Under the pieces are notes generated by a model, which made no database searches, was not told the DNA's origin, and saw nothing but the letters and a program-made list of their open reading frames with translations. From the NCBI GenBank assembly GCA_017631855.1, contig JAGBSP010000023.1, positions 1-64,000 of the forward strand: a stretch of DNA of 64,000 nucleotides, in the 5' to 3' direction. A program made the translations under genes and the position numbers. This DNA is from Clostridia bacterium. Lineage in GTDB: Bacteria; Bacillota; Clostridia; Oscillospirales; CAG-272. How positions within the stretch are numbered: position 1 is the first letter of the stretch; every line of letters starts with the position of its first letter. This document shows, piece after piece, positions 1 through 64,000 of the stretch.

Positions 1-1
1 A

Positions 2-517
2 AAGCCGATCCCCATTCAGCGAGGCTCGGTGGTTGACGTCACGATCAGCGGCGTCGTGCGCGGACTTTCGGGCGCTCCGGGCGAGGTCAAGGGATATTTC
101 AGCTCGGGAAAGACGGGAACGCTCCTCGGAAATACCGAGTGCGGCGTCTTCGGCGTCCTCGCAAAGCTCCCGAAGAATCTCTCCGAGCCGATTCCCGTAG
201 GACTTCGGAACGAAGTGCGTGACGGAAAAGCAACCATTCTCTGCACACTCGACGAGAGCGGACGCCACGAATACGAGGTCGAGCTTTCGGGAATTCAGCG
301 TGATGCCACGGGAAATAAATGCTTCACCGTCAAGGTCACCGACAAGGATCTTCTTGACAAAACGGGAGGAATTATCCAAGGAATGAGCGGCAGCCCCATC
401 ATTCAGAACGGAAAAATCATCGGCGCCGTCACCCACGTTCTCATCAACGATCCAAGCACGGGATACGGCATTTTCATTGAAAATATGCTGAATCAAATGG
501 GCGATTTGGCGTCGTAA
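2..517 (+). CDS. spoIVB: SpoIVB-type S55 serine peptidase (5' end missing)
   Basis: C-terminal part of the sporulation signalling peptidase that is secreted from the forespore and cleaves SpoIVFA so that pro-sigma-K processing can begin. About 170 residues are visible, ending in a normal stop. The catalytic-serine motif GMSGSPI lies near the C-terminus, followed by GAVTHVLINDP, both typical of the S55 SpoIVB peptidase domain. The upstream PDZ domain and membrane anchor would lie outside the window. The frame is open from base 2, so the start is not here. A terminator follows at 591-632. Its presence implies a spore-forming Firmicute. Confidence 0.9.
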   Translation, partial: KPIPIQRGSVVDVTISGVVRGLSGAPGEVKGYFSSGKTGTLLGNTECGVFGVLAKLPKNLSEPIPVGLRNEVRDGKATILCTLDESGRHEYEVELSGIQRDATGNKCFTVKVTDKDLLDKTGGIIQGMSGSPIIQNGKIIGAVTHVLINDPSTGYGIFIENMLNQMGDLAS

Positions 518-533
518 AAGCGGGAAGAGCAAG

Positions 534-587
534 CCCCTCCCCTACCAACAACGTCATACACCGTAGGGGCGGGGGTTCCCCGCCCGC
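534..587. repeat. GC-rich inverted repeat element (GTAGGGGCGGGG type)
   Basis: CCCCTCCCCTAC at 534-545 is complementary with one mismatch to GTAGGGGCGGGG at 563-574, and a second hairpin, GGGCGGGG/CCCCGCCC, overlaps its right arm. It is much more GC-rich than its surroundings and sits between spoIVB and its terminator. A related inverted repeat ending in the same GGTAGGGG/CCCCTACC motif lies at 52865-52949, so this looks like a dispersed, non-coding repeat family. Confidence 0.5.
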
Positions 588-590
588 AAA

Positions 591-632
591 AAAGGCAATA
601 TCAAACCGATTTTTTGGAATGATATTGCCTTT
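591..632. terminator. Bidirectional rho-independent terminator
   Basis: A perfect 13-bp stem, AAAGGCAATATCA (591-603) with TGATATTGCCTTT (620-632), has T-runs on both sides. It lies between the convergent spoIVB gene and the minus-strand oxidoreductase operon and can serve both. Confidence 0.85.
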
Positions 633-651
633 TCAATATTTCTTTTTCGTT

Positions 652-1641
652 TTACGACACGGTCAGAACCACCTTACCGACGTTCTTTCCCTGATACAGA
701 ATATCGTGGGCGGCTTCGGCTTCCTCGATGGGAAGAACCGCGTGAATTGTCGGCTTGACAAGTCCCGCCTCGATCTTGGGGTAGACGTCACGAACGATGC
801 CCGCGAGAATCTCTGCCTTCACCTCGGGCGTACGCGAACGAAGCGTGCTTCCGACGATGCGAACGTTGCGGACGTAAATATTCTTGAGGTCGATCTCGGT
901 TTTCTGTCCCGCGAGTGCCGCAATCATAATCCAACGTGCGCCGTGGGTGAGATAGTGAATGCACTTGCCCATAATCTCGCCGCCAAGGCAGTCGATCGCA
1001 ACGTCCACCGAGCGTCCCGCCTCAAGCTCCTCCTTGAGCACGAGCGAAATATCCTCTTTCGTCGTAACGACCACGCGGTCGGCATTGAGATGCTTGATAT
1101 TCTCCGCGATCTCGTCGGTCAGTACCGTCGTGATCACGCGTACGCCAAACGCCTTTGCCATCGGAATGATGACGCTTGCAAGTCCCGACGCACCCGCGTT
1201 CATGAGCAGCGTGTTGCCTTCCTTGATCTTGCCCTCGATAAAGAGATTGAGGTATGCCGTAGCAAAGGCTTCGGGGATTGCCGCTGCCTCGACCATCGAG
1301 CAGTTCTTCGGAATCGGCATCAGCATATCGTACTTCACCGCTACGTACTCGGCATAGCCACCGCCGCCGAGGAGCGCGCAAACTTTATCACCGAGCTTCC
1401 AAGCCGACTTTGCACCGACCTCCGAACCAAGCTCAACAATCTCACCCGCAACCTCAAGTCCCATCCATTCGGGGCATCCTGCGGGGGGCGGATAGTCGCC
1501 CTCTCTCTGCATCAGATCGGCACGGTTGAGTGCCGCCGCCTCGATCTTGACGAGCACCTCGTCACTCTTCAGTACGGGATTGGGAACGTCGTCCCAACGA
1601 AGACTTCTGTTTTGATCATCGTTTACTAAAATTGCTTTCAT
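652..1641 (-). CDS. PIG3-like NAD(P)H:quinone oxidoreductase (MDR family)
   Basis: A 329-residue medium-chain dehydrogenase/reductase of the zinc-free quinone reductase branch (TP53I3/PIG3-like). The N-terminal GroES-like fold has AALNRADLMQREGDYPPPAG, the classical quinone-reductase signature; the nucleotide-binding part starts around NAGASGLAS. No catalytic zinc cysteine is seen. It would reduce a quinone or enone with NAD(P)H in the cytosol; the physiological substrate is unknown. It is the last gene of a five-gene minus-strand operon, 12 bases after the dehydroquinase-like gene, with an AAGGAG ribosome site 8 bases before the ATG. Confidence 0.82.
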   Translation of the reverse strand: MKAILVNDDQNRSLRWDDVPNPVLKSDEVLVKIEAAALNRADLMQREGDYPPPAGCPEWMGLEVAGEIVELGSEVGAKSAWKLGDKVCALLGGGGYAEYVAVKYDMLMPIPKNCSMVEAAAIPEAFATAYLNLFIEGKIKEGNTLLMNAGASGLASVIIPMAKAFGVRVITTVLTDEIAENIKHLNADRVVVTTKEDISLVLKEELEAGRSVDVAIDCLGGEIMGKCIHYLTHGARWIMIAALAGQKTEIDLKNIYVRNVRIVGSTLRSRTPEVKAEILAGIVRDVYPKIEAGLVKPTIHAVLPIEEAEAAHDILYQGKNVGKVVLTVS

Positions 1642-1653
1642 TTGAAATTCTCC

Positions 1654-2406
1654 TTACATTAAATCTCGAATCTGCTTCATCTCGGAAAGCAGAGGCTGTG
1701 TTTTCGTAGCAAGCTCATCGTATTCCACCACACAAAGCGTCGTGCAATTGCCAAGGATTCCGCCCACGCGGCGAAGAATGTGGCTGTCGCCGTTCGCCAA
1801 GAAAAGGAACGGAATTCCGAGCTCTTGTTTGAGAAGATGGACGATGCGCATATTTTCGATCTGCTCCTCCATCGATGTGGACTTCGTCACAATCTTCGCG
1901 ATGTCCGCACCGCGTCTCTTTTGCTCCAGTGCAATTTCAAGCACACGCTCGGCGGGGGTAAACTTAAATACGTGCGAGGACATCAGCACCTCGGCACCTC
2001 TTGCGTGCAGCTCATCAATCAGCTTCATCTGCTTTTGAATCGCCCCCTCATCGCGCGCCAGCTCGTCGTCCTGCTTGTCAAAGAGGTCACCCATCACGTC
2101 GCAGAGAGTCGCGCCGCATTCGGCAAGCTCCAAAATTCCTTCTGCAAGCTCTTCGTCACTCTTTCCCTCGTTATAGCCGTAACGGTAATTCGTCACGTAG
2201 GTCGGCAGAGGCGCGGCAAGCGAAAAGAGCTCGCGGTAGGTTTCCTTCGTGCGGTATTCGGGCTTCATTTTGCAAAACTGCATTCCAAAGGCTTCCGCAC
2301 CCTCGGAGCGTGCTACGAGCTCCTTGATTCGGTCGGGCGTTTCTGCCTGTACCATACAAGTCAGAAGCGGCTTTTCATAGGTTAAAAAAGTAGGCTTTCT
2401 CATCAT
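1654..2406 (-). CDS. Type I 3-dehydroquinate dehydratase-like protein
   Basis: About 250 residues resembling class I dehydroquinase (AroD), a TIM barrel that uses a Schiff-base lysine. The SSHVFKFTP segment matches the SYH(N/D)F..TP region with the catalytic histidine, and AKIVTKS matches the lysine-bearing strand. The N-terminus is atypical, and no other shikimate genes are nearby. Start: ATG at 2406 overlaps the upstream SDR stop as ATGA; GTG at 2412 and ATG at 2403 are alternatives. Its place among four dehydrogenases suggests a dehydration or retro-aldol step in catabolism of a cyclic polyol or sugar acid rather than aromatic biosynthesis; that role is inference. Confidence 0.68.
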   Translation of the reverse strand: MMRKPTFLTYEKPLLTCMVQAETPDRIKELVARSEGAEAFGMQFCKMKPEYRTKETYRELFSLAAPLPTYVTNYRYGYNEGKSDEELAEGILELAECGATLCDVMGDLFDKQDDELARDEGAIQKQMKLIDELHARGAEVLMSSHVFKFTPAERVLEIALEQKRRGADIAKIVTKSTSMEEQIENMRIVHLLKQELGIPFLFLANGDSHILRRVGGILGNCTTLCVVEYDELATKTQPLLSEMKQIRDLM

Positions 2407-3167
2407 TTCCACCGTCCCATCGCGTTTCGTCCGCCGTCGATCATAATATTTTCACCGTTGATGAACTGTCCCTTATCCGAGGCAAGGAAGAGGCAAAGGT
2501 CAATGATCTCCTGCGGCTCGGCGGCTCTGCCGAGAAGCGTCGGCATCTTCGCCATTGCCGCACGGGTGAGCACGGGTCCGGGAGAAACACAGACACAGCG
2601 GATGCCGTATTTTGCACCGAACTGCGCGATCGACTTGGTAAGTCCGTACATCAGTCCTGCCTTCGAGGTGGAGTAGTCCATTCCATACTTGTCGCCCTCA
2701 GCGCCCGTGATCGAGCCGATATTGATGATAAGTCCGCTGTTCTGCTCACGCATCTGCTTCAGCACCGCGTGCGCGAAATAAAACGGTCCCTTGAGGTTGA
2801 CGTCAATCCCCCAATCGTACACGTCGATCGGCACGTCGGGAAATTCGGGGTACTCCGTGCGGTCGACCTTTCTCATTCTGACCGCCGTTCCGCCCGCAAA
2901 GTTTGCCATTACGTCGATGCGACCAAACTCGGCAACCGCACGGTCGCGCGCCGCACAGACCTGCGCGTAGTCGCGCACGTCGCAAACCATGCCAATGGCT
3001 TTGCCCTGCCCTTTGGCATTGATTTCGGCAACCTTTTCATTGAGCACCGCTTCGTTGACGTCGCACAGCACGACGTTACCGCCGAGCGCGGCAAAATTCT
3101 CGGCAAAGAGCAAGCCCATGCCCGATGCCGCTCCCGTGGAAATGGAAACCTGATTCGTAAAATCCAT
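2403..3167 (-). CDS. SDR family NAD(P)-dependent oxidoreductase
   Basis: A 254-residue classical short-chain dehydrogenase. The cofactor motif STGAASGMG is near residue 10, followed by the DYSTSKAG catalytic Tyr-Lys pair and an INGENIMIDGG C-terminus typical of 3-oxoacyl/sugar-alcohol type SDRs. It should oxidise or reduce a secondary hydroxyl; the substrate cannot be read. The ATG at 3167 is preferred over an in-frame start at 3239 because it begins one base after the upstream stop and starts directly with the Rossmann strand. It overlaps the next gene by four bases (ATGA). Confidence 0.85.
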   Translation of the reverse strand: MDFTNQVSISTGAASGMGLLFAENFAALGGNVVLCDVNEAVLNEKVAEINAKGQGKAIGMVCDVRDYAQVCAARDRAVAEFGRIDVMANFAGGTAVRMRKVDRTEYPEFPDVPIDVYDWGIDVNLKGPFYFAHAVLKQMREQNSGLIINIGSITGAEGDKYGMDYSTSKAGLMYGLTKSIAQFGAKYGIRCVCVSPGPVLTRAAMAKMPTLLGRAAEPQEIIDLCLFLASDKGQFINGENIMIDGGRNAMGRWK

Positions 3168-3168
3168 A

Positions 3169-4191
3169 TCAAAATTCTCTTTTCGTCCAATCGAACAGTA
3201 CGCCGATCGGGAATTTTTTATCGTTTGCCAATCTGTCATAGACGCTCTGCGCGTCCTCGGGAGAGGCGATCTCGCAGATCATATCCGCAAAATTCAGCCG
3301 TCCGCCCTTGGTTAAATTCAAAAGTGTTTTCAGATCGTCCTCATCGGTCCAGAGCCCTGCCGAGGATTCGGTCCTCGGACGCATCATCGTGTGCGCGCCG
3401 ATGAGAGAGATGCCCTTGCCGTGCACCTTGCCGTAATAGTCGATCTCAAATTTTGAGCTTCGCGTACAGCCGAGAAGCGCGACTCTGCCCATTTTTTTCA
3501 TACAGTCGAGTGCCTGAATCAAGCCGATGCCAAGCCCCGTCACCTCAATGCAGATATTCGCGCCGCCGTCGGTGATTTTCAGAACACTGTCCACGAAATC
3601 CGCCGCCGTCGGATCGAGCGCAACGTCCGCGCCCATTTTCAACGCAAATTCACGGCGCTCCGCCACGGGATCGACCGCAACGATCGGATACGCGCCCGCA
3701 GCTCTGAGCTGTTGCACGGCAAAGATACCGAGGATTCCAAGTCCCATGACGAGCGCCGACTCGCCGATTTCCAAGTGCGTTTTTCGAATGGCGGCAAGCG
3801 GGAAGGTAGCGATCAGCGCCATCGACGCTTCCTTGGTCGAAACGCCGTCGGGGATCTTTACAAGCTTTCTTCTCTTCATCGTGATCTGCTTCTGGTGCTT
3901 TCCCCAAGCAACGAACACACGGTCGCCCACCGCAAGATCACTCACTTCGCTTCCCACCGCGGTCACAACGCCTGCCGCGCTGTAGCCAACCGTTCGCGGG
4001 AACACGGCTTCGGCATTCTCTGCGACACCGATCCCGTTTCGATCTCCAACAAAATTGGCACGCTCCGTTCCCGCGCTGATGGCGGAATATTCGAGCGACA
4101 CCGTCACCTCGTTTTCCTTGGGTGCGGACACTTCCACGTCAAGAAGCTCCGCCTTACGAGGCTCGGTAAATACGATTCTTTTCGTCGTCAT
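3169..4191 (-). CDS. MDR-family dehydrogenase lacking the catalytic zinc cysteine
   Basis: About 340 residues with the alcohol-dehydrogenase fold and a VMGLGILGIF Rossmann motif. At the usual catalytic-zinc position (GxGxCGSD in zinc ADHs) it has SAISAGTERANF. That signature belongs to the MDR half of bi-domain oxidoreductases, in which an MDR domain is joined to a Gfo/Idh/MocA domain. Here the Gfo/Idh protein is encoded by the gene immediately upstream and overlaps it by four bases (ATGA), so the two probably act as a split version of that pair. GGAAGGGAG sits well before the ATG at 4191. Substrate unknown. Confidence 0.78.
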   Translation of the reverse strand: MTTKRIVFTEPRKAELLDVEVSAPKENEVTVSLEYSAISAGTERANFVGDRNGIGVAENAEAVFPRTVGYSAAGVVTAVGSEVSDLAVGDRVFVAWGKHQKQITMKRRKLVKIPDGVSTKEASMALIATFPLAAIRKTHLEIGESALVMGLGILGIFAVQQLRAAGAYPIVAVDPVAERREFALKMGADVALDPTAADFVDSVLKITDGGANICIEVTGLGIGLIQALDCMKKMGRVALLGCTRSSKFEIDYYGKVHGKGISLIGAHTMMRPRTESSAGLWTDEDDLKTLLNLTKGGRLNFADMICEIASPEDAQSVYDRLANDKKFPIGVLFDWTKREF

Positions 4192-5189
4192 TGTTCTATC
4201 TCCCTTCCGCAAGCTTTCAAAATCAGTTTGTATAGATTGAGTTCGTAGTCATAGGAATACGGATTTTCTTTTCCTCTTACGAGCTCCGCAAAATTTTGCA
4301 GCATTCCTTCGTATCGATCAACCACGTCACTTTTCGAGATGCTCCACGGCTCGTGCCAGCCCGTCGCGGTCGATTCGTTCATCACGGTGTAAATGCCATC
4401 GTCCACAACGACCTCAAGCGGTTTGATTTCAACCGTTCCCCGCTCTCCGCAAATCACGAGCTGTCGGCGCAAGAAGCCGCCGCACTCGTTTGCCGATGCC
4501 TTGGCAAAGGACACGCCGTTTGGATATTTGAATACAACCATACCGTAATCCTCAGAGGAAATTCCGTCCATGCCCGTCGAGCAATTGAAGGGGATCACCT
4601 CGTCGGGCTCTCCCTGAATCTGATAAATCAGGTCAATCAGGTGGCATCCGAGAAAGAAGGTCATACCGCCCTGAAAGGTTCCGAACCATTCACGCACGGC
4701 GGCAGGGTGCTTGCAGTCCATATGCGCCTCAACCGCATAGATCTTGCCAAGCTCGCCGCGCTTGATTTTTTCCAGCACTTCGCGAATTTTCGGATTAAAG
4801 CGGTACATATATCCCACAGAAAAGACAAGACGCTTCTCTTTCAATATGCCAATCAGCTCCTCAAACTCGGAAAGCTCAAGTCCGCCAGGCTTTTCCATAT
4901 GCAGATGCTTGCCTGCGTCTGCCACCATCCGCGCGTATTTGGTCAGATAGAGCTCCTCGGTTTCCACAATCACGGCTTCGATCTCGGGATTGCCGAGAAT
5001 CTCCTCGACCGTCATCTCGCGATAAGACTCAAACGCCTTTGCCTGCTTTGGAAATTTCTCGCGCTCTCCCTCGGGAAAGGCGTAGCCGACCACCTCAAAC
5101 AGATCGGTCTGCTTTAAAAGACTCTTCCAGATCTGATTGCCGTGGCTGTTGGCACTCGTACCGATCTGAGCGATTTTGATTTTTTTCAT
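4188..5189 (-). CDS. Gfo/Idh/MocA family oxidoreductase
   Basis: A 333-residue NAD(P)-dependent sugar or cyclitol dehydrogenase. It has the N-terminal Rossmann fold, then HMEKPGG, the family's EKP motif carrying the catalytic lysine, near residue 105, and the C-terminal alpha/beta domain. Family members oxidise or epimerise inositols, glucosides and sugar acids. It is the first gene of the minus-strand operon, with AAAGGAG 7 bases before the ATG and a promoter at 5231-5259 that overlaps the promoter of the divergent AraC gene. Confidence 0.85.
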   Translation of the reverse strand: MKKIKIAQIGTSANSHGNQIWKSLLKQTDLFEVVGYAFPEGEREKFPKQAKAFESYREMTVEEILGNPEIEAVIVETEELYLTKYARMVADAGKHLHMEKPGGLELSEFEELIGILKEKRLVFSVGYMYRFNPKIREVLEKIKRGELGKIYAVEAHMDCKHPAAVREWFGTFQGGMTFFLGCHLIDLIYQIQGEPDEVIPFNCSTGMDGISSEDYGMVVFKYPNGVSFAKASANECGGFLRRQLVICGERGTVEIKPLEVVVDDGIYTVMNESTATGWHEPWSISKSDVVDRYEGMLQNFAELVRGKENPYSYDYELNLYKLILKACGREIEQ

Positions 5190-5230
5190 AAAGATTCTCC
5201 TTTCGGAACATAAAACTCTATGTTGATTTC

Positions 5231-5259
5231 ATTATACCATCTTGACAGAAAAAATTCAA
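5231..5259 (-). promoter_or_regulatory. Promoter of the oxidoreductase operon
   Basis: On the minus strand, TTGAAT (5254-5259), a 17-base spacer and a perfect TATAAT (5231-5236), about 40 bases before the Gfo/Idh start. It overlaps the divergent AraC promoter base for base, so occupancy of one should block the other. Confidence 0.7.
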
Positions 5260-5270
5260 TATGATATACT
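5242..5270 (+). promoter_or_regulatory. Promoter of the AraC-type regulator gene
   Basis: Perfect TTGACA (5242-5247), 17-base spacer, TATACT (5265-5270), about 40 bases before the ATG at 5310. Confidence 0.75.
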
Positions 5271-5309
5271 GTAAAAAAAGTAACTATTCTGCAAAATACG
5301 AGGAAAACA

Positions 5310-6068
5310 ATGCAAAACAGCGGTATTTTTGTGTCCGAGCTTTCTACCTCGACACACGAGTTTAAAAACTATCATTTCTGTCGCGGAAACAGCAACCGCC
5401 GAAAAACGCGCATCGGCGTAATTCTCAAAGGAGAGGGCGCATATATCTATCTGAATAAAAAGCTCAACGTCCACGAGGGTGACGTCGTTTTTGTTCCCGA
5501 AAACATTTATTGCTATTCCGAGTGGCACGGAGCGCCCGACATCGAGGTGGTGTATCTGAGTTGTTTTCTCCACTACGAAGGCTTCAAATACGAGCCGCAG
5601 CTCCTTTCTTTGGACGAAGCAACAAAAGGCACTCTTCTGCAAATCTCTCAACTTCTGACCTTAGACGCGCTCGAGGAGCTGGAAGCATACTCGCTGTTTT
5701 ATAAACTGTTGCAGGTCATTCTTCCCCAGATGAAGCCCTCGGATATTGCCTTTGACAAAACCCTGCAAAGCGCCATCGAATATATCACGGCAAATTGGAA
5801 CGAAAGCTTCTCGGTCGCAGAGCTTGCAAAGCACTGCTGTGTCAGCGAATCGACGCTCTACCATCTTTTTCAAAAAGAACTCGGACAAACCCCCGTCCGT
5901 CATCTCCATTCGATCCGTATCAATATTGCCATTGAATATCTCGAAAACACCAACTATTCGATTTCCACGATCGCGGAGCTCGTCGGCTTCCCCTCGGAAA
6001 ACCATTTCCGACGCATTTTTTCCGACGTCACAGGAACCACCCCACTCAAATACCGAAAAAGCAGATAA
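5310..6068 (+). CDS. AraC family transcriptional regulator (divergent from 652-5189 operon)
   Basis: 252 residues: an N-terminal cupin-like effector domain (EGDVVFVPENIYC is a typical cupin strand) and a C-terminal double helix-turn-helix, first helix region SVAELAKHCCVSESTLYHLF, second STIAELVGFPSENHFRRIF, ending TPLKYRKS as usual. It probably senses the substrate or an intermediate of the neighbouring oxidoreductase operon, whose promoter overlaps its own. It is one of three AraC regulators in 5.3-15.9 kb, each divergent from a catabolic unit. A strong terminator follows. Confidence 0.9.
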   Translation: MQNSGIFVSELSTSTHEFKNYHFCRGNSNRRKTRIGVILKGEGAYIYLNKKLNVHEGDVVFVPENIYCYSEWHGAPDIEVVYLSCFLHYEGFKYEPQLLSLDEATKGTLLQISQLLTLDALEELEAYSLFYKLLQVILPQMKPSDIAFDKTLQSAIEYITANWNESFSVAELAKHCCVSESTLYHLFQKELGQTPVRHLHSIRINIAIEYLENTNYSISTIAELVGFPSENHFRRIFSDVTGTTPLKYRKSR

Positions 6069-6092
6069 TCAAAAGAAACGATTGGACAAAAA

Positions 6093-6128
6093 AAGCAATC
6101 TTTCCGAAATGGGAAAGATTGCTTTTTT
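6093..6128. terminator. Bidirectional rho-independent terminator
   Basis: Stem AAGCAATCTTTCC (6093-6105) with GGAAAGATTGCTT (6112-6124), flanked by A- and T-runs, between two convergent AraC genes. Confidence 0.88.
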
Positions 6129-6131
6129 CGA

Positions 6132-6914
6132 TTATTTCGACGACTTGTATTTCTGCACAAACTGCGTGGGAGTGACGCCCATATACGCCTTGAACTGTCG
6201 GCTGAAAAAGTAGACGTCCGAAAAATTGCACAGCTCGGCAACCTGCGTGACGGTATACCGTCCGAGGCGCAGAAGCTCGCAGGCGTGGTTGATCTTGAGC
6301 TGAATGATATACTGCTTGGGAGATACGCCGTATTTCTCCCGAAAGAGCCGTTTCAAATAACTCTCGCTGATGCCGCAAGCATCGCAAAGCTCCGAAATCC
6401 GAATTTCCTTGGTTAGAAAGTATTCTCGAATCAGCCCCACGGCAGGCGTGATTTTCTCTGCGTGCTCGATCGGCACGTAGCTCTGCTTCTGAAGCTCGGA
6501 AAAAATACGGTAAAGAAGCGAGATACACTCAAAATAATACCCCTCATCCTTACTCGCCCATAGGGCAAATGCCTTTTTAAAAAGGCTCTCTAGCTTTTCA
6601 CTCTGTCCCACCTTGAGCACAAATGCTTTCTCCGAAATCGGCACGTCGGTGTCGAAAAAGATATCAATACACGCACCGTTTTCCTGACGGACGACCTCGT
6701 ACTGCTCGGTCGCTCCCGCAGGAAGAAAGCGAACCGTTCCCTTCTCGGTTTCGAGAACCTCCCCGTTAAAGAAAACGCTTGCCCGTCCACTTAAGGCAAA
6801 TATTAATTCGTGATGTTTGAGGTTGTGCGAAAACGAGGTCTTTTTTTCGGGGTATTCCTCTTCGCCCACCATAATAATATGAGAGATCTTCGTCACAATA
6901 AAATTCTTTTCCAT
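6132..6914 (-). CDS. AraC family transcriptional regulator (divergent from GRE1)
   Basis: About 260 residues: N-terminal cupin-like ligand domain (KHHELIFALSGRASVFFNGE) and a C-terminal AraC double HTH (ISELCDACGISESYLKRLF, then VTQVAELCNFSDVYFFSRQF) ending GVTPTQFVQKYK. The ATG at 6914 is chosen over an upstream in-frame ATG at 6971 because GGGGGAG lies 6 bases before it and the promoter at 6943-6971 would otherwise fall inside the coding sequence. It is divergent from the GRE1-SDR unit and is the likely regulator of that unit. Confidence 0.9.
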   Translation of the reverse strand: MEKNFIVTKISHIIMVGEEEYPEKKTSFSHNLKHHELIFALSGRASVFFNGEVLETEKGTVRFLPAGATEQYEVVRQENGACIDIFFDTDVPISEKAFVLKVGQSEKLESLFKKAFALWASKDEGYYFECISLLYRIFSELQKQSYVPIEHAEKITPAVGLIREYFLTKEIRISELCDACGISESYLKRLFREKYGVSPKQYIIQLKINHACELLRLGRYTVTQVAELCNFSDVYFFSRQFKAYMGVTPTQFVQKYKSSK

Positions 6915-6942
6915 TCTTCTCTCCCCCTTGATTTCTGCTCTC

Positions 6943-6971
6943 ATTGTAGCATATTTTTTCTTTTTTTGCAA
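6943..6971 (-). promoter_or_regulatory. Promoter of the AraC gene at 6132-6914
   Basis: Minus strand: TTGCAA (6966-6971), 17-base spacer, TACAAT (6943-6948). Confidence 0.65.
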
Positions 6972-7011
6972 TAGTTTTGTGCCGAAAAGTGCAAAAATGT
7001 CAAAAGTGTCA

Positions 7012-7040
7012 TTGTATCGATGGAAAAACTCTGCTATACT
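7012..7040 (+). promoter_or_regulatory. Probable promoter of the GRE1-SDR unit
   Basis: TTGTAT (7012-7017), 17-base spacer, TATACT (7035-7040), 52 bases before the GRE1 start. The weak -35 fits an activator-dependent promoter next to an AraC gene. Confidence 0.55.
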
Positions 7041-7092
7041 CTCCTTGGAAACAACCGAAAAAATAATTTTATTTTAAGGAAGGATTTTGATT

Positions 7093-9234
7093 ATGACCGA
7101 ACGAGTAACAAGATTTGCCGCACTTTCACGAGAGCGCGACCTTTATGAAGCAACCGTCACCCCCGAATTCGATCCGATGGATCTGGCACTGCCCACGGCG
7201 GTGATGAACGGAAAGCGCATCATTGAATATATTCTCTGCCAGCCCGTCTATCTGACCGAGGACAACCGCTATACGGGAATGCTCCGCTTTTCATCCAAGG
7301 CGCTCCAAGGCACCCCTGCCGACGTATTCCACCGCAAAGGACACGAGAATTTCCAAAAAGCGGCAAAGGAGCTCTATTGGCCGCACTATCAGGAAAATCT
7401 GACGATCTTTGAATGGCAGCATTCGGCACCGAACTACACCTATATCGTAGAAAACGGCATCGAGGGATCGCTCGAAAAGATTGCGTACTACAAAGAAAAA
7501 TACCGCTTTGACAAAGAGAAATACAACTACCTTGACGGCGTGGAGATCGTCTGTCGCGGACTGATCAAGTGGTCGGAAAAGTGTGCTGACGCGCACGAAG
7601 CAGCCGCCAAGACCTGCGACAACGAATCAAGACGCGCAGAGCTTCTCCGCCTTGCCGAGATTTGCCGCCGCGTTCCGAGAACCCCCGCAAAAACCTTTTA
7701 CGAGGGACTTCAGGCAATCATCTTCTGCTTCCAGTTCCTACCCGATAGCGTCGGAACGATCGACCGTACCCTGCTCTCACTCTATGAGCACGATATCAAA
7801 AACGGCATCATCACCCGTGAGGAAGCCAAGGAGCTGCTCGCCGAATTCTTCATTCACCTGAGCGCCCACACCCCTGCAGGTCACGCGCACGCCGATAAAA
7901 CCGCCGAGTGTCACTTTGCCATCGGCGGCTACAATGAGCGTATGGAAGACGGCTTTACCGATCTTTCTCGCGCGATGGTCGAGGCGCTGATGGAAACCGA
8001 CATTCGCCGTCCCGCAATGTCGTTGCGATGGAACAAAAAAACCCCCTTTAAGGTGCTCAAGTTTATGCTCGAATGCGAGCGCAACGACAAAAACAAGCGC
8101 TTTGCCTTCGTCAACGACGAGCCTCGAATCAAGGCACTCACCGAGATTTTCGGACTTCCTCTGAGTGAGGCGGTCAAATACACGATGGTCGGCTGTAACG
8201 AGCCGTCCTTCCCCGGGGCTCTCTGGCTCGGCGGCTGTACGGCAAACATTATGCGCTGTATGGTGACTACACTCTATGAAAAGACCGACGAAATCGTAAA
8301 GTGCGAAAGCTTTGATGAATTTTACGCGATCTTCCGCAACGAGCTGGAGCGCGATCTTGACCGCATTCTTTGGTATTCCGATCAGTTCGACGCGATGCGC
8401 ACGAAGGATATCAACGTGCTGAGTGCGTTCCTGCTTGACGGCTGTATTGAGAAGGCGACCTCGCCCACACAGTACGGCTCCAAACATGCCATCGGCGGTG
8501 TCGGTTTGATGGGTCTTGTTCCCCTCATTGACTCGCTGACCATCATCAAGCAGTACGTCTTTGACGAAAAGAAGGTATCGATGGAGCGCCTCGTTGAGGT
8601 GCTTCGCTCGAACTGGGAAGCCGACGAGGAGCTTCGCACCGATATCTACAAGCACGGACGCTTCTTCGGCAATGCCGATCCGCTCTCGGACGAAATGGCG
8701 CGCCGCGTCAGCACCGAGCTTTACGAGATTCTCAAGGATCGCCGCCTTGCCAACGGCGCGCATCCGCTGATTGGAACGCTGGCAGGCTACAACCCGCACC
8801 ACATGGAATTCGGAAGAAGAACCCCCGCCACGCCCGACACCCGCTACGCGGGCGACGGATTTATGGTCGGTACGGGACAGTGCGGCGGCAAAGACAGAAA
8901 CGGTCTTGGCGCGCTGATGCAGTCGCTCGCGCAGATGGACCCCACGGGCATTCTCTCGGGACCGACCGTCTGCAATATGATGATCGACGGCGCTCTGATG
9001 AAGAACGACGAGTATTTCGATAAGGTGTGTCTTATGATCGAGGAATACTTCAAGCTCGGCGGACTTCACGTTCAGCTCAACTACGTTACGAGAGAAGAGC
9101 TGCTCGCCGCACGCGAGGATCCCGCAAAGCACGGTCACCTCAAGGTGCGCGTATCGGGTTTCTCGGCATCCTTCAACGTCCTGCCCGAGCTGATGCAGGA
9201 AGAAATCGTACAAAGAACCGTACAGCAGTGCTAA
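7093..9234 (+). CDS. Glycyl radical enzyme GRE1, function unknown
   Basis: 713 residues of the pyruvate formate-lyase/glycyl radical superfamily. The radical glycine is Gly689 in RVSGFSASF near the C-terminus; the thiyl cysteine is Cys368 in VGCNEP, with Glu370 two residues on (Cys-X-Glu, as in GREs that eliminate water, amines or sulfite). It is shorter than the roughly 790-850 residue dehydratases. The usual TPDGR(x)AG(E/D)P region reads ATPDTRYAGDGF, then a glycine-rich stretch unlike characterised members, so the substrate cannot be assigned. AAGGAAGG precedes the ATG at 7093. An SDR follows 10 bases later. No activase is in this unit; one must act in trans, e.g. 14257 or 21979. Confidence 0.88.
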   Translation: MTERVTRFAALSRERDLYEATVTPEFDPMDLALPTAVMNGKRIIEYILCQPVYLTEDNRYTGMLRFSSKALQGTPADVFHRKGHENFQKAAKELYWPHYQENLTIFEWQHSAPNYTYIVENGIEGSLEKIAYYKEKYRFDKEKYNYLDGVEIVCRGLIKWSEKCADAHEAAAKTCDNESRRAELLRLAEICRRVPRTPAKTFYEGLQAIIFCFQFLPDSVGTIDRTLLSLYEHDIKNGIITREEAKELLAEFFIHLSAHTPAGHAHADKTAECHFAIGGYNERMEDGFTDLSRAMVEALMETDIRRPAMSLRWNKKTPFKVLKFMLECERNDKNKRFAFVNDEPRIKALTEIFGLPLSEAVKYTMVGCNEPSFPGALWLGGCTANIMRCMVTTLYEKTDEIVKCESFDEFYAIFRNELERDLDRILWYSDQFDAMRTKDINVLSAFLLDGCIEKATSPTQYGSKHAIGGVGLMGLVPLIDSLTIIKQYVFDEKKVSMERLVEVLRSNWEADEELRTDIYKHGRFFGNADPLSDEMARRVSTELYEILKDRRLANGAHPLIGTLAGYNPHHMEFGRRTPATPDTRYAGDGFMVGTGQCGGKDRNGLGALMQSLAQMDPTGILSGPTVCNMMIDGALMKNDEYFDKVCLMIEEYFKLGGLHVQLNYVTREELLAAREDPAKHGHLKVRVSGFSASFNVLPELMQEEIVQRTVQQC

Positions 9235-9244
9235 GGAGAATCCT

Positions 9245-10000
9245 ATGAAACTGAGAAATGATCATATCGTCATCTTCGGCGGAGGAAGCGGCATCGGTCT
9301 TGCCATCGCAAAGCGTTTTTGCGAGGCGGGAGCGGAGGTGCTGATCGTCGGAAGAAGCCAAGAAAAATTAGAAAAGGCTGCCGAGGAAATCTCCTCGGCG
9401 AGCCTGCACGTTGCCGCATTTGACGTTGCCGATTGCGATCATCACCGCGACTTCTTTGAAAAAGCAGAAGCAGAGCTTGGCGCAAAGATCGGCGGCTTTG
9501 TCAATGCGGCGGCACTTGGTTCGAGTGTACTCGGACGCGGCTACGAGCCGTGGGACATCACCCCCGACGAATGGACGATGCTCACCGACGTCAACTTCAA
9601 GGCGGCGTTTTTCCTGATGCGCAACGAGATCAACTATTTTCTCGAAAAAGAGATCCGCGGCAACATACTGAATTTTGCCTCCAACGCCGCGTGTATGGAT
9701 ATTCGCGGTAGCTACGGCGCCTCGAAGGAAGCCATCATCAAGTGGACGCGTGCGCTTGGAAAAAAGTACGGTCACAACGGCATTATTCTCAACGGAATTG
9801 CCCCCGGCGCAACCTTTACGCCGATGATCGCAAGCTACGCGCACTCGATCGACCAGCCCTACGAGCGCCACGCGATTGAGCGCTTTATCCGTCCCGACGA
9901 GATCGCCGAGCTTGCCTTTTATCTGATGAGCGACTACGGCGAGATCATCTGCGGACACACCGTCGTTGCCGACGGAGGCGATAATAAAGCGACGCTTTGA
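9245..10000 (+). CDS. SDR family oxidoreductase
   Basis: 251-residue short-chain dehydrogenase with the dinucleotide motif GGGSGIGLA at residues 12-20 and the catalytic SYGASKEA. The C-terminus, HTVVADGGDNKATL, is family-typical. It is co-transcribed with GRE1 (10-base gap, AAGGAG site) and most simply handles the carbonyl or alcohol made or used by GRE1; that link is inference from position. Confidence 0.85.
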   Translation: MKLRNDHIVIFGGGSGIGLAIAKRFCEAGAEVLIVGRSQEKLEKAAEEISSASLHVAAFDVADCDHHRDFFEKAEAELGAKIGGFVNAAALGSSVLGRGYEPWDITPDEWTMLTDVNFKAAFFLMRNEINYFLEKEIRGNILNFASNAACMDIRGSYGASKEAIIKWTRALGKKYGHNGIILNGIAPGATFTPMIASYAHSIDQPYERHAIERFIRPDEIAELAFYLMSDYGEIICGHTVVADGGDNKATL

Positions 10001-10024
10001 TAATTTACTGAATAAAAAAAGTCC

Positions 10025-10053
10025 TTGCTTTTTCTAACTCCGTGTGCTATAAT
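10025..10053 (+). promoter_or_regulatory. Promoter of the GRE2 operon
   Basis: TTGCTT (10025-10030), 17-base spacer, perfect TATAAT (10048-10053), 31 bases before the GRE2 start. No terminator separates it from the preceding SDR gene, so read-through is possible. Confidence 0.7.
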
Positions 10054-10084
10054 GTAGGTGAAAAATTCCCCCTTGGAGGCTTGT

Positions 10085-12160
10085 ATGAAAAAGTTCTGTG
10101 ACGGAAATATTGAACGCTTCATTCGAAATGAATATTACGATCTTCTTGCACCTCTGTCCCCCACAGAGCGTTTTGCTAAAAAATTCGATCTGATGCTCTC
10201 TCTTCTGCGCCCCGAGCTTCGCGAGAACGACGAGTTTTTCGGTTGGCTCATCTTTGATGAGAAATGCGAGATCGACAGACTCTTCCCCGACGAAGAGCTC
10301 CCCGAAGCGCTTCAAAAGGCAGAGGAAAAAATGCTCTCCTTCGGCACACGAAGCAAGGTGGACCGCGGTCACACGCTGATCAATTACGAAAAGATTTTGA
10401 AATTCGGTCTTTCTCATTATGAGAAAGAAATCGAGCGCGAGCTCGCAATCACCCCTAACGATCCGATGCTTTTGGCAATGCAAAGCACTCTTAGTTCGGT
10501 TCGTTCTTTGATACAAAGAACACTTTCTTTTCTTGATGAGCAAATTGCTCTGACAGAACCCCAAGAAAAGCCAAAGAAACTCCAAACCATCAAACATTCG
10601 CTTGCCACCGTTCCCTTCTCTCCCGCAAGAGATTTTCGCGATGCACTCCAATCGATCTGGATCATCCATTTTCTGACCCCCTTGGCAGAGAACGCGTGGT
10701 ACTCTATCTCTCTCGGACGCTTCGATCAATACGTCTATCCTTACTATCAAGCCTCTCTCGCAAACGGAATGACGAGAGCGGAAGCAAAGAAAATGCTTCG
10801 TCAATTTTACGAGCTTCTCAACAGCTACGCCGACGGCGCTTGCCTTTTGAATATCGGCGGAGAGGAATACAACGAGCTCTCCGAGCTGATCGTGGAATGT
10901 CAAAAGGAATTCTCGCTCCCCGGTCCGATTTTGGCGGCAAGAATCACCGAGCATACGCCCGACCGTATTTGGGAGATGCTGGTTGACGAGAAGCTTTTCT
11001 CAATGGGTCAGCCTACCTTTTACGGCGAAGACGCTTGCGTCCGCGCCCTGATGGAAAAGGGAGTGCCCGAGGACAAAGCAAAACAATTTGCCAACAGCAG
11101 TTGTATGGGCATCGGTCTTGCGGGAGAAGAATTTGACAGCATGTGGGGCTGTGTCTTTTCGGTGTCCGCCGCGCTGGAAACTGCGCTGAATGGCGGTGCC
11201 TTCGTCACAAGAGAGCTTCCTTGGCGCATTCCGAATATCCGTGAAAAAATCACCACCCTTGACGAACTCTATGAAGCCTTTGAAGCCTCGGCGACCTATC
11301 TTTTGGACTTCGCTCTGCCGACCTATCTTTCTCTGGCAAAGCATAGCGAGGAAACAACCCCCGACTGCTTTGTTTCACTCCTGACTGAAAACTGTATCAA
11401 AGAGCGGCGCGACCGCATCTCGGGCGCACCCTATCACAACGTGACCGTGGAATGTATGGGAATGGTCAACGTGTCGGACGGAATCTGCGCGATGGATCAG
11501 CTCGTGTTCCGTGAGAAAAAATATACCCTCTCCGAAATCCACTCTGCCCTCAAAAATAATTTTGATGGCTCTGAGGATTTGCGGCAAGAGCTTCTTGCAT
11601 GCCCGAAATTCGGACAGGATTCCGTGGCAGACGAGTATGCTATCCGCGTTGCCGAGATTCTGCAAAAAATCATTCGCCGTCACAGCGAGGGACGCGTTCA
11701 CTTCTGCCCCTCTCTGCACACCTTAAAGAGTAATATTCGCTACGGTTCCGAATGGGGCGCGGGTTACGACGGACGCTCGGCGGGTACCCCCCTTGCCAAA
11801 AACGGCGGCTCGTCCAATTTTGCAAGAAGCGTCCGCCCCACCTCGCTCGTATTGTCTGCCTCAAAGCTTCCGCAACACAAGTTTTTTGGCGGTCAGCCGA
11901 TCGACGTCAGCTTTTCCGCTGACACCGTAAGAGAGCACAAAAAAGAGCTTGCCGCTCTGATTTCCACCTATCTTCAGAGAGGCGGACTGCAATTTCAGGT
12001 CAACGCGGCATCTTCCAAGACTCTGCGCGCCGCCTATGAAAACCCCGAGCAGTACTCTCACCTGATCGTCCGCGTCGGCGGATTCAGCCTTTATTTCAAC
12101 ACACTCCCCGACAATGCAAAGTTAGAGTTCATCGAGCGTTTTGAAAAAGAAGGAACCTAA
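10085..12160 (+). CDS. Glycyl radical enzyme GRE2, function unknown, without the Cys-X-Glu base
   Basis: 691 residues of the GRE superfamily. Gly666 sits in RVGGFSLYF near the C-terminus. The cysteine loop reads NSSCMGIG with Cys340, so the residue two places on is Gly, not the Glu used as base by eliminating GREs. The substrate-binding and C-terminal regions (YDGRSAGTPLAKNGG) also differ from GRE1. This argues for chemistry other than simple elimination, or for a relocated base. The ATG at 10085 is preceded by TTGGAGG; an in-frame GTG at 10058 is less likely. It leads an operon with a phosphotriesterase-like protein, a serine hydrolase and an activase. Confidence 0.86.
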   Translation: MKKFCDGNIERFIRNEYYDLLAPLSPTERFAKKFDLMLSLLRPELRENDEFFGWLIFDEKCEIDRLFPDEELPEALQKAEEKMLSFGTRSKVDRGHTLINYEKILKFGLSHYEKEIERELAITPNDPMLLAMQSTLSSVRSLIQRTLSFLDEQIALTEPQEKPKKLQTIKHSLATVPFSPARDFRDALQSIWIIHFLTPLAENAWYSISLGRFDQYVYPYYQASLANGMTRAEAKKMLRQFYELLNSYADGACLLNIGGEEYNELSELIVECQKEFSLPGPILAARITEHTPDRIWEMLVDEKLFSMGQPTFYGEDACVRALMEKGVPEDKAKQFANSSCMGIGLAGEEFDSMWGCVFSVSAALETALNGGAFVTRELPWRIPNIREKITTLDELYEAFEASATYLLDFALPTYLSLAKHSEETTPDCFVSLLTENCIKERRDRISGAPYHNVTVECMGMVNVSDGICAMDQLVFREKKYTLSEIHSALKNNFDGSEDLRQELLACPKFGQDSVADEYAIRVAEILQKIIRRHSEGRVHFCPSLHTLKSNIRYGSEWGAGYDGRSAGTPLAKNGGSSNFARSVRPTSLVLSASKLPQHKFFGGQPIDVSFSADTVREHKKELAALISTYLQRGGLQFQVNAASSKTLRAAYENPEQYSHLIVRVGGFSLYFNTLPDNAKLEFIERFEKEGT

Positions 12161-12162
12161 AA

Positions 12163-13089
12163 ATGAACACAAATACCATCAAAACCGTTCTCGGCAACAT
12201 CTCCTCCGACGAACTCGGACTCACCCTGCCGCACGAGCATATCGCTTGCTATTTTGAATATTTCTACGGAATGCTCGGGGACGAGTATCTCGACAAGCAA
12301 GCGCTCTATGAAAAAGCCGTCAAATATCTGACCGAAATCAAGTTGACCTACGGGCTTTCAACGATCGTCGATTGCACGCCCGTCAACATCGGACGCGACC
12401 TTGACCTGATCAAACGAGTTTCCGAAGTGTCGGGCGTTCACATCGTCGCGTCGAGCGGATTTTATCACACCGAGGAAGCGATGCTTTTTGATATTCCCGA
12501 GGAGCAGATCGTCAAAAATCTTCTTGCGGATATTGGTAAAAACAACGTGGGCGCGATCAAATTTGCCGTCGAGAGCGAGGAAATGACGAAGCTTTCAAAG
12601 AAGCTCCTCTCGGCACTCTGCACCGTACAACAGGAAACGGCGCTCCCCCTCATCATTCACACCAACGCAAAAAACAAGAACGGCAGAAAAATTTTGCAAA
12701 CGGTGCTCGAAGCGGAGGTTTCTCCCTCTGCCGTAACCATCGGGCACGTGAGCGACACCGATGATATGGACTACGTGACCGAAATTTTAAAACACGGCTG
12801 TTTTGTCGGCTTTGACCGAATTTACAAATCCTCAAGACCCGAATATTACGCGCAAAAAGCAAGGGATATCTATACCCTCTGCGAGCGAGGCTTTGCCGAT
12901 CGGATCCTGCTCTCGCACGACGGTCTTGTCTTCAACGGCTTCCGCGCCGACGCACCTCTGCGCGAGGATAATCCTTACGCATATATCTTCGATCGTCTGC
13001 TCCCCGCACTTTCAGACATCGGCTTGACCGAACAAGAAATTCACTCGATGATGACCGAAAACCCTAAAAATATGCTACTATGTAAGTAG
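12163..13089 (+). CDS. Phosphotriesterase-like amidohydrolase (probable lactonase)
   Basis: 308 residues of the phosphotriesterase family in the amidohydrolase superfamily. The full binuclear metal set is visible: His24 and His26 (PHEH), carboxylated Lys133 (AIKF), His166 (IIHT), His195 (GHVSD) and Asp253 (SHDG). Members hydrolyse lactones or phosphoesters. In this setting a sugar or hydroxy-acid lactone is a plausible substrate, but this is inference. It begins 2 bases after GRE2 with AAGGAA as ribosome site, so the two are tightly coupled. Confidence 0.85.
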   Translation: MNTNTIKTVLGNISSDELGLTLPHEHIACYFEYFYGMLGDEYLDKQALYEKAVKYLTEIKLTYGLSTIVDCTPVNIGRDLDLIKRVSEVSGVHIVASSGFYHTEEAMLFDIPEEQIVKNLLADIGKNNVGAIKFAVESEEMTKLSKKLLSALCTVQQETALPLIIHTNAKNKNGRKILQTVLEAEVSPSAVTIGHVSDTDDMDYVTEILKHGCFVGFDRIYKSSRPEYYAQKARDIYTLCERGFADRILLSHDGLVFNGFRADAPLREDNPYAYIFDRLLPALSDIGLTEQEIHSMMTENPKNMLLCK

Positions 13090-13097
13090 GAGACAAT

Positions 13098-14234
13098 ATG
13101 TTTGAAAACTTAAAAAACTTTTGCGATTCCTTTCTCGAGGTTATTCCCGGCTTCGATATTGTTGTGTATCACGACGGAAAGTGTGTATTCCGCCATTATA
13201 ACGGATACAGCGATCTTGAAAACAAGATCCCGATGAACGGCAAGGAACGCTATAACCTCTATTCCTGCACCAAGTTCATCACCTGCGTTGCGGCACTTCA
13301 GCTTTGGGAAAAAGGAATGTTCTCTCTCGACGATAAGCTCTCCGATTACATGCCCGAATTTCGTGAAATGACGGTCAAGACCGAGAGCGGCATACGGAAA
13401 GCAGAAAACCCGATCCTCATCAAGCATCTCTTTGAAATGACCGCGGGATTTTCCTACAACTGCGGTTGCGAGGAAATTCAACAAGCGTTTGCCGAAACCG
13501 ACGGAAAATGTCCCACACGAGAGACAATGAAATATCTCGCCCATCGTCGCTTATCGTTTGAACCGGGTACGCAGTGGCAATACAGTCTTTGCCACGACGT
13601 TCTCGCCGCGCTTGTCGAGGTTCTCTCGGGCGAGAAATTCGAGAATTACGTCAAGAAGAATATTTTTGACCGCGTCGGTATGCCACATTCAACGATGATG
13701 CTCCCCGAGGACGAGCTTGACACGATCTGCGCGCAGTATAAATGTCGCGACGGAAAGATCGAAAACGTCGGAAAGAAGATCAAAACCTACAAGTTCGGCT
13801 CGGAATACGCCTCGGGCGGTGCGGGCGCCATCTCAACGGTGGACGATTATATCAAGTTTATGGAAGCCGTTCGCACAGGAATGCTTCTCAAGCCAGAAAC
13901 GGTGCGTCTGATGGCAACCGATCGACTCTCCCCCTCTCAGCGTGAAACCTACACCCAACGTTCCACGCACGGCTACGGACTTGGTGCCCGCGTCCCCAAG
14001 GCGGGCGACGTCCGTCAGGACTTCGGTTGGGGCGGAGCGGCGGGCGCATATTGGGCAATCGACCTCGAACGCAAGGTTTCGATCTATCACGCACAACACC
14101 TGCTTGCCTCTCCCAACCAAACGATGCGACACTACGTCTATCTCTACGCAATCTCAGATCTCTTCGGTGAGGAAGAATTCACCGCGCTTCTCCCCAAGGA
14201 AAATCTCTTTGGACAGAGCAACCTTACTTTTTAA
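13098..14234 (+). CDS. Serine beta-lactamase-family hydrolase (class C-like esterase)
   Basis: 378 residues of the beta-lactamase/transpeptidase-like fold. Ser56 and Lys59 form the SxxK motif in YSCTK; the Tyr motif appears as QYSLCHD and the third motif as HGYG. There is no signal peptide, so it is cytosolic, which fits an esterase or amidase of the EstB type rather than a cell-wall enzyme. It lies between the lactonase-like gene and the activase with an 8-base gap (AGGAGA site). It may open an ester or lactone before or after the GRE2 reaction; the substrate is unknown. Confidence 0.78.
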   Translation: MFENLKNFCDSFLEVIPGFDIVVYHDGKCVFRHYNGYSDLENKIPMNGKERYNLYSCTKFITCVAALQLWEKGMFSLDDKLSDYMPEFREMTVKTESGIRKAENPILIKHLFEMTAGFSYNCGCEEIQQAFAETDGKCPTRETMKYLAHRRLSFEPGTQWQYSLCHDVLAALVEVLSGEKFENYVKKNIFDRVGMPHSTMMLPEDELDTICAQYKCRDGKIENVGKKIKTYKFGSEYASGGAGAISTVDDYIKFMEAVRTGMLLKPETVRLMATDRLSPSQRETYTQRSTHGYGLGARVPKAGDVRQDFGWGGAAGAYWAIDLERKVSIYHAQHLLASPNQTMRHYVYLYAISDLFGEEEFTALLPKENLFGQSNLTF

Positions 14235-14256
14235 TCAACTTAATCAAGGATTTTCT

Positions 14257-15087
14257 ATGACTGCTACAATTTTTGATATTGAACGAAGCTCCTTTGTGGA
14301 CGGTCCCGGCATTCGCACGACCGTCTTCTTCAAAGGCTGCAATTTGCGCTGCGCGTGGTGCCACAACCCCGAAAGTCAAAAACGCGAGCCCGAGCTTGCG
14401 TTTTTCGAAAGCCGTTGCACACATTGCGGTAAATGCCGTGAGAAGTGCCCGAACCACTTGGAACAATGCACTCTTTGCGGCGAATGCGCGCGCTACTGCC
14501 CCACCGACGCGCGCAAGATCTACGGCAAAGAAATGAGCACCGACGAGGTGATGGACGAAATTCTCCGCGACCGCGCCTTTTACGAAAACTCAGGCGGCGG
14601 TGTCACCTTCTCGGGCGGAGAGTGTATGCTCCAAATTGATTTTCTCGAAGAAATTCTGAAAAAATGCAAAGAAAGCGGCATTCACACCGCCGTCGATACC
14701 GCGGGACACGTGCCCTACGAGTATTTCGAGCGCATTCTTCCCTACACAGACCTTTTCCTCTACGACGTCAAAGCATTTGACACCGAAGTTCACAAGCAAT
14801 ACGTCGGTGTCGGTAACGAGCGAATCCTCGAAAACCTTGCAAAGCTTCTCTCCGCAGGCGCACCAATCTGGATTCGAATTCCCACGATCCCAACCGTGAA
14901 TGCAGACGAGAACGAAATGCAAAGGATCAAGGCATTTCTCGACGAGCACGGAACGACCGAAAAGGTCGAGCTTTTACCCTACCATACGATGGGAGAGGGA
15001 AAATGTCTGGCACTCGGCAAAGAGCTTGTCACCTTCCCCACCCCCGATGCCGAAACGATGCAAAAGCTTCGTGCAATTTTCGCATAA
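14257..15087 (+). CDS. Glycyl-radical enzyme activating enzyme with two auxiliary 4Fe-4S motifs
   Basis: 276-residue radical SAM activase. FVDGPGIRTTVFFKGC leads into CNLRCAWC (CX3CX2C, SAM cluster). An inserted ferredoxin-like part carries two cysteine sets, CTHCGKCREKC and CTLCGECARYC, followed by the SGGGVTFSGGE motif. It would abstract H from the radical glycine of a partner GRE, most likely GRE2 in the same operon and perhaps GRE1, which lacks its own. The start at 14257 is chosen because the family N-terminus begins there; the frame is open well upstream but overlaps the previous gene. A terminator follows. Confidence 0.92.
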   Translation: MTATIFDIERSSFVDGPGIRTTVFFKGCNLRCAWCHNPESQKREPELAFFESRCTHCGKCREKCPNHLEQCTLCGECARYCPTDARKIYGKEMSTDEVMDEILRDRAFYENSGGGVTFSGGECMLQIDFLEEILKKCKESGIHTAVDTAGHVPYEYFERILPYTDLFLYDVKAFDTEVHKQYVGVGNERILENLAKLLSAGAPIWIRIPTIPTVNADENEMQRIKAFLDEHGTTEKVELLPYHTMGEGKCLALGKELVTFPTPDAETMQKLRAIFA

Positions 15088-15103
15088 GAAAACAAATATA
15101 ACA

Positions 15104-15134
15104 AAGCCAAGATCAACACGATCTTGGCTTTTCT
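15104..15134. terminator. Bidirectional rho-independent terminator
   Basis: Stem AAGCCAAGATC (15104-15114) with GATCTTGGCTT (15120-15130), then TTCTTT, between convergent genes. Confidence 0.85.
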
Positions 15135-15899
15135 TTATTTCGTATATTGATTGGGCGACACGCCCACCCTCTTTGAAAATTCTCTTGAAAAATGGCACGG
15201 CTCCGAATATCCGCAAAGTGTGGCAATCTCACTCACGGTAAACTGTTCCGAAAGAAGCAAGGATTTTGCATATTCGATCCTCATACGAATCAAATATTCC
15301 TTGGGGGTAACACCAAACTGATCCTGAAAGATCTTCCGAAAATAGACCTCGCTCACGCCGCACGTCTCGGCAAGCTCCGCCACACTCAACGAATTTTCGG
15401 AAAACCTCGTTTCAATGGCTTTCATCGCAGGAGCAAGTAGGTCTGTATGTCCGCTGGGGTGATACTCCCTCTCGTTTTCCTTGACCATCAGACGAACGAT
15501 CTCATAGAGCGCGCTCATTGCCGAAAGCTCCCGCGTGTCTGCGTGCGCCTTCCATTCCTTTGCCGCATTGCGGAATAATTTTCTCATCGGCTCGGGATCG
15601 CGGATCGGGATCGAAAACGGCTCTTCCGAAAGCTCGGCATCAAAATTGATGGCATAGCAGTTGCTGTTATCGGCACTTTTGACACGGTAGGTTGAGCCCT
15701 TGGGCAAATAATAGAGCTCGTTCCCCTTGGTATGAAGCACTCTTCCGTCCGAGAAAAAATAGGTATTATCCTTTCCCCCGTCATTCAGAACAAGACCGTG
15801 CGCGGGACGGTTTTCGTGATAGGTCTTTCCAAATCTCGGAAGCACCCACATTGCCAATGTGATCTTCCTGACACTCAACTTTTTCCATTGCTCGGTCAT
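15135..15899 (-). CDS. AraC family transcriptional regulator (divergent from GRE3)
   Basis: About 254 residues: a cupin-like N-terminal domain (NELYYLPKGSTYRV) and a C-terminal double HTH (LSVAELAETCGVSEVYFRKI, then VSEIATLCGYSEPCHFSREF) ending RVGVSPNQYTK. The ATG at 15899 has AAAGGAAG before it and a strong promoter at 15931-15959 upstream, which excludes the longer in-frame starts. It is divergent from the GRE3-GRE4 operon, its probable target. Confidence 0.9.
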   Translation of the reverse strand: MTEQWKKLSVRKITLAMWVLPRFGKTYHENRPAHGLVLNDGGKDNTYFFSDGRVLHTKGNELYYLPKGSTYRVKSADNSNCYAINFDAELSEEPFSIPIRDPEPMRKLFRNAAKEWKAHADTRELSAMSALYEIVRLMVKENEREYHPSGHTDLLAPAMKAIETRFSENSLSVAELAETCGVSEVYFRKIFQDQFGVTPKEYLIRMRIEYAKSLLLSEQFTVSEIATLCGYSEPCHFSREFSKRVGVSPNQYTK

Positions 15900-15930
15900 T
15901 GTTTCGCTTCCTTTCGGTGATCTTTTCTTC

Positions 15931-15959
15931 ATTATACACTTTTGTTTCGATTTCGTCAA
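15931..15959 (-). promoter_or_regulatory. Promoter of the AraC gene at 15135-15899
   Basis: Minus strand: TTGACG (15954-15959), 17-base spacer, TATAAT (15931-15936). Confidence 0.78.
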
Positions 15960-15976
15960 GTGTTTTCTTTTCTTCA

Positions 15977-16004
15977 TAGACAAAATTTTTTTCTTTGCTA
16001 TAAT
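15977..16004 (+). promoter_or_regulatory. Promoter of the GRE3-GRE4 operon
   Basis: TAGACA (15977-15982), 16-base spacer, TATAAT (15999-16004), 36 bases before the GRE3 start. Confidence 0.65.
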
Positions 16005-16039
16005 GAAATTAATAAATTCAAGAAAAAGGAGTTTTTGTA

Positions 16040-18259
16040 ATGCAATACATCAATGACATAGATTACGATTATATCATCAACAAGCACCACGACGCCTCAA
16101 AGCCTTGGAACGGTATGGGCAGATTTGTCCGCCGTGACGAGATCTTCGATCCCGCGACGGGAATGGATGCCGACGCGCTCCGCGATGGATTTCTTGCTCA
16201 AGATGAAGCACTCAAGGATCATCCCCACCCGATCCGCAAAGCAAGAGCTCTTGAGTTTATTATGAAAAACACAAGAATTTCCTGCGATCCGCGCGACCGA
16301 TATCCGTCGGTCAACGCCAACGACCGTCCTCTGAAAAAGACGATTGTTGACGAATGGAAGCGCGAGGTCTTAAAGCAGATCGTACCCGAGATCGGCGCAA
16401 AGCGATCCTATTTTGAAAAAGAAGGCATCGTTACGATCTGGCCCGACTACGACCACTCGATGCCGATGTGGGAGCGTGTTCTCTCTCTCGGCTTTGCGGG
16501 ACTCTTACGAGAAAGTGAAAAGGCACGCCACGCAAAAGAATGGGACGAGGAGCAAGAAATTTTCTTTGAGGGAATTAAAATCACCTATGAGGCAATCCTT
16601 ACTTTGGTCGACAGATTTGCCACGCTTGCCGAGAACACAGAGGGCTCGGAGAGAATGGCAAAGGCACTCCGTCAGCTGGAAAAGGGTGCACCCAAAAACT
16701 TCTACGAGGCGCTTCTTCTCGACTACCTCTACTTTCTCATCAGCGAGCATATCGACTATTTGCAGGTACGCTCGCTCGGCAACTTCGACCGCCTATTCTA
16801 TCCTTACTATAAAGCCGACCTCGAACGCGGCATCACGGAAGAAGAGATCCGCACCGATATCGCCTATTTTCTCGCGCAATTCGTTGCCATCTCGAACTAT
16901 TGGAATCAGCCCGTCTATCTTGGCGGAGAAAAGGCCGACGGCTCGACCGAAATCAACGAGCTTTCCTATCTGTTCCTTGACGTGTACGACAAAATGGGCA
17001 TCTATACCCCGAAAATTCAAATCAAAGTGGGAAAATCCACCCCGAAAGACTTCGTTTGCAAGGCTCTCGATATGATCCGCCGCGGAAATAACTCCATCGT
17101 TTTCGTCAACGATGACACCATGCAAAAAGCACTTCTGCGTGAAGGAGCCACCAAAGAAGAGGCGCGGCTTTGCCACGTTACGGGCTGCTACGAATATAGC
17201 CGACAGGATTCCTATTTTGCGCAAATGAATATGCTCAATCTCTTAAAACCGTTCGAATATACCCTGCACGAGGGATACGATCCCATCACGGGCAATCGGT
17301 CGGGACTTCCCTGTCCGCCCCCTTCGGCATTTGAAAGCTTTGACGATCTGCTCGCGGAATTCAAACGACAGTTTTGCCACATCGTCAATGAAGCGATCGA
17401 GGTGGTCAACGGCTTTGAGGGATACCTTTCCTATATGAATCCCCTTTCGATGCTCTCGGCAACCTTTCCCACCTGTCTCGAACGCGGACGCGATGCCATC
17501 GTCGGCGGTGCGCGGTATAACGATTCTACCATTGCCTTTGGTGGACTTGCCGACCTCGGCGACTCGCTGATGATGATCAAAAAATACGTCTATGAGCAGA
17601 AAAAGCTGACGCTCTCGGAATTCGTTTCGATCCTTGACCAAAATTTTGAGGGACACGAAACCTTCCGTCAAATGCTCCTTCGCGACCGCGAAAAATACGG
17701 AAATAACCTCCCGCGCGCCGATGAAATGACCATCTCGCTGGCGAAATTCTGCATTGATCACGTGTACGGTCGCCCCAACGCCAAGGAGCGCGGCGGCATT
17801 TGGAAATGTAACTTCCACGTTGCGCGCCACTCGTATATTTGGGGTGATAAAACCGCCGCTTGTCCCAGCGGAAGAAAATGCGGCGAGGAGCTTTCCAAAA
17901 ACCTCTCTCCCGCTCTCGGTCAGGCACGCGAGGGTATCACGGCAACCGTGCTTTCCTTTACAAAGCTCGATAACACGGTAATGGCGTCGAACTTTTCGCT
18001 CGACCTCGCGTTTCTCCCCTCTGCCGTGCGCGGCGAGGAGGGACTTGAGGCAATGTACGGCGTACTGATGACCTTTAACCGTCGCGGCGGTCACGCGGTA
18101 CACTTCAACGTCTTTGACGCCGAGATGCTCCGCGAGGCGCAGGCAAATCCCGAAAAATATGCAGATCTTCAGATCCGCGTGAGCGGCTGGAACGTCCTTT
18201 GGAACAATATCGACCGTTGGGAGCAGGACGGCTTTATCCGTCAAGCGGAAGCGCTCTAA
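16040..18259 (+). CDS. Glycyl radical enzyme GRE3, function unknown
   Basis: 739 residues of the GRE superfamily. The radical site is Gly716 in RVSGWNVLW: the aromatic residue after the glycine is Trp instead of Tyr or Phe, and the usual closing Phe is also Trp. Thiyl Cys383 and Glu385 lie in TGCYEYS (Cys-X-Glu, elimination type). N-terminal sequence SCDPRDRYPSVNANDRP and the rest do not match propanediol dehydratase, CutC, HypD, isethionate lyase or PFL closely enough for assignment. AAAAGGAG precedes the ATG. It is a close paralogue of GRE4, 15 bases downstream. Confidence 0.9.
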   Translation: MQYINDIDYDYIINKHHDASKPWNGMGRFVRRDEIFDPATGMDADALRDGFLAQDEALKDHPHPIRKARALEFIMKNTRISCDPRDRYPSVNANDRPLKKTIVDEWKREVLKQIVPEIGAKRSYFEKEGIVTIWPDYDHSMPMWERVLSLGFAGLLRESEKARHAKEWDEEQEIFFEGIKITYEAILTLVDRFATLAENTEGSERMAKALRQLEKGAPKNFYEALLLDYLYFLISEHIDYLQVRSLGNFDRLFYPYYKADLERGITEEEIRTDIAYFLAQFVAISNYWNQPVYLGGEKADGSTEINELSYLFLDVYDKMGIYTPKIQIKVGKSTPKDFVCKALDMIRRGNNSIVFVNDDTMQKALLREGATKEEARLCHVTGCYEYSRQDSYFAQMNMLNLLKPFEYTLHEGYDPITGNRSGLPCPPPSAFESFDDLLAEFKRQFCHIVNEAIEVVNGFEGYLSYMNPLSMLSATFPTCLERGRDAIVGGARYNDSTIAFGGLADLGDSLMMIKKYVYEQKKLTLSEFVSILDQNFEGHETFRQMLLRDREKYGNNLPRADEMTISLAKFCIDHVYGRPNAKERGGIWKCNFHVARHSYIWGDKTAACPSGRKCGEELSKNLSPALGQAREGITATVLSFTKLDNTVMASNFSLDLAFLPSAVRGEEGLEAMYGVLMTFNRRGGHAVHFNVFDAEMLREAQANPEKYADLQIRVSGWNVLWNNIDRWEQDGFIRQAEAL

Positions 18260-18274
18260 AAAAGGAGATTTACG

Positions 18275-20503
18275 ATGAAGTATATTAGCGACAGAGATTA
18301 CGATTATATTATCAATAAACACCACGATGCCTCGAAGCCCTGGAACGGTATGGGCAGATTTGTTCGCCGCGACGAGATTTTTGATCCCGCCACGGGACTG
18401 GATGCCGATGCGCTCCGCGAGGGCTTTCTCGCGCAGGACGAAAGCATCAAGGACCTGCCACACCCGATTCGCAAGGCGCGTGCGCTCGAATTTATTATGA
18501 AAAACACAAGAATTTCCTGCGATCCGCGCGACCGATATCCGTCGGTCAATGCCAACGACCGACCTCTCAAAAAAACGATCATCGACAATTGGAAACGCGA
18601 GGTTCTTAAAGAAACTATTCCCGAGATCGGAAAGAAACGCTCCTATCTTGAAAACGCGGGCATCGTTACCATCTGGCCCGACTACGACCACTCGGTTCCC
18701 GTATGGGAAAGAGTGTTTGCGCTCGGCTTTGCGGGACTGCTCCGCGAGAGTGAGGAAGCAAGAGCCAAGGGAACTTGGGACGAAAAGCAAGAAGCCTTCT
18801 TTGAGGGCATCCGTATCACCTATGAAGCAATCCTTACGTTGGTCGGCAGACTTGCCACCCTTGCCGAGAAGACAGAAGGCTCGGAGAGAATGGCAAAGGC
18901 GCTCCGCCAACTCCAAATCGGCGCACCGACGAATTTCTACGAAGCCTTGATGATGGACTACCTCTATTTTCTCATCAGTGAGCACATCGACTATTTGCAG
19001 GTGCGCTCCCTCGGTAACTTCGACCGTCTGTTCTATCTCTATTATAAAGCAGATATTGAAAACGGCGTGAGTGAAGAAGAGATCCGCACCGACCTCGCCT
19101 ACTTCTTTCTACAGTTCGTTGCCATCTCGAACTATTGGAATCAGCCCGTCTATCTTGGCGGTGAGAAAGCCGATAGCTCGACCGAGATCAATGAGCTTTC
19201 CTATCTCTTCCTTGACGTTTACGATCAAATGAGCATCTATACCCCGAAAATTCAGCTCAAGCTCGCGGATTCGACGCCGAAGGACATCGTATATAAAATG
19301 CTCGATATGATCCGTCGCGGAAACAACTCGCTCGTCTTTGTTTGCGACAAAACGATCCGCGAAGCGCTCGTCCGCAATGGCGCGACCGAGGAAGAGGCAC
19401 GTACCTGCGTGGTCAAAGGCTGCTATGAACACGGTACCATCGGCTCTTACAGTGCGGGAATGAACTATCTCAATCTCCTAAAGCCGCTCGAATATACGCT
19501 CCACGAGGGACGCGATGCCGTCACGGGAGAGCCTGCGGGACTTCCCTGTCCGCCCCCCTCGGCATTCGATACCTTTGACAAATTCCTTGCCGAATACGAG
19601 CGACAGCTTGCGAACGTCATCGATCTGACCGTCGAGGTCGTGAACGGCTTTGAGGGCTATCTCGCCGAAATGAACCCCCTTTCGATGCTCTCCGCGACCT
19701 TCCCCACTTGTCTGGCGCAGGGAAAAGATGCCATCGCAGGCGGAGCCTTGCATAATGGCTCGGAATTGATGTTCGGCGGACTTGCCGACGTTGCCGATTC
19801 CTTTACGATGATCCAAAAGCACGTCTATGAGCAAAAAACGCTGACGCTTTCCGAATTCGTTGCGATCCTCGACCGCAACTTTGAGGGCGAGGGCGACGAG
19901 ATCTTCCGTCAAGCACTTCTGCGCGACCGTGAAAAATACGGCAACAATCAGAAGCGTCCCAATGAGTTCGCAAAGCATCTGATTTCCATTTTTGAGAGAA
20001 ATCTCTGCGGTCGTCCCAACAACGAAAAACGCGGCGGTACGTGGAGCTTCGGCACGCACGTGGCAAGACAGTCCTACGTCTGGGGCGACAAGTCTTTGGC
20101 TTCTCCCAACGGACGAAAGCTCGGCGAAGAGGTTTCCAAAAATGCGTCCCCCATGCTCGGTCAGGCAAAATCGGGCGCGACCGCCGCCATTCTTTCGGTT
20201 ACCGAGCTTGACGCGTCGGTATCTCCCTCGGACTTCGCGCTCGACCTCGGTCTTTTGCCCTCTGCCGTTCGCGGTGAGGAGGGACTTGACGCAATGTACG
20301 GTTTGGTAAAGACTTTCCAAAAGCGAGGCGGTCACGCGTTGCAGATCAACGTCTTTGACGCAGACACCCTGCGTGACGCACAGAAAAATCCCGAAAAATA
20401 CGCCGACCTTCAGATCCGCGTCAGCGGCTGGAACGTCCTCTGGAACAACATTTCGAAAGAAGAGCAAGACGGCTTCATCCGTCAGGCAGAGGCACTTTGC
20501 TGA
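18275..20503 (+). CDS. Glycyl radical enzyme GRE4, tandem paralogue of GRE3
   Basis: 742 residues and collinear with GRE3 over its whole length, nearly identical in the first hundred residues. It shares Gly718 in RVSGWNVLW and Cys383-X-Glu385. The residues right after the cysteine loop differ strongly: EHGTIGSYSAGMN against EYSRQDSYFAQMN in GRE3. So do the regions around 520-620. The pair looks like a duplication followed by change of the active-site wall, giving either two substrates or a heteromeric enzyme. AAAAAGGAG precedes the ATG; the SMP-30-like gene starts 1 base after the stop. Confidence 0.9.
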   Translation: MKYISDRDYDYIINKHHDASKPWNGMGRFVRRDEIFDPATGLDADALREGFLAQDESIKDLPHPIRKARALEFIMKNTRISCDPRDRYPSVNANDRPLKKTIIDNWKREVLKETIPEIGKKRSYLENAGIVTIWPDYDHSVPVWERVFALGFAGLLRESEEARAKGTWDEKQEAFFEGIRITYEAILTLVGRLATLAEKTEGSERMAKALRQLQIGAPTNFYEALMMDYLYFLISEHIDYLQVRSLGNFDRLFYLYYKADIENGVSEEEIRTDLAYFFLQFVAISNYWNQPVYLGGEKADSSTEINELSYLFLDVYDQMSIYTPKIQLKLADSTPKDIVYKMLDMIRRGNNSLVFVCDKTIREALVRNGATEEEARTCVVKGCYEHGTIGSYSAGMNYLNLLKPLEYTLHEGRDAVTGEPAGLPCPPPSAFDTFDKFLAEYERQLANVIDLTVEVVNGFEGYLAEMNPLSMLSATFPTCLAQGKDAIAGGALHNGSELMFGGLADVADSFTMIQKHVYEQKTLTLSEFVAILDRNFEGEGDEIFRQALLRDREKYGNNQKRPNEFAKHLISIFERNLCGRPNNEKRGGTWSFGTHVARQSYVWGDKSLASPNGRKLGEEVSKNASPMLGQAKSGATAAILSVTELDASVSPSDFALDLGLLPSAVRGEEGLDAMYGLVKTFQKRGGHALQINVFDADTLRDAQKNPEKYADLQIRVSGWNVLWNNISKEEQDGFIRQAEALC

Positions 20504-20504
20504 T

Positions 20505-21362
20505 ATGATGAAAATTCTTACCCAAAAACGTTGTACCATCGGCGAAGGTCCGATTTGGTGTGAGCGAGAAGGACTTCTCTATTTCGTCAACGGAATGGAG
20601 AACGAAATTTGCACCTACAATCCCGACACAGAAACAATTTGCGCCTATCCGCAAGAGCTCGGTGTGGCGGCAATCGCATTTGCGCGTGACGGACGAATGC
20701 TCGTCACGCGACGCGACGGTGCGTTCTTTCTCGATCTCAAACAAGGAACGACCTCACCAATGTACGACGAAACGATCAAAATTTCCAATGCGAATGATGC
20801 CAAGGTCGGTCCCGACGGCTGCTTTTACGTCGGAACGCAAAGCGAATTTCGTCTCGGTCTTTCTGAAAAAATCGACGGAAAACTCTACCGCATCACTCCC
20901 GACGGCGAAGTTACGGTACTTCTCGACCGACTGATCCTCGCCAACGGCATGGATTGGTCGCCCGACGAGCGATTCTTCTATCTTGCCGACACAGGTGCGA
21001 AAAAAGTTCGAAAATATGCGTTTGACAAGGGAAAAATCCAATTCACGGGGCAAGAGGTACACGTTTCGGGTGCGGACGGATTGACCGTGGATCAAAGCGG
21101 AACGATCTTCGTCGCTTCTTGGGGAAAGAACTGCATCGTCAGCATTGATCCCGAAACGATGCAAATCAAAGACACGATCCCCGTCCCTACCAAAGCCCCC
21201 GCCAGCTGTGCGTTCTTTGGCAAAGAAATGAATCAGCTTGCCATCACCACCGCAAACTTCGGCATTGACACCGAAGAAGACAAAAATGCGGGCTTTCTTT
21301 TCATTCAATCCATGAATACACAAGGTCGCCTGCCGTATTTGTTGGGAGAAAAAACACAATAA
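20505..21362 (+). CDS. SMP-30/gluconolactonase-family lactone hydrolase
   Basis: About 285 residues forming a six-bladed beta-propeller of the SMP-30/regucalcin type. GEGPIWCEREGLLYFVN is the family's first blade with the metal-binding Glu; ANGMDWSPDERFFYLADT carries the conserved Asn and SPD motif, and GADGLTVDQSG the metal-binding Asp. It should open a sugar-acid lactone with a divalent metal. Start: ATG at 20505, one base after the GRE4 stop (20508 also possible). With the phosphotriesterase-like protein it makes two lactonase-type enzymes in this GRE region. Confidence 0.84.
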   Translation: MMKILTQKRCTIGEGPIWCEREGLLYFVNGMENEICTYNPDTETICAYPQELGVAAIAFARDGRMLVTRRDGAFFLDLKQGTTSPMYDETIKISNANDAKVGPDGCFYVGTQSEFRLGLSEKIDGKLYRITPDGEVTVLLDRLILANGMDWSPDERFFYLADTGAKKVRKYAFDKGKIQFTGQEVHVSGADGLTVDQSGTIFVASWGKNCIVSIDPETMQIKDTIPVPTKAPASCAFFGKEMNQLAITTANFGIDTEEDKNAGFLFIQSMNTQGRLPYLLGEKTQ

Positions 21363-21388
21363 AAATTTTACCTTGAAAGGAACTGATC

Positions 21389-21982
21389 ATGAAACACGTC
21401 TTTTTAATCGGCGACTCGATTCGATTTGGCGCACCGCCCAAAAGTCCCGGCTACGGCGGTTACGTCAAGGAAATGCTGAAGGACGAGGCAGAGGTTTTTG
21501 CCCCGAACGACAACTGCCGTTGGGCGCAATACACGCTCCGTTACGCGCACGAATGGGCAAAGGAATGCCCCGCTGAGGTGATCGACGTCGTGCATTGGAA
21601 TAACGGTCTTTGGGACGTTCTCCGACTTCTCGGTGACGAGCCTCTGACCGATATCGAGGACTACGGTAAAATGCTTCGCCGTGTGTACGCGCGCATTCAC
21701 ACCCTCTTTCCTAACGCCAAGATCGTCTTTGCGCTGAGCACGGCGGTCATTGAGGAATGGGGCAAGTCCACCTTCTTCCGCTACAACCGCGACATTGAAG
21801 CCTACAACCAAAAGGCGATCGAGGTGCTGAGCGAATATGGCGTGCGCTTCAACGACCTCTATACCCTGTCGTGGCAATTGAGAGAGAATTATCACTCCGA
21901 TTGGGTGCACTATAACGAGGAAGGCTCGAAGATCCTCGCCGAAGCCGTCGTCAAGGTTCTGCGTGAGGAAATGAACCAATGA
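21389..21982 (+). CDS. SGNH/GDSL-family hydrolase
   Basis: 197 residues with Ser10 in the N-terminal GDS motif (LIGDSIRFG), a block-III Asn-like segment (HWNNGLWD) and the C-terminal D-x-x-H pair Asp171/His174 (SDWVHYN). No signal peptide, so cytosolic. Members remove acetyl, acyl or aryl ester groups from sugars. In a GRE3-GRE4 operon it could strip an ester from the incoming substrate. It overlaps the downstream activase by four bases (ATGA). Confidence 0.8.
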   Translation: MKHVFLIGDSIRFGAPPKSPGYGGYVKEMLKDEAEVFAPNDNCRWAQYTLRYAHEWAKECPAEVIDVVHWNNGLWDVLRLLGDEPLTDIEDYGKMLRRVYARIHTLFPNAKIVFALSTAVIEEWGKSTFFRYNRDIEAYNQKAIEVLSEYGVRFNDLYTLSWQLRENYHSDWVHYNEEGSKILAEAVVKVLREEMNQ

Positions 21983-22797
21983 AAGCAACCATATTTGAGT
22001 TAAAACGCTTCGCCGACCACGACGGCGACGGGATTCGCACGACCGTCTTTTTTAAGGGTTGCCCCTTACGTTGCGTGTGGTGTCACAACCCCGAAGGCTT
22101 GACGGCTCTGCCGCAGATCGCCTTTTACGAGCATAAATGCATCGGTTGCGGCAAGTGCCAAAAGGAAGATTTCAACCCCGATGCTTGTCTTGGCGAAGCG
22201 CGCGTGCTCTACGGCAAGGAAATGACGGTCGAAGAGCTGCTTCCCCTCTTGCTTGAAGACCGTGAGTTTTACGAAACCTCGGGCGGCGGTGTGACACTTT
22301 CAGGCGGAGAGTGCCTTGTGCAATCCGAGTTCTGTGCCGAGCTTTTAAAGCGACTGAAAGAAAACGGTATTCAAACCGCGGTCGATACCTGCGGCTTTGT
22401 TCCGAGAGAAGCGCTCGACAAGGTCATTCCCTTTACCGACGTCTTTCTCTACGACATCAAGGCATACGACGAGGACGTGCATATCAGATGCACCGAGCGC
22501 TCCAACAAAATTATTTTGGAAAATCTCAAATATCTCGACGAACAAGGCAAGACGGTCGAGATCCGTATTCCTTACGTTCCCGACTATAACGACAGAGAAA
22601 TTGAGAAAATCGCGCATTTTCTGAAAGACTTTACCCATATTTCCAGAATTCGCGTCCTGCCCTACCACAATTACGCAGGATCGAAATATCGCGCCCTCGG
22701 TATGAAGCATTCGCTCCCCGAACGCCTTCCCACCGACGAGGAACTCAAATCGGCAAAGGAAATACTCCGATGCATCACAAAAATTTCTTGCCCGTAA
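21979..22797 (+). CDS. Glycyl-radical enzyme activating enzyme with a reduced auxiliary cluster
   Basis: 272-residue radical SAM activase: DGDGIRTTVFFKGC, then CPLRCVWC (CX3CX2C) and SGGGVTLSGGE. The inserted ferredoxin part is shortened: CIGCGKC plus one later Cys in NPDACLGEA, enough for at most one auxiliary cluster, with the second cysteine set missing. It should activate GRE3 and GRE4. It is translationally coupled to the SGNH gene (4-base overlap). A hairpin terminator follows. Confidence 0.92.
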   Translation: MKATIFELKRFADHDGDGIRTTVFFKGCPLRCVWCHNPEGLTALPQIAFYEHKCIGCGKCQKEDFNPDACLGEARVLYGKEMTVEELLPLLLEDREFYETSGGGVTLSGGECLVQSEFCAELLKRLKENGIQTAVDTCGFVPREALDKVIPFTDVFLYDIKAYDEDVHIRCTERSNKIILENLKYLDEQGKTVEIRIPYVPDYNDREIEKIAHFLKDFTHISRIRVLPYHNYAGSKYRALGMKHSLPERLPTDEELKSAKEILRCITKISCP

Positions 22798-22800
22798 ATA

Positions 22801-22840
22801 AAAAAACGTAACCGTGAAAATTTCACGGTTACGTTTTTAT
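22801..22840. terminator. Bidirectional rho-independent terminator
   Basis: Stem ACGTAACCGTGAAA (22806-22819) with TTTCACGGTTACGT (22821-22834), A-run before and T-run after. It ends the GRE3 operon from the left and the microcompartment operon from the right. Confidence 0.88.
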
Positions 22841-22841
22841 T

Positions 22842-23495
22842 TTATGATCTTTTCAAAAGCTTTGCCTTAAAGCCGTTGCCGACGCCTGCGGCGTTGGCAT
22901 CGTCGGTGTCAATGTGCATTTCAAGGCGGAAATCCTTATGAACGCGGATCTGCACGTCATAGAAAAGGCTTCTTCTCTCTCCGTTCAGTTCTACGTCTAC
23001 GTACTCGCCGTCACGTACACCGAAGCGCTCACCCTCGTCAAGGCTCATATGAATGTGGCGGTTAGCGATAATGCAACCCTCACTCAGCGTTACGATGCCC
23101 TTCGGACCGATGATGGTCACGGGCGCCGATCCTGCGATATCGCCCGACTCACGTACGGGGGGCTTTACCTTGAGCACAAAGCTGTCGGTTCTCGAAATTT
23201 CCACCTGCGATTTCTTTCTCTCAGGGCCGAGCACACGCACGCCCTCAATCGCACGCATCGAGGGGCCGACAATCGTCAGCTGTTCCTTGCACGCGTACTG
23301 ACCGGGCTGGGAAAGATCCTTCATCTTGGTCAGCTCGTATCCCTTGCCAAACAAGATCTCCACGTGCTCGCGCGAAAGGTGAATATGGCGGTTGGAAATT
23401 CCCACGGGGATCTCTCCCTCGCTCGATGCGCCGTCCTTGATCGTACCGATCACACGCTCCACCAGAGCCTTCAATTCCTGTTCCGTATATTTCAT
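22842..23495 (-). CDS. pduL: PduL phosphate propanoyltransferase
   Basis: 217-residue microcompartment-type phosphotransacylase, converting propionyl-CoA and phosphate to propionyl phosphate and recycling CoA inside the shell. Zinc-binding histidines are seen in NRHIHLS (His37, His39), ANRHIHMS (His147, His149) and EMHIDTDD (His194). The first ~20 residues, YTEQELKALVERVIGTI, form an amphipathic helix followed by a Ser/Gly linker, typical of an encapsulation peptide. Last gene of the microcompartment operon, 12 bases after pduP. Confidence 0.93.
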   Translation of the reverse strand: MKYTEQELKALVERVIGTIKDGASSEGEIPVGISNRHIHLSREHVEILFGKGYELTKMKDLSQPGQYACKEQLTIVGPSMRAIEGVRVLGPERKKSQVEISRTDSFVLKVKPPVRESGDIAGSAPVTIIGPKGIVTLSEGCIIANRHIHMSLDEGERFGVRDGEYVDVELNGERRSLFYDVQIRVHKDFRLEMHIDTDDANAAGVGNGFKAKLLKRS

Positions 23496-23507
23496 AGCTC
23501 TTCTCCG

Positions 23508-24950
23508 TTAAATAATTCTGAAATTGTCCGCCATGACGCAACGGCGCTTTCTCGTAAAGGAGCGTGCCGAGGTAATTCCCTCTCCCGTCGGTCCTGCGAT
23601 GGTAAAGGTTGCGTGTCCCTCTCCGCCAAAGCCGATGCCCGCATAGGAGGGCGCGTTCTTGACGAAAATGGTGGTTTCGACTGCCTTAGCGAATGCCGAG
23701 AGGTGGTCGATGTTCTTCGAGTGCATATGTGCGGTATGACGGAAGCCGTGCTCTGCCTTGACGGCAAGCTCAATCGCTTCTTCAATGCTGTCCACACGAA
23801 CAATGGGAAGAATGGGCATCATCAGCTCGTGCTGAACGAAATCGTGTCCGAACTCGGTCTCGCAGATAATGCAACGGATTTCCTTACCAACGTTAATACC
23901 AATCTTTGCGAGCAGAACGTCTGCATCACGGCCGACGCAATGACGGCTGACCGTCTTAATCGTCTTGCCTGCCTTGTTGGTCTTTTCTTCAAGCACCACG
24001 GCATTGAGTCTGTCTGCCTGCTCCTTGTTGATCAGGTACGCACCGTTCTTCTGCATCTCTGCAATCAGCTCGTCCGCAATGTTGCGGAAGGCAAATACCT
24101 CTTTTTCCGCGATACAGGGCAGATTGTTATCAAAGGTACAACCGTCGATGATGTCCTTGCCTGCCTTCTTGATGTCCGCCGTATCGTCTACGATAACGGG
24201 AGGATTGCCCGCACCCGCGCCGATTGCCTTCTTGCCCGACGAGAGCACCGCCTTAACGACACCGGGACCGCCCGTGCAAACGAGCAGCTTGATCTTGGGG
24301 TGCGACTGCATTACTGCGGCACTGTCCAGCGTGGGCTTATCCATCGAGCAAACGAGGATCTCGGGACCGCCTGCCGCACGCGATGCGCGGTTGACAAGGT
24401 CGACGGCGTAGTTCGAGGTGCAGATCGCGTTGGGGTGGGGATTGAATACCACGCCGTTTCCTGCCGCGATCATACCGATCGAGTTACAAATGACCGTTTC
24501 GGAGGGATTCGTGCTGGGCGTGATCGCACCGACCACACCAAAAGGCGCCATCTCGGTCAGCGTCAGACCGTTGTCTCCCGTCTTTGCCTCGGAAACGATG
24601 TCCTCGGTACCGGGGGTCTTATCAGCAACAAGAATGTGCTTCAGACGCTTATGGTCCACACGGCCCATTCCCGTCTCTGCCACACCCATCTCCGCCATAA
24701 TGGGAGCCTCGGCATAGGTCAGACGACGAATTTCCGTAATGATCTTCTCTCTCTGCTCCACCGTCATTGCGCGAACGGCGAAGTATCCCTTCTCTGCCGC
24801 GTCAATGGCTTCGTTCATATCCGAATAAATACCGAGGAGCTTGCGTCCCTGATATTCGGTCGAGGTCCACGAAGCACCCGCGGATGCTCCGTTTCCCTTG
24901 ATAATATTTTCAACGATTTTTCTGATTTCAGCTTCGGTGATATTTGCCAT
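23508..24950 (-). CDS. pduP: CoA-acylating propionaldehyde dehydrogenase (PduP/EutE type)
   Basis: 480 residues. It oxidises propionaldehyde with NAD+ and CoA to propionyl-CoA. Catalytic Cys279 lies in DNNLPCIAEKE and the cofactor region is GAITPSTNPSE. Residues 2-18 (ANITEAEIRKIVENIIK) are an amphipathic encapsulation helix, then a Gly/Ala/Ser linker before the catalytic domain. The ATG at 24950 is chosen because it starts exactly at this peptide; an open frame extends to 25025 but overlaps ackA. It lies between ackA and pduL in the operon. Confidence 0.94.
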   Translation of the reverse strand: MANITEAEIRKIVENIIKGNGASAGASWTSTEYQGRKLLGIYSDMNEAIDAAEKGYFAVRAMTVEQREKIITEIRRLTYAEAPIMAEMGVAETGMGRVDHKRLKHILVADKTPGTEDIVSEAKTGDNGLTLTEMAPFGVVGAITPSTNPSETVICNSIGMIAAGNGVVFNPHPNAICTSNYAVDLVNRASRAAGGPEILVCSMDKPTLDSAAVMQSHPKIKLLVCTGGPGVVKAVLSSGKKAIGAGAGNPPVIVDDTADIKKAGKDIIDGCTFDNNLPCIAEKEVFAFRNIADELIAEMQKNGAYLINKEQADRLNAVVLEEKTNKAGKTIKTVSRHCVGRDADVLLAKIGINVGKEIRCIICETEFGHDFVQHELMMPILPIVRVDSIEEAIELAVKAEHGFRHTAHMHSKNIDHLSAFAKAVETTIFVKNAPSYAGIGFGGEGHATFTIAGPTGEGITSARSFTRKRRCVMADNFRII

Positions 24951-24990
24951 AAAAACCGTACCTATCCTTTCTTGACTTGGTCTATACCTT

Positions 24991-26190
24991 TTACTTGCTT
25001 GCCAGACGCTGGGTGTCGATCGCAATCATATATTCCTCATCGGTGGGAATAATCCAGGTTGCAACCTTTGCGCCCTCCTTGGTCAGCTCAAACGGAACAC
25101 CTCTCTCGAAGTTGAGGTTCTTCTCTTCGTCGATCTCGATGCCGAGGAAGCTCATTCCCTCACAGACTCTTGCACGCACGTTCCACTGGTTTTCACCGAT
25201 GCCCGCCGTAAAGACGAGTGCGTCGAGTCCGTTCATTTCTGCGGCATAAGCACCGATGTGCTTCTTAATGCCGTTGGTCAGGATCTTGAGCGCAAGCTCT
25301 GCACGGGCATTTCCGTTATTTGCCGCTTCGGTAATGTTTCGGCAATCATTGGAAAGACCCGAAATACCAAGCAGACCGCTCTTCTTATTGAGAATATCCT
25401 CAACCTCCTGCGCCGTGTATCCCTTGGTCTTCATCAGGTAGGTAACGACGGTAGGATCAATGCTACCCGAACGAGTACCCATCGCAATTCCCTCCTGAGG
25501 CGTAAAGCCCATCGAGGTGTCAATTGCCTTACCGCCGTCGACCGCAGTGATCGACGAACCGTTGCCAAGGTGGCAGGTAATGATCTTCAGCTCCTCAATC
25601 GGCTTGCCGAGCACGCGAGCCAGCTCGTGGCTGACGTAGCGGTGCGACGTGCCGTGGAAGCCGTAACGGCGGATCTGATCGTTTTCGTAAAATTCGTAAG
25701 GAATGGGATAAACGTAACGGAAATCTTCAATCTCGGAATAGAAGGAGGTATCAAACACGGCAACCTGAGGAACGTTCGGCATCAGCGAGAGGCACGCCTT
25801 CATTCCGGCGATGGCGGGGGGGCCGTGCAGAGGGTTGATCGGTACGATGGTTTCGAGGTACGCAATCACGCTCTCGGTAATGCGCGAGGACTCCTTAAAC
25901 TTTTCTCCGCCGTGTGCTACGCGGTGACCGACAGCGTCGATCTCGTCGACCGAAGCAATCACGCCGTATTCGGGCGAGCTCAGCAGATTCAGAACTCGAC
26001 CGAGTGCCACACCGTGATCGGGCAGATCAATCTCCTCAAAGAAGGGCTCAGCACCCGTCTTCTTATGAGTAACCGTACCGCCGGCGCCAATGCGCTCACA
26101 AAGTCCCTTCGCAAGGACCTTTGCGTCCTCCATATTGAAAAGCTGGTATTTGAGGGAAGAACTTCCCGCGTTCAAAACAAGAATTTTCAT
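24991..26190 (-). CDS. ackA: Acetate/propionate kinase
   Basis: 399 residues, normal length for AckA. Signatures are LNAGSSSLKYQLF at the N-terminus and CHLGNGSS further on. It makes ATP from acetyl or propionyl phosphate. Being inside the microcompartment operon between deoR and pduP it probably works on the propionyl phosphate made by PduL, as PduW does elsewhere. No encapsulation peptide is seen, so it likely stays in the cytosol. AAAGGAA precedes the ATG. Confidence 0.95.
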   Translation of the reverse strand: MKILVLNAGSSSLKYQLFNMEDAKVLAKGLCERIGAGGTVTHKKTGAEPFFEEIDLPDHGVALGRVLNLLSSPEYGVIASVDEIDAVGHRVAHGGEKFKESSRITESVIAYLETIVPINPLHGPPAIAGMKACLSLMPNVPQVAVFDTSFYSEIEDFRYVYPIPYEFYENDQIRRYGFHGTSHRYVSHELARVLGKPIEELKIITCHLGNGSSITAVDGGKAIDTSMGFTPQEGIAMGTRSGSIDPTVVTYLMKTKGYTAQEVEDILNKKSGLLGISGLSNDCRNITEAANNGNARAELALKILTNGIKKHIGAYAAEMNGLDALVFTAGIGENQWNVRARVCEGMSFLGIEIDEEKNLNFERGVPFELTKEGAKVATWIIPTDEEYMIAIDTQRLASK

Positions 26191-26218
26191 AGTAATTTCC
26201 TTTCCGTTACGATGTATT

Positions 26219-26977
26219 TTAATAAATTAATTGAATATTTTTTTCACTGCAAAAGCTAAGCCACGTATCCGACGGCTCGGCGTTGGTAACAAGCAGATCG
26301 ATCTCGCCGAAGCCACAGACCTTGACGAAGGATTTTCCGTCAAACTTTGCGGCGTCAAGTGCCAGAATTCTCCGCTCGGCTGAGGCAAACATTGCCTGCT
26401 TGATGAGGCTGTCGTGCTCGTTCGAATCGGTCACGCCAAGCTCCATATCGAGTCCCTTGCACGAGCAGATCGCCGTATCAACGTGATAGGAGTTGATCAT
26501 TTTTTCGGCAGACGAGCCGTTGAGCGAAAGCGCACCCTTTTTCAAAATGCCACCCGTCGAGAGCACCGTCCAATCCGACTTGTCGGCAAGCTCGATGAGA
26601 ATCTTGACCGAATTGGTAATCACGGTCAGATTTCGTTTGTTTTTCAGTTTTTTGACCACGTACAGCGCCGTCGAGCTGGAGTCAAGCATAATTCTCTCTC
26701 CGTCGCCCACAAGCTCGGCAATCTTGTCCGCGATCGCCTGCTTTTGCTCCACGTTGACCGTTTCTCGAATGTTGTACGGAAGATCGAGCGCTGAGTTTTG
26801 CTTCGCAACCGCTCCTCCATAGGTCTTCGAGGCAAGTCCCTCGCGATCCAATCGTTCCAGATCACGTCGGATGGTTTCCTCTGTTACCTCAAAATCACGG
26901 GCAAGCTCGGAAACGATGACCTTTCCGTCCGCACCGAGGCGCGATAAAATTTCTCTTCTTCGTTCAATGGCAAGCAC
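26219..26977 (-). CDS. DeoR-family transcriptional regulator
   Basis: 252 residues: N-terminal DeoR helix-turn-helix (IVSELARDFEVTEETIRRDL, about residues 21-40) and the C-terminal sugar-phosphate sensor domain (DSSSTALYVVKKL is the phosphate-binding part). GTG start at 26977 with GGAGGAAG seven bases before it. It sits inside the microcompartment operon, so it is probably an autogenous repressor released by a phosphorylated sugar such as L-fuculose-1-phosphate; the effector is inference. Confidence 0.9.
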   Translation of the reverse strand: MLAIERRREILSRLGADGKVIVSELARDFEVTEETIRRDLERLDREGLASKTYGGAVAKQNSALDLPYNIRETVNVEQKQAIADKIAELVGDGERIMLDSSSTALYVVKKLKNKRNLTVITNSVKILIELADKSDWTVLSTGGILKKGALSLNGSSAEKMINSYHVDTAICSCKGLDMELGVTDSNEHDSLIKQAMFASAERRILALDAAKFDGKSFVKVCGFGEIDLLVTNAEPSDTWLSFCSEKNIQLIY

Positions 26978-27004
26978 GAATGCTTCCTCCGTTCGTTGAT
27001 GTTT

Positions 27005-27550
27005 TTAAAGAATACTTTCCCAGAGTCGCTTGTCGGGTCCTGCGATGACCGAGCTGTCCAGATACCAACCGTCCTGCATTCCGCTCTTTGCGCGCTCGAT
27101 TGCCGCCGTGACCGAGGAAACGCTTCCCGTCAAAATCACGTAGGACTTTCCGCACATTCCCTTAGCAAGTCGGATCTCCACGAGCTCGATGAGCGCCGTT
27201 TTTGCCGCCGTATCTGCGGCAACGACCGCAGAAGCCGCCGTATAGGTTTCAAGAATACCGATCGCGCCCTTCTCGTTCACGTCGAGTGCGCCGCAGATCG
27301 CAGGCTGTACCGTCTCGTGAGGATTTCCAAGCAGGAACTTATCGATCAGCATTGCGGAATTGTAGCGTTCTGCCGCATCAATCGCCGCCTTGACAGCGCT
27401 GATCTCGCCTGCGATCGTCGCCAGATATTTTCCGGGACACACAGGACCTGCGTTCACGACCTCAACGTCAGCCGTTTTCAGCATAAGATCGGTTGCGGTA
27501 ATACCCGAGGCAACCGTCTTGAATTCAATCATTCCAAGAGCTTTTTTCAT
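27005..27550 (-). CDS. pduT: BMC-T shell protein, PduT-like with pore Fe-S cysteine
   Basis: 181 residues made of two BMC domains (about 1-90 and 91-181), forming a pseudohexameric trimer. Cys38 in GPVCPGKY matches the residue that in PduT holds a 4Fe-4S cluster at the trimer pore. It follows the PduS-like gene, the same pairing as in B12-type Pdu operons, which suggests an electron path through the shell. Confidence 0.9.
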   Translation of the reverse strand: MKKALGMIEFKTVASGITATDLMLKTADVEVVNAGPVCPGKYLATIAGEISAVKAAIDAAERYNSAMLIDKFLLGNPHETVQPAICGALDVNEKGAIGILETYTAASAVVAADTAAKTALIELVEIRLAKGMCGKSYVILTGSVSSVTAAIERAKSGMQDGWYLDSSVIAGPDKRLWESIL

Positions 27551-27577
27551 TCTTCTCTTTTCCTTTTTCGTCTATCG

Positions 27578-28909
27578 TTATGATTTGGTGTTTTTGATCT
27601 TAATATACTTGTCGGTGACAATCTCCACCACACCGTCGATCGATGCGTGAAGCGACACGCTCAGTGCGCCGTCCTTTGCCTTTGCGACAAGGTCGCCCTT
27701 CTTGACGCGATCTCCCTTGGCAACAATCGTTTCCGAAGGAGCTCCGATACTTTGCGAGAGCAGGAGCTTGACACTCTTTGTGGTAAAGTCCTCCAAAATC
27801 GGAGCCGAAACGTCGTATTTTTTCAGTCCAAGACGCATCGTCAGACGCTCGACCGAAACCTTCTTCAGATCGGCATCGCGTCGGTTGGGATTTACCTCGA
27901 CCCCCTCGGGGAGCTTCAAGCCCTTGGCACGAGCCGCCGCCTTCATCTCGTCAATCAGCTGCTTTGGAGAAAGTCCCTGCGGACAGGAGTAGGTTTCGCA
28001 AAGTCCGCAGCCCGAGCAGAAGAGCGAGCCGCCAAGCGCTTCAACGTCACCGCGTCCGCCGTTCGAGAGCACACGCATTACAAGATGCGGCTGTACGGGA
28101 TAGCCAAGCACGTTACGCGAGCAAAGATCGGTACAGCTTCTGCATTGACAGCAAACCGACATGGTTCTGCGAAGATTGATCTTCGGATTGCGAAGCTTGT
28201 TTCTCACCACGGTATGATCCGCGGGAAGCACGAGAATTGCATTGGTCGTTTTGGTCACGACCTCACTTGCCGAAATTCTGCGTCCCATCATCGGTCCGCC
28301 CGAGATCAGCTCGATCTCCTCACACGTTGCACCGCCTGCTGCCGCGATCAGCTCGGAAATCTTCGTTCCAAGCGGCACGAGAAGCGTCACGGGATGCGCA
28401 ACCTCACCTGCGACCGTCACGTATTTTTCGGTCACGGGAATTCCCTCCAGCGCGTGGTAAATATTATACATCGATTCGACGTTGCAGACCGTCACACCGA
28501 CCGACAGCGGAAGCTGACCGGGGGCGACCACCTTGCCCGTCACCTCTTTGATCAAAATAATCTCGTCACCTGCGGGATACACGGCTTCAAGCTTGTGAAG
28601 CGAGATTCTCGGGAACGCCGAGAGCTCTGCCTCGATCGCTTCGACTGCCGAACGGTAATGCGCCTTGATGGCGATGATTGCACGCTCCGCTCCCGTCGCC
28701 TCGAGCACCTCGGAGAGGGCTGAGAGCACCTCAAAGGGATATTCCTCGATGACCTGACGGTGAACCTTCAGAAGTGGCTCGCATTCCGCACAGTTGAGAA
28801 TGATCGTATCTGCCTTGTCCGAGAGCTTTGCGTAGCTTGGGAAGCCTGCGCCACCCGCACCAACCACGCCCTTCTCCCGAAGTAAGGACTTCAGTTCTTC
28901 TAATTTCAT
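27578..28909 (-). CDS. pduS: PduS-like RnfC-type flavin/Fe-S oxidoreductase
   Basis: 443 residues. N-terminal GVVGAGGAGFPSYAKL is the NADH/FMN-binding signature shared with RnfC and NuoF; a SLBB domain follows, then two 4Fe-4S motifs, CCQCRSCTDLCSRN and CSGCGLCETYSCP. In B12 systems PduS reduces cobalamin; here the dehydratase is a glycyl radical enzyme, so another role, such as NADH oxidation or electron supply to the activase, is more likely. It directly precedes the PduT-like shell gene. Confidence 0.9.
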   Translation of the reverse strand: MKLEELKSLLREKGVVGAGGAGFPSYAKLSDKADTIILNCAECEPLLKVHRQVIEEYPFEVLSALSEVLEATGAERAIIAIKAHYRSAVEAIEAELSAFPRISLHKLEAVYPAGDEIILIKEVTGKVVAPGQLPLSVGVTVCNVESMYNIYHALEGIPVTEKYVTVAGEVAHPVTLLVPLGTKISELIAAAGGATCEEIELISGGPMMGRRISASEVVTKTTNAILVLPADHTVVRNKLRNPKINLRRTMSVCCQCRSCTDLCSRNVLGYPVQPHLVMRVLSNGGRGDVEALGGSLFCSGCGLCETYSCPQGLSPKQLIDEMKAAARAKGLKLPEGVEVNPNRRDADLKKVSVERLTMRLGLKKYDVSAPILEDFTTKSVKLLLSQSIGAPSETIVAKGDRVKKGDLVAKAKDGALSVSLHASIDGVVEIVTDKYIKIKNTKS

Positions 28910-28935
28910 AAGGAAATCTTCCTAAAAATCTTCAC

Positions 28936-29211
28936 TTATGCGTCCAGCTCGGGAAGTCCCGTGCCGCTGTCGATGATACCAACGATTGCAGCATCGATCG
29001 GAGCTCTTTCCTGATCGCAACCGATTCTTGCCGCGCTACCCGTAGCAACAAGCACCATTTCGCCAATGCCCGCACCGACGTTATCGACAGCAACGAGGCG
29101 CTTGACCTCACCCATCGCATCGAGCGTTTCGACGATCATAAACTTACTTCCAACCAACTTTTCATTCTTTCTGGTTGCAACTACACTGCCAATAATTTTT
29201 CCAACAAGCAT
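28936..29211 (-). CDS. BMC-P pentameric vertex protein (EutN/CcmL/PduN type)
   Basis: 91 residues of the EutN/CcmL family that caps the vertices of the shell. MLVGKIIGSVVATRKNEKLVG and VAVDNVGAGIGEMVLVATGSAAR are family signatures. The ATG at 29211 is preferred over the in-frame start at 29223 because AAAGGTGG lies 9 bases before it and the family starts with this methionine. It is separated from the preceding shell gene by a 155-base gap holding a large hairpin. Confidence 0.92.
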   Translation of the reverse strand: MLVGKIIGSVVATRKNEKLVGSKFMIVETLDAMGEVKRLVAVDNVGAGIGEMVLVATGSAARIGCDQERAPIDAAIVGIIDSGTGLPELDA

Positions 29212-29248
29212 TTCTAAAACCACCTTTCGGTATTTTTCATTTTTGTTT

Positions 29249-29347
29249 GATTATTTTCCGAGCGCTACCCTCTTCCAACTTTTTAAAAATTTAGAAAAGA
29301 GTACTGCACGGAAAATAATCCGTGCGCGAAGCACGAATTATTTTCCG
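29249..29347 (-). promoter_or_regulatory. Intercistronic RNA hairpin with three mutually complementary segments
   Basis: Reading the transcript (minus strand): segment A CGGAAAATAAT (29347-29337), an inner stem CGTGC/GCACG, segment B ATTATTTTCCG (29319-29309), and further on segment C CGGAAAATAATC (29260-29249). B can pair with A (11 bp plus inner stem) or with C (12 bp). C lies about 30 bases upstream of the ribosome site of the vertex-protein gene. It could be a processing/stability element or an attenuator setting the ratio of hexamers to pentamers. No U-tract follows the A:B stem, so it is not a simple terminator. Confidence 0.5.
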
Positions 29348-29366
29348 ACGACTTTCGTCCGACAGA

Positions 29367-29645
29367 TTAGTTCAGAGAAGGAAGAATCTTCTCAACGTCT
29401 GCATGAGGACGAGGAATGACGTGTACAGCAACGATCTCGCCGAGTGCCGATGCAGCTGCGCTGCCTGCCTCGGTTGCAGCCTTCACTGCTCCGACGTCGC
29501 CTCTGACCATAACCGATACGAGTCCCGATCCGATCTTCTCGGTTCCGATCAGCTCAACGTTTGCTGCCTTTACCATTGCGTCTGCTGCCTCAATTGCTGC
29601 AACAAGACCTCTGGTTTCTACCATACCCAATGCTTCGAGTGCCAT
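29367..29645 (-). CDS. pduA: BMC-H hexameric shell protein, PduA-like (copy A)
   Basis: 92 residues. PduA-type features: Lys26 at the hexamer edge (AMVKAAN), pore loop KIGSG with Ser40, and C-terminal [14 protein letters not shown] with Arg79. Ser66-Ala67 precede LGEIVAVHV. It differs from copy C only at residue 4 (Glu against Leu). GGAGG lies 8 bases before the ATG. Confidence 0.95.
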
Positions 29646-29692
29646 ATTTATTACCTCCGTAAAAAATTTTAAAAATCAGCGATTTCTCTGAA

Positions 29693-29971
29693 TTACTTCA
29701 AAGAAGGAAGGATCTTCTCCACGTCAGCGTGGGGACGAGGAATTACGTGTACGGCAACGATCTCGCCGAGTCTGCCTGCAGCTGCGCTGCCTGCCTCGGT
29801 TGCAGCCTTCACTGCTCCGACGTCACCTCTAACCATAACCGATACGAGTCCCGAACCGATCTTCTCGGTGCCGATGAGCTCAACGTTTGCTGCCTTTACC
29901 ATTGCATCTGCTGCCTCAATTGCAGCAACAAGTCCTCTGGTTTCTACCATTCCAAGTGCTTCAAGTGCCAT
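29693..29971 (-). CDS. pduA: BMC-H hexameric shell protein, PduA-like (copy B)
   Basis: 92 residues, identical to copy A except Gly66-Arg67 for Ser66-Ala67 and Lys92 for Asn92. Pore KIGSG and edge residues Lys26, Asn29 and Arg79 are kept. The ATG at 29971 (second in-frame ATG) fits the other copies; AAAGGAG lies in the end of the preceding gene. Confidence 0.95.
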
Positions 29972-29977
29972 AATCAA

Positions 29978-30382
29978 TTATTCTCCTTTTTCATTTTGTT
30001 CGTTTTTGGGTTCTGCGACCGTTTTTGCTTTTGCCGCTTGGGTCTTTGTGCCCTTCGGCTGCGCTTTCGGCTTTGCCGCCGAGGTTTTCTCTTCTTCCTT
30101 CTTCTGCAAACGCTTTGCAGAGAGTTCGACGAGTTTCACCGTTTCAGGGTGAGGATTTGCGATCACTGCCGTTGCCGCAGGCTTTTTAATGCACTGCGCC
30201 TTTGCGTTCTCGACCGCCGCCTGTACGGCAGACACCGTACCCGTGATAATCAGGGTAACGAGTCTTCCGCCAAGCTTTCTTTCCCAGCTGACAAGGCTTA
30301 CGTCCGCGCTTTTACACATAATGTCAAGGGCGTCAATCGCGGCGGTAACACCGCTGACCTCGACAAATCCTAATGAATTCAT
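29978..30382 (-). CDS. BMC-H shell protein with Lys/Ala-rich C-terminal tail
   Basis: 134 residues. Residues 1-85 are a BMC domain (NSLGFVEVSGVTAAIDALDI) with the pore segment ERKLGGRLV instead of KIGSG. Residues from about 90 on are a low-complexity Lys/Ala/Pro/Glu tail with no fold signature. The tail could bind nucleic acid, cargo or other shell parts (compare EutK, which has a C-terminal nucleic-acid-binding domain, though this tail is not that domain). It lies between BMC-H copies C and B. Confidence 0.88.
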   Translation of the reverse strand: MNSLGFVEVSGVTAAIDALDIMCKSADVSLVSWERKLGGRLVTLIITGTVSAVQAAVENAKAQCIKKPAATAVIANPHPETVKLVELSAKRLQKKEEEKTSAAKPKAQPKGTKTQAAKAKTVAEPKNEQNEKGE

Positions 30383-30413
30383 AGCGCCTCCGTGTTCTTT
30401 AAAATTCTTACTC

Positions 30414-30692
30414 TCAGTTCAGAGAAGGAAGAATCTTCTCCACGTCTGCATGAGGACGAGGAATTACGTGTACGGCAACGATTTCGCCGAGAGCCGATGC
30501 AGCTGCGCTGCCTGCTTCAGTAGCAGCCTTGACTGCTCCGACGTCGCCTCTGACCATAACCGATACGAGTCCCGAACCGATCTTCTCGGTGCCGATGAGC
30601 TCAACGTTTGCTGCCTTTACCATTGCGTCTGCTGCCTCGATTGCTGCAACAAGACCTCTGGTTTCTACCATACCAAGTGCTAAAAGTGCCAT
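30414..30692 (-). CDS. pduA: BMC-H hexameric shell protein, PduA-like (copy C)
   Basis: 92 residues with pore KIGSG and edge residues Lys26, Asn29 and Arg79. It differs from copy A only at residue 4, LLALG for LEALG. TTGGAGG lies 7 bases before the ATG. Confidence 0.95.
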
Positions 30693-30724
30693 TTTGTTAC
30701 CTCCAAAATTTTACTGATGTTCGA

Positions 30725-31003
30725 TTACTTCAGTGCGGGAAGAATCTTCTCCACGTCTGCATGAGGACGAGGAATTACGTGTACGGCAACGATCTCGCCG
30801 AGTCTGCCTGCAGCTGCGCTGCCTGCCTCGGTTGCAGCCTTGACTGCTCCGACGTCGCCTCTGACCATCACGGATACGAGTCCGGAACCGATCTTCTCGG
30901 TACCGATGAGCGTAACCTCAGCTGCCTTTACCATTGCGTCTGCTGCCTCGATTGCTGCAACAAGACCTCTCGTTTCTACCATTCCAAGTGCTTCCATAGC
31001 CAT
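30725..31003 (-). CDS. pduA: BMC-H hexameric shell protein, PduA-like (copy D, edge variant)
   Basis: 92 residues with Gly66-Arg67 as in copy B. Residues 29 and 31 read KAAEVTLIG, so Asn29 is Glu and Glu31 is Thr. Residue 29 lies beside the Lys26 edge contact in PduA-type hexamers, so this copy may differ in how hexamers meet. Pore KIGSG is unchanged. First of the four PduA-like copies in transcription order. Confidence 0.95.
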
Positions 31004-31037
31004 AGCTTTCAGTTTCCTTTCTTATCGTTGATTATTT

Positions 31038-31352
31038 TTAATTTTTATCAAATGCGTTGAGCTTGAGCATCTTCTCGGTGGATTCCTCGGTGTTCGGGAT
31101 AATGTGCTTTGAGATCACACCCGTAATACCGTTTGCGGCGTATTCTGCCGCCTCTACCGCCGCCTTAACGTCCTCAACCGTTCCGCGGAACTTGATCGCA
31201 ACGATCAGCGGAACGGGAAGCGCGTCGGCGTTGCCCGGCTTGTTTTTATCGAGCGTTTCCACGGTCACGTTTGCCGCTTTACAGCCGGCATCGACGGCAA
31301 CGAACGCCGCGGCAAGTCCGAAAACCTCGATAATTCCTGTTGCTTTTCCCAT
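31038..31352 (-). CDS. BMC-H shell protein of the GrpU-like type
   Basis: 104 residues. A single BMC domain (GIIEVFGLAAAFVAVDAGCKAANV) whose pore loop is replaced by DKNKPGNADALPVPLIV, longer than the KIGSG loop. This resembles the GrpU group found in glycyl-radical microcompartments, some of which bind Fe-S at the pore; here the only cysteine is Cys24, in the helix, so an Fe-S site is unlikely. It lies between the alcohol dehydrogenase and copy D. Confidence 0.8.
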   Translation of the reverse strand: MGKATGIIEVFGLAAAFVAVDAGCKAANVTVETLDKNKPGNADALPVPLIVAIKFRGTVEDVKAAVEAAEYAANGITGVISKHIIPNTEESTEKMLKLNAFDKN

Positions 31353-31376
31353 AGCGTCACCTTATCCTTCGTCGGA

Positions 31377-32576
31377 TCACTTGTTGATGATCGCGATCTT
31401 AAGACCTTCCATCTTCAGGTTGGTCTCGAGCGCTTCGTTGATCTCTTCGAGCGGATACTTGTGGGTGATCAGCTTTTCCATCGGAAGTCCGATTGCCTTC
31501 GCACGCTTGAGGAAGTCAAAGGTCGTTACGTAGTCACGCAGGGTGTATACCCAAGAACCGACCGTGGTGATCTCCTTCGAGCAGATATCGAAGTGAGGAT
31601 TGATGGTAGCATCGCCACCGTTGATGAAGAAGCCAAGCTCGCAAAGTCCACCGCCGTTGCGGATGAACTTGTAGATGTTTGCGTGTGCAATGGGAGAGCC
31701 CGTGCACTGGAACGCGAAGTCGGCAAGGTAACCGCCAAAGGCGTCCTTGACAGCTTCAGCAAGCGCTTCCGTGCCCTTGTGATCCTTAAAGTTGACTACC
31801 TCGGTCGCACCCATCAGCTTTGCGAATTCGAGACGCTTTGCTTCACCGTCAACTGCCACAATATTCTCGGTGCCCATCGCACGGAGTACGGCGATACAGA
31901 TCAGACCGATCGGTCCGCAACCCTGTACAACCACACGGGAGTTGAAGCGAAGAATGCCGGTCGTCTTTGCACGCTCTACTGCGTGAATCAGAACGGCAGA
32001 GGGCTCGATCAGAATTCTGCTGTCGAGGTCGAGATCGCTGACGTTGAAAATCGTCGAGCCGCCGCGAACCAACAGATAGTCGGCAAACCAACCGTTGAGG
32101 TGCTTGTCATCGTCGGGCAGAAGTCCGAAAACGTCTGCGCCGCCTACGTTTTGCTTGTTGAGGTCAAACATCGTAATGTCGGGGTTGTCCTTGAAAATCA
32201 TACAGGTAACAACCTTGTCGCCGATGGCGAGGGGCTTGCCTGCGCTGTCCTTCTTGACGTTCTTACCCATCTTTACGATCTCACCCGTTCCCTCGTGTCC
32301 GAGAACGACGGGGATCAGGGAGAAGGGATCGCGCTTAAATTCGTGTGCATCGGTTCCGCACACACCGCAACCCTCAACCTTAACCAGAATATCGTCGTCG
32401 CCAAGCTCGGGGATCGGATATTCCTGCAGATCAAAGTGCTCGAGCTTCGTCAGCATTGCAACACGGCTGGTCTTAGGCAGAGGACCTGCCGCCTTGGGAG
32501 CGGATGCACCCTGAGAGCCCATGCTCTCAAGCACCTGTCTGACGATCTTCTCGATGTCGGTGGATTTCATATCCAT
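31377..32576 (-). CDS. Zn-dependent alcohol dehydrogenase with encapsulation peptide
   Basis: 399 residues. Residues 1-20 (TDIEKIVRQVLESMGSQ) form an amphipathic encapsulation helix and about 15 Ala/Pro/Lys residues link it to an MDR zinc dehydrogenase. The catalytic zinc site GCGVCGTD and GHEGTGEI and the Rossmann motif GCGPIGL are present. In the fucose route it would reduce lactaldehyde to 1,2-propanediol or propionaldehyde to propanol, recycling NADH inside the shell. Many related operons use an iron-type dehydrogenase instead, so the MDR enzyme is a notable choice. Confidence 0.9.
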   Translation of the reverse strand: MDMKSTDIEKIVRQVLESMGSQGASAPKAAGPLPKTSRVAMLTKLEHFDLQEYPIPELGDDDILVKVEGCGVCGTDAHEFKRDPFSLIPVVLGHEGTGEIVKMGKNVKKDSAGKPLAIGDKVVTCMIFKDNPDITMFDLNKQNVGGADVFGLLPDDDKHLNGWFADYLLVRGGSTIFNVSDLDLDSRILIEPSAVLIHAVERAKTTGILRFNSRVVVQGCGPIGLICIAVLRAMGTENIVAVDGEAKRLEFAKLMGATEVVNFKDHKGTEALAEAVKDAFGGYLADFAFQCTGSPIAHANIYKFIRNGGGLCELGFFINGGDATINPHFDICSKEITTVGSWVYTLRDYVTTFDFLKRAKAIGLPMEKLITHKYPLEEINEALETNLKMEGLKIAIINK

Positions 32577-32603
32577 AGTGTTTATCCTTTCGTGTTCGTA
32601 GTT

Positions 32604-33080
32604 TTACATCTTGGTTTCAAAATACCGTTTACCGTAGAGTGAAAGTGCCGCGTCCTGCTCTTCCGAGCCGCCGCTGACGCCGAGTCCGCCAATAATCGAA
32701 CCCTTGCCATCGGTCAGCGGATCTCCGCCGCCGAAGATCACAATCTTTCCGCCGTTGGTAAACTGAATTCCGTAGAGTGACTGCCCCGGCTGAGCCAAAG
32801 GCTTGAGCGTCATCGTCGACATCTTCAAAGCCACCACAGTGTACGCCTTGTTTACAGCAACGTCGTAGCTTGCAAGGTAGGCGTCATCCATACACTTGAC
32901 AAGCTTCGGGTTTCCCGCAGCGTCCGATACACAGACCACAGCGCGAACTCCGATCCGAGCCGCCTCAGCGATGACCGCATCCGCAAGCTGTTCTGCCCGC
33001 GCAAGCGTCATCTGCTTTTTTTCAGCGTTTCTTTGGGAAATGGTATTTTGAACGATCTCTCTGATTTGACGTTCGTCCAT
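32604..33080 (-). CDS. HbpS/GlcG (PduO C-terminal) family protein with encapsulation-like N-terminus
   Basis: 158 residues. The core (LADAVIAEAARIGVRAVVCV, later GGGDPLTDGKGSIIGGLGVSGG) belongs to the GlcG/HbpS family, also found as the C-terminal part of PduO and reported to bind haem in some members. Residues 1-17 (MDERQIREIVQNTISQR) look like an encapsulation helix, so it may be lumenal. Role in microcompartments unknown. Between the aldolase and the alcohol dehydrogenase; GAGGAG precedes the ATG. Confidence 0.85.
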   Translation of the reverse strand: MDERQIREIVQNTISQRNAEKKQMTLARAEQLADAVIAEAARIGVRAVVCVSDAAGNPKLVKCMDDAYLASYDVAVNKAYTVVALKMSTMTLKPLAQPGQSLYGIQFTNGGKIVIFGGGDPLTDGKGSIIGGLGVSGGSEEQDAALSLYGKRYFETKM

Positions 33081-33099
33081 GAAAAGCTCCTCGGAAGAA

Positions 33100-33900
33100 T
33101 TACTTGCCGAGCTGCTCCAGAACGAGCTTGGTGATCATAGCAACGGTATCAGCGTCAGCACCCTTCGTGCCGCAGCTACCGCCGCAACCGTGACAGCTGG
33201 GCTTGCCTGCCTGAGCGTTGGGGCAAACGTCTGCGGGGTGCTTACCCTTCAGACCGAACTGACGGCGAATTTCGTACAGTCTCTGAACCTGAGCGTCGGT
33301 GAGCTGCTTGGGTCCGCCAAGAACCTTGGACTGGTACAGAAGCTGTGCATAGAACTCAAGCGACTCCATCTTGTGGTATGCGCTCAGAAGCGAATCCGAG
33401 AAGGAAAGTGCGCCGTGGTTTGCAAGCAGAACTGCATCGTAGTGCTGCAGGTACTTCGAAACTGCGTCCGGAATCTCCTCGGTCGAGGGCGTGCCGTACT
33501 CAGCGATCGGAACACAACCAAGGAAGATAACTGCCTCGGGCATGATCGGCTCGGTCAGCGGAATTCCTGCAATTGCAAAGGACGTAGCGTACAGGGGGTG
33601 TGCGTGAACGACCGACTGAACGTCAGGACGCTCCTTGTAAACTCTCATGTGCATCTTGATTTCGGAAGAGGGCTTGAAGTTGCCGTTTGCCTGAATTACC
33701 TTACCGTTTGCGTCTACCTTACAGATGTACTCGGGGGTCATGAAGCCCTTCGATACGCCCGTGGGGGTGCAGAGGAATTCGTTGTCGTTCAGCTTTACGG
33801 AAATGTTACCGTCGTTGGATGCAACCATTCCCTTGTTGTAGATGCGCTTACCAATGTCGCAAATCTGTTTTTTGATTTCGTACTCGTTGACCATTGCCAT
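33100..33900 (-). CDS. fucA: Class II aldolase (L-fuculose/rhamnulose-phosphate type) with C-terminal encapsulation peptide
   Basis: 266 residues. It cleaves L-fuculose-1-phosphate, and possibly L-rhamnulose-1-phosphate, to DHAP and L-lactaldehyde. Zinc ligands are His99 and His101 (HAHPLYA) and His162 (ANHGA), with Glu80 as probable acid/base. Residues 221-248 form a linker with four cysteines (Cys226, 236, 239, 243), and residues 249-266 (ADTVAMITKLVLEQLGK) are an amphipathic C-terminal encapsulation helix. The aldolase gene marks the microcompartment as fucose/rhamnose type. Confidence 0.92.
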   Translation of the reverse strand: MAMVNEYEIKKQICDIGKRIYNKGMVASNDGNISVKLNDNEFLCTPTGVSKGFMTPEYICKVDANGKVIQANGNFKPSSEIKMHMRVYKERPDVQSVVHAHPLYATSFAIAGIPLTEPIMPEAVIFLGCVPIAEYGTPSTEEIPDAVSKYLQHYDAVLLANHGALSFSDSLLSAYHKMESLEFYAQLLYQSKVLGGPKQLTDAQVQRLYEIRRQFGLKGKHPADVCPNAQAGKPSCHGCGGSCGTKGADADTVAMITKLVLEQLGK

Positions 33901-33950
33901 AATTTTGTTCTCCTTTTGTAAATATAAAATATTTTTTACGTTTTGTTATA

Positions 33951-34376
33951 TTAGCCCTGCTTTCGCAGATAAGCCCGTAATTGTTCCACACCCTCTCCGG
34001 TGTGCGAGTTGATCGGGAAAATTTTTTCACAGCCCGAAAGCCGCAACCAATTCGCCGCCCTCTCGGGGGACGCCCGATCGATTTTGGTGACGATCCCGAT
34101 CACGTCACGGTTGACCATACAGGTGATGTTCGGCGGGAAGAGCGAATAATCGTCGTCCGCCGCAATCAGAAGCGCTACCACGTCTGCCTCGTACGAGTAG
34201 ATGGCAAGCGCCGCCCCAAGGCCGTGGACCTCGGCGTACTCTCCTGGGGAATCAATGAGCCAGTCCCCATAGAGCATGTACTGCGTTTTGACGTATCGGA
34301 TCTCCTCGCCGCGAAGCGCCTGTGTCAGCGTGGTTTTTCCCACACCGTGCCGACCGACGAGAAGCGTTTTTTTCAT
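33951..34376 (-). CDS. EutP/PduV-like small GTPase-fold protein
   Basis: 141 residues with P-loop GRHGVGKTT, G3-like DSPGEY and G4 TKID. EutP/PduV proteins accompany microcompartment operons; PduV has been linked to positioning of the compartment. The start at 34376 puts the P-loop at the N-terminus as in the family; a longer in-frame start at 34409 would overlap the upstream gene. Directly follows the EutS-like shell gene. Confidence 0.85.
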   Translation of the reverse strand: MKKTLLVGRHGVGKTTLTQALRGEEIRYVKTQYMLYGDWLIDSPGEYAEVHGLGAALAIYSYEADVVALLIAADDDYSLFPPNITCMVNRDVIGIVTKIDRASPERAANWLRLSGCEKIFPINSHTGEGVEQLRAYLRKQG

Positions 34377-34387
34377 TTGCGAGTTCG

Positions 34388-34741
34388 TCAGGTTTTCGTG
34401 ATCTTGCATACCGTAAACCCAAGCGTTTCCTCGGCGTACTGTACCACCGCGTGAAGCGAGGCGTCGACCTCGGAATAGGTTCCCGTCAGAATCACCGTGC
34501 CGCTGAAGCGGTCGACAAATCCGAGCTGTGCGCCCGAGGATTTGATCGCGATGTCTCCTGCGATGATCGCGGTTTCGGCGGGGCTGACCGTCAGAATTCC
34601 GATCGCCGACTTGGAATACTCCACCGCGGGATCGAGTCCCAGCTTCTTATAGAGGATCTCGTCGGGGTTGGCGATAATGTGCGCTAGCGTAATCTGCTTA
34701 CCCGGAACAAGCTCCTGAATAATTCTTTGTTTTTCCTGCAT
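34388..34741 (-). CDS. eutS: Circularly permuted BMC-H shell protein (EutS/PduU type)
   Basis: 117 residues. RIIQELVPGKQITLAHIIA at the N-terminus and GFVDRFSGTVILTG are clear EutS/PduU signatures; the permuted fold carries a small beta-barrel that covers the pore. It lies between the activase and the EutP-like gene, 3 bases after the activase stop. Confidence 0.93.
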   Translation of the reverse strand: MQEKQRIIQELVPGKQITLAHIIANPDEILYKKLGLDPAVEYSKSAIGILTVSPAETAIIAGDIAIKSSGAQLGFVDRFSGTVILTGTYSEVDASLHAVVQYAEETLGFTVCKITKT

Positions 34742-34744
34742 TGC

Positions 34745-35539
34745 TTACCCTCCGATCTGTCCCTTGAGTCCGACGCGCTCTACCACCGAAAGAAGCGTTT
34801 GCATTTTCTCTTTCGTCGGCGGCTCGATGTGCGCCATCGTGTAGGTCCGTCCGAGTCCCGCATACTTGTCCGATCCGATTCGGTGATACGGCAAAAGATG
34901 CATTTCCCTGACCGTACCGAGCGACTTTGCAAATTCGGCAATCGACCGAATATCGCTCTCGGTATCGTTGAAGGTGGGAATCACGGGCGTTCTCACGACA
35001 AGGCAATTCGCTTCCTTAGCGATCTGCCTTGCGTTCTCAAGGATCTTCGCGTTATCGCGCGTGGTAAATTCCTTGTGCTTTTCTCCGTCCACGTGCTTGA
35101 TGTCCATCAGCACGGTGTCGACGTACGGCAGGAGTCGTCGGATCACGTCCATCTCGGCGTATCCCGTCGTTTCGATAGCGGTGGAAATTCCCATTTCCTT
35201 TGCCGCCCGAAGCAGAGCCTCCGAAAATTCAGGTTGCCAGAGGCATTCTCCGCCCGAGAGCGTCATTCCGCCAAAGCCCGAGCGTCGGTAGTACACGCGA
35301 TCGCGGGCAATCTCCTCTAAGACCTCCCCGACCGTCACGTCGCGTCCGACGAGCTTGGTCACGCCGCCCTGCACCATATTTTCAAAGTGCCATTCCTGCG
35401 ATTCGGGATTACAGCACCACCGACACCGCAAGGGACATCCCTTGAGAAAGACGATCGTGCGCACCCCCGGTCCGTCGTGGATCGAAAAGCGTTGGATGTT
35501 AAAAATTCTGCCCTTCGTTTCCAGATAGGATTGTTCCAT
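34745..35539 (-). CDS. Propanediol dehydratase activating enzyme (radical SAM)
   Basis: 264 residues. FSIHDGPGVRTIVFLKGC precedes CPLRCRWC (CX3CX2C), followed by GGMTLSGGE. Unlike the activases at 14257 and 21979, it has no ferredoxin-like insert between the SAM cluster and the GGE motif. It should install the glycyl radical on the dehydratase encoded 21 bases upstream in the same operon. Confidence 0.92.
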   Translation of the reverse strand: MEQSYLETKGRIFNIQRFSIHDGPGVRTIVFLKGCPLRCRWCCNPESQEWHFENMVQGGVTKLVGRDVTVGEVLEEIARDRVYYRRSGFGGMTLSGGECLWQPEFSEALLRAAKEMGISTAIETTGYAEMDVIRRLLPYVDTVLMDIKHVDGEKHKEFTTRDNAKILENARQIAKEANCLVVRTPVIPTFNDTESDIRSIAEFAKSLGTVREMHLLPYHRIGSDKYAGLGRTYTMAHIEPPTKEKMQTLLSVVERVGLKGQIGG

Positions 35540-35560
35540 AAAACTCTCTCAACCGTCCTC

Positions 35561-38086
35561 TCAGAATCCTTGCTGCTCGGTTCGGTTGATGATATCCTCC
35601 TGAAGTCCCTTGGACAGCGTGGTGAACAGGGCAGAATATCCTGCCACTCTGACAACCAAGGACTTGTATTTTTCAGGATGCTTTTGCGCATCACGCAGGG
35701 TTTCGCGGCTGACCACGTTAAACTGCATGTGGCTTCCCTTTTGGTCGAAATAGCCGCGAACGAGCGCCGCAAAGCTTTCCAGACCACTCCGTCCTTCGAG
35801 TGCCGAAGGATGGAATTTCATATTAAAGAGCGTACCGTTCGAGGCGATGTAGTGGTCGAGCCTCGATACCGAGTTTGCCGATGCCGTCGGACCCTTGACG
35901 TCGCGTCCCGCCGCGGGAGAAACTCCGTCGGCAATCGGTGTAAAGGCAAGTCGTCCGTCAGGCGTTGCTCCCGTCTGCGCACCAAGCGGTACGTTTGCGG
36001 ATACGGGATAAAGTCCTGCTTGGAAAATACCGCCGCGAGGATTCTTGTAGCTCTCCATCGGCTTCGTGTAGGTATATGCCATTTCGCGAGCAAACAGGTC
36101 GATCTCATCCTCGTCGTTTCCGAATTTCGGAAGCGCCTGAATGTCGGCAAGAAGTGCCGCGTATTGCTTCTTCTCTTCGTCGGACGCTTTGTTTGCCTTC
36201 ACCGTGGTGTATACCGTCTTGATATCCTCCTCGGTCAGCTCCTTGCCCGATGCAACGATCGATGCCGCCACTTGCGCAGTCAGCTTTGCCGCCATCTGCG
36301 AATCCATTTCCTGACCGAAGTTTGCGTCAAGTGCTTTCTTGAAGAAGCCGAGCGTGTATTTCTTATCTTCAAACACAAGCTTCTTCACCGCGTACATACC
36401 GTCGGTGACGTTCGCAATACCGAAGCCCTGCGGTCCTGTGAAGTTGTAAATCGCTCCACCCTCCTGCAGGCTCTTTCCGCGTCCGATGCAATCCTCAACC
36501 ATCGAGGATTGGAACGGCAGCGGGCAACGCTCGGCGTGTGCTACGTCAATCGCGTTGTCGGCGTTGACCAACAGCTCAATAAAGTAATTCATCTGTGCAC
36601 GGTAAGCGTTCTCGAATTCCTCGTAGGTGCGCATCGTTTCGACCTCACCCGTGCGAGGACCAATCTGCACTCCCTTGTCCTTACCGTTCGAGAAGACAAG
36701 CTCCAGCGGACGGCACATATTGAAGAATGCCGCGTCGTGCCAACCGTCGGTCTTTGCCGCCTTTTGCGGCTCCACGCAACCGATGATGTTATAATCTCTT
36801 GCATCCTCAAGTGTCAGTCCTCTGCTCTGCAGCGCGGGAATGATTACCTCGTCGTTGTAGTATGCGGGGAATCCGATGCCCGTTCTCGTCAGCTCTGCCG
36901 CGCGAATGAGAAATTCGTGCGGTGTGCCGTTCCAAACTCGTACCGAGAAGGACGGCTGAGGCAGGAAGACGTGCTCGGTTGCCGTGACCGACATAAACGA
37001 AAGATCGTTGGTCGCGTCGCGCCCGTACTTGTCCTGACCGCCCGCAATCAGATTCTGGAAGAGGCTGTATCCCGCAAAGCCCTCGGCAGAAGCCGCGTCA
37101 CGAACCTTGTTGAGGTCGTTGAGCTTGACCCAGATGCAGTCCATCAGCTCCTGCGCTTCTTCGCGCGTCAGCTTGCCTGCATCGAGGTCCTTTTTATAAT
37201 AAGGATACATATATTGGTCAAAGCGTCCGGGCGAGATCGAATGTCCGCTCGACTCGATCTGCAGAAGCATCTGCACAAACCAGAAGGACTGGCACGCCTC
37301 GCGGAAGCTCTTTGCTCCGTACTCGGGAACCTCACGGCAGACCGCCGCGATCTCCTCAAGCTCTTTTCTGCGACGAACGTCCGCTGTCGTCTTTGCCATT
37401 TGCGCCGCAAGCTCGGAATATCTCTTCGCATACGCGATTGCCGCCTCACAGCTCATGATCACCGCGTCAAGAAAATGACTTCTCTTGGCAAAATCGGCAT
37501 CTCCCGCAGAGAGCTTTGCACGCGCATCCTTTGCTTCCTTAATAATACCGCGATAACCGACGGCAAGCACCTTCGGATAGTCGACCGTCAGGTGACCGAT
37601 GCCGTTATAGAAGTAGTTACCGGGAGTAAACATTCCGTGATCGATTGCAATCTTTGCCGCATCGGTCATATACGAGGTAGCAAGCTCGCTGGTCGTTTTT
37701 CCCTTCCAGTACTTGTACACCTTGGAAAGCGTCTGCTTCGTTTCCTCCGAGATGTAGAACGGATCTGCCGTTCTTGTTTCCACCGTATCAAATTCAGATT
37801 CCAACCACTCAAAGGAGTACTCGGGAAATACCTGACATCCTCTGGGTGCTCTCGTTGCCGCACCGACGATCAGCTCATTCTCGCGAATGACGATCGGCAG
37901 ATGCTCGAGAATGTGGCGGAATGCCTTGGCACGGCGCGTGATGATCGGCTCTCCCTCGGTCGCCATATACGACTCGGTCAGGAGCACAGCGCGGTCTGCC
38001 TCGATCTGAGGCATCTTTTCGTAAAGCGCGTCGACCAGCTTTTGAATTCTCGGAGATTTTTCAATCGGCTCTGTATAGAACTTCAT
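35561..38086 (-). CDS. B12-independent 1,2-propanediol dehydratase (glycyl radical)
   Basis: 841 residues, the normal length of diol-dehydratase/CutC-type GREs. Thiyl Cys437 and Glu439 lie in IIGCVEPQ, Gly816 in RVAGYSALF, and [11 protein letters not shown] is standard. It turns 1,2-propanediol into propionaldehyde. The choice of propanediol over choline rests on context: fucose-type aldolase, EutS/PduS/PduT-like genes and FucI in the window. It is the first gene of the microcompartment operon. ATG at 38086 (GTG at 38089 possible) with AAAGGATGA upstream. No obvious encapsulation peptide. Confidence 0.9.
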   Translation of the reverse strand: MKFYTEPIEKSPRIQKLVDALYEKMPQIEADRAVLLTESYMATEGEPIITRRAKAFRHILEHLPIVIRENELIVGAATRAPRGCQVFPEYSFEWLESEFDTVETRTADPFYISEETKQTLSKVYKYWKGKTTSELATSYMTDAAKIAIDHGMFTPGNYFYNGIGHLTVDYPKVLAVGYRGIIKEAKDARAKLSAGDADFAKRSHFLDAVIMSCEAAIAYAKRYSELAAQMAKTTADVRRRKELEEIAAVCREVPEYGAKSFREACQSFWFVQMLLQIESSGHSISPGRFDQYMYPYYKKDLDAGKLTREEAQELMDCIWVKLNDLNKVRDAASAEGFAGYSLFQNLIAGGQDKYGRDATNDLSFMSVTATEHVFLPQPSFSVRVWNGTPHEFLIRAAELTRTGIGFPAYYNDEVIIPALQSRGLTLEDARDYNIIGCVEPQKAAKTDGWHDAAFFNMCRPLELVFSNGKDKGVQIGPRTGEVETMRTYEEFENAYRAQMNYFIELLVNADNAIDVAHAERCPLPFQSSMVEDCIGRGKSLQEGGAIYNFTGPQGFGIANVTDGMYAVKKLVFEDKKYTLGFFKKALDANFGQEMDSQMAAKLTAQVAASIVASGKELTEEDIKTVYTTVKANKASDEEKKQYAALLADIQALPKFGNDEDEIDLFAREMAYTYTKPMESYKNPRGGIFQAGLYPVSANVPLGAQTGATPDGRLAFTPIADGVSPAAGRDVKGPTASANSVSRLDHYIASNGTLFNMKFHPSALEGRSGLESFAALVRGYFDQKGSHMQFNVVSRETLRDAQKHPEKYKSLVVRVAGYSALFTTLSKGLQEDIINRTEQQGF

Positions 38087-38125
38087 CACAAATCATCCTT
38101 TCATTTGGTTTTTACAGAATATTTC

Positions 38126-38135
38126 AAAACGTTTT
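38126..38135. promoter_or_regulatory. Palindromic operator-like site in the microcompartment operon leader
   Basis: AAAACGTTTT is a perfect palindrome inside TTCAAAACGTTTTAAAA, 40 bases before the dehydratase start and about 105 bases downstream of the promoter. It matches the CcpA cre consensus at 10 of the 12 defined-ish positions but lacks the outer G and C, so the binding protein (CcpA, another LacI-type or the DeoR regulator) cannot be decided. Confidence 0.35.
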
Positions 38136-38245
38136 AAAAGAAAATCCCACAGAACCCGTCGTCCTGCACAGAAATTTACGATCTTTTTTGGCAAAAACAA
38201 CATAAAAGAACGCATTTTTTCAAAATTGCCTGATTTTCTATATAC

Positions 38246-38274
38246 ACTATACCACATTTCCCCATATTTGTCAA
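38246..38274 (-). promoter_or_regulatory. Strong promoter of the microcompartment operon
   Basis: Minus strand: perfect TTGACA (38269-38274), 17-base spacer, TATAGT (38246-38251). It leaves a leader of about 150 bases before the dehydratase. The gap 38087-38566 also holds the murD promoter; the AT-rich stretch 38280-38500 between them has A- and T-runs but no coding signal I can support. Confidence 0.8.
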
Positions 38275-38503
38275 GAGGTTTTCCTTTATTTTTTTGGAAT
38301 TTTGTTGTTTTTTCTTTGAATTCTTTCTTGGTTTTTTCTAAAAATCCGAAAAATCAGCCACTTTTGTTTACTAAAGTCCTCTGCTAAACAACAAAAACAA
38401 CAAAAAACCACAATTTTATTCTTGGTTTCAACCCAACCCCACATCCTCTTCCCACATCCCGTAAAAAAATCCCAAAAATCGCTACCAAAAAAGCAAAAAA
38501 GAC

Positions 38504-38532
38504 TTGCACGAAACCCAAAAAAACGATATAAT
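38504..38532 (+). promoter_or_regulatory. murD promoter
   Basis: TTGCAC (38504-38509), 17-base spacer, perfect TATAAT (38527-38532), 34 bases before the murD ATG. Confidence 0.75.
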
Positions 38533-38566
38533 ATAATTATGAAATTTTTCTCAAAGGAGTGTGTCT

Positions 38567-40018
38567 ATGAAACACGACCGCTTATTGCAATATATCCACG
38601 GACGGCACTGTGAAATCTTAGGTCTTGGCGTTTCCAATCTCCCCTTGGCGAAGGTCTTGTGCGAGCTTGGCGTCCAGCTGACGATCCGCGACAAAAAACC
38701 GCCCGAGGAGCTTCTCGGCGCAGAAGAGCTGATCGCGGGCGGTGTCGAGCTGATCACGGGCGAGGATGCCTTCGACCATCTTTCGGGCGAGCTGATCTTC
38801 CGCTCCCCCGGCATCCGTCCCGACCGAGCGGGACTTGCCGACGCGCTGGCACGCGGTACGGAGCTGACGAGTGAGATTGAGCTTTTTCTGAAGCTTACCG
38901 ATGCCGAAACCTTTGCTGTTACGGGAAGTGACGGAAAGACGACCTCAACGACACTGACGGGCAAATTTCTCACCGCAGAGGCAGAACGACGCGGCAAGGG
39001 CAAGGTTCTCGTGGGCGGCAACATCGGTGCGCCGCTGCTTGACCGACTCCCCTTGACCTCATCGGACGACCGCGCCGTAATGGAGCTCTCCAGCTTCCAG
39101 CTGATGACCGTGGATCGCGCCCCAAACTACTCCGCCATCACCAATCTCTCGCCCAATCACCTCGATTGGCACACGGGAATGGACGAATACCTCGAAGCAA
39201 AAAAGCATATCATCGGTGACAGTACGCTGCGTTTTGTCACGAACGCCGAATGCGAGGTCACCGCGCGTCTTGCCGAGAATCTTCGAGTGCAAAGAAACGG
39301 CGACGTGCCCGCCATCTATCTCTTCTCCTCCAAGCACTCCTCGTTTGCCGAGCTCTTCCCGAACGGCGCGGGCAAGGATGACCGCGCCATCTACGAGAAG
39401 GACGGTGCGATCGTGCTTTCGGACGGAACGGGCGAGATCCCGCTCTTGCAAGTATCCGAGATCCAAGTCCCTGGCAGACACAACGTTGAGAACTTTATGA
39501 CCGCCATTGGACTGACCTACGGCAGAGTCGACCCGTCGGTCTACACCTCGGTCGCACGCGAATTTCGCGGCGTAGAGCACCGTCTGGAACTCATTCGAAC
39601 GCTTCACGGTGTGGATTATTATAACAGCTCGATCGACTCCTCTCCCTCCCGCACGGCGGCGGCACTCTCGGCGCTCCGCGGACGCGACATCGTCATTATC
39701 TGCGGCGGTTACGATAAAAAGATCCCCTTCGAGCCGCTTGCCGAGGCACTCTGCCACACGGTTCGCGCCGTCGTACTGACGGGGCAAACGGGCGAGAAGA
39801 TCGAGCACGTGCTCCGCGCGCATCCCGACTACCGCGAGGGTGCTCCCGAGATCTATCGCGAGAGCGACTTTTTCGATGCCGTGAGCACCGCAAAGCGTGT
39901 CGCACGCGAGGGTGGCTGTGTGCTTCTCTCCCCCGCCTGCGCAAGCTTCGACGCTTTCAAAAACTTTGCCGAGCGCGGCAATACCTTCCGCGAAATCGTA
40001 AAAAACTTTGAAAATTAA
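38567..40018 (+). CDS. murD: UDP-N-acetylmuramoylalanine--D-glutamate ligase
   Basis: 483 residues, cytosolic ATP-dependent ligase that adds D-Glu to UDP-MurNAc-L-Ala in peptidoglycan synthesis. The ATP loop TGSDGKTTSTT is near residue 115; NLSPNHLDWH and YYNSSIDSSPS are family signatures. ATG at 38567 with AAGGAG seven bases before it. It stands alone rather than in the usual mur/fts cluster. Confidence 0.95.
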   Translation: MKHDRLLQYIHGRHCEILGLGVSNLPLAKVLCELGVQLTIRDKKPPEELLGAEELIAGGVELITGEDAFDHLSGELIFRSPGIRPDRAGLADALARGTELTSEIELFLKLTDAETFAVTGSDGKTTSTTLTGKFLTAEAERRGKGKVLVGGNIGAPLLDRLPLTSSDDRAVMELSSFQLMTVDRAPNYSAITNLSPNHLDWHTGMDEYLEAKKHIIGDSTLRFVTNAECEVTARLAENLRVQRNGDVPAIYLFSSKHSSFAELFPNGAGKDDRAIYEKDGAIVLSDGTGEIPLLQVSEIQVPGRHNVENFMTAIGLTYGRVDPSVYTSVAREFRGVEHRLELIRTLHGVDYYNSSIDSSPSRTAAALSALRGRDIVIICGGYDKKIPFEPLAEALCHTVRAVVLTGQTGEKIEHVLRAHPDYREGAPEIYRESDFFDAVSTAKRVAREGGCVLLSPACASFDAFKNFAERGNTFREIVKNFEN

Positions 40019-40089
40019 CAATTTACGATAGATATCGCCCCCAAAAACTGTTATAATGGATCTATCAAACGAAAGGAATCCCTATAATT

Positions 40090-41103
40090 ATGATGAAAAA
40101 AATCACGGCGCTGGCGCTGGCTTTGCTCCTTTGTGCCATCTGCCTGCTCTCGACCGCCTGCTCCCAAAAGAAGGACGGAATTCCCGAAGGAATGAAATCG
40201 GCAACCGTCAGCGGAGAGCCGTTTATTCTCTACGTTCCCGAATCCTGGACCGATAATACGACCAGCGGCATTTCGAGCGCTTACTACGCATCGAACGACA
40301 CCATTCTTGTCAGCGCGCGCTACTTCACTCCCGCCGACAAAGAAATGACGATCGACGATTATATCGACGGTTGCGCCGAGCGCTACGAAGAAATACTCGG
40401 AAGCTATTCGCAGACCGAGCGCGGACCTGCCCTGCTCGGCACCGAAAACGCAGTCAAGCTTTCCTATACGATGGTCAAGAACGACGTCGCGTATGCTTGC
40501 TTCCAGATCACCGCGATCTACCGCGGAGATCTGATCTCGCTCTACGGCTACTGCCCCACAGAGCTCTATGAGGCAAGAACCGAGGATTACGACAAGATTG
40601 CTTCAGAATTTGTTTTCTGTGAGAAAACCGATCCCAACGGCGCCGAGATGACCGATAACAAGACCCCCGACGGAATGAAGATTGCTTCTGCCGACCACCT
40701 CGAATACCGTCTGTACGTTCCCAAGACGTGGATCTGCGATCCCGAAAGCGGACGGAGCGAGGCGTACTATCCCGAAAGCGAAAAATCCAACGTATCGCTG
40801 ACCTCTTACTCTCCCTCCGAATCGATCTCGGTTAAGGATTACTTTGCCGACTGCGAGGAAGAATACAAGACGGTGCTCCCCGAATACGAGCGCCTTTCCG
40901 AGGAAGAAACGACGGTTGCCGACCGCCTCGCCTACTCCTTCGTCTACCGTACGGTGGTCGACGGCGTGGAATTCAAAATGATGCAAACCGTCTTTACCTA
41001 CAACGAAATCATCTATTCGCTGACCTATACGGCGATTGCCGACAGCTTTGATACCCACCTTGAGGACGTGGAAGCAATGCTTTCCGCCTTCCGTTTCCGA
41101 TAA
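40090..41103 (+). CDS. Lipoprotein with two PsbP/DcrB-like modules
   Basis: 337 residues. The signal peptide ends in lipobox LSTAC (Cys about residue 23), so it is a membrane-anchored lipoprotein facing outward. Two similar modules follow, about 35-175 and 200-337, each starting with a YVPESW/YVPKTW strand, then SxAYY and D(Y/F)..C..(E/R)Y. They resemble the PsbP/DcrB fold. No catalytic residues are seen. A TATAAT at 40052-40057 may be its promoter. It is followed 6 bases later by the cysteine desulfurase gene. Related to the lipoprotein at 42322. Confidence 0.7.
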   Translation: MMKKITALALALLLCAICLLSTACSQKKDGIPEGMKSATVSGEPFILYVPESWTDNTTSGISSAYYASNDTILVSARYFTPADKEMTIDDYIDGCAERYEEILGSYSQTERGPALLGTENAVKLSYTMVKNDVAYACFQITAIYRGDLISLYGYCPTELYEARTEDYDKIASEFVFCEKTDPNGAEMTDNKTPDGMKIASADHLEYRLYVPKTWICDPESGRSEAYYPESEKSNVSLTSYSPSESISVKDYFADCEEEYKTVLPEYERLSEEETTVADRLAYSFVYRTVVDGVEFKMMQTVFTYNEIIYSLTYTAIADSFDTHLEDVEAMLSAFRFR

Positions 41104-41109
41104 GCCGAA

Positions 41110-42279
41110 ATGAGTATGTCTATTTATCTTGACAACAGCGCCACAACGCCGCTCTCGGAGGCGGCAAAGGAAGCGCTCCGCTCCGCCATAGAATGCTACG
41201 GCAATCCCTCTTCCCTGCACAGCGCGGGACAGAGCGCCGAAAAGCTTCTTGAGGCGGCACGCGAGCAGGTGCTTTTAGGACTTGGACTCCGTCCGAGACA
41301 GAAGGACGGCGTGCTCGTCTTTACAGGCTCGGGCACCGAGGCAACCGCCCTCGCTCTACTCGGTACGGCATACGCCAAAAAGCGACGCGAATCCAACCGC
41401 ATTCTCACCACCGACTCGGAGCATCCCTCGGTGTCAAGAGTGATGGATCGCCTCTCGGAAAACGGCTTTGAGGTAATTCGTCTTTCCACAAAGAAAGGTA
41501 TCATCGACCAAGCAGAGCTTGAGAAAGCCTTGGAGAAGCCCATCTTCCTCGCTTCCTTTATGCTCGTCAACAACGAAACGGGCGCCATCTATCCCGTCGG
41601 AGAGATGTTCCGCGCCATCAAAGCAAAATATCCCGACGCGATCACGCACTGTGACGCCGTGCAGGGCTTTATGAAAACCCCCTTTACTCCCGGGACACTT
41701 TGCGCCGACCTCATCACGGTCAGCGCCCACAAGCTCCACGCCCCGAAGGGTGTGGGCGCACTCTATATCGACGCCAAATTGATCAAAGCAAAAAAGATCA
41801 TCCCCGTCCTTGACGGCGGCGGTCAGGAGGGCGGACTCCGCTCGGGTACCGAAAATATGCTCGGCATCGTTGCCTTCGGAGCATCGGTTGCAGAGCTTCG
41901 ACAGAACAAGTCCGAAATTTCGGCGCACGTGGAAGCGCTCCGCGCCTATGCCGACGAGAAGCTCTCAAGCCTTGATCTCCGCATCAACCGCGTGGGCGGA
42001 AATGCGCTCCCCTATATCATCAATATCACCCTGCCCGACATCAAGAGCGAAACGATGCTGCACGCGCTCTCTGCCGACGGAATTTTCGTTTCCAGCGGCT
42101 CGGCGTGCTCCTCCCATTCGCATCATCCGAGCGAGAGTCTCGTCGCCTTCGGACTTAGTCCGCACGAAGCCGATTGCTCTCTTCGCATTAGCCTTTCACG
42201 TTATAACACAACCGAGGAGATCGACGCGCTCTGCGCTTCTCTGCAAAAGAACATCGCTCGTCTGGTCAAGATCCGATAA
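41110..42279 (+). CDS. Cysteine desulfurase (NifS/IscS-like)
   Basis: 389 residues, PLP-dependent, taking sulfur from cysteine for Fe-S clusters or thio-modification. IYLDNSATTPLS is the N-terminal signature, SAHKLHAPKG has the PLP lysine and SGSACSS the persulfide cysteine on a short loop. No IscU-like scaffold or ThiI follows; it is flanked by two lipoprotein genes, so its sulfur acceptor is unclear. The many Fe-S radical enzymes in the window would use such a supply. Confidence 0.92.
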   Translation: MSMSIYLDNSATTPLSEAAKEALRSAIECYGNPSSLHSAGQSAEKLLEAAREQVLLGLGLRPRQKDGVLVFTGSGTEATALALLGTAYAKKRRESNRILTTDSEHPSVSRVMDRLSENGFEVIRLSTKKGIIDQAELEKALEKPIFLASFMLVNNETGAIYPVGEMFRAIKAKYPDAITHCDAVQGFMKTPFTPGTLCADLITVSAHKLHAPKGVGALYIDAKLIKAKKIIPVLDGGGQEGGLRSGTENMLGIVAFGASVAELRQNKSEISAHVEALRAYADEKLSSLDLRINRVGGNALPYIINITLPDIKSETMLHALSADGIFVSSGSACSSHSHHPSESLVAFGLSPHEADCSLRISLSRYNTTEEIDALCASLQKNIARLVKIR

Positions 42280-42321
42280 ATCTTGGCTCACTCTTTCGTT
42301 TTCTGACCAAAGGAGAATTCT

Positions 42322-43851
42322 ATGAAGAAATCAGTATTATCTCTGCTCCTTGCTCTTCTCTTAACGCTCGGAGTCGTTCTGCCGTCCTGTACGGCAACCA
42401 CTCCCGCTCCGATCGGAACCTCCAAGCAAACCACAGCGAATACAAGCGATGATCCAACCAACGAGGAGGACTCTCCCTCCGACCACAAGGATCTCCCCCC
42501 CGACGGCTATCTCTTTGCTCAGGACGGTGCGCTCCGATTTGCGTATCCCTCAGATTGGGTCGAGGATCTCACGAGTGAATCGCTCTCCTACGAGCACCCT
42601 ACCAAATACTCCTTTCTCACACTCGAAACAGCGGACGTCACCGATGAATTTCACACGATGACCGCCGAGCAATACGAAGAACGCTACGGTACCGCCTTTG
42701 CCGAAGAGGTCGGCGGTGCGCTCTTCAACGTAAGCGCCAAGCACGTGACGAACCCCAACGAACTTGACGTTGCCTTCTTTTCCTGCTTTGTAAGTGTCGA
42801 AGGACTAACGCTCAAACAGCTGCTTTACGCAGTCAACGTCGGAGATACCTCCTACCGCTTAGTATTTCTTCTCGAAGAAACGAGCGAGGAATTCGAGCAA
42901 ACGGTGCTGGATTCTCTCAAAGAAGTTGCACCCATCAAACCCGATCCCAACGTCGCTCCGAGAGGTTACCGCTTCTATACACAAGACGATCTTCGCTTCA
43001 TCTATCCCGCCGCGTGGGACTCTGCTACGATGACCGACCCCGAAACGAACAATGATATCAACGTCAATTACGGCTACGCTGCCGCATATTTTCCCGAAAT
43101 GAACGAAGCGCTCTTTGATGCAATCATCGGAGCAGAATTTCAAAGCGCAGGCTTTTCGGTAGAAGACCTCGTCATTGAGCAACAACAAAATACCAACGGC
43201 ATCCGTATCAACAGAATCATCTATTCACTCTCTGCCAACGGCTATGACCAAAAGATGCAACAGCAAATCTTCGCATTCACGCTCAACCGTACCGCGTACG
43301 CGATGGTACTGACGCTGGCAACCCCCGATGATCCGCTGGCACAAAAGATCTTTCACTCGATCACCAATCTCAATCCCGCATCCACCCCGGCGTCAGGAGA
43401 AACAACTACTTATAGCCACTTCAATCTCAGCTTTTCCGTCCCCGCCTCCTTTGGTGTGGACGATTCTACCGATCAGCTCTTCTTCTATCGAGGAACGAGT
43501 AGCATTGCGGTATCCTCCGCAAAGAGTGATGAGGACTTTGATGCCATCACGCTCGAAGAATTTGAGGAAACCTACGTCCCACCTTTGGAGCAGGAACTCG
43601 GAGCACAGATCTACAATCTTTCGCTCGGACGCACCACCACACAGGAAGGACTAACGGTCACATCGTTCCATTATTCCTTTGATCTCTACGGAATGAGATT
43701 TTATCAAACGATTTATCTCCTGATGATCGATCAAACGACGCATACGGTCGTCGTCACTGCGGCATCGGACGAGGCATTCTATCAAATTGTTGAAATCATC
43801 TGTTTCTCCTTCAAGCCAATCTCAGGTCCGAATTACAGTAAAATTTCATAA
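42322..43851 (+). CDS. Lipoprotein with three PsbP/DcrB-like modules
   Basis: 509 residues. The signal peptide ends in lipobox VLPSC (Cys about residue 27), then a Thr/Ser/Asp-rich linker. Three repeats of about 140 residues each start with a short strand before a bend: LRFAYPSDW, LRFIYPAAW and LSFSVPASF. The modules are related to those at 40090. Likely surface lipoprotein of unknown function. A hairpin terminator follows at 43864-43898. Confidence 0.68.
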   Translation: MKKSVLSLLLALLLTLGVVLPSCTATTPAPIGTSKQTTANTSDDPTNEEDSPSDHKDLPPDGYLFAQDGALRFAYPSDWVEDLTSESLSYEHPTKYSFLTLETADVTDEFHTMTAEQYEERYGTAFAEEVGGALFNVSAKHVTNPNELDVAFFSCFVSVEGLTLKQLLYAVNVGDTSYRLVFLLEETSEEFEQTVLDSLKEVAPIKPDPNVAPRGYRFYTQDDLRFIYPAAWDSATMTDPETNNDINVNYGYAAAYFPEMNEALFDAIIGAEFQSAGFSVEDLVIEQQQNTNGIRINRIIYSLSANGYDQKMQQQIFAFTLNRTAYAMVLTLATPDDPLAQKIFHSITNLNPASTPASGETTTYSHFNLSFSVPASFGVDDSTDQLFFYRGTSSIAVSSAKSDEDFDAITLEEFEETYVPPLEQELGAQIYNLSLGRTTTQEGLTVTSFHYSFDLYGMRFYQTIYLLMIDQTTHTVVVTAASDEAFYQIVEIICFSFKPISGPNYSKIS

Positions 43852-43863
43852 TTTTTTCTAAAA

Positions 43864-43905
43864 CAGCGTAGCGACAAGATTTTCTTGTCGCTACGCTGAA
43901 AAAAT
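43864..43905 (+). terminator. Rho-independent terminator
   Basis: A 16-bp perfect stem, CAGCGTAGCGACAAGA (43864-43879) with its complement at 43883-43898, then A/T-rich sequence. Its CAGCGTAGC/GCTACGCTG base is shared with the terminator at 52808-52838. Confidence 0.75.
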
Positions 43906-43928
43906 TTAAATTATTTTTCAAAAAAGGC

Positions 43929-43957
43929 TTGATTTTTCCGAAAAGCTGTGATATAAT
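43929..43957 (+). promoter_or_regulatory. tRNA-Ser promoter
   Basis: TTGATT (43929-43934), 17-base spacer, TATAAT (43952-43957), 12 bases before the tRNA. Confidence 0.75.
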
Positions 43958-43969
43958 ATTCAGGTCCAC

Positions 43970-44061
43970 GGAGAGATGGCTGAGTTGGTCTAAGGCGCAC
44001 GACTGGAAATCGTGTGTAGGCTAATACCCTACCGAGAGTTCGAATCTCTCTCTCTCCGCCA
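43970..44061 (+). tRNA. tRNA-Ser, anticodon GGA
   Basis: 92 bases with the long variable arm of class II tRNAs. The acceptor stem GGAGAGA (43970-43976) pairs with TCTCTCC (44051-44057), followed by discriminator G and an encoded CCA (44059-44061). Anticodon stem-loop CACGA-CTGGAAA-TCGTG with GGA at 44005-44007; T-loop GTTCGAATC. Reads UCC and UCU. Confidence 0.96.
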
Positions 44062-44063
44062 AG

Positions 44064-44097
44064 AAAAAAGCCATTCGCAAAAGCGAATGGCTTTTTT
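44064..44097. terminator. Rho-independent terminator after tRNA-Ser
   Basis: Stem AAAAAAGCCATTCGC (44064-44078), loop AAAA, complement 44083-44097 ending in a T-run. Confidence 0.88.
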
Positions 44098-44101
44098 CAA
44101 C

Positions 44102-44290
44102 GAAATTTGCCCTTCGGGCAAGTGAAATAGCTTCGCTGTGAAATATTTGCTTCGCAAATGTGAAATATTCGCTGACGCGAATGTGGGCAAATTTCATTTC
44201 ACATCGAACAAAGCCGAAGGCGGTGTGAGATATTTCACAATTCACGAAGTGAATTATTTCACATTCGGCACATGCCGAATATTTCACTTG
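44102..44290. repeat. Array of short variable hairpins separated by GTGAAATA spacers
   Basis: About 190 bases built from mini-palindromes, TTGCCCTTCGGGCAA, GCTTCGC, TTTGCTTCGCAAA, ATTCGCTGACGCGAAT, TTCACGAAGTGAA and ATTCGGCACATGCCGAAT, joined by (G)TGAAATA or its complement TATTTCAC. GAAATTTGCCC (44102-44112) is also complementary to GGGCAAATTTC (44185-44195). No open frame. It lies between the tRNA-Ser terminator and the promoter of the four-helix-bundle gene and appears to belong with that gene. Confidence 0.75.
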
Positions 44291-44316
44291 AAAAGCTAAC
44301 GGATTTATGATATAAT
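44288..44316 (+). promoter_or_regulatory. Promoter of the four-helix-bundle/GNAT pair
   Basis: TTGAAA (44288-44293), 17-base spacer, TATAAT (44311-44316), directly at the right end of the hairpin array. Confidence 0.72.
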
Positions 44317-44339
44317 AACGGCAGAAAGGCGGTGTTATT

Positions 44340-44687
44340 ATGGCAGACTCAAAGCTTCGCGATCTTTCCACAGATTTTGCGGTTAAAGTTATAAAAATGT
44401 GCGACGGTATAAAAGGTCACTATTCTCTTGTAAACCAATTAGAGCGTTCTTCAACCTCGATCGGTGCAAATATTCACGAGGCAAACTACGCCCACAGTAA
44501 AGCCGACTTTGTTGCCAAATTTCAAATTGCGCTAAAAGAGTGCTATGAAACGGAATATTGGCTTGAATTGTTTGTAAAATCCGAATTGCTGGACCGTGAG
44601 ATTGCAAAAGATTTGTATAATCAGTGTGGCACGATCCGCAGAATGTTGATTGCCTCCATCAATACGGCAAAAGAGAACCAATCATGA
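44340..44687 (+). CDS. Four-helix-bundle protein (23S rRNA intervening-sequence family)
   Basis: 115 residues. LRDLSTDFAVKVIKMCDGI, QLERSSTSIGANIHEA and ECYETEYWLELF are signatures of the S23/four-helix-bundle family, whose members occur in 23S rRNA intervening sequences, in diversity-generating retroelements (Avd) and as free genes of unknown role. It is more AT-rich than the flanking genes and overlaps the GNAT gene by four bases (ATGA). Its position just after the hairpin array suggests a small mobile cassette; no integrase or reverse transcriptase is present. Confidence 0.85.
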   Translation: MADSKLRDLSTDFAVKVIKMCDGIKGHYSLVNQLERSSTSIGANIHEANYAHSKADFVAKFQIALKECYETEYWLELFVKSELLDREIAKDLYNQCGTIRRMLIASINTAKENQS

Positions 44688-45220
44688 GCATTTTGAAAAC
44701 CGAAAGACTAATCCTCCGCCCGTGGTCACCAACTGACTTGGATGATCTTTATGAGTATTCAAAGGATGCGAGAGTTGGCTCGATGGCAGGTTGGAAACCT
44801 CATATAAGCAAAGATGAAGCTATCAAGGCATTAGATCAATATATCACACAGGAATATCATTGGGCTATTGTTTTAGCGACAGAAAATAAAGTTGTCGGTG
44901 CAATAAAATTAAATCCGGATAATAATCGCGGTAAATACCATGCCAAAGCAATTAGCTTTGTACTATCACCGAATTATTGGGGGCAAGGCATTATGACAGA
45001 AGCGGCGAAAATCGTAATTCAATACGCGTTTGATGAATTAAACATTGACTTGTTATCTGCCTTTCATTATTCCGAAAACTACCGTTCCAAGCGAGTGATA
45101 GAAAAATGCGGATTTGAGTATGAAATAACATTACCAAAATCAAGTCAAAGATATGACGGTCAATTATTTGATACGGTGTGTTATTGTATATTAAAATCCA
45201 AATATTACAAACATAGTTAA
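44684..45220 (+). CDS. GNAT N-acetyltransferase (RimJ/RimL-like)
   Basis: 178 residues. TERLILRPW at the N-terminus and YWGQGIMTEA (acetyl-CoA pyrophosphate-binding part) are typical of the RimJ/RimL-type GNAT group that acetylates protein N-termini or small amines. The gene is clearly AT-richer than its neighbours, with codons ending in A/T, a sign of recent transfer together with the four-helix-bundle gene to which it is coupled. Substrate unknown. Confidence 0.85.
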   Translation: MSILKTERLILRPWSPTDLDDLYEYSKDARVGSMAGWKPHISKDEAIKALDQYITQEYHWAIVLATENKVVGAIKLNPDNNRGKYHAKAISFVLSPNYWGQGIMTEAAKIVIQYAFDELNIDLLSAFHYSENYRSKRVIEKCGFEYEITLPKSSQRYDGQLFDTVCYCILKSKYYKHS

Positions 45221-45254
45221 TATCAAGATGGAAATCTACCCAAAGGAGCTCTCT

Positions 45255-46067
45255 ATGAACAAATTCGATGGTATTCTTTTTTGCACCGACCTTGACGGTA
45301 CGCTACTTAAAAACGATAAAACCATCTCAAAGGAAAACCTCGATGCCATCGAGTATTTCAAATCCGAGGGCGGATATTTTACTTTCATCACAGGACGCCT
45401 TCCCTATTTTTCCGAAAAGTTTTATCAAATCATTCACCCCAATGCTCCCATCGGCTGTATCAACGGCGGTGGCGTTTACGATTACGAAACGAAAAAATAT
45501 CTCCACGCGATCACGCTTCCCCCATCGGTGATCGAGCTTGTCGAGTACGTCGACCGTGCGATCCCTAATATTGGAATACAGCTCAATACACTGGAGCGCA
45601 TCTATTTTTCCAATCACAATCAGGCAAACGTCGACTTTTGCCGCTGGACCGACGTCGAAGACCTAAATCTCGATTATCATAAAGTCACCGAACCGATCGC
45701 GAAAATTGTTTTTGCAGATAACGATATCAACAATATCCATCGTCTTGCCGAGCTCTTAGATAGCCATCCGAGAGCCGCCGAATTTGATTTCGTCCACTCG
45801 GAGCGCACCCTCTATGAAATTCTCCCCAAGGGAGTCCACAAAGGCGCAGCACTCGCACCGATCGCGCAAAGTCTTGGAGTCGATCGCTCACGCACGGTCG
45901 TCGTCGGAGATTACAACAACGATATCGGTATGGTGAAAGAAGCCGCACTCGGCTATGCCGTGGCAAACGCCACCGACGAGGTCAAAGCCGTCGCCGACCG
46001 CATTACAGTCTCGAACGAAGAGCACGCCATTGCAAGGATCATTCAAGAACTCGAACGCGACGCGTAA
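45255..46067 (+). CDS. HAD-superfamily Cof-type phosphatase
   Basis: 270 residues. Motif I FCTDLDGTLL with the nucleophilic Asp, motif II FITGR, motif III KGVHKGAAL and motif IV VVGDYNNDIGM. Cof-type HAD enzymes remove phosphate from sugar phosphates, flavins or pyridoxal phosphate. ATG at 45255 with AAAGGAG seven bases before it. Stands alone. Confidence 0.88.
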   Translation: MNKFDGILFCTDLDGTLLKNDKTISKENLDAIEYFKSEGGYFTFITGRLPYFSEKFYQIIHPNAPIGCINGGGVYDYETKKYLHAITLPPSVIELVEYVDRAIPNIGIQLNTLERIYFSNHNQANVDFCRWTDVEDLNLDYHKVTEPIAKIVFADNDINNIHRLAELLDSHPRAAEFDFVHSERTLYEILPKGVHKGAALAPIAQSLGVDRSRTVVVGDYNNDIGMVKEAALGYAVANATDEVKAVADRITVSNEEHAIARIIQELERDA

Positions 46068-46084
46068 AAATATTCGGTTTAGCA

Positions 46085-46113
46085 TTGACTTTTTTCCTGT
46101 TTCGTGATACTAT
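46085..46113 (+). promoter_or_regulatory. Promoter of the lipoprotein gene at 46156
   Basis: TTGACT (46085-46090), 17-base spacer, TACTAT (46108-46113). Confidence 0.65.
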
Positions 46114-46155
46114 AAACGTAGCGATACACAAAATCCATTTTCAAAGGAGAACCTT

Positions 46156-47013
46156 ATGAAACGCATTTTATCCATTTTGCTTTGTTTGATTTTGATCGGA
46201 TCGATGCTGACGCTCGCATCCTGCGACGAAACGACGGTCCCCTCTAACGACGAAACGACCGAAAACACCGACGATTCGAACAATCCCTCCTCGTCGGGCG
46301 GCAAGACTCCTAAGGAAGGTGTTGACGTTCTGAACGGAAAAACCCCCAAGGAGCTTTACGAGGCAGCCATAGAAAAGGTTTCGGCAATGACCAATTATGA
46401 GCTGATCACCAATCAGGTAATCGATATGACCTATCAGAATCAGTCACTTCCGACCGTCAATCAGGTTGTCATTTCCAAACTCAACGGTCAGGAGCAGTAC
46501 GTCAAATCGACCAACGATGCAGATGCATCGGCAAACATGGAAATCTGGTACGTCAACGATTGGCTTTATACCACGATGGGCGGTAGCAGTGTAAAGGCAA
46601 ATATCACTTGGCAGCAAATGCAGGATAACTTTATGCCCGAAGGCGCCTCCGGATCGGGTCTTCTCATGAACATTCCCGAGTCTTGGTTCAAGAACATCCG
46701 ATTTGAGAAGGACGGAGAGCTCTACTTTATCGAGTTCACCGTCAGCGGCGAAGATTATTTGAAGTATATGCAGAGCACGGCGCTCGGCGATATGATCAAA
46801 GATGCCACCGACGTCACCTATATCGTTTACTTTGATGCCAACGGTGAGCTTGGCGATATTATCACCAAATGCGATTACGTCGTCACCGAGAGCGGATACA
46901 CGATCAACTGCCATCTCGAATCCACCTCGACCCTTTCGAATGTCGGTAACGTAACGATTACTGCCCCCGAAGGAAACTTCATCGATGTTACGGGCAATAT
47001 GAACTTAAAGTAA
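46156..47013 (+). CDS. Putative lipoprotein of unknown function
   Basis: 285 residues. The signal peptide ends in lipobox TLASC (Cys about residue 23), followed by a Thr/Asn/Ser/Asp-rich linker to about residue 55. The globular part has alternating beta strands and one long helix (MTNYELITNQVIDMTY, later TVSGEDYLKYMQ) that recall LolA/LppX-like shallow barrels, but I do not recognise the family. Anchored outside the cell. Terminator downstream. Confidence 0.65.
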   Translation: MKRILSILLCLILIGSMLTLASCDETTVPSNDETTENTDDSNNPSSSGGKTPKEGVDVLNGKTPKELYEAAIEKVSAMTNYELITNQVIDMTYQNQSLPTVNQVVISKLNGQEQYVKSTNDADASANMEIWYVNDWLYTTMGGSSVKANITWQQMQDNFMPEGASGSGLLMNIPESWFKNIRFEKDGELYFIEFTVSGEDYLKYMQSTALGDMIKDATDVTYIVYFDANGELGDIITKCDYVVTESGYTINCHLESTSTLSNVGNVTITAPEGNFIDVTGNMNLK

Positions 47014-47029
47014 TCTCGAACAATAAATA

Positions 47030-47060
47030 AAAGAGCAACCGAAGTTCGGTTGCTCTTTTG
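47030..47060. terminator. Bidirectional rho-independent terminator
   Basis: Stem AAAGAGCAACCGAA (47030-47043) with TTCGGTTGCTCTTT (47045-47058), between convergent genes. Confidence 0.85.
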
Positions 47061-47061
47061 T

Positions 47062-47778
47062 TTATTTCATTTGCTCGTTCACAAAGGCTTGCAAGCGATC
47101 CTTCAGCGCAGGATCGAGTGCGGGGGTGGAAGAAAGCTTGTTTTCGATCCCAAGCGACTCGTATTTGTGAAATCCCATCGTGTGGAAGCCGAGAAGCTCG
47201 ACCTCGCTAACACATTGCTTACCGCGAAGATGCGCCAAATAGGCATTGAGTGCTTCTTCCGAATCATTGATTTCTGGAATCACAACGATCCGAATTCTCG
47301 TCGTTTTTCCGATCTCTTCGAGATAGTCAAGTACCGCAAGCGTCTGCGCCATTCCTCTGCCCGTATAGCGAAGATAGGATTCCTCGTCGGGAAATTTCAG
47401 ATCGAGCAAAACACTCTGCGCCCCCGAAAGCAGCGTCTTTACCGCATCAGTCAGCGGAACACCGCCCGAGGTATCGATCACGTAGCCAATTCCCTCCTTT
47501 TGCAAAAGCTCTGCCACCTCGCAAAGCCATTCGGCTTGCAAAAGCGGCTCGCCGCCCGAAAAGGTCGCACCGCCGTTTTCTCCAAAATACGGGCGGTAGC
47601 GCGAAATCTTTCGCGCAAGCGCCTCCGCTTCGGTTGCTTGCCCCGCCCCCATCTCCCACGTATCGGGATTGTGGCAGTAAGCACAGCGAAGCGGACAGCC
47701 CGCGAGAAATACGCCGTAGCGGAGTCCGTCGCCATCCACGGCGGCAAGACTCTCAAAGGAATGAACGTATCCCGTCAT
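47062..47778 (-). CDS. pflA: Pyruvate formate-lyase activating enzyme
   Basis: 238 residues, radical SAM. VDGDGLRYGVFLAGC leads to CPLRCAYCHNPDTW, the PflA signature, then GGATFSGGEPLLQ. There is no ferredoxin insert, as expected for PflA. It installs the glycyl radical on PflB, encoded just upstream in the same operon with a 6-base gap. Confidence 0.95.
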   Translation of the reverse strand: MTGYVHSFESLAAVDGDGLRYGVFLAGCPLRCAYCHNPDTWEMGAGQATEAEALARKISRYRPYFGENGGATFSGGEPLLQAEWLCEVAELLQKEGIGYVIDTSGGVPLTDAVKTLLSGAQSVLLDLKFPDEESYLRYTGRGMAQTLAVLDYLEEIGKTTRIRIVVIPEINDSEEALNAYLAHLRGKQCVSEVELLGFHTMGFHKYESLGIENKLSSTPALDPALKDRLQAFVNEQMK

Positions 47779-47784
47779 CGTCTT

Positions 47785-50013
47785 TTATACCTTCTCGTGG
47801 AAGGTTCTCGCAATGACCTCGAGCTGCTTATCCTTGGTCAGCTTGTTGAAGTTGACGGCATATCCGCTGACACGGATGGTCAACGAAGGATAGAGCGTGG
47901 GGTCGTTCATTGCGTCGATCAGCTTCTGACGGTTGAGAACGTTGACGTTGAGGTGATGCGCGCTCTGCGCAAAGTATCCGTCAAGCACCGCAACAAGCTT
48001 CTTGACGCGGTCTTCGTCGTCGCGTCCGAGCGCGTCGGGCGTGATCGAGAAGGTGTTGGAAATACCGTCCTGACAGCAGTCATAGCAAACCTTTGCCACC
48101 GAATTGAGCGACGCAAGCGCACCCTCGGCATCTCTGCCGTGCATCGGGTTTGCACCGGGCGCGAAGGGCTCGCCCTTCTTACGTCCGTCGGGCGTAGCAC
48201 CCGTCTTTTTACCGTAAACGACGTTCGAGGTAATGGTCAGGATCGAGAGCGTGTGCTTTGCTCCGCGGTATGCGGGGGTCTTGCAAAGCTCTTCGTAGAA
48301 ATATTCTGCGATCCACTGCGCGATCTCGTCAACGCGGTCGTCGTCGTTACCGTACTTGGGGAACTCTCCCTCGGTGATAAAGTCCACGATCAGACCGTTT
48401 TCGTCCTTCACGGGCGTAACCTTTGCGTACTTAATAGCACTAAGGCTGTCGGCAAGCACGCTGAAGCCGCTGATACCGAACGCCATCAGACGGCCGGGCT
48501 CTACGTCGTGAAGCGACATCATCAGTCGCTCGTAAGCATAGCGGTCGTGCATAAAGTGAATGACGTTCATCGTGTTAACGTAAAGCTTTGCCATCCAAGC
48601 GGCATAGACCTTAAAGGCTTCGAGCACTTCCTCGTAAACGAGCGGCTTGCCTGCCTCAAAGACCTCTCCCTCGGGAGCGATCTGCTCACCGTAGAGCTCG
48701 TCGCGTCCGCCGTTGAGTGCCATCAGAAGCACCTTTGCAAGGTTACATCTTGCGCCGAAGAACTGCATCTGCTTTCCGACCTTCATTGCCGAAACACAGC
48801 AAGCGATTGCATAGTCGTCGCCAAAGTCCTTGCGCATCACGTCGTCGTTCTCGTACTGAATCGAGTCGGTATCGATCGAAACCTTCGCACAGAACGCCTT
48901 GAAGGGCTCGGGGAGTCTTGTGGACCAGAGAACCGTAATGTTCGGCTCGGCACTTGCGCCCAGATTATAGAGGGTCTGCAAAAAACGGTAGCAGGTCTTC
49001 GTTACCATCGTGCGTCCGTCCTCTGCCATACCCGCTAAGGAACAGGTTACCCAAACAGGGTCACCTGCAAACAGGTCGTTGTATTCGGGCGTACGCAGAT
49101 GGCGCACCATGCGCATCTTAATGACAAGGTCGTCGATCAGCTCCTGCGCACCGATCTCGTCGATCGATTCGTCCGCAAGGTCACGCTCAATGTAAATGTC
49201 GAGGAACGAAGAAATTCGTCCGATGCTGTTTGCCGCACCGTTCTGCTCCTTGACCGCACCGAGATAGCCGAAATACAACCACTGTACTGCCTCGTACGCG
49301 TTGTCCGCAGGACGGGAAATGTCACAACCGTACTCTGCCGCCATCGTGATCAGCTGACGCATAAACTCCAGCTGACGCTCGCAGTCCTCAAGCAACTGAA
49401 TGGTCTCGTTGCTCATCTCGCGCTCGCCGATGCGGCGCTTGTCTGCTTCTCTCTCCTTGATCAGGTAATTCATACCGTACAGCGCGATGCGGCGGTAGTC
49501 GCCAATGATTCTTCCGCGTGCGTAAGCATCGGGAAGTCCGGTCAGAACGCCCGCGTGTCTTGCCTTCTTCATCGTGTCGGTATACGCGCGGAATACACCC
49601 GTGTTGTGTGTCGTGCGGTAGCGGAACTCGTTTTTGATGTTCTCGCCGATCTCATAACCGTACGCGCGGCACGCCTGCACGGCATTGCGGTAGCCCGCAA
49701 AGGGGTTGACGGCGCGCTTTAAGGGCTCGTCGGTCTGAAGACCGAGAATCAGATCCTCGCCCTTCTTGATGTATCCGGGCTGATAGGTCAAAAGCGACGA
49801 TACGCGTTCGGTATCAATATCAAGCACTCCGCCCTTTTTATTTTCTTCAATCAAAAGCTCGTCGACTCTCTTCTTTACCGAATCGGTACGCTTGGTCGTT
49901 CCGCGCAGGAAAGACGCATCTCCCTCATAGGGGGTATAGTTACGCAAAATAAAGTCGCGCACGTCGATTTCCTTATTCCAATTTCCTTCTTTAAAGCCTC
50001 TCCAAGAACTCAT
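47785..50013 (-). CDS. pflB: Pyruvate formate-lyase
   Basis: 742 residues, standard PflB length. Converts pyruvate and CoA to acetyl-CoA and formate. The adjacent cysteine pair is in [10 protein letters not shown], the radical Gly717 in RVSGYAVNF, and N-terminal WRGFKEGNW is typical. It is the only one of the six GREs in the window with the Cys-Cys pair. Transcription starts at 50153-50181 through a ZTP-type riboswitch with a built-in terminator. Confidence 0.96.
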
Positions 50014-50040
50014 ATTCTATATCTCCTTTATAAGTAATAC

Positions 50041-50081
50041 AAAAAAACAAAAAGACGCCACCTGCGAAAAACAGGGACGCC
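50041..50081 (-). terminator. Riboswitch-controlled terminator
   Basis: Minus strand: GGCGTCCCTG (50081-50072) pairs with CAGGTGGCGTC (50064-50054), with one bulged base and G-U pairs, followed by TTTTTGTTTTTTT. Its 5' arm overlaps the conserved 3' end of the riboswitch aptamer. Confidence 0.72.
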
Positions 50082-50146
50082 CAGACGGTCGGCAAAGTCC
50101 TCCCTGTTCCACCATAGTACTCTATGCTCCGTCAGTCGCAGGGATC
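50046..50146 (-). ncRNA. ZTP riboswitch (pfl motif)
   Basis: On the minus strand the leader of pflB reads GCGACTGACGGAG, then GTGGAACAGGGAGGACTTTGCCGACC and GTCTGGGC. These are the ordered conserved elements of the pfl motif, now known as the ZTP/ZMP riboswitch: the 5' GACTGACGG-type loop, the GTGGAA..GGG segment and the 3' CCG(C/T)CTGGGC stem-loop. Ligand binding would hold the CCGTCTGGGC part and prevent the overlapping terminator at 50041-50081, raising pflBA expression when 10-formyl-THF is short. Confidence 0.88.
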
Positions 50147-50152
50147 GTATAT

Positions 50153-50181
50153 ATTATAGCATATTGTCTGTTTTATGTCAA
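50153..50181 (-). promoter_or_regulatory. pflBA promoter
   Basis: Minus strand: perfect TTGACA (50176-50181), 17-base spacer, perfect TATAAT (50153-50158), just upstream of the riboswitch. Confidence 0.85.
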
Positions 50182-50228
50182 GGGATTTAGAAAAAAATCA
50201 AATTTTCTCAAAAAAGCCAAAAAATCCC

Positions 50229-50257
50229 TTTTCAAAATCAAAAAAATTTGTTATAAT
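50229..50257 (+). promoter_or_regulatory. Possible promoter of the ybaK-like gene
   Basis: TTTTCA (50229-50234), 17-base spacer, TATAAT (50252-50257), 32 bases before the start. Confidence 0.5.
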
Positions 50258-50288
50258 ATAATTAATTATTGTCAAAGGAATCAAAAGT

Positions 50289-50765
50289 ATGTCTATTGAA
50301 AACGTAAGAGCCTATCTTGAACCGCTTGGATTTTCGGACAGAATTCAGGAATTTGAGGTTTCAAGCGCTACGGTGGAGCTCGCTGCAATCGCACTCGGTA
50401 CCGACGGTGCGAGAATTGCCAAAACCATCTCGCTCCACGGAAAGCCCGACGGATGCGTCATCGTCGTCTGTGCGGGCGATATGAAGATCGACAACGCAAA
50501 ATTCAAGGCTCGCTTCGGCTACCGTCCGCATATGCTTTCGGCAGAGGAAGCGCTCTCGATGACAGGACACGCCGTCGGCGGTGTCTGTCCCTTTGCACTC
50601 CCCAAGGGAGTTCCCGTATATCTCGACGTTTCCCTGCGTCGCTTTGACGTCGTCTACCCCGCCGCAGGCTCGTCCAACAGTACCGTCGCGCTCTCGTGCG
50701 ACGAGCTCGAAAGAGCCTCAGGCGCGAGAAGTTGGGAAGACGTCTGCAAGCCTCGCGAAGTCTAA
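50289..50765 (+). CDS. YbaK/EbsC-family aminoacyl-tRNA deacylase
   Basis: 158 residues of the YbaK/ProX editing fold. AKTISLHGKPDGCVIVV and GHAVGGVCPFALP are the family's conserved segments, including the catalytic Lys (AKTI) and the GGVxP loop. Likely removes mis-attached amino acids such as Cys-tRNA(Pro). It is followed 23 bases later by the topoisomerase gene with a GAAAAGGTG ribosome site. Confidence 0.88.
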   Translation: MSIENVRAYLEPLGFSDRIQEFEVSSATVELAAIALGTDGARIAKTISLHGKPDGCVIVVCAGDMKIDNAKFKARFGYRPHMLSAEEALSMTGHAVGGVCPFALPKGVPVYLDVSLRRFDVVYPAAGSSNSTVALSCDELERASGARSWEDVCKPREV

Positions 50766-50788
50766 AAAAACAAACGAAAAGGTGAATT

Positions 50789-52792
50789 ATGGCAACAAAA
50801 AACGAAGCCGCAAAGCAATATAACGATCAAAGCATCAAAGCGCTCAAGGGCGCCGACCGTGTCAGAAAACGCCCCAGCGTCATCTTCGGCTCGGACGGTC
50901 TTGAGGGCTGTGAGCATTCCTTCTTTGAAATTCTTTCGAACTCGGTCGACGAGGCGAAGGGCGGACACGGAAACGAAATCGTCGTCACCGCTTATGCCGA
51001 TCATTCGATCTGCGTCGACGACCACGGACGCGGTGTTCCGCTCGGATGGAACGAGGGAGAAGGTCGCTGGAACTGGGATCTGATTTACTGCGAGCTCTAC
51101 GCAGGTGGTAAATACGACAACAACAGCGGAGACTCTGCTTACGAATTCTCGCTCGGTCTGAACGGACTCGGCGCGTGCGCAACGCAGTACAGCTCCGAAT
51201 ATATGGAAGTATATTCCTATGACGGAAAGAACGAATCGCATATAAGCTTCAAAAAGGGTGAGCCCGTCACCGAGTTGATGGTTCGCCCCTTGGAGAGAGG
51301 CGAAAAGCGTACGGGCACGGTGGTGCGTTGGCGCCCCGACCTTGAGGTCTTTACCGACATCAAGATCCCCGCAAGCTTTTTCATCGATACGATGCGCCGT
51401 CAGTCGGTCGTCAACGCAGGCATCTGCTTTACGCTCCGTATTGAGGGCGAAAAAGGAAAATTCGAAGAGCAGAAATTCCTCTATGAAAACGGAATTTCCG
51501 ACTATCTCTCCGAGCTCGCAGGCGACACGGCAATGACCGCCCCCGTCCTCTGGCATCTTGAAACCAAGGGACGCGACCGCGAGGACAAGCCCGACTATAA
51601 GCTCAAGGCCGATTTTTCGTTCTGCGTCTCCAACGTAGTCAACGCCACCGAGTATTACCACAACTCAAGCTTCCTCGAGTACGGCGGCTCGCCCGATAAG
51701 GCGGTCAAGGTCGCATTCGTCTATGCGCTTGACAAATATCTTCGTACACAGAACAAATACAATAAAAACGACTCGAAGATCACCTTTGCCGACGTTGCCG
51801 ATTCCCTGCTCCTTGTTATCAGCAGTGAGTCGACGATGACCTCGTACGAGAACCAAACGAAAAAGGCGATCAACAATGCATTTATCTACGAGGCAATGAC
51901 CAATTTCCTCAAGGAAAATCTCGAAATTTACTTTGTGGAAAATCCCACTGCCGCCGAGCTCTTTGCCAATCAGGTTCTCATCAACAAGCGCAGTCGCGAA
52001 AGCGCGGAGTCCGAGCGACTGAACATCAAAAAGAAGCTCAATACGACGATGGATATTTCCGCCCGCGTTGAGAAATTCGTCAACTGCCGCACCAAAGACC
52101 CCGCGGTCCGCGAGCTATATATCGTAGAGGGAGACTCGGCGCTGACGTCCTGTAAGCTAGCGAGAAACTCAGAATTTCAGGCGATCATTCCCGTCCGCGG
52201 AAAAACGCTCAACTGTATGAAGAGTACCTATGAGCAGATCTTCAAGAACGAGATCATCACCGACCTGCTCCGCGTCATCGGATGCGGTGTGGAGATCACG
52301 GGCAAGAAAGTCAAGGGCGACGTTGCGACGTTCGATCTTTCGGCACTCCGTTGGTCGAAGATCATCATCTGTACCGATGCCGACGAGGACGGATTCCAGA
52401 TTCGTACGCTTCTACTGACCCTCTTCTACCGTCTGCTTCCGACCCTCATTCAGGAAGGTAAAATCTACATTGCCGAAACCCCGCTCTTTGAGATTACGAC
52501 CAAGGATCAAACCTACTTTGCCTACGACGAATTCGAAAAGGCAGAGATTTTGCAAAAGCTCGGCAATCAGAAATACACGCTTCAGCGTTCAAAGGGACTG
52601 GGCGAAAACGAGCCCGAAATGATGTCCCGTACAACCATGCACCCCGCAACGCGCCGCCTTGTCGCGGTCACGCCAACCGATGCCGCAAAGACCGAAGAAA
52701 TCTTCGACACCCTGCTCGGCAACAACCTCCCCGCCCGAAAGGAATTCATCGCCCTGCACGGCAGTGAATATATGAAGGACGCGGATATTTAA
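50789..52792 (+). CDS. Divergent type IIA topoisomerase B subunit (GyrB/ParE-like), orphan
   Basis: 667 residues. GHKL ATPase part (ILSNSVDEAKGG, VDDHGRGVPLGW, GGKYDNNSG, GLNGLGAC) about residues 40-160, transducer domain with TKKAINNA about 355, TOPRIM with EGDSALTS and DADEDGF about 455-540, and the C-terminal KGLGENEPEMM. Several usual residues differ: DADEDGFQIRT for DADVDGAHIRT and VRGKTLNCMKS for LRGKILNVEKA. No A subunit (gyrA/parC) is adjacent, so its partner is elsewhere. It is probably a second or alternative decatenase/gyrase subunit rather than housekeeping GyrB. Confidence 0.88.
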   Translation: MATKNEAAKQYNDQSIKALKGADRVRKRPSVIFGSDGLEGCEHSFFEILSNSVDEAKGGHGNEIVVTAYADHSICVDDHGRGVPLGWNEGEGRWNWDLIYCELYAGGKYDNNSGDSAYEFSLGLNGLGACATQYSSEYMEVYSYDGKNESHISFKKGEPVTELMVRPLERGEKRTGTVVRWRPDLEVFTDIKIPASFFIDTMRRQSVVNAGICFTLRIEGEKGKFEEQKFLYENGISDYLSELAGDTAMTAPVLWHLETKGRDREDKPDYKLKADFSFCVSNVVNATEYYHNSSFLEYGGSPDKAVKVAFVYALDKYLRTQNKYNKNDSKITFADVADSLLLVISSESTMTSYENQTKKAINNAFIYEAMTNFLKENLEIYFVENPTAAELFANQVLINKRSRESAESERLNIKKKLNTTMDISARVEKFVNCRTKDPAVRELYIVEGDSALTSCKLARNSEFQAIIPVRGKTLNCMKSTYEQIFKNEIITDLLRVIGCGVEITGKKVKGDVATFDLSALRWSKIIICTDADEDGFQIRTLLLTLFYRLLPTLIQEGKIYIAETPLFEITTKDQTYFAYDEFEKAEILQKLGNQKYTLQRSKGLGENEPEMMSRTTMHPATRRLVAVTPTDAAKTEEIFDTLLGNNLPARKEFIALHGSEYMKDADI

Positions 52793-52807
52793 CCAACCCA
52801 AAAAATT

Positions 52808-52844
52808 CAGCGTAGCTGTGAAATTCACGGCTACGCTGTTTTTA
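52808..52844 (+). terminator. Rho-independent terminator
   Basis: Stem CAGCGTAGCTGTGAA (52808-52822) with TTCACGGCTACGCTG (52824-52838), then TTTTTATT. It shares its base with the hairpin at 43864-43898. Confidence 0.85.
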
Positions 52845-52864
52845 TTGGAATTTTTATAAACCTC

Positions 52865-52949
52865 GGTAGGGGTCGGCGCCCTCGACGACCCGTTCTAATC
52901 CTTGAGTAAAATTCTTCGTTGCGGGCTGTCGTGGGCGCCAGCCCCTACC
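52865..52949. repeat. 85-base imperfect inverted repeat element
   Basis: GGTAGGGGTCGGCGCC (52865-52880) is complementary to GGCGCCAGCCCCTACC (52934-52949), and CGACGACCCG pairs with CGGGCTGTCG inside; the centre is AT-rich. It is non-coding and ends in the same GTAGGGG/CCCCTAC motif as the repeat at 534-587. Confidence 0.6.
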
Positions 52950-52970
52950 AACATTGAAACAATCTTTTTG

Positions 52971-53360
52971 TTATTTTTTCTTCTGCTCCCAGCGAACAAA
53001 AATTTTTACAGGGAGAAAGCTCAAAAGATAAAATGCAACCGCCAAAGCAATTTTCAAAATTCCGCTTCCGTAAACAATCAGCGCACAAAGCGGTGGAAGA
53101 ATCGCCAATTTACAAAGAGAATGATATTTCATACCAATACGGTACGCCACCTTGTCCACTTCCCTTGTAGTATATGACGTGCTATCGGTCGGAAGCTCGG
53201 CATCGGGTTTGGCATAAGAACGAAAGATAGAGATCTGCAATAGCGAAACAAAAATCAAAACGATCGGTGCAAGCGACAATGCGTGAATATTGATCAAGCT
53301 CCAAAACGGAATCAACGAGCAAACAATTGCTCCAAGTGAAACACAAAGATATACTGTCAC
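52971..53360 (-). CDS. Small integral membrane protein of unknown function
   Basis: 129 residues with about four hydrophobic segments: VCVSLGAIVCSLIPFW-like start, LSLAPIVLIFVSLLQI, ILPPLCALIVYGSG and LAVAFYLLSFLPVKIF, then a basic end WEQKKK. No known domain recognised. The GTG at 53360 is chosen because AGGAGGAG lies 10 bases before it; a TTG at 53393 would put this ribosome site inside the gene. Confidence 0.65.
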   Translation of the reverse strand: MTVYLCVSLGAIVCSLIPFWSLINIHALSLAPIVLIFVSLLQISIFRSYAKPDAELPTDSTSYTTREVDKVAYRIGMKYHSLCKLAILPPLCALIVYGSGILKIALAVAFYLLSFLPVKIFVRWEQKKK

Positions 53361-53397
53361 TATTCTTTCTCCTCCTACTTTTTCTATTTTCAATTAC

Positions 53398-53426
53398 AGT
53401 ATACCATATCAAATTTGATTTTTCAA
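53398..53426 (-). promoter_or_regulatory. Promoter of the small membrane protein gene
   Basis: Minus strand: TTGAAA (53421-53426), 17-base spacer, TATACT (53398-53403). Confidence 0.68.
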
Positions 53427-53526
53427 TCAACTGTTTGTTGTTTTTCCCTTTTTATAAAAAAATCTTTAATTTGCCCAAAAATGAACCATACTAACAAAGA
53501 AACCTATCATAAAGTGAGGAAACAGT

Positions 53527-55173
53527 ATGGTTACACTCCACGGAAAAGGCGTGTACGGTGGCATTGCCATCGGACGGCTTTCCTTTCTTCGACGCCGCGG
53601 TATGAGCGTCCGACGCCGCACCGTCAGCGATACGGCAGCAGAGCTTGTTCGCTTTGAAATTGCACGACAGAGAGCTATCTCCGAACTTGGAAAATTGCAC
53701 GAAAAGGCGCTTCGCAACATCGGCGAGAGCGGCGCGCAGATTTTTGAAATTCACCAAATGATGCTTGAGGACGACGACTACGTCGACTCGATCGTCAATA
53801 CCATTCGCACCGAGCGCGTCGGTGCGGAATACGCCGTTGCCACCGCCGCCGAGAATTTTTCGATGGTCTTTTCCTCGATGGACGATCCCTATATGCAGGC
53901 ACGCGCCGCCGACGTCCGCGACATTTCCAACCGCTTGATCGAAGCACTTTCGGGCAAGGAAGAAGCAAAATCACAATTTTCGGAAGAAGCCCGTATTGTC
54001 TGTGCCGACGATTTAGCGCCAAGCGAAACGATGCAGCTCGACCGAGAGAGTGTTTCGGCGTTCATTACAGCAGAGGGGTCGGTCAACTCGCACACCGCAA
54101 TCCTTGCGCGAACGATGGGAATTCCCGCCGTTGTCGACGTAGGCGAAGCATTGCTTGACGCCGCCGACGGGACAGAGGCAATCGTGGACGGCTTTACGGG
54201 CAAGATCTATCTCTCCCCCGACGAGGCAACCCTCACGCAAATGCGAGCCAAGCGCGAGAAAGATCTGCATGCCAAAGCGCTTCTTGAAAAATACAAGGGA
54301 ATGGACAACGTCACGCTCGACGGCACGCGCATTGACATCTTTGCCAACATTCAAGGTCTTCGCGAGGTGGGCGCGGCACTGCTTCACGATGCGGGCGGCA
54401 TCGGTCTTTTCCGAAGCGAATTTCTCTATCTCGACCGCGAGGATTTTCCCGACGAGGAAGAGCAATTTCAAGTGTATAAAACCGTTCTGCAAAGCATGGG
54501 CGGAAAAAAGGTCGTAATTCGAACCATGGACGTCGGTGCCGACAAGCAGGTGAATTATTTCGGACTCGACAAGGAAGAAAATCCCGCCATGGGAATGCGG
54601 GCAATCCGCATTTGTCTTTGCCGTCCCGAGGTCTTCCGTCCTCAGCTTCGCGCGCTTCTGCGCGCGTCGGTATTCGGAAATCTCGCCGTGATGTTTCCGA
54701 TGATTACCTCGTGCGTCGAGGTCGAAGAAATCAAGCGTCTGATCGCCGAGGTCAAAAAGGAATTAAAAAAAGAGAAGCTTCCCTTCTCCGAGTCGACCGA
54801 ATTCGGCATTATGATCGAAACGCCTGCCGCCGCCATCATCAGCGACCGTCTTGCGCCCCTCGTTGATTTTTTCAGCATTGGAACGAACGATCTGACGCAA
54901 TACACCTTAGCGCTTGACCGACAGAACCGAAGCCTTTCCGCCTTTTTCGATCCCCACCACGAGGCGGTGCTCCGTCTGATTGAGTTTACCGCCGAAAATG
55001 CCCACCGCCACGGAAAATGGATCGGCATTTGCGGAGAGCTCGCCTCGGATCTTTCGCAGACCGAGCGCTTCTTGAGGATGGGGATCGACGAGCTGTCGGT
55101 ATCCCCTGCCTATATTCTTCCCCTGCGGGACAAGATCCGAAATCTTGATTTGAGAAATCCGAAAGGAGAATAG
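53527..55173 (+). CDS. ptsI: Phosphoenolpyruvate-protein phosphotransferase (PTS Enzyme I)
   Basis: 548 residues. Enzyme I takes phosphate from PEP and passes it to HPr. The phosphorylated His189 lies in GSVNSHTAILAR. The C-terminal PEP-binding barrel has GIGLFRSEFLY, MFPMITS and GTNDLTQYT, with IGICGELASD near the end. HPr is encoded 3 bases downstream. No PTS permease genes are in the window. Confidence 0.95.
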   Translation: MVTLHGKGVYGGIAIGRLSFLRRRGMSVRRRTVSDTAAELVRFEIARQRAISELGKLHEKALRNIGESGAQIFEIHQMMLEDDDYVDSIVNTIRTERVGAEYAVATAAENFSMVFSSMDDPYMQARAADVRDISNRLIEALSGKEEAKSQFSEEARIVCADDLAPSETMQLDRESVSAFITAEGSVNSHTAILARTMGIPAVVDVGEALLDAADGTEAIVDGFTGKIYLSPDEATLTQMRAKREKDLHAKALLEKYKGMDNVTLDGTRIDIFANIQGLREVGAALLHDAGGIGLFRSEFLYLDREDFPDEEEQFQVYKTVLQSMGGKKVVIRTMDVGADKQVNYFGLDKEENPAMGMRAIRICLCRPEVFRPQLRALLRASVFGNLAVMFPMITSCVEVEEIKRLIAEVKKELKKEKLPFSESTEFGIMIETPAAAIISDRLAPLVDFFSIGTNDLTQYTLALDRQNRSLSAFFDPHHEAVLRLIEFTAENAHRHGKWIGICGELASDLSQTERFLRMGIDELSVSPAYILPLRDKIRNLDLRNPKGE

Positions 55174-55176
55174 AAA

Positions 55177-55434
55177 ATGAGCTTTTTTGAATATACCATC
55201 CGTGACGAAAATGGATTGCACGCGCGCCCTGCGGGACTTCTGGTCAAGCAAGCGCAGAACCTTTCGTCCGACATCACCATCGAATGTCGCGGCAAGAGTG
55301 CAAGTCTGAAAAAAATTCTTGCCGTGATGGGACTCGGTGTCAAGTGCGGCGATACCGTCAAGGTTTTTGCCGAAGGCAAAAACGCCGAGATCGATATCAA
55401 GGTCATCAAGGCTTTTTTGGAAGAGAATTTTTGA
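55177..55434 (+). CDS. ptsH: Phosphocarrier protein HPr lacking regulatory Ser46
   Basis: 85 residues. His15 in NGLHARPAG is the site that receives phosphate from Enzyme I. At position 46, where Firmicute HPr has the serine phosphorylated by HPr kinase (LKSIMGVMSLG), this protein reads LKKILAVMGLG, so residue 46 is Lys. It can carry phosphate for the PTS but could not take part in HPr(Ser-P)/CcpA control. GAAAGGAG lies 9 bases before the ATG. Terminator downstream. Confidence 0.93.
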   Translation: MSFFEYTIRDENGLHARPAGLLVKQAQNLSSDITIECRGKSASLKKILAVMGLGVKCGDTVKVFAEGKNAEIDIKVIKAFLEENF

Positions 55435-55436
55435 AA

Positions 55437-55485
55437 CAAAAGAGAAAAAAGGGAAAAACCCCACTTGTGGTTTTTCCCTCTTTTG
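55437..55485 (+). terminator. Rho-independent terminator after ptsH
   Basis: GGGAAAAACC (55451-55460) pairs with GGTTTTTCCC (55469-55478), with an outer CAAAAGAG/CTCTTTTG extension and a T-run. Confidence 0.8.
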
Positions 55486-55541
55486 TTTGCCTCGCAAACA
55501 AAATTCACCCTTTTCGGGCGCTATGAACGATCAGGTGTTTC

Positions 55542-55605
55542 GCCCGTTGCGACGGGCGACCAGCGCCCCACGGCGCTGGACCCGTGCCGCCTTTTGAAAA
55601 AGGCG
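55542..55605. repeat. Cluster of three adjacent GC-rich hairpins
   Basis: GCCCGTTGCGACGGGC (55542-55557), CCAGCGCCCCACGGCGCTGG (55560-55579) and CGCCTTTTGAAAAAGGCG (55588-55605) follow one another in the ptsH-fucosidase gap. Non-coding and GC-richer than its surroundings. Looks like a dispersed REP-like element; may also act on the end of the fucosidase transcript. Confidence 0.6.
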
Positions 55606-55625
55606 GGCGAAAACTTGATTCGCAA

Positions 55626-56942
55626 TTACTTCAAAAACACCTCAATGACAGGGGCAAGAAGCGTATATGCCGTGGGGGGCGTACGGATCATCAAACGGCT
55701 ATCCTCCAGGTTTCCTGCCGCGTCGTATGCCTTGTGGTTATCCACAAAGACGACCTCGCTGGCATCGTTGAGCAGCTGCATATAGGCAGCCTTGCCCGAA
55801 AGCGTCGGGAAATTGAATGCCTTGAAGTGGCAGTCCTGCAGGTGAATGTAAAGTCGCTTTCCGTCCTCACTCTGCGTCAGCACCGTACCCGCAGGCGCCT
55901 CAAATTCGGGCTCTGCCATCGTACATCCGTAGATCGATCGACCGTTGACGCGCATCCATTCGGCATAGACCTCAAGCGCCTTGTCCGCACGGTCGTCAAA
56001 GTTTCCTCTGCCCGTCGGTCCTACGTTCATAATGAGATTTCCGCCAAGTGCTACACTTCTTGTCAGAAGATCGATCAGCATTTTCGGCGTTTTCCACGAG
56101 TGCTCGTCACGCGCGTATCCCCACGTATTAGAGAAGGTGTGGCAGGTTTCCCACGTCAGATACTCGCCCGTTTCTCTGTCACGCGGCCACGTACCCGCCT
56201 GACGCTGTTCGGGCGTAGAGATATCCTGCGGGAAATCCATACGGTCGTTGATGATCACCTCGGGCATCAGCGAACGAACGAGATCGTTGAGCTTCTCGGA
56301 TTCCCACTGTGCTCTGAGCTTTCCGCCGCCAAACTGCATCCACGAAGGATTATCTTCCTTGGCGGGATAGGAATAATCAAACCAAAGAATGTCGACCTTT
56401 CCATAATTCGTGAGCAGCTCTGTCACCTGATTTCGCAGATACTCGTTATATTTTTTCATATCTCTGCCGCGATCCTGCTCCTCTGCGTCGGGGTCTTTGC
56501 GACGCGGATGGATCTGATCGATCGGAAATTCGGGGTGATGCCAATCGATGAGCGAATAGTAAAATCCAATCTTCAGCCCCTCGGCACGGAAAGCGTCGAC
56601 AAACTCGCGGACGATATCCTTGCCGTAGGGCGTATTCATCACGTTGTAATCGGTATACTTCGTATCAAACAGACAAAATCCCTCGTGGTGCTTGGTCGTC
56701 AGCACCGCATATTTCATTCCCGCCGCCCTGGCTTTTCTTGCCCACTCGCGAGCATCGTAAAGGTCGGGATTGAAATGATCGAAATAGCGCTGATATTTCT
56801 CCTCGGAAATAAACTCGGTGGTCTTGCACCATTCATCGCGTGCACCAAGAGAATAAAGTCCGAAATGAATGAACATTCCAAAGCGGTCGTGCGTAAACCA
56901 GTCGGTATTTCCCGGTGTTTTTTTTCGAATATAAGAACTCAT
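55626..56942 (-). CDS. Alpha-L-fucosidase, GH29
   Basis: 438 residues. FGMFIHFGLYSLGARDEW and VLTTKHHEGFCLFDT are GH29 signatures; the nucleophile is the Asp in VDILWFDYSYP. There is no signal peptide, so it releases L-fucose from imported fucosylated glycans in the cytosol. The ATG at 56942 has GAAAGGAG before it; the longer in-frame start at 56990 would overlap fucI. Co-transcribed after fucI, feeding the fucose pathway of the microcompartment operon. Confidence 0.93.
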   Translation of the reverse strand: MSSYIRKKTPGNTDWFTHDRFGMFIHFGLYSLGARDEWCKTTEFISEEKYQRYFDHFNPDLYDAREWARKARAAGMKYAVLTTKHHEGFCLFDTKYTDYNVMNTPYGKDIVREFVDAFRAEGLKIGFYYSLIDWHHPEFPIDQIHPRRKDPDAEEQDRGRDMKKYNEYLRNQVTELLTNYGKVDILWFDYSYPAKEDNPSWMQFGGGKLRAQWESEKLNDLVRSLMPEVIINDRMDFPQDISTPEQRQAGTWPRDRETGEYLTWETCHTFSNTWGYARDEHSWKTPKMLIDLLTRSVALGGNLIMNVGPTGRGNFDDRADKALEVYAEWMRVNGRSIYGCTMAEPEFEAPAGTVLTQSEDGKRLYIHLQDCHFKAFNFPTLSGKAAYMQLLNDASEVVFVDNHKAYDAAGNLEDSRLMIRTPPTAYTLLAPVIEVFLK

Positions 56943-56953
56943 ACGCACTCCTT

Positions 56954-58756
56954 TCAATTTTTCTTGTAAAGCGGTCCGAAGTTCGCGCAAGCGCGGTAAT
57001 CCTGAGCTTCCTTGTCCATACCGAACGCGTTCCAGACGGCGGGACGGAAGATCTCGCTTGCGGGCACGTTATGCATACTGACGGGAATGCGAAGCATCGA
57101 GCAAAGCGAGATCAGATCGGCACCGATATGACCGTAGCTGATTGCTCCGTGATTTGCGCCCCACGCGTTCATCACCTCGTACGCAGTGCGGAAATTGCTT
57201 CCCTCCTTGCCGTCGCAACGAGGAGCAAACCAAGTGCAGGGCCAGGTGTAGTCGGTTCTCTTCCAAAGCGTGTCGGTCACCTCGTCGGGAAGTGCCACCG
57301 TCCAACCCTCGACGATCTGCAGTGCGGGGCCAAGTCCCTTGATCAGATTGAGGCGAATCATCGTCACGGGCATTTCTCCCTTCGTCACAAAGCGAGAAGA
57401 ATATCCGCCGCCGCGGAAGTAGCCGAGGTCGGCATAGTTCCAGGTGGTATTTGCCATAATTGCATCGCGGTCAGCTTCATCGACCTCATACCAAGGCTTC
57501 ATCACGGGCGAGCCCGTCTCGTCCTTTGCCTCGGCATTGGCATCAAGACAGCAAGCACCCGAGTTGATCAGGTGGATAATACCGTCCGACTCTGCCGCCT
57601 TACCCTCAAGATCATATCCCGTGCAACGCTTGACGGCATCGCCGCTCCAGTACGTACGAACGTCGGCAAACATCTGTGCGCGGTTCGTCAGAAGCTTCAT
57701 AAAGAGCATTCCAAAGCCGTTGAGCACGTCGTTTTCGGTGGCAAGAATATAGGGCTCGCGTACTCCGTTCCAGTCGAACGAGGTATTGAGCATTGCCTCG
57801 GCAAAGTCGCCGTTCGGATAAAAGTCGGTCCACTGTCTCTGTCCTTGGAAGCCTGCCGCAATGGCGTTGTGCCCGACCATCTCCTCTTCACAACCCTCGG
57901 GAAGCTTGTCGTTGCCGTTCATCAGATCCTTGATGATGACCGCCATCTTGACAACGAATTCCCAATCGGCATCCTTCTGCTCACGTGATCTTTGCATCGA
58001 AGGATCGTTCTTGTCAAATCCTTCAATACAGTATTTTTTCGCCCAAGCGAGTGCCTTTTCGTATTCTTCCTTATCGTAAATTTCTTCGGTCATTCGACGG
58101 ATAATTTCTACCTCGTCGACCGATTCAACTCTCATTCCGAGATAGTCCTCGATAAAATCGGTGCTGATCATCGATCCGCCAATGCCCATACAAGCCGAAC
58201 CGATCTGCAAGTAGGATTTTCCTCTCATCGTTGCGGCGGCAACCGCGGCACGGCCGAAACGAAGCAGTTTTTCACGCACGTCGGTGGGAATGCTCTTGTC
58301 ATCTGCATCTTGGACCTCGTGACCGTAAATACCAAATGCGGGAAGTCCCTTCTGCGCATGGGTTGCGAGAACCGATGCCAGATACACCGCACCGGGGCGC
58401 TCGGTTCCGTTAAAGCCCCACACCGCCTTGATCGTATTCTGATCCATATCCATCGTTTCCGCACCATAGCACCAGCAAGGAGTCACCGTCAGCGTGATCT
58501 CGACTCCCTCGCGGCGGAATTTCTCGGCGCAAGCGGCAGCCTCGCCCACACGACCGATCGTCGTGTCGGCAATTACTACGCGAACGGGTGTACCGTCCGA
58601 GTAACGAAGATTTTCACGGAAAAGCGCTGCGGCGGCATTTGCCATTCCCATCGTCTGCTCCTCGAGCGATTCTCTGACCTTAAGCGGTCCGCGACGTCCG
58701 TCAATCGTCGGACGGATACCAATGGCTGGATAATTTCCTACGTATCTTTTTTTCAT
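56954..58756 (-). CDS. fucI: L-fucose isomerase
   Basis: 600 residues, the usual FucI length. Converts L-fucose to L-fuculose (often also D-arabinose) with Mn2+. [13 protein letters not shown] at the N-terminus, [15 protein letters not shown] and the catalytic/metal region around [14 protein letters not shown] and [14 protein letters not shown] are clear. First of two genes with the fucosidase, divergent from an AraC regulator. AAAGGAG precedes the ATG. The kinase needed next (FucK) is not in the window. Confidence 0.96.
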
Positions 58757-58804
58757 CGTTTTTTCTCCTTTAGTAATATGTATTTTTGTTTTTTAAAGTT
58801 CTAC

Positions 58805-58833
58805 TTGACTTTGATTTTATTTTATCATATAAT
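58805..58833 (+). promoter_or_regulatory. Promoter of the AraC gene next to fucI
   Basis: TTGACT (58805-58810), 17-base spacer, TATAAT (58828-58833). I could not pick a convincing promoter for fucI in the same gap (TATGAT on the minus strand is weak), which fits activator dependence. Confidence 0.7.
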
Positions 58834-58883
58834 AAAGGAGAAAGCCATTGAATTTTGTTTATAAAATATGGAGATTTATATTT

Positions 58884-59690
58884 ATGGAACTGATTCGAAA
58901 CGAAGAAATGCTCTATCTCGGGCGACGTATGAATCTTGAAATTGACGAGATCCGCTATGCGCTTCTCGACTCGGAATGGAATCTGCAAAATCTTCGCGCT
59001 TCGTTTACGCGCGTTTATTTCCCCTTGGACGGCGAAGGAATTCTGACCTTTGGAAACGAAGAAATTACCATTCGTCCCGGCAATATTTATATCGTTCCCT
59101 CGGAGCTGAATTTTTCGGGATTTTGCCCGAAATATCTCAATAAAATCTACGTTCACTTAACACTCCGCCGCCCCGACGGAAATGATCTTCTGGCGGGCAT
59201 CGACCGCTGTCTGGTGCTTCCTCACAGCGAGGCGCACATTGCAGAGGTTGAGGAGCTCTACCGCGCCGCAGACCTTCGCTCGGTGCTTCGTTTGAAGCAG
59301 CTTCTGTACGAGCTTCTGCTCGATGCCATCGAACTCGCTCCGCCGCGCGGACTTCCCACCGCCCGTCACTCTCCGCAAACCAAAGCCGCACTAGCCTATA
59401 TCGACGAGCATCTTCGCGCTTCGCTGACCATCGATGAAATCGCCTCGGCGCTCTTCGTATCCAAACTCGGACTTCAAAAAAGCTTTCGCGAAGAGGTCGG
59501 CAAACCCATTGGAAAATACGTCGACGACTGCCTGATGGCGCGCGCCGAGCGCGATCTGCTCAACCCTGCCTACTCCATAAAGGAAATCAGCGACCGCCTC
59601 GGCTTTTGCGATCAATTCTACTTTTCCCGTAAGTTTACGCAAAGTCACGGAATGTCGCCAAGGCGCTTTCGTCAAATGCAAAACGAATAA
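58884..59690 (+). CDS. AraC family transcriptional regulator (probable fucose regulator)
   Basis: 268 residues: N-terminal cupin-like domain (GNIYIVPSELNFSGF) and a C-terminal double HTH (LTIDEIASALFVSKLGLQKSF, then IKEISDRLGFCDQFYFSRKF) ending GMSPRRFRQMQ. The ATG at 58884 follows a GGAG; an upstream TTG at 58848 overlaps the promoter region. Divergent from fucI-fucosidase, so it probably activates them when fucose is present. Confidence 0.88.
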   Translation: MELIRNEEMLYLGRRMNLEIDEIRYALLDSEWNLQNLRASFTRVYFPLDGEGILTFGNEEITIRPGNIYIVPSELNFSGFCPKYLNKIYVHLTLRRPDGNDLLAGIDRCLVLPHSEAHIAEVEELYRAADLRSVLRLKQLLYELLLDAIELAPPRGLPTARHSPQTKAALAYIDEHLRASLTIDEIASALFVSKLGLQKSFREEVGKPIGKYVDDCLMARAERDLLNPAYSIKEISDRLGFCDQFYFSRKFTQSHGMSPRRFRQMQNE

Positions 59691-59730
59691 AAAAAGACGC
59701 GTTTGCTCATTGGCAAACGCATCTTTTTTT
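59691..59730. terminator. Bidirectional rho-independent terminator
   Basis: Stem AAAAAGACGCGTTTGC (59691-59706) with GCAAACGCATCTTTTT (59713-59728), one mismatch, between convergent genes. Confidence 0.85.
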
Positions 59731-61108
59731 ATCGTAAAAGTTCGTTCTTCGGTCGCACAAGCCGTCGGTAATAGATCATAAGACAAATGACGTATGCCAC
59801 AATGGTAAGCGTCCACGAAATGGGATACGACAGATACACACACTCAATGACCGGAAAGAGCTGAAATACCGTTTCGAGCCAAAGAATACGGAACGCGCAC
59901 GCGCCGAGCAAGGAAATCACCATTGCCGTAATGGATTTTCCCATACCGCGCATCGTGCCGCAACATACCTCCATGATACCGCACAAAAAATACAATAGCA
60001 TAATAAACTTCATTCTTTGGAACGCCGCTTCCATCACTGCCTCACGAATCGCACCCTCGCCCGAAACGTAAAGCCCAACGAAGAATTCACGGAACAGGTA
60101 GAAAAATACGCTCATACCAATTCCGATCACCGTCGCACAAACAGCGCAAAGAATTGTGATCCGCTTGATATTTTTGTACTTTTTCGCGCCCATATTCTGA
60201 CCAACGAAGGTCAGCGATGCGTGATACACCGCATTCATCGCGATATACACGAAGGCATCAATGTTCGCCCCCGCCGCACTTCCCGCCATCACGACGTCAC
60301 CAAAGCTGTTGATCGACGATTGAATGAGGACGTTGGAGAAGGAAAAAAGACAGCCCTGAATTCCCGAAGGAACTCCGATATAGAGGATTTTTTTGACGAT
60401 CTTTCCGTCAAGCCCAAGCTTTTTGGGAGAGAATCGAATACAGGTATCGGAGCGCATCATAAAGACGAGGATCATTCCCGCCGACAAATACTGCGACGTG
60501 ATCGTGGCAATCGCCACACCCTCAACGCCCATACCAAAGAACGCCACCAAAATCACGTTCAATACGACGTTGATCACACCCGACACCGTCAAAAAGATCA
60601 GCGGGTGCTTGGTGTCGCCCGTCGAGCGCACCATCGCGGCGCAATAGTTATAGAGCATCGACGCAGGCACACCGCAAAGAATGATGCGAAGATAAAGCGT
60701 TGCACCGGCAAGAACCGTATCGGGCGTATCCATCATCGCAAGTAGCTGAGGGGCAAAGATCACTCCGACAACCGCCACGAAAATACCGAGAATTCCCGAA
60801 AGCAATACCGAGTTATGTACCACCTTTTCCACGCGGTTCTGTTCCCCCGCACCGATTGCGTGTGCCACAAGAACCCCCGCGCCAACCGAAAGTCCCATAA
60901 AAAGACCGACGATCAGGTTGGTCAAAGAGCCCGTACATCCAACGGCGGCAAGTGCCAGCTCTCCGCGAAAGCGTCCGACCACCACAAGGTCTGCCGCGTT
61001 ATAGAGCGTCTGCAAAAGTCCCGTCAGTACCAAAGGAATCATAAAAAGAATGATCTTCTTCAGAAACGGTCCTTCGGTCATATTCAATTCGCTACGCTTC
61101 GTTGCCAT
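59729..61108 (-). CDS. MATE-family multidrug/organic cation antiporter
   Basis: 459 residues with about twelve hydrophobic segments. N-terminal LTGLLQTLYNAADLVVVGRF and the mid-protein repeat FSNVLIQSSINSFGDVVMAGSA are MatE signatures. Exports drugs or metabolites using an ion gradient. GGAGGGGG precedes the ATG. No link to neighbours is evident. Confidence 0.93.
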   Translation of the reverse strand: MATKRSELNMTEGPFLKKIILFMIPLVLTGLLQTLYNAADLVVVGRFRGELALAAVGCTGSLTNLIVGLFMGLSVGAGVLVAHAIGAGEQNRVEKVVHNSVLLSGILGIFVAVVGVIFAPQLLAMMDTPDTVLAGATLYLRIILCGVPASMLYNYCAAMVRSTGDTKHPLIFLTVSGVINVVLNVILVAFFGMGVEGVAIATITSQYLSAGMILVFMMRSDTCIRFSPKKLGLDGKIVKKILYIGVPSGIQGCLFSFSNVLIQSSINSFGDVVMAGSAAGANIDAFVYIAMNAVYHASLTFVGQNMGAKKYKNIKRITILCAVCATVIGIGMSVFFYLFREFFVGLYVSGEGAIREAVMEAAFQRMKFIMLLYFLCGIMEVCCGTMRGMGKSITAMVISLLGACAFRILWLETVFQLFPVIECVYLSYPISWTLTIVAYVICLMIYYRRLVRPKNELLR

Positions 61109-61225
61109 CGTCCCCCTCCGTTCTATCCGAAAAAAGTTTTCCTTCCTCGTTCATTATAGCACGAAACGGGGGAAAGTCAACCCTTTTCGAAAAACTTTTA
61201 TTCAAAGAAAAATTTCCGAGGAAGA

Positions 61226-61254
61226 TTGACAAAAAAGTCCTTGTATGCTATAAT
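61226..61254 (+). promoter_or_regulatory. hisS promoter
   Basis: Perfect TTGACA (61226-61231), 17-base spacer, perfect TATAAT (61249-61254). Confidence 0.82.
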
Positions 61255-61300
61255 AAAATGAATATGCTTATTATGTTTTTATTGGAAAGGATTTAAAAAA

Positions 61301-62602
61301 ATGTGCGCTCAGCTTCTCTCTACCAAGCCCTATAAAGGTACCCGTGACTTCTACCCCGACGAAATGCGTCTTCGCAATTGGTTCTTCGGAAAGATCCGTT
61401 CGACGCTCGAGGGTGCCGCATTTGACGAATACAACGGTCCGATGCTCGAAAGCCTTGAACTCTACGCCGCAAAAAGCGGTGAGGAGATCGCGACCAAGCA
61501 GACCTATAACTTTATGGACCGCGGTGACCGTATGGTTGCCATCCGTCCCGAAATGACGCCCACCGTTGCAAGAATGGTGGCGGGCAAAATGAATGAGCTC
61601 AATTTCCCGCTCCGCTGGTTCTCGATTCCGAATATGTATCGCTACGAGGCAACGCAGAGAGGAAGACTGCGCGAGTTCTGGCAGCTCAACGTCGACATCT
61701 TCGGCTGTGACACCTACGAGGCTGACCTTGAGATCATCGTCAGTGCGATCCGCATTATGAAATCCTTTGAGGCAACCGAGGAGATGTTCACCGTCCGAAT
61801 CAACAACCGCCGCTTCTTCAACGACGTCGTTTCGGCAATCGCAGATAAGGACGCCGAGGGAAGCAAGGCTGTTTCCAAGGTCATTGACCGCAAAAACAAG
61901 GTTTCCCGCGAGAGCTATGAAAAAGACCTTCACGATCTCGGACTTTCGGACGAGCAGATCGCAAAGATCGACGCGCTCTATGAAATGAGCGTGGAGGAGG
62001 CAACCGCGCTCTGCCCCGATTCGATCGGTGCGGGCGAGCTGCGCGATCTCTTTGCGGCACTCCGTGAGCTTGACCTTGACAAATACTGCAAATTCGACTT
62101 CGGTATCATCCGCGGTCTTGACTACTACACGGGTACCGTCTTCGAGGTATTCGACAATGCGCCCGAAAACAACCGCGCAATGTTTGGCGGCGGAAGATAC
62201 GACAATCTCGTCGGACTCTTCGTTAAGAACGCAAAGGTCTCGGGCGTCGGCTACGGAATGGGCGACGTGACGCTCGAAAACTTCCTTGTTACGCACAAGC
62301 TCGTCCCCGAACTTCTGGGAGCAGAAACCAAGGTGCTCATCACCCGCTTCTCGGACGTTCCCTACGCCGAATACGTCAAGCTGACCGAACAGCTCCGCGA
62401 CGCAGGCATTCCCGCCGCGCTCTCTATGGAGGCTAAGAAATTCGGAAAGCAGATTGAGTACGCCGTCAAGGAAAACTATACGCACGTCGTCATTATGGGC
62501 GGCACCGAGCTCGCGGCAGGCGAGGTCAAGATCAAGAACCTTGCGACCCGTGAAGAGGAAACCGTCAAGATCGACGCGCTGACCGCTTATTTCGGAAAAT
62601 AA
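61301..62602 (+). CDS. hisS: Histidyl-tRNA synthetase
   Basis: 433 residues, class II synthetase. Motif 2 region YRYEATQRGRLREFWQLN, the histidine A site FGIIRGLDYYTGTVFE and motif 3 FGGGRYDNLVG are present, followed by the anticodon-binding domain. No T-box leader fits in the short gap between promoter and start. Downstream genes follow with short gaps, so it may head an operon to the right edge. Confidence 0.96.
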   Translation: MCAQLLSTKPYKGTRDFYPDEMRLRNWFFGKIRSTLEGAAFDEYNGPMLESLELYAAKSGEEIATKQTYNFMDRGDRMVAIRPEMTPTVARMVAGKMNELNFPLRWFSIPNMYRYEATQRGRLREFWQLNVDIFGCDTYEADLEIIVSAIRIMKSFEATEEMFTVRINNRRFFNDVVSAIADKDAEGSKAVSKVIDRKNKVSRESYEKDLHDLGLSDEQIAKIDALYEMSVEEATALCPDSIGAGELRDLFAALRELDLDKYCKFDFGIIRGLDYYTGTVFEVFDNAPENNRAMFGGGRYDNLVGLFVKNAKVSGVGYGMGDVTLENFLVTHKLVPELLGAETKVLITRFSDVPYAEYVKLTEQLRDAGIPAALSMEAKKFGKQIEYAVKENYTHVVIMGGTELAAGEVKIKNLATREEETVKIDALTAYFGK

Positions 62603-62626
62603 TTCAAACAAGGAGATCCTTCTCTT

Positions 62627-63166
62627 ATGATCTATATGTTTTTAGCAGAAGGCTTTGAAGAGGTCGAAGCGCTCGCGCCCTTAGATCTTTTGCGCCGCGC
62701 GGGACTTTCGGTCACGACGGTCGGCGTTGGCGGTAAGACCGTCACGGGCGCACACGGAATCTCGGTGCTCGCCGACATTTCAGACAAAGACTATTCGGAC
62801 GATACCCCCGAGATGATTTTTCTTCCCGGTGGAATGCTCGGTACGCTCAACCTTGCCGCAAGCGAGGTTGTTCAGTCTGCCATTCAAACGGCAGTAAAGA
62901 CCAATGCCTATCTTGCCGCCATCTGTGCCGCTCCGTCCATTCTCGGCGACCTCGGACTGCTCCACGGAAAGGAAGCGATCTGCTATCCCGGCTTTGAGGA
63001 GCGTCTTATCGGTGCCAAGATTTCCAAACAGCGCGTCGTCCGCGACGGAAAAATTCTGACTGCCGCAGGTATGGGCGTTGCTGTGGAATTCGGCCTTGCC
63101 ATCATCGAAGAATTGCTTGGTAAGCAGAAAGCAGAGGAGCTTCGCCGTGCCGTGCTTGCCGACTGA
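62627..63166 (+). CDS. DJ-1/PfpI family protein
   Basis: 179 residues. AEGFEEVEALAPLDLLRRAG with the conserved Glu and AAICAAPSILG with the nucleophilic-elbow Cys (near residue 99) place it in the DJ-1/YajL branch. Possible protein or nucleotide repair/deglycase or chaperone function. It overlaps the next gene by about 20 bases. Confidence 0.9.
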   Translation: MIYMFLAEGFEEVEALAPLDLLRRAGLSVTTVGVGGKTVTGAHGISVLADISDKDYSDDTPEMIFLPGGMLGTLNLAASEVVQSAIQTAVKTNAYLAAICAAPSILGDLGLLHGKEAICYPGFEERLIGAKISKQRVVRDGKILTAAGMGVAVEFGLAIIEELLGKQKAEELRRAVLAD

Positions 63167-63743
63167 AGCCAAAAAAGAGCTTCGCCGCGCGCTCCGTGCA
63201 AAACGGCGTTCCATCGATCTGCAACAAAAAGCAGAATTGGATCAAGCTTTGGTTGCACATACGCTGACAACCAAGGAATTTGAGCGTGCTCACACGATCT
63301 TTCTCTACGCTCCGCTCTCGGACGAGCCGAATCTTCTTCCGCTTGCCGAAGAAGCGTGGAAGTTAGGAAAGCAGGTTGCTTTTCCGATCTCGCACACCGA
63401 TACGCACACCCTCAGCTTTCACACCGTTAAGTCCTTCACAGAGCTTTGCGAAGGCGCGTACGGCATTTCCGAGCCACCGCCGAGTGCGCAAACCGTCATA
63501 GCGACCAAGGATACGCTCTGCATCGTTCCCGCACTTGCATTTGACCGACACGGCTTTCGTCTCGGCTACGGCGGCGGTTATTACGACCGTCTGCTCGTAG
63601 GGTTTCAAGGAATCACACTCGGTCTTTTCTATCACGAATTTTTACAAAACGAGCTTCCCCGCGGTATCTATGACCGCGCGGTAGATCTTCTCATCACTGA
63701 AAAGGGGGTGTGCTTGCCCGATGAGATCCAAACAACAAAATAA
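63147..63743 (+). CDS. 5-formyltetrahydrofolate cyclo-ligase
   Basis: 198 residues. KKELRRALRAKRRSI at the N-terminus and the C-terminal GFRLGYGGGYYDRLL are family signatures; converts 5-formyl-THF to 5,10-methenyl-THF with ATP. The GTG at 63147 is chosen since AGAGGAG lies seven bases before it; TTG at 63156 is an alternative. It starts inside the DJ-1 gene, implying coupled translation. It belongs to the same one-carbon theme as the ZTP riboswitch. Confidence 0.9.
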   Translation: MPCLPTEAKKELRRALRAKRRSIDLQQKAELDQALVAHTLTTKEFERAHTIFLYAPLSDEPNLLPLAEEAWKLGKQVAFPISHTDTHTLSFHTVKSFTELCEGAYGISEPPPSAQTVIATKDTLCIVPALAFDRHGFRLGYGGGYYDRLLVGFQGITLGLFYHEFLQNELPRGIYDRAVDLLITEKGVCLPDEIQTTK

Positions 63744-64000
63744 TCCCATCGGAGAAAAGCAAAGCTTCACGCACAAGTTTTTTAACCGAACCGTAACGCT
63801 CCACCCCACGGTACTCGTGCTGACGACGTATTTTTTGCTCCTGCTCTCCAAGGTGATCGACCTCACGCTTCTCAACCGCGAAAACGAATATTATAGCATC
63901 GTCATTCTGCAAATGATGATCTTTCTGCTTCCCGGCGCGATCTGGTGCCGCTTCAGCGGAGAAAAATATCTCGGCGCTCTGCGGTTGCGTATGATCAAGC
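63721..64000 (+). CDS. Membrane protein, possible CPBP-family intramembrane protease (3' end missing)
   Basis: The first 93 residues are visible. A polar basic start (RSKQQNNPIGEK), then two hydrophobic segments, LVLTTYFLLLLSKVIDL and IVILQMMIFLLPGAIW, and a basic YLGALRLRMIK. This arrangement resembles the N-terminus of CPBP (CAAX-protease/bacteriocin-processing) proteins, but the catalytic motifs would lie beyond the window, so the call is tentative. ATG at 63721 overlaps the cyclo-ligase end by 23 bases. Confidence 0.55.
   Translation, partial: MRSKQQNNPIGEKQSFTHKFFNRTVTLHPTVLVLTTYFLLLLSKVIDLTLLNRENEYYSIVILQMMIFLLPGAIWCRFSGEKYLGALRLRMIK

Follow-up and report, generated by a model that had tools for sequence, protein, structure and literature searches.

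Two operons of a Clostridia bacterium encode four uncharacterised glycyl radical enzymes that may act as radical dehydratases on sugars, polyols or sugar acids

Which reactions do four glycyl radical enzymes (GREs) carry out when they stand close together in a Clostridia bacterium with named relatives from ruminant guts? The window, by which we mean the whole 64,000-nt stretch of contig JAGBSP010000023.1 that was analysed, encodes six complete GREs (at 7093, 10085, 16040, 18275, 35561 and 47785), as a first-pass annotation had proposed; all six open reading frames exceed the PF02901 cut-off, their start and stop positions match those given there, and both the thiyl cysteine and the radical glycine are readable in six of six translations. 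Two of them are ordinary GREs and had been named correctly: 1,2-propanediol dehydratase (PD; 35561–38089, minus strand; 1271 bits along its whole length against 5i2a, the propanediol dehydratase of Roseburia) and pyruvate formate-lyase, PflB (47785–50013, minus strand; PF02901 645 bits), whose gene lies downstream of a ZMP/ZTP (pfl) riboswitch at 50072–50149. The remaining four orphan enzymes, GRE1 to GRE4, score above the curated cut-offs of both PF02901 and PF01228 and carry the RVxG[FWY] fingerprint with its glycine and a mid-protein thiyl cysteine. Given open reading frames of 691–742 codons and PF02901 E-values of 9e-82 to 8e-100, a chance origin of these matches is no concern. The genome has a further, seventh GRE, a member of the GRE1 family, on contig C9 rather than in the window.

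The four orphan GREs had been placed in three regulated units, which we reject: short intergenic gaps and a terminator-like hairpin after each of two gene runs define two operons, both AraC-flanked. Operon A (7093–15087, plus strand) begins with GRE1 (7093–9234; 713 aa; PF02901 276 bits plus PF01228; thiyl Cys368 in GCNEP, radical Gly689 and His110), followed by a short-chain dehydrogenase (SDR; 9245–10000; PF13561 140 bits) and GRE2 (10085–12160; 691 aa; PF02901 279 bits plus PF01228; thiyl Cys340 in SCMG and radical Gly666), for which the start at 10085 is favoured over a GTG at 10058 because aligned homologues start there. It continues with a phosphotriesterase-like hydrolase of the PTE family, possibly a lactonase (12163–13089; PF02126 168 bits; HEH at residues 24–26), an esterase-like serine hydrolase of beta-lactamase fold (13098–14234; PF00144 185 bits; SxxK as SCTK at residue 56) and GRE activase 1, a radical SAM protein with a CX3CX2C motif (CNLRCAWC) and ferredoxin-type clusters (14251–15087; TIGR02494 339 bits, cut-off 174). 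The successive gaps are 10, 84, 2, 8 and 16 nt. An AraC-family regulator (6132–6971, minus strand; PF00165/PF12833) diverges from the operon, and a hairpin readable on both strands follows it (15103–15131, plus-strand coordinates; 12–13 pairs and a T-rich tail), found by a consensus scan in which the region yielded 54 such sites and shuffles 25.

Operon B (16040–22797, plus strand) opens with GRE3 (16040–18259; 739 aa; PF02901 336 bits plus PF01228; thiyl Cys383 in GCYEY, radical Gly716 and His139) and GRE4 (18275–20503; 742 aa; GCYEH). These are succeeded by an SMP-30/gluconolactonase-family protein that is likely a lactonase (20505–21362; PF08450 190 bits), a GDSL/SGNH esterase (21389–21982; PF13472 46 bits) and GRE activase 2 (21979–22797; radical SAM, PF04055; CX3CX2C as CPLRCVWC), with gaps of 15, 1, 26 and −4 nt. 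A second AraC-family regulator diverges from it (15135–15983, minus strand; PF12833), and a hairpin on both strands closes it (22802–22838, plus-strand coordinates; 17 pairs and a T-rich tail, same scan). The sigma-70-like promoter 5′ of GRE3 (15977–16004, plus strand) is a candidate defined by 11/12 consensus matches, such sites being about equally frequent in the region and in shuffles (16 and 12.6). The annotation had counted two activases and no shell genes with these four GREs. Each operon indeed has one activase, and no gene of either matched a shell family in Pfam, which sets both apart from GRE microcompartment loci; nor do operons A and B hold a transporter, kinase or aldolase.

GRE4 is a tandem duplicate of GRE3 (74.7% identity) and its sister in the tree (support 1.0). 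A pairing of one active with one decaying copy is ruled out, as both keep the catalytic residues and the pair has a dN of 0.18 and a dS of 1.15 (dN/dS about 0.16). At positions 95% conserved in the GRE3/4 family, GRE3 departs 13 times and GRE4 six times, and their functions may therefore have diverged.

Are these enzymes simply remote copies of GREs already described? We checked, as the annotation had suggested, whether the four belong to isofunctional clusters together with characterised GREs, and by equivalog scores, identities and tree they do not. Judged by sequence, they form three families (GRE1; GRE2; GRE3/4) outside every compared group with known function. Nine solved GREs are 23–30.5% identical to them, and a tree of 145 sequences (GREs of at least 560 aa and partial reference sequences) resolves three orphan-family clades, each with support 1.0 and none containing any of the nine references; X-succinate synthases, arylacetate decarboxylases, HplG and YbiW stood outside this tree and were compared by profile, sequence or fold search only. 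One solved entry, 8iof, was rejected as the benzylsuccinate synthase of its molecule name, its title being N-methyl-cis-4-hydroxy-D-proline dehydratase. The top equivalog model for all four is HypD, at 231–316 bits against a cut-off of 1100, and the NCBIfam equivalogs for CutC, HpsG/HpfG, IAD, HPAD and PFL gave 52–227 bits against cut-offs of 994–1150.

It is very improbable that at least one of the four is a divergent form of a described GRE (HypD, PD, CutC, IslA, HpsG, arylacetate decarboxylase, X-succinate synthase or PFL) catalysing the same reaction, and this explanation is already largely refuted. The superfamily is shared, and GRE3 comes closest to HypD, which is its nearest reference (30.5% identity over 518 columns), its best profile (342 bits) and, for an AlphaFold2 model of pLDDT 86.2, its nearest solved fold (6vxc, TM 0.83), and with which it shares the CxE motif; activase 1 likewise resembles the HypD activase (352 bits), below the cut-off of 425. 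Against this, GRE3 scores only 316 bits with the HypD equivalog, no full-length GRE equivalog model is matched at more than 29% of its cut-off, all nine references lie outside the family clades and key residues differ, such as Asp447 of glycerol dehydratase (iGDH). No proline-metabolism gene was found among the annotated operon genes, and none of the annotated genes of operons A and B encodes a small accessory subunit of the X-succinate synthase type. The four GREs may carry out undescribed chemistry.

The catalytic residues offer a guide to what that chemistry might be. The thiyl cysteine and radical glycine are present in 120/120 GRE1, 119/119 GRE2 and 122/122 GRE3/4 aligned rows, the sets for GRE2 and GRE3 taking in a database copy of the window protein. 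Equally invariant are Glu370 and His110 with Cys368 and Gly689 in GRE1, Met341, Glu456 and His96 with Cys340 and Gly666 in GRE2, and Glu385 and His139 with Cys383 and Gly716 in GRE3/4. Glycine at the radical site of every aligned row distinguishes the three families from the threonyl radical enzymes (aminoacyl radical enzymes, AAREs), which have Ala, Ser or Thr there and which, in the excerpted text of PMC11528403, resemble them in sharing one activase between two enzymes, in occurring in gut metagenomes and in having uncharacterised reactions.

The closest mechanistic comparison is with B12-independent glycerol/propanediol dehydratase (1r8w, 5i2a). In iGDH, Asp447 holds the substrate hydroxyl. 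Fold, thiyl cysteine, radical glycine and the His164 position are shared, an AlphaFold2 model of GRE2 (pLDDT 88.1) having 1r8w as its nearest solved fold (TM 0.87). Of the triad His164/Glu435/Asp447, the histidine is found in all four GREs, in all aligned rows and in 20/20 sampled members per family; it also occurs in 128/141 other GREs of the set and therefore does not single out dehydratases. Glu435 is matched in GRE1, GRE3 and GRE4, as the Glu at Cys+2 of all 120 GRE1 and all 122 GRE3/4 rows, but is missing in GRE2, whereas Asp447 was found in none of the three families when aligned to iGDH. The four enzymes are, moreover, only 24–28% identical to 1r8w and to the PD of the window, and their operons lack shell genes. 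Exceptions to the Cys-x-Glu pair occur in the wider GRE1 clade, where 3/28 members, including the second GRE1 of the window genome, have CNL or CNM, and in one GRE3 relative with CNN.

GRE2 differs more deeply. Its aligned rows have Gly (114), Ala (3) or Ser (2) at Cys+2 and Glu in 0/119, while Glu456 (119/119) and Cys457 (117/119), which lie in an adjacent segment, and Cys253 (119/119) are nearly or fully invariant; the other Glu-less GRE of the window is PflB (CVS motif), whose reaction is a C–C bond cleavage. GRE2 might accordingly catalyse another radical step (C–C cleavage, a rearrangement or a second-cysteine reaction) beside three eliminases, GRE1, GRE3 and GRE4. We consider this quite unlikely: the closest fold to the predicted model is a glycerol dehydratase, His and Ser at iGDH positions 164, 282 and 284 are retained in 20/20 sampled members, and three relatives lie beside a deoxyribose-phosphate aldolase (DeoC) and a sugar kinase, which would suit a deoxy-sugar product. 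Were GRE2 an eliminase like the others, Glu456 would be the candidate replacement base.

Genes that recur beside relatives of the four GREs bear on the substrates. We tallied 28 GRE1-family, 32 GRE2-family and 37 GRE3-family operons, window operons included and loci L020 and L150 left out as duplicates of L135 and L017; the genome searches by class or order scored the best two or three candidates per genome, so that the counts from those searches are lower bounds. Relatives below 34.5% identity to GRE1 or GRE3, or below 300 bits, were classed as "other", and relatives' genes were called using amino-acid composition, so that starts are approximate. The partner lists for the Pfam tally hold 37 genes for GRE1 (one PTE, of L138, added), 54 for GRE2 (unchanged) and 43 rather than 45 for GRE3 (two L114 genes added; four short genes, one each of L169 and L171 and two of L170, removed). 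Seeds for SDR, PTE, beta-lactamase-fold, SMP-30 and GDSL proteins were window genes and were then tested on other genomes, whereas those for EamA, SASA, DeoC, FGGY, IclR and a second propeller were picked beside GREs, which makes their statistics partly circular.

A divergent AraC gene is common: where a divergent gene is in view, it is of this type in 22 of 24 operons of the GRE1 family (28 in all) and in 27 of 35 of the GRE3 family (37 in all). The SDR recurs in 11/28 GRE1-family operons, ten outside the window, and makes up 11/37 of the GRE1 partner genes, compared with 9/979 in the background (p 4e-12); leaving out the window gives 10/34 (p 3e-11). It is more conserved than the GRE in L105, L107, L138 and L140 (65–74% against 40–63%), L135 being the exception (SDR 88%, GRE1 90%). 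The PTE is found in 3/28 GRE1 operons, counting L105 and L135 with the window (without the window 2/34 partner genes, p 0.003), and adjoins GRE1 across a gap in L138; a beta-lactamase-fold hydrolase recurs in L107 and an M20 peptidase in two GRE1 operons. SMP-30 proteins accompany 4/37 GRE3 operons (the window's, L111, L113 and L126; leaving out the window, 3/54 partner genes compared with 0/979 in the background, p 1e-4), as do GDSL or SASA esterases (4/37, window's included) and EamA transporters (4/37).

GRE2 operons contain IclR regulators (6/32), SMP-30-like propellers (4/32), DeoC (3/32) and FGGY kinases (3/32), and an ADH also recurs. The DeoC proteins that were tested, four in number, all score above the cut-off for deoxyribose-phosphate aldolase (179–229 bits against 117), and two of three FGGY kinases above that for xylulokinase. 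Separately, one of the four tested DeoC genes adjoins a GRE outside the three families. The GRE2 operon of Ructibacterium gallinarum DSM 107454 has, in this order, GRE2, DeoC, GH43, a Zn-ADH, an FGGY kinase, an SMP-30-like propeller, a further GRE and an activase; a Lachnospiraceae GRE2 operon additionally has ABC solute-importer genes, and in L011 a full-length RhaA lies upstream of GRE2. The idea that GRE2-side propellers are far more alike than their GREs was dropped for a smaller difference (72–90% against 54–71% for the best GRE pairs, pairwise between the same loci), two of the five propellers being fragments of 155 and 92 aa. Sugar-type partners are confined to a minority of the operons; beside many relatives of GRE1 and GRE3 only AraC and an activase are seen, and the lists also hold plainly unrelated genes such as sigma factors.

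Taken with the predicted nearest folds, both of dehydratases (glycerol dehydratase for GRE2, HypD for GRE3), these neighbours suggest that the GREs of the two operons dehydrate sugars, polyols or sugar acids by a radical mechanism, a reading whose substrates are inferred and to which we give a probability of roughly 0.45. The activase would install the glycyl radical, a thiyl radical would then form on Cys368, 340 or 383 and abstract hydrogen from a hydroxyl-bearing carbon, and in GRE1, GRE3 and GRE4 the Glu at Cys+2 would take the hydroxyl proton; the adjacent C–OH would be lost as water with assistance from His, and the hydrogen given back. A cyclic sugar with C1-OH and C2-OH could yield a 2-deoxy-aldonolactone, which fits a lactonase downstream of the GRE step; an aldonate could yield a 2-keto-3-deoxy acid, which fits the SDR and lactonase upstream of it; and an alditol could yield a 2-deoxy-aldose, which fits DeoC and the sugar kinase beside GRE2 relatives. 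Such lactone or deoxy products would pass on to the dehydrogenase, lactonase and esterase encoded alongside. Precedent for sugar-derived GRE substrates comes from the YbiW/PflD lyases (8id7, 8id0, 8yjo), which act on anhydro-sugar phosphates according to excerpts of PMC12441222. PflD (8yjo) and 8id0 are, however, 23–29% identical to the orphan GREs and outside their clades, and YbiW/PflD substrates arrive via a PTS, a gene for which is absent from the window operons.

The same hydrolases can be read otherwise, for the PTE, beta-lactamase-fold and GDSL families include many non-sugar esterases. The four GREs could be eliminases acting on plant compounds other than carbohydrates (esters of phenolics or cyclitols, or quinate-like acids), with the esterase-type PTE, beta-lactamase-fold, GDSL and SASA hydrolases cleaving ester-linked precursors and the SDR oxidising or reducing the released alcohol. 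An adjoining minus-strand operon (652–5189) suits this, as its products include a type-I-dehydroquinase-like protein that has a candidate Schiff-base Lys and a candidate His, two proteins of ADH type, an SDR and a GFO/IDH protein; in L123, too, a GRE3 relative has the dehydroquinase-like gene nearby. Yet carbohydrate genes predominate among the gluconolactonase-family, FGGY kinase, DeoC, GH43/GH10/GH42, RhaA and ABC solute-importer neighbours, and no aromatic-specific family appears among the best 25 of 33, 53 and 49 partner families, which list one RraA-like protein. We hold this alternative to be possible, though we lean against it.

A broader version of the sugar-type dehydratase reading, which we regard as rather unlikely, is that gut Clostridia and Lentisphaeria possess an anaerobic toolkit for deoxygenating plant carbohydrates by radical chemistry. 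Short GREs in large number, two to five consecutively in some loci, would convert sugars, polyols and aldonates to deoxy-sugars and deoxy-aldonolactones, which lactonases would open and deoxyribose-phosphate aldolase would split; GRE2, with its base relocated to Glu456 beside Cys457 in place of the Cys-x-Glu pair, would represent a new active-site layout for the superfamily. In the open-licence literature searched, we found no paper treating glycyl radical enzymes and gluconolactonase together, and those joining glycyl radical enzymes with deoxyribose-phosphate aldolase concern microcompartments.

Many abundant gut GREs are without known function, a gap stated in print (PMC11574389, in excerpt). 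Three such families now have recurring operon partners and a candidate substrate class, and R. gallinarum DSM 107454 provides a strain-collection host for a relative of one of them (GRE2). If the proposed chemistry is true, it would give anaerobes an NAD-free step from sugars to deoxy-sugar acids or deoxy-sugars and, with it, a new way into plant carbohydrates that needs no oxygen, and the GRE2 family would show that the Cys-x-Glu pair of GRE eliminases is replaceable.

The window lies on contig C25 of a draft genome (1.83 Mb, 85.5% complete) that holds seven PF02901 matches, six of them inside the window. The first-pass annotation had counted six glycyl radical enzymes (GREs) here, two of them nameable, and this is borne out: the propanediol dehydratase (PD), which matches 5i2a over its full length with 1271 bits, and PflB, which lies downstream of a ZMP/ZTP riboswitch, are ordinary GREs. 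The other four had been assigned to three regulated units; the number becomes two, since they form two hairpin-ended operons with one divergent AraC-family gene at each 5′ end. Operon A encodes GRE1 (7093), a short-chain dehydrogenase (SDR), GRE2 (10085), a phosphotriesterase (PTE)-family hydrolase, a beta-lactamase-fold hydrolase and an activase, after which the hairpin follows at 15103–15131. Operon B encodes GRE3 (16040), GRE4 (18275), an SMP-30 protein, a GDSL esterase and an activase, with its hairpin at 22802–22838. GRE3 and GRE4 share 74.7% identity, are sisters in the tree (support 1.0) with a dN/dS of ~0.16, and are a tandem duplication.

A third unit (652–5189, reverse strand) also has an AraC-like gene beside it (5310–6068, forward strand) and encodes a PIG3-type quinone oxidoreductase, a type-I-dehydroquinase-like protein that has candidates for the Schiff-base Lys and His, an SDR, a Zn-ADH and a GFO/IDH protein; a dehydroquinase-like gene is also found near a GRE3 relative at locus L123. 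The PD unit (22842–38089, reverse strand) contains a PduL-type phosphotransacylase, an aldehyde dehydrogenase and a run of 90–134-aa ORFs that may encode shell proteins. A Gut-1 RNA (44098–44171, 67 bits) directly follows tRNA-Ser(gga).

Against curated full-length GRE equivalog models, the four enzymes score at most 29% of the cut-offs. The best single-sequence PDB scores for GRE1, GRE2 and GRE3 as queries are 192, 198 and 270 bits, in contrast to the 1271 bits of the window PD against its own family. Identity is 23–30.5% to nine solved GREs, represented by partial sequences from printed alignments (glycerol dehydratase, HypD, CutC, N-methyl-hydroxyproline dehydratase, HpsG, IslA, PflD, the anhydromannitol-phosphate enzyme 8id0 and an Archaeoglobus GRE with no assigned reaction). 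A tree built from 141 sequences, five of these references among them, puts the four inside a clade of 129 (support 0.947) that excludes all five references as well as the window PD and PflB. Once all nine are included, the matching clade has 121 members and weak support (0.314), but the family clades of 28, 28 and 42 tips each have support of 1.0; the tree's reference set contains no X-succinate synthase, arylacetate decarboxylase, HplG or YbiW. The first-pass annotation had considered these four unplaced by function, a view that placement inside isofunctional characterised clusters would have overturned. Instead, no family clade holds any of the nine references and equivalog scores are far under the cut-offs: GRE1–GRE4 represent three uncharacterised GRE families.

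Homologue searches, each scoring ~8000 candidates, yielded 241 (GRE2), 752 (GRE1) and 1032 (GRE3) homologues at E ≤ 0.001. Among the best 120 listed for each, the few names are hypothetical protein, DUF3029 family protein, pyruvate formate lyase family protein and formate C-acetyltransferase, and the named homologues are mostly from Clostridia. Listed members of at least 90% of query length were aligned, giving 119 (GRE2), 120 (GRE1) and 122 (GRE3/4) rows including the window proteins.

Every row of all three alignments retains the thiyl Cys, the radical Gly and a His at glycerol dehydratase (iGDH) position 164. GRE1–GRE4 thereby share His164 with glycerol dehydratase but lack its Asp447, an equivalent of which is absent from all three families; the His is a common feature, since 128 of 141 GREs in a broader set have it. 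Glu two residues after the thiyl Cys (+2) is found in all GRE1 rows (GCNE), all GRE3/4 rows (mostly GCYE) and 94 of the 141. The GRE2 thiyl motif is SCMG, with Gly (114), Ala (3) or Ser (2) at +2, and Glu is absent from this position in all 28 members of the GRE2 clade. This loss is not specific to GRE2, because three of the 28 GREs in the GRE1 clade (L106, L108 and L109, the last from the window genome itself) and the GRE3 relative L117 also lack it. L109 (G000:C9:11552-13684) is a further GRE1-family enzyme with a divergent AraC gene and the thiyl loop CNM. In GRE2, Glu456 (119/119 rows) and Cys457 (117/119) lie in a stretch whose counterpart in glycerol dehydratase is GPQG. The best structural match is glycerol dehydratase for the GRE2 model (pLDDT 88.1) and HypD for the GRE3 model (pLDDT 86.2).

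Relatives were drawn from named genome contigs (34 loci) and further genomes, and operon counts include the window's own. GRE1-family operons (n = 28) carry SDR (11), PTE (3), beta-lactamase-fold hydrolase (2) and activase (18) genes, with a fourth PTE beside GRE1 across a gap at L138; of the 24 operons where a divergent gene can be seen, 22 have AraC in that position. GRE3-family operons (n = 37) carry SMP-30, EamA transporter and SASA/GDSL esterase genes (4 each) and activases (21), with divergent AraC in 27/35, while GRE2-family operons (n = 32) carry IclR (6), an SMP-30-like propeller (4), DeoC (3), FGGY kinase (3) and a further GRE (8). Pfam tallies agree: SDR 11 and PTE 4 among 37 GRE1 partners; EamA 5, SMP-30 4 and SASA 3 among 43 GRE3 partners; IclR 6, FGGY 4, SMP-30 3 and DeoC 3 among 54 GRE2 partners. 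Clearly unrelated partners (sigma factors, ribosomal protein L20, a zinc uptake system) were also tallied, as expected from a loose operon rule. The background of 979 genes outside GRE operons at the same loci contains SDR 9, PTE 1, SMP-30 0, DeoC 3 and FGGY 3. Forty GRE operons outside the three families gave no SDR, PTE, EamA or SASA/GDSL match; their propeller, DeoC and FGGY matches (3 each) are mostly shared with GRE2 operons.

The SDRs of L105 and L107 are 74% and 72% identical to the window SDR, their GREs only 42% and 40%; L138 (70 vs 63%) and L140 (65 vs 50%) behave alike, but L135 does not (88 vs 90%). L135, in the same genus, holds a counterpart of operon A in the order GRE1-PTE-SDR-GRE2. 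Among 30 genomes from this genus, GRE2 matches at E ≤ 1e-60 occur in four (that of the window, L135's, L150's at 38% identity and one at E 1e-88), so the operon A cassette is patchy within the genus. Same-order relatives seem GRE-rich: G427 has 11 PF02901 matches, and G655, G716 and G554 have 38–52 first-look candidates, mostly unscored.

The most telling locus is L008 of Ructibacterium gallinarum DSM 107454, where a GRE2 relative (56%) is followed in order by deoxyribose-phosphate aldolase, GH43, Zn-ADH, FGGY kinase, an SMP-30-like propeller, a second GRE and an activase. L012, from a goat-rumen Lachnospiraceae, combines GRE2 with DeoC, Zn-ADH, FGGY kinase, propeller, an AraC-like gene and ABC solute-importer genes. 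GRE3 relatives co-occur with those of GRE1 (L102, L110, L119) and of GRE2 (L009, L015, L110). The SMP-30/NHL-type propellers of L008, L012, L017, L022 and L102 (two copies are fragments) are 72–90% identical between loci, the best pairs of adjacent GREs 54–71%; at both L022 and L102 the propeller is preceded by an IclR gene. On contig CALABZ010000369.1 of an uncultured Lentisphaeria (L035:2302-14144), five GREs stand in a run (motifs CTE, CMG, CVE, CNR, CYE), with an Fe-ADH interspersed and an activase-like ORF last.

These parts (a dehydrogenase, a lactonase and a dehydratase-like GRE, joined in relatives by a kinase and an aldolase) resemble oxidative or deoxy-sugar pathways in which the GRE would take the place of the usual sugar-acid dehydratase. 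Because of this resemblance we read GRE1–GRE4 as radical dehydratases of carbohydrate substrates, a supported guess to which we give slightly less than even odds (about 0.45). There is precedent for sugar-derived GRE substrates: YbiW and PflD produce 1-deoxyfructose-6-phosphate from anhydro-hexitol phosphates (PMC12441222). The lactonase might precede the GRE, with an SDR-made lactone as its substrate, or follow it, acting on a 2-deoxy-lactone formed from a cyclic sugar, and the sequence is compatible with either order. GRE2 would have to use a different base, for which Glu456 is the candidate, and loss of the Cys-x-Glu pair throughout its family could bring new chemistry.
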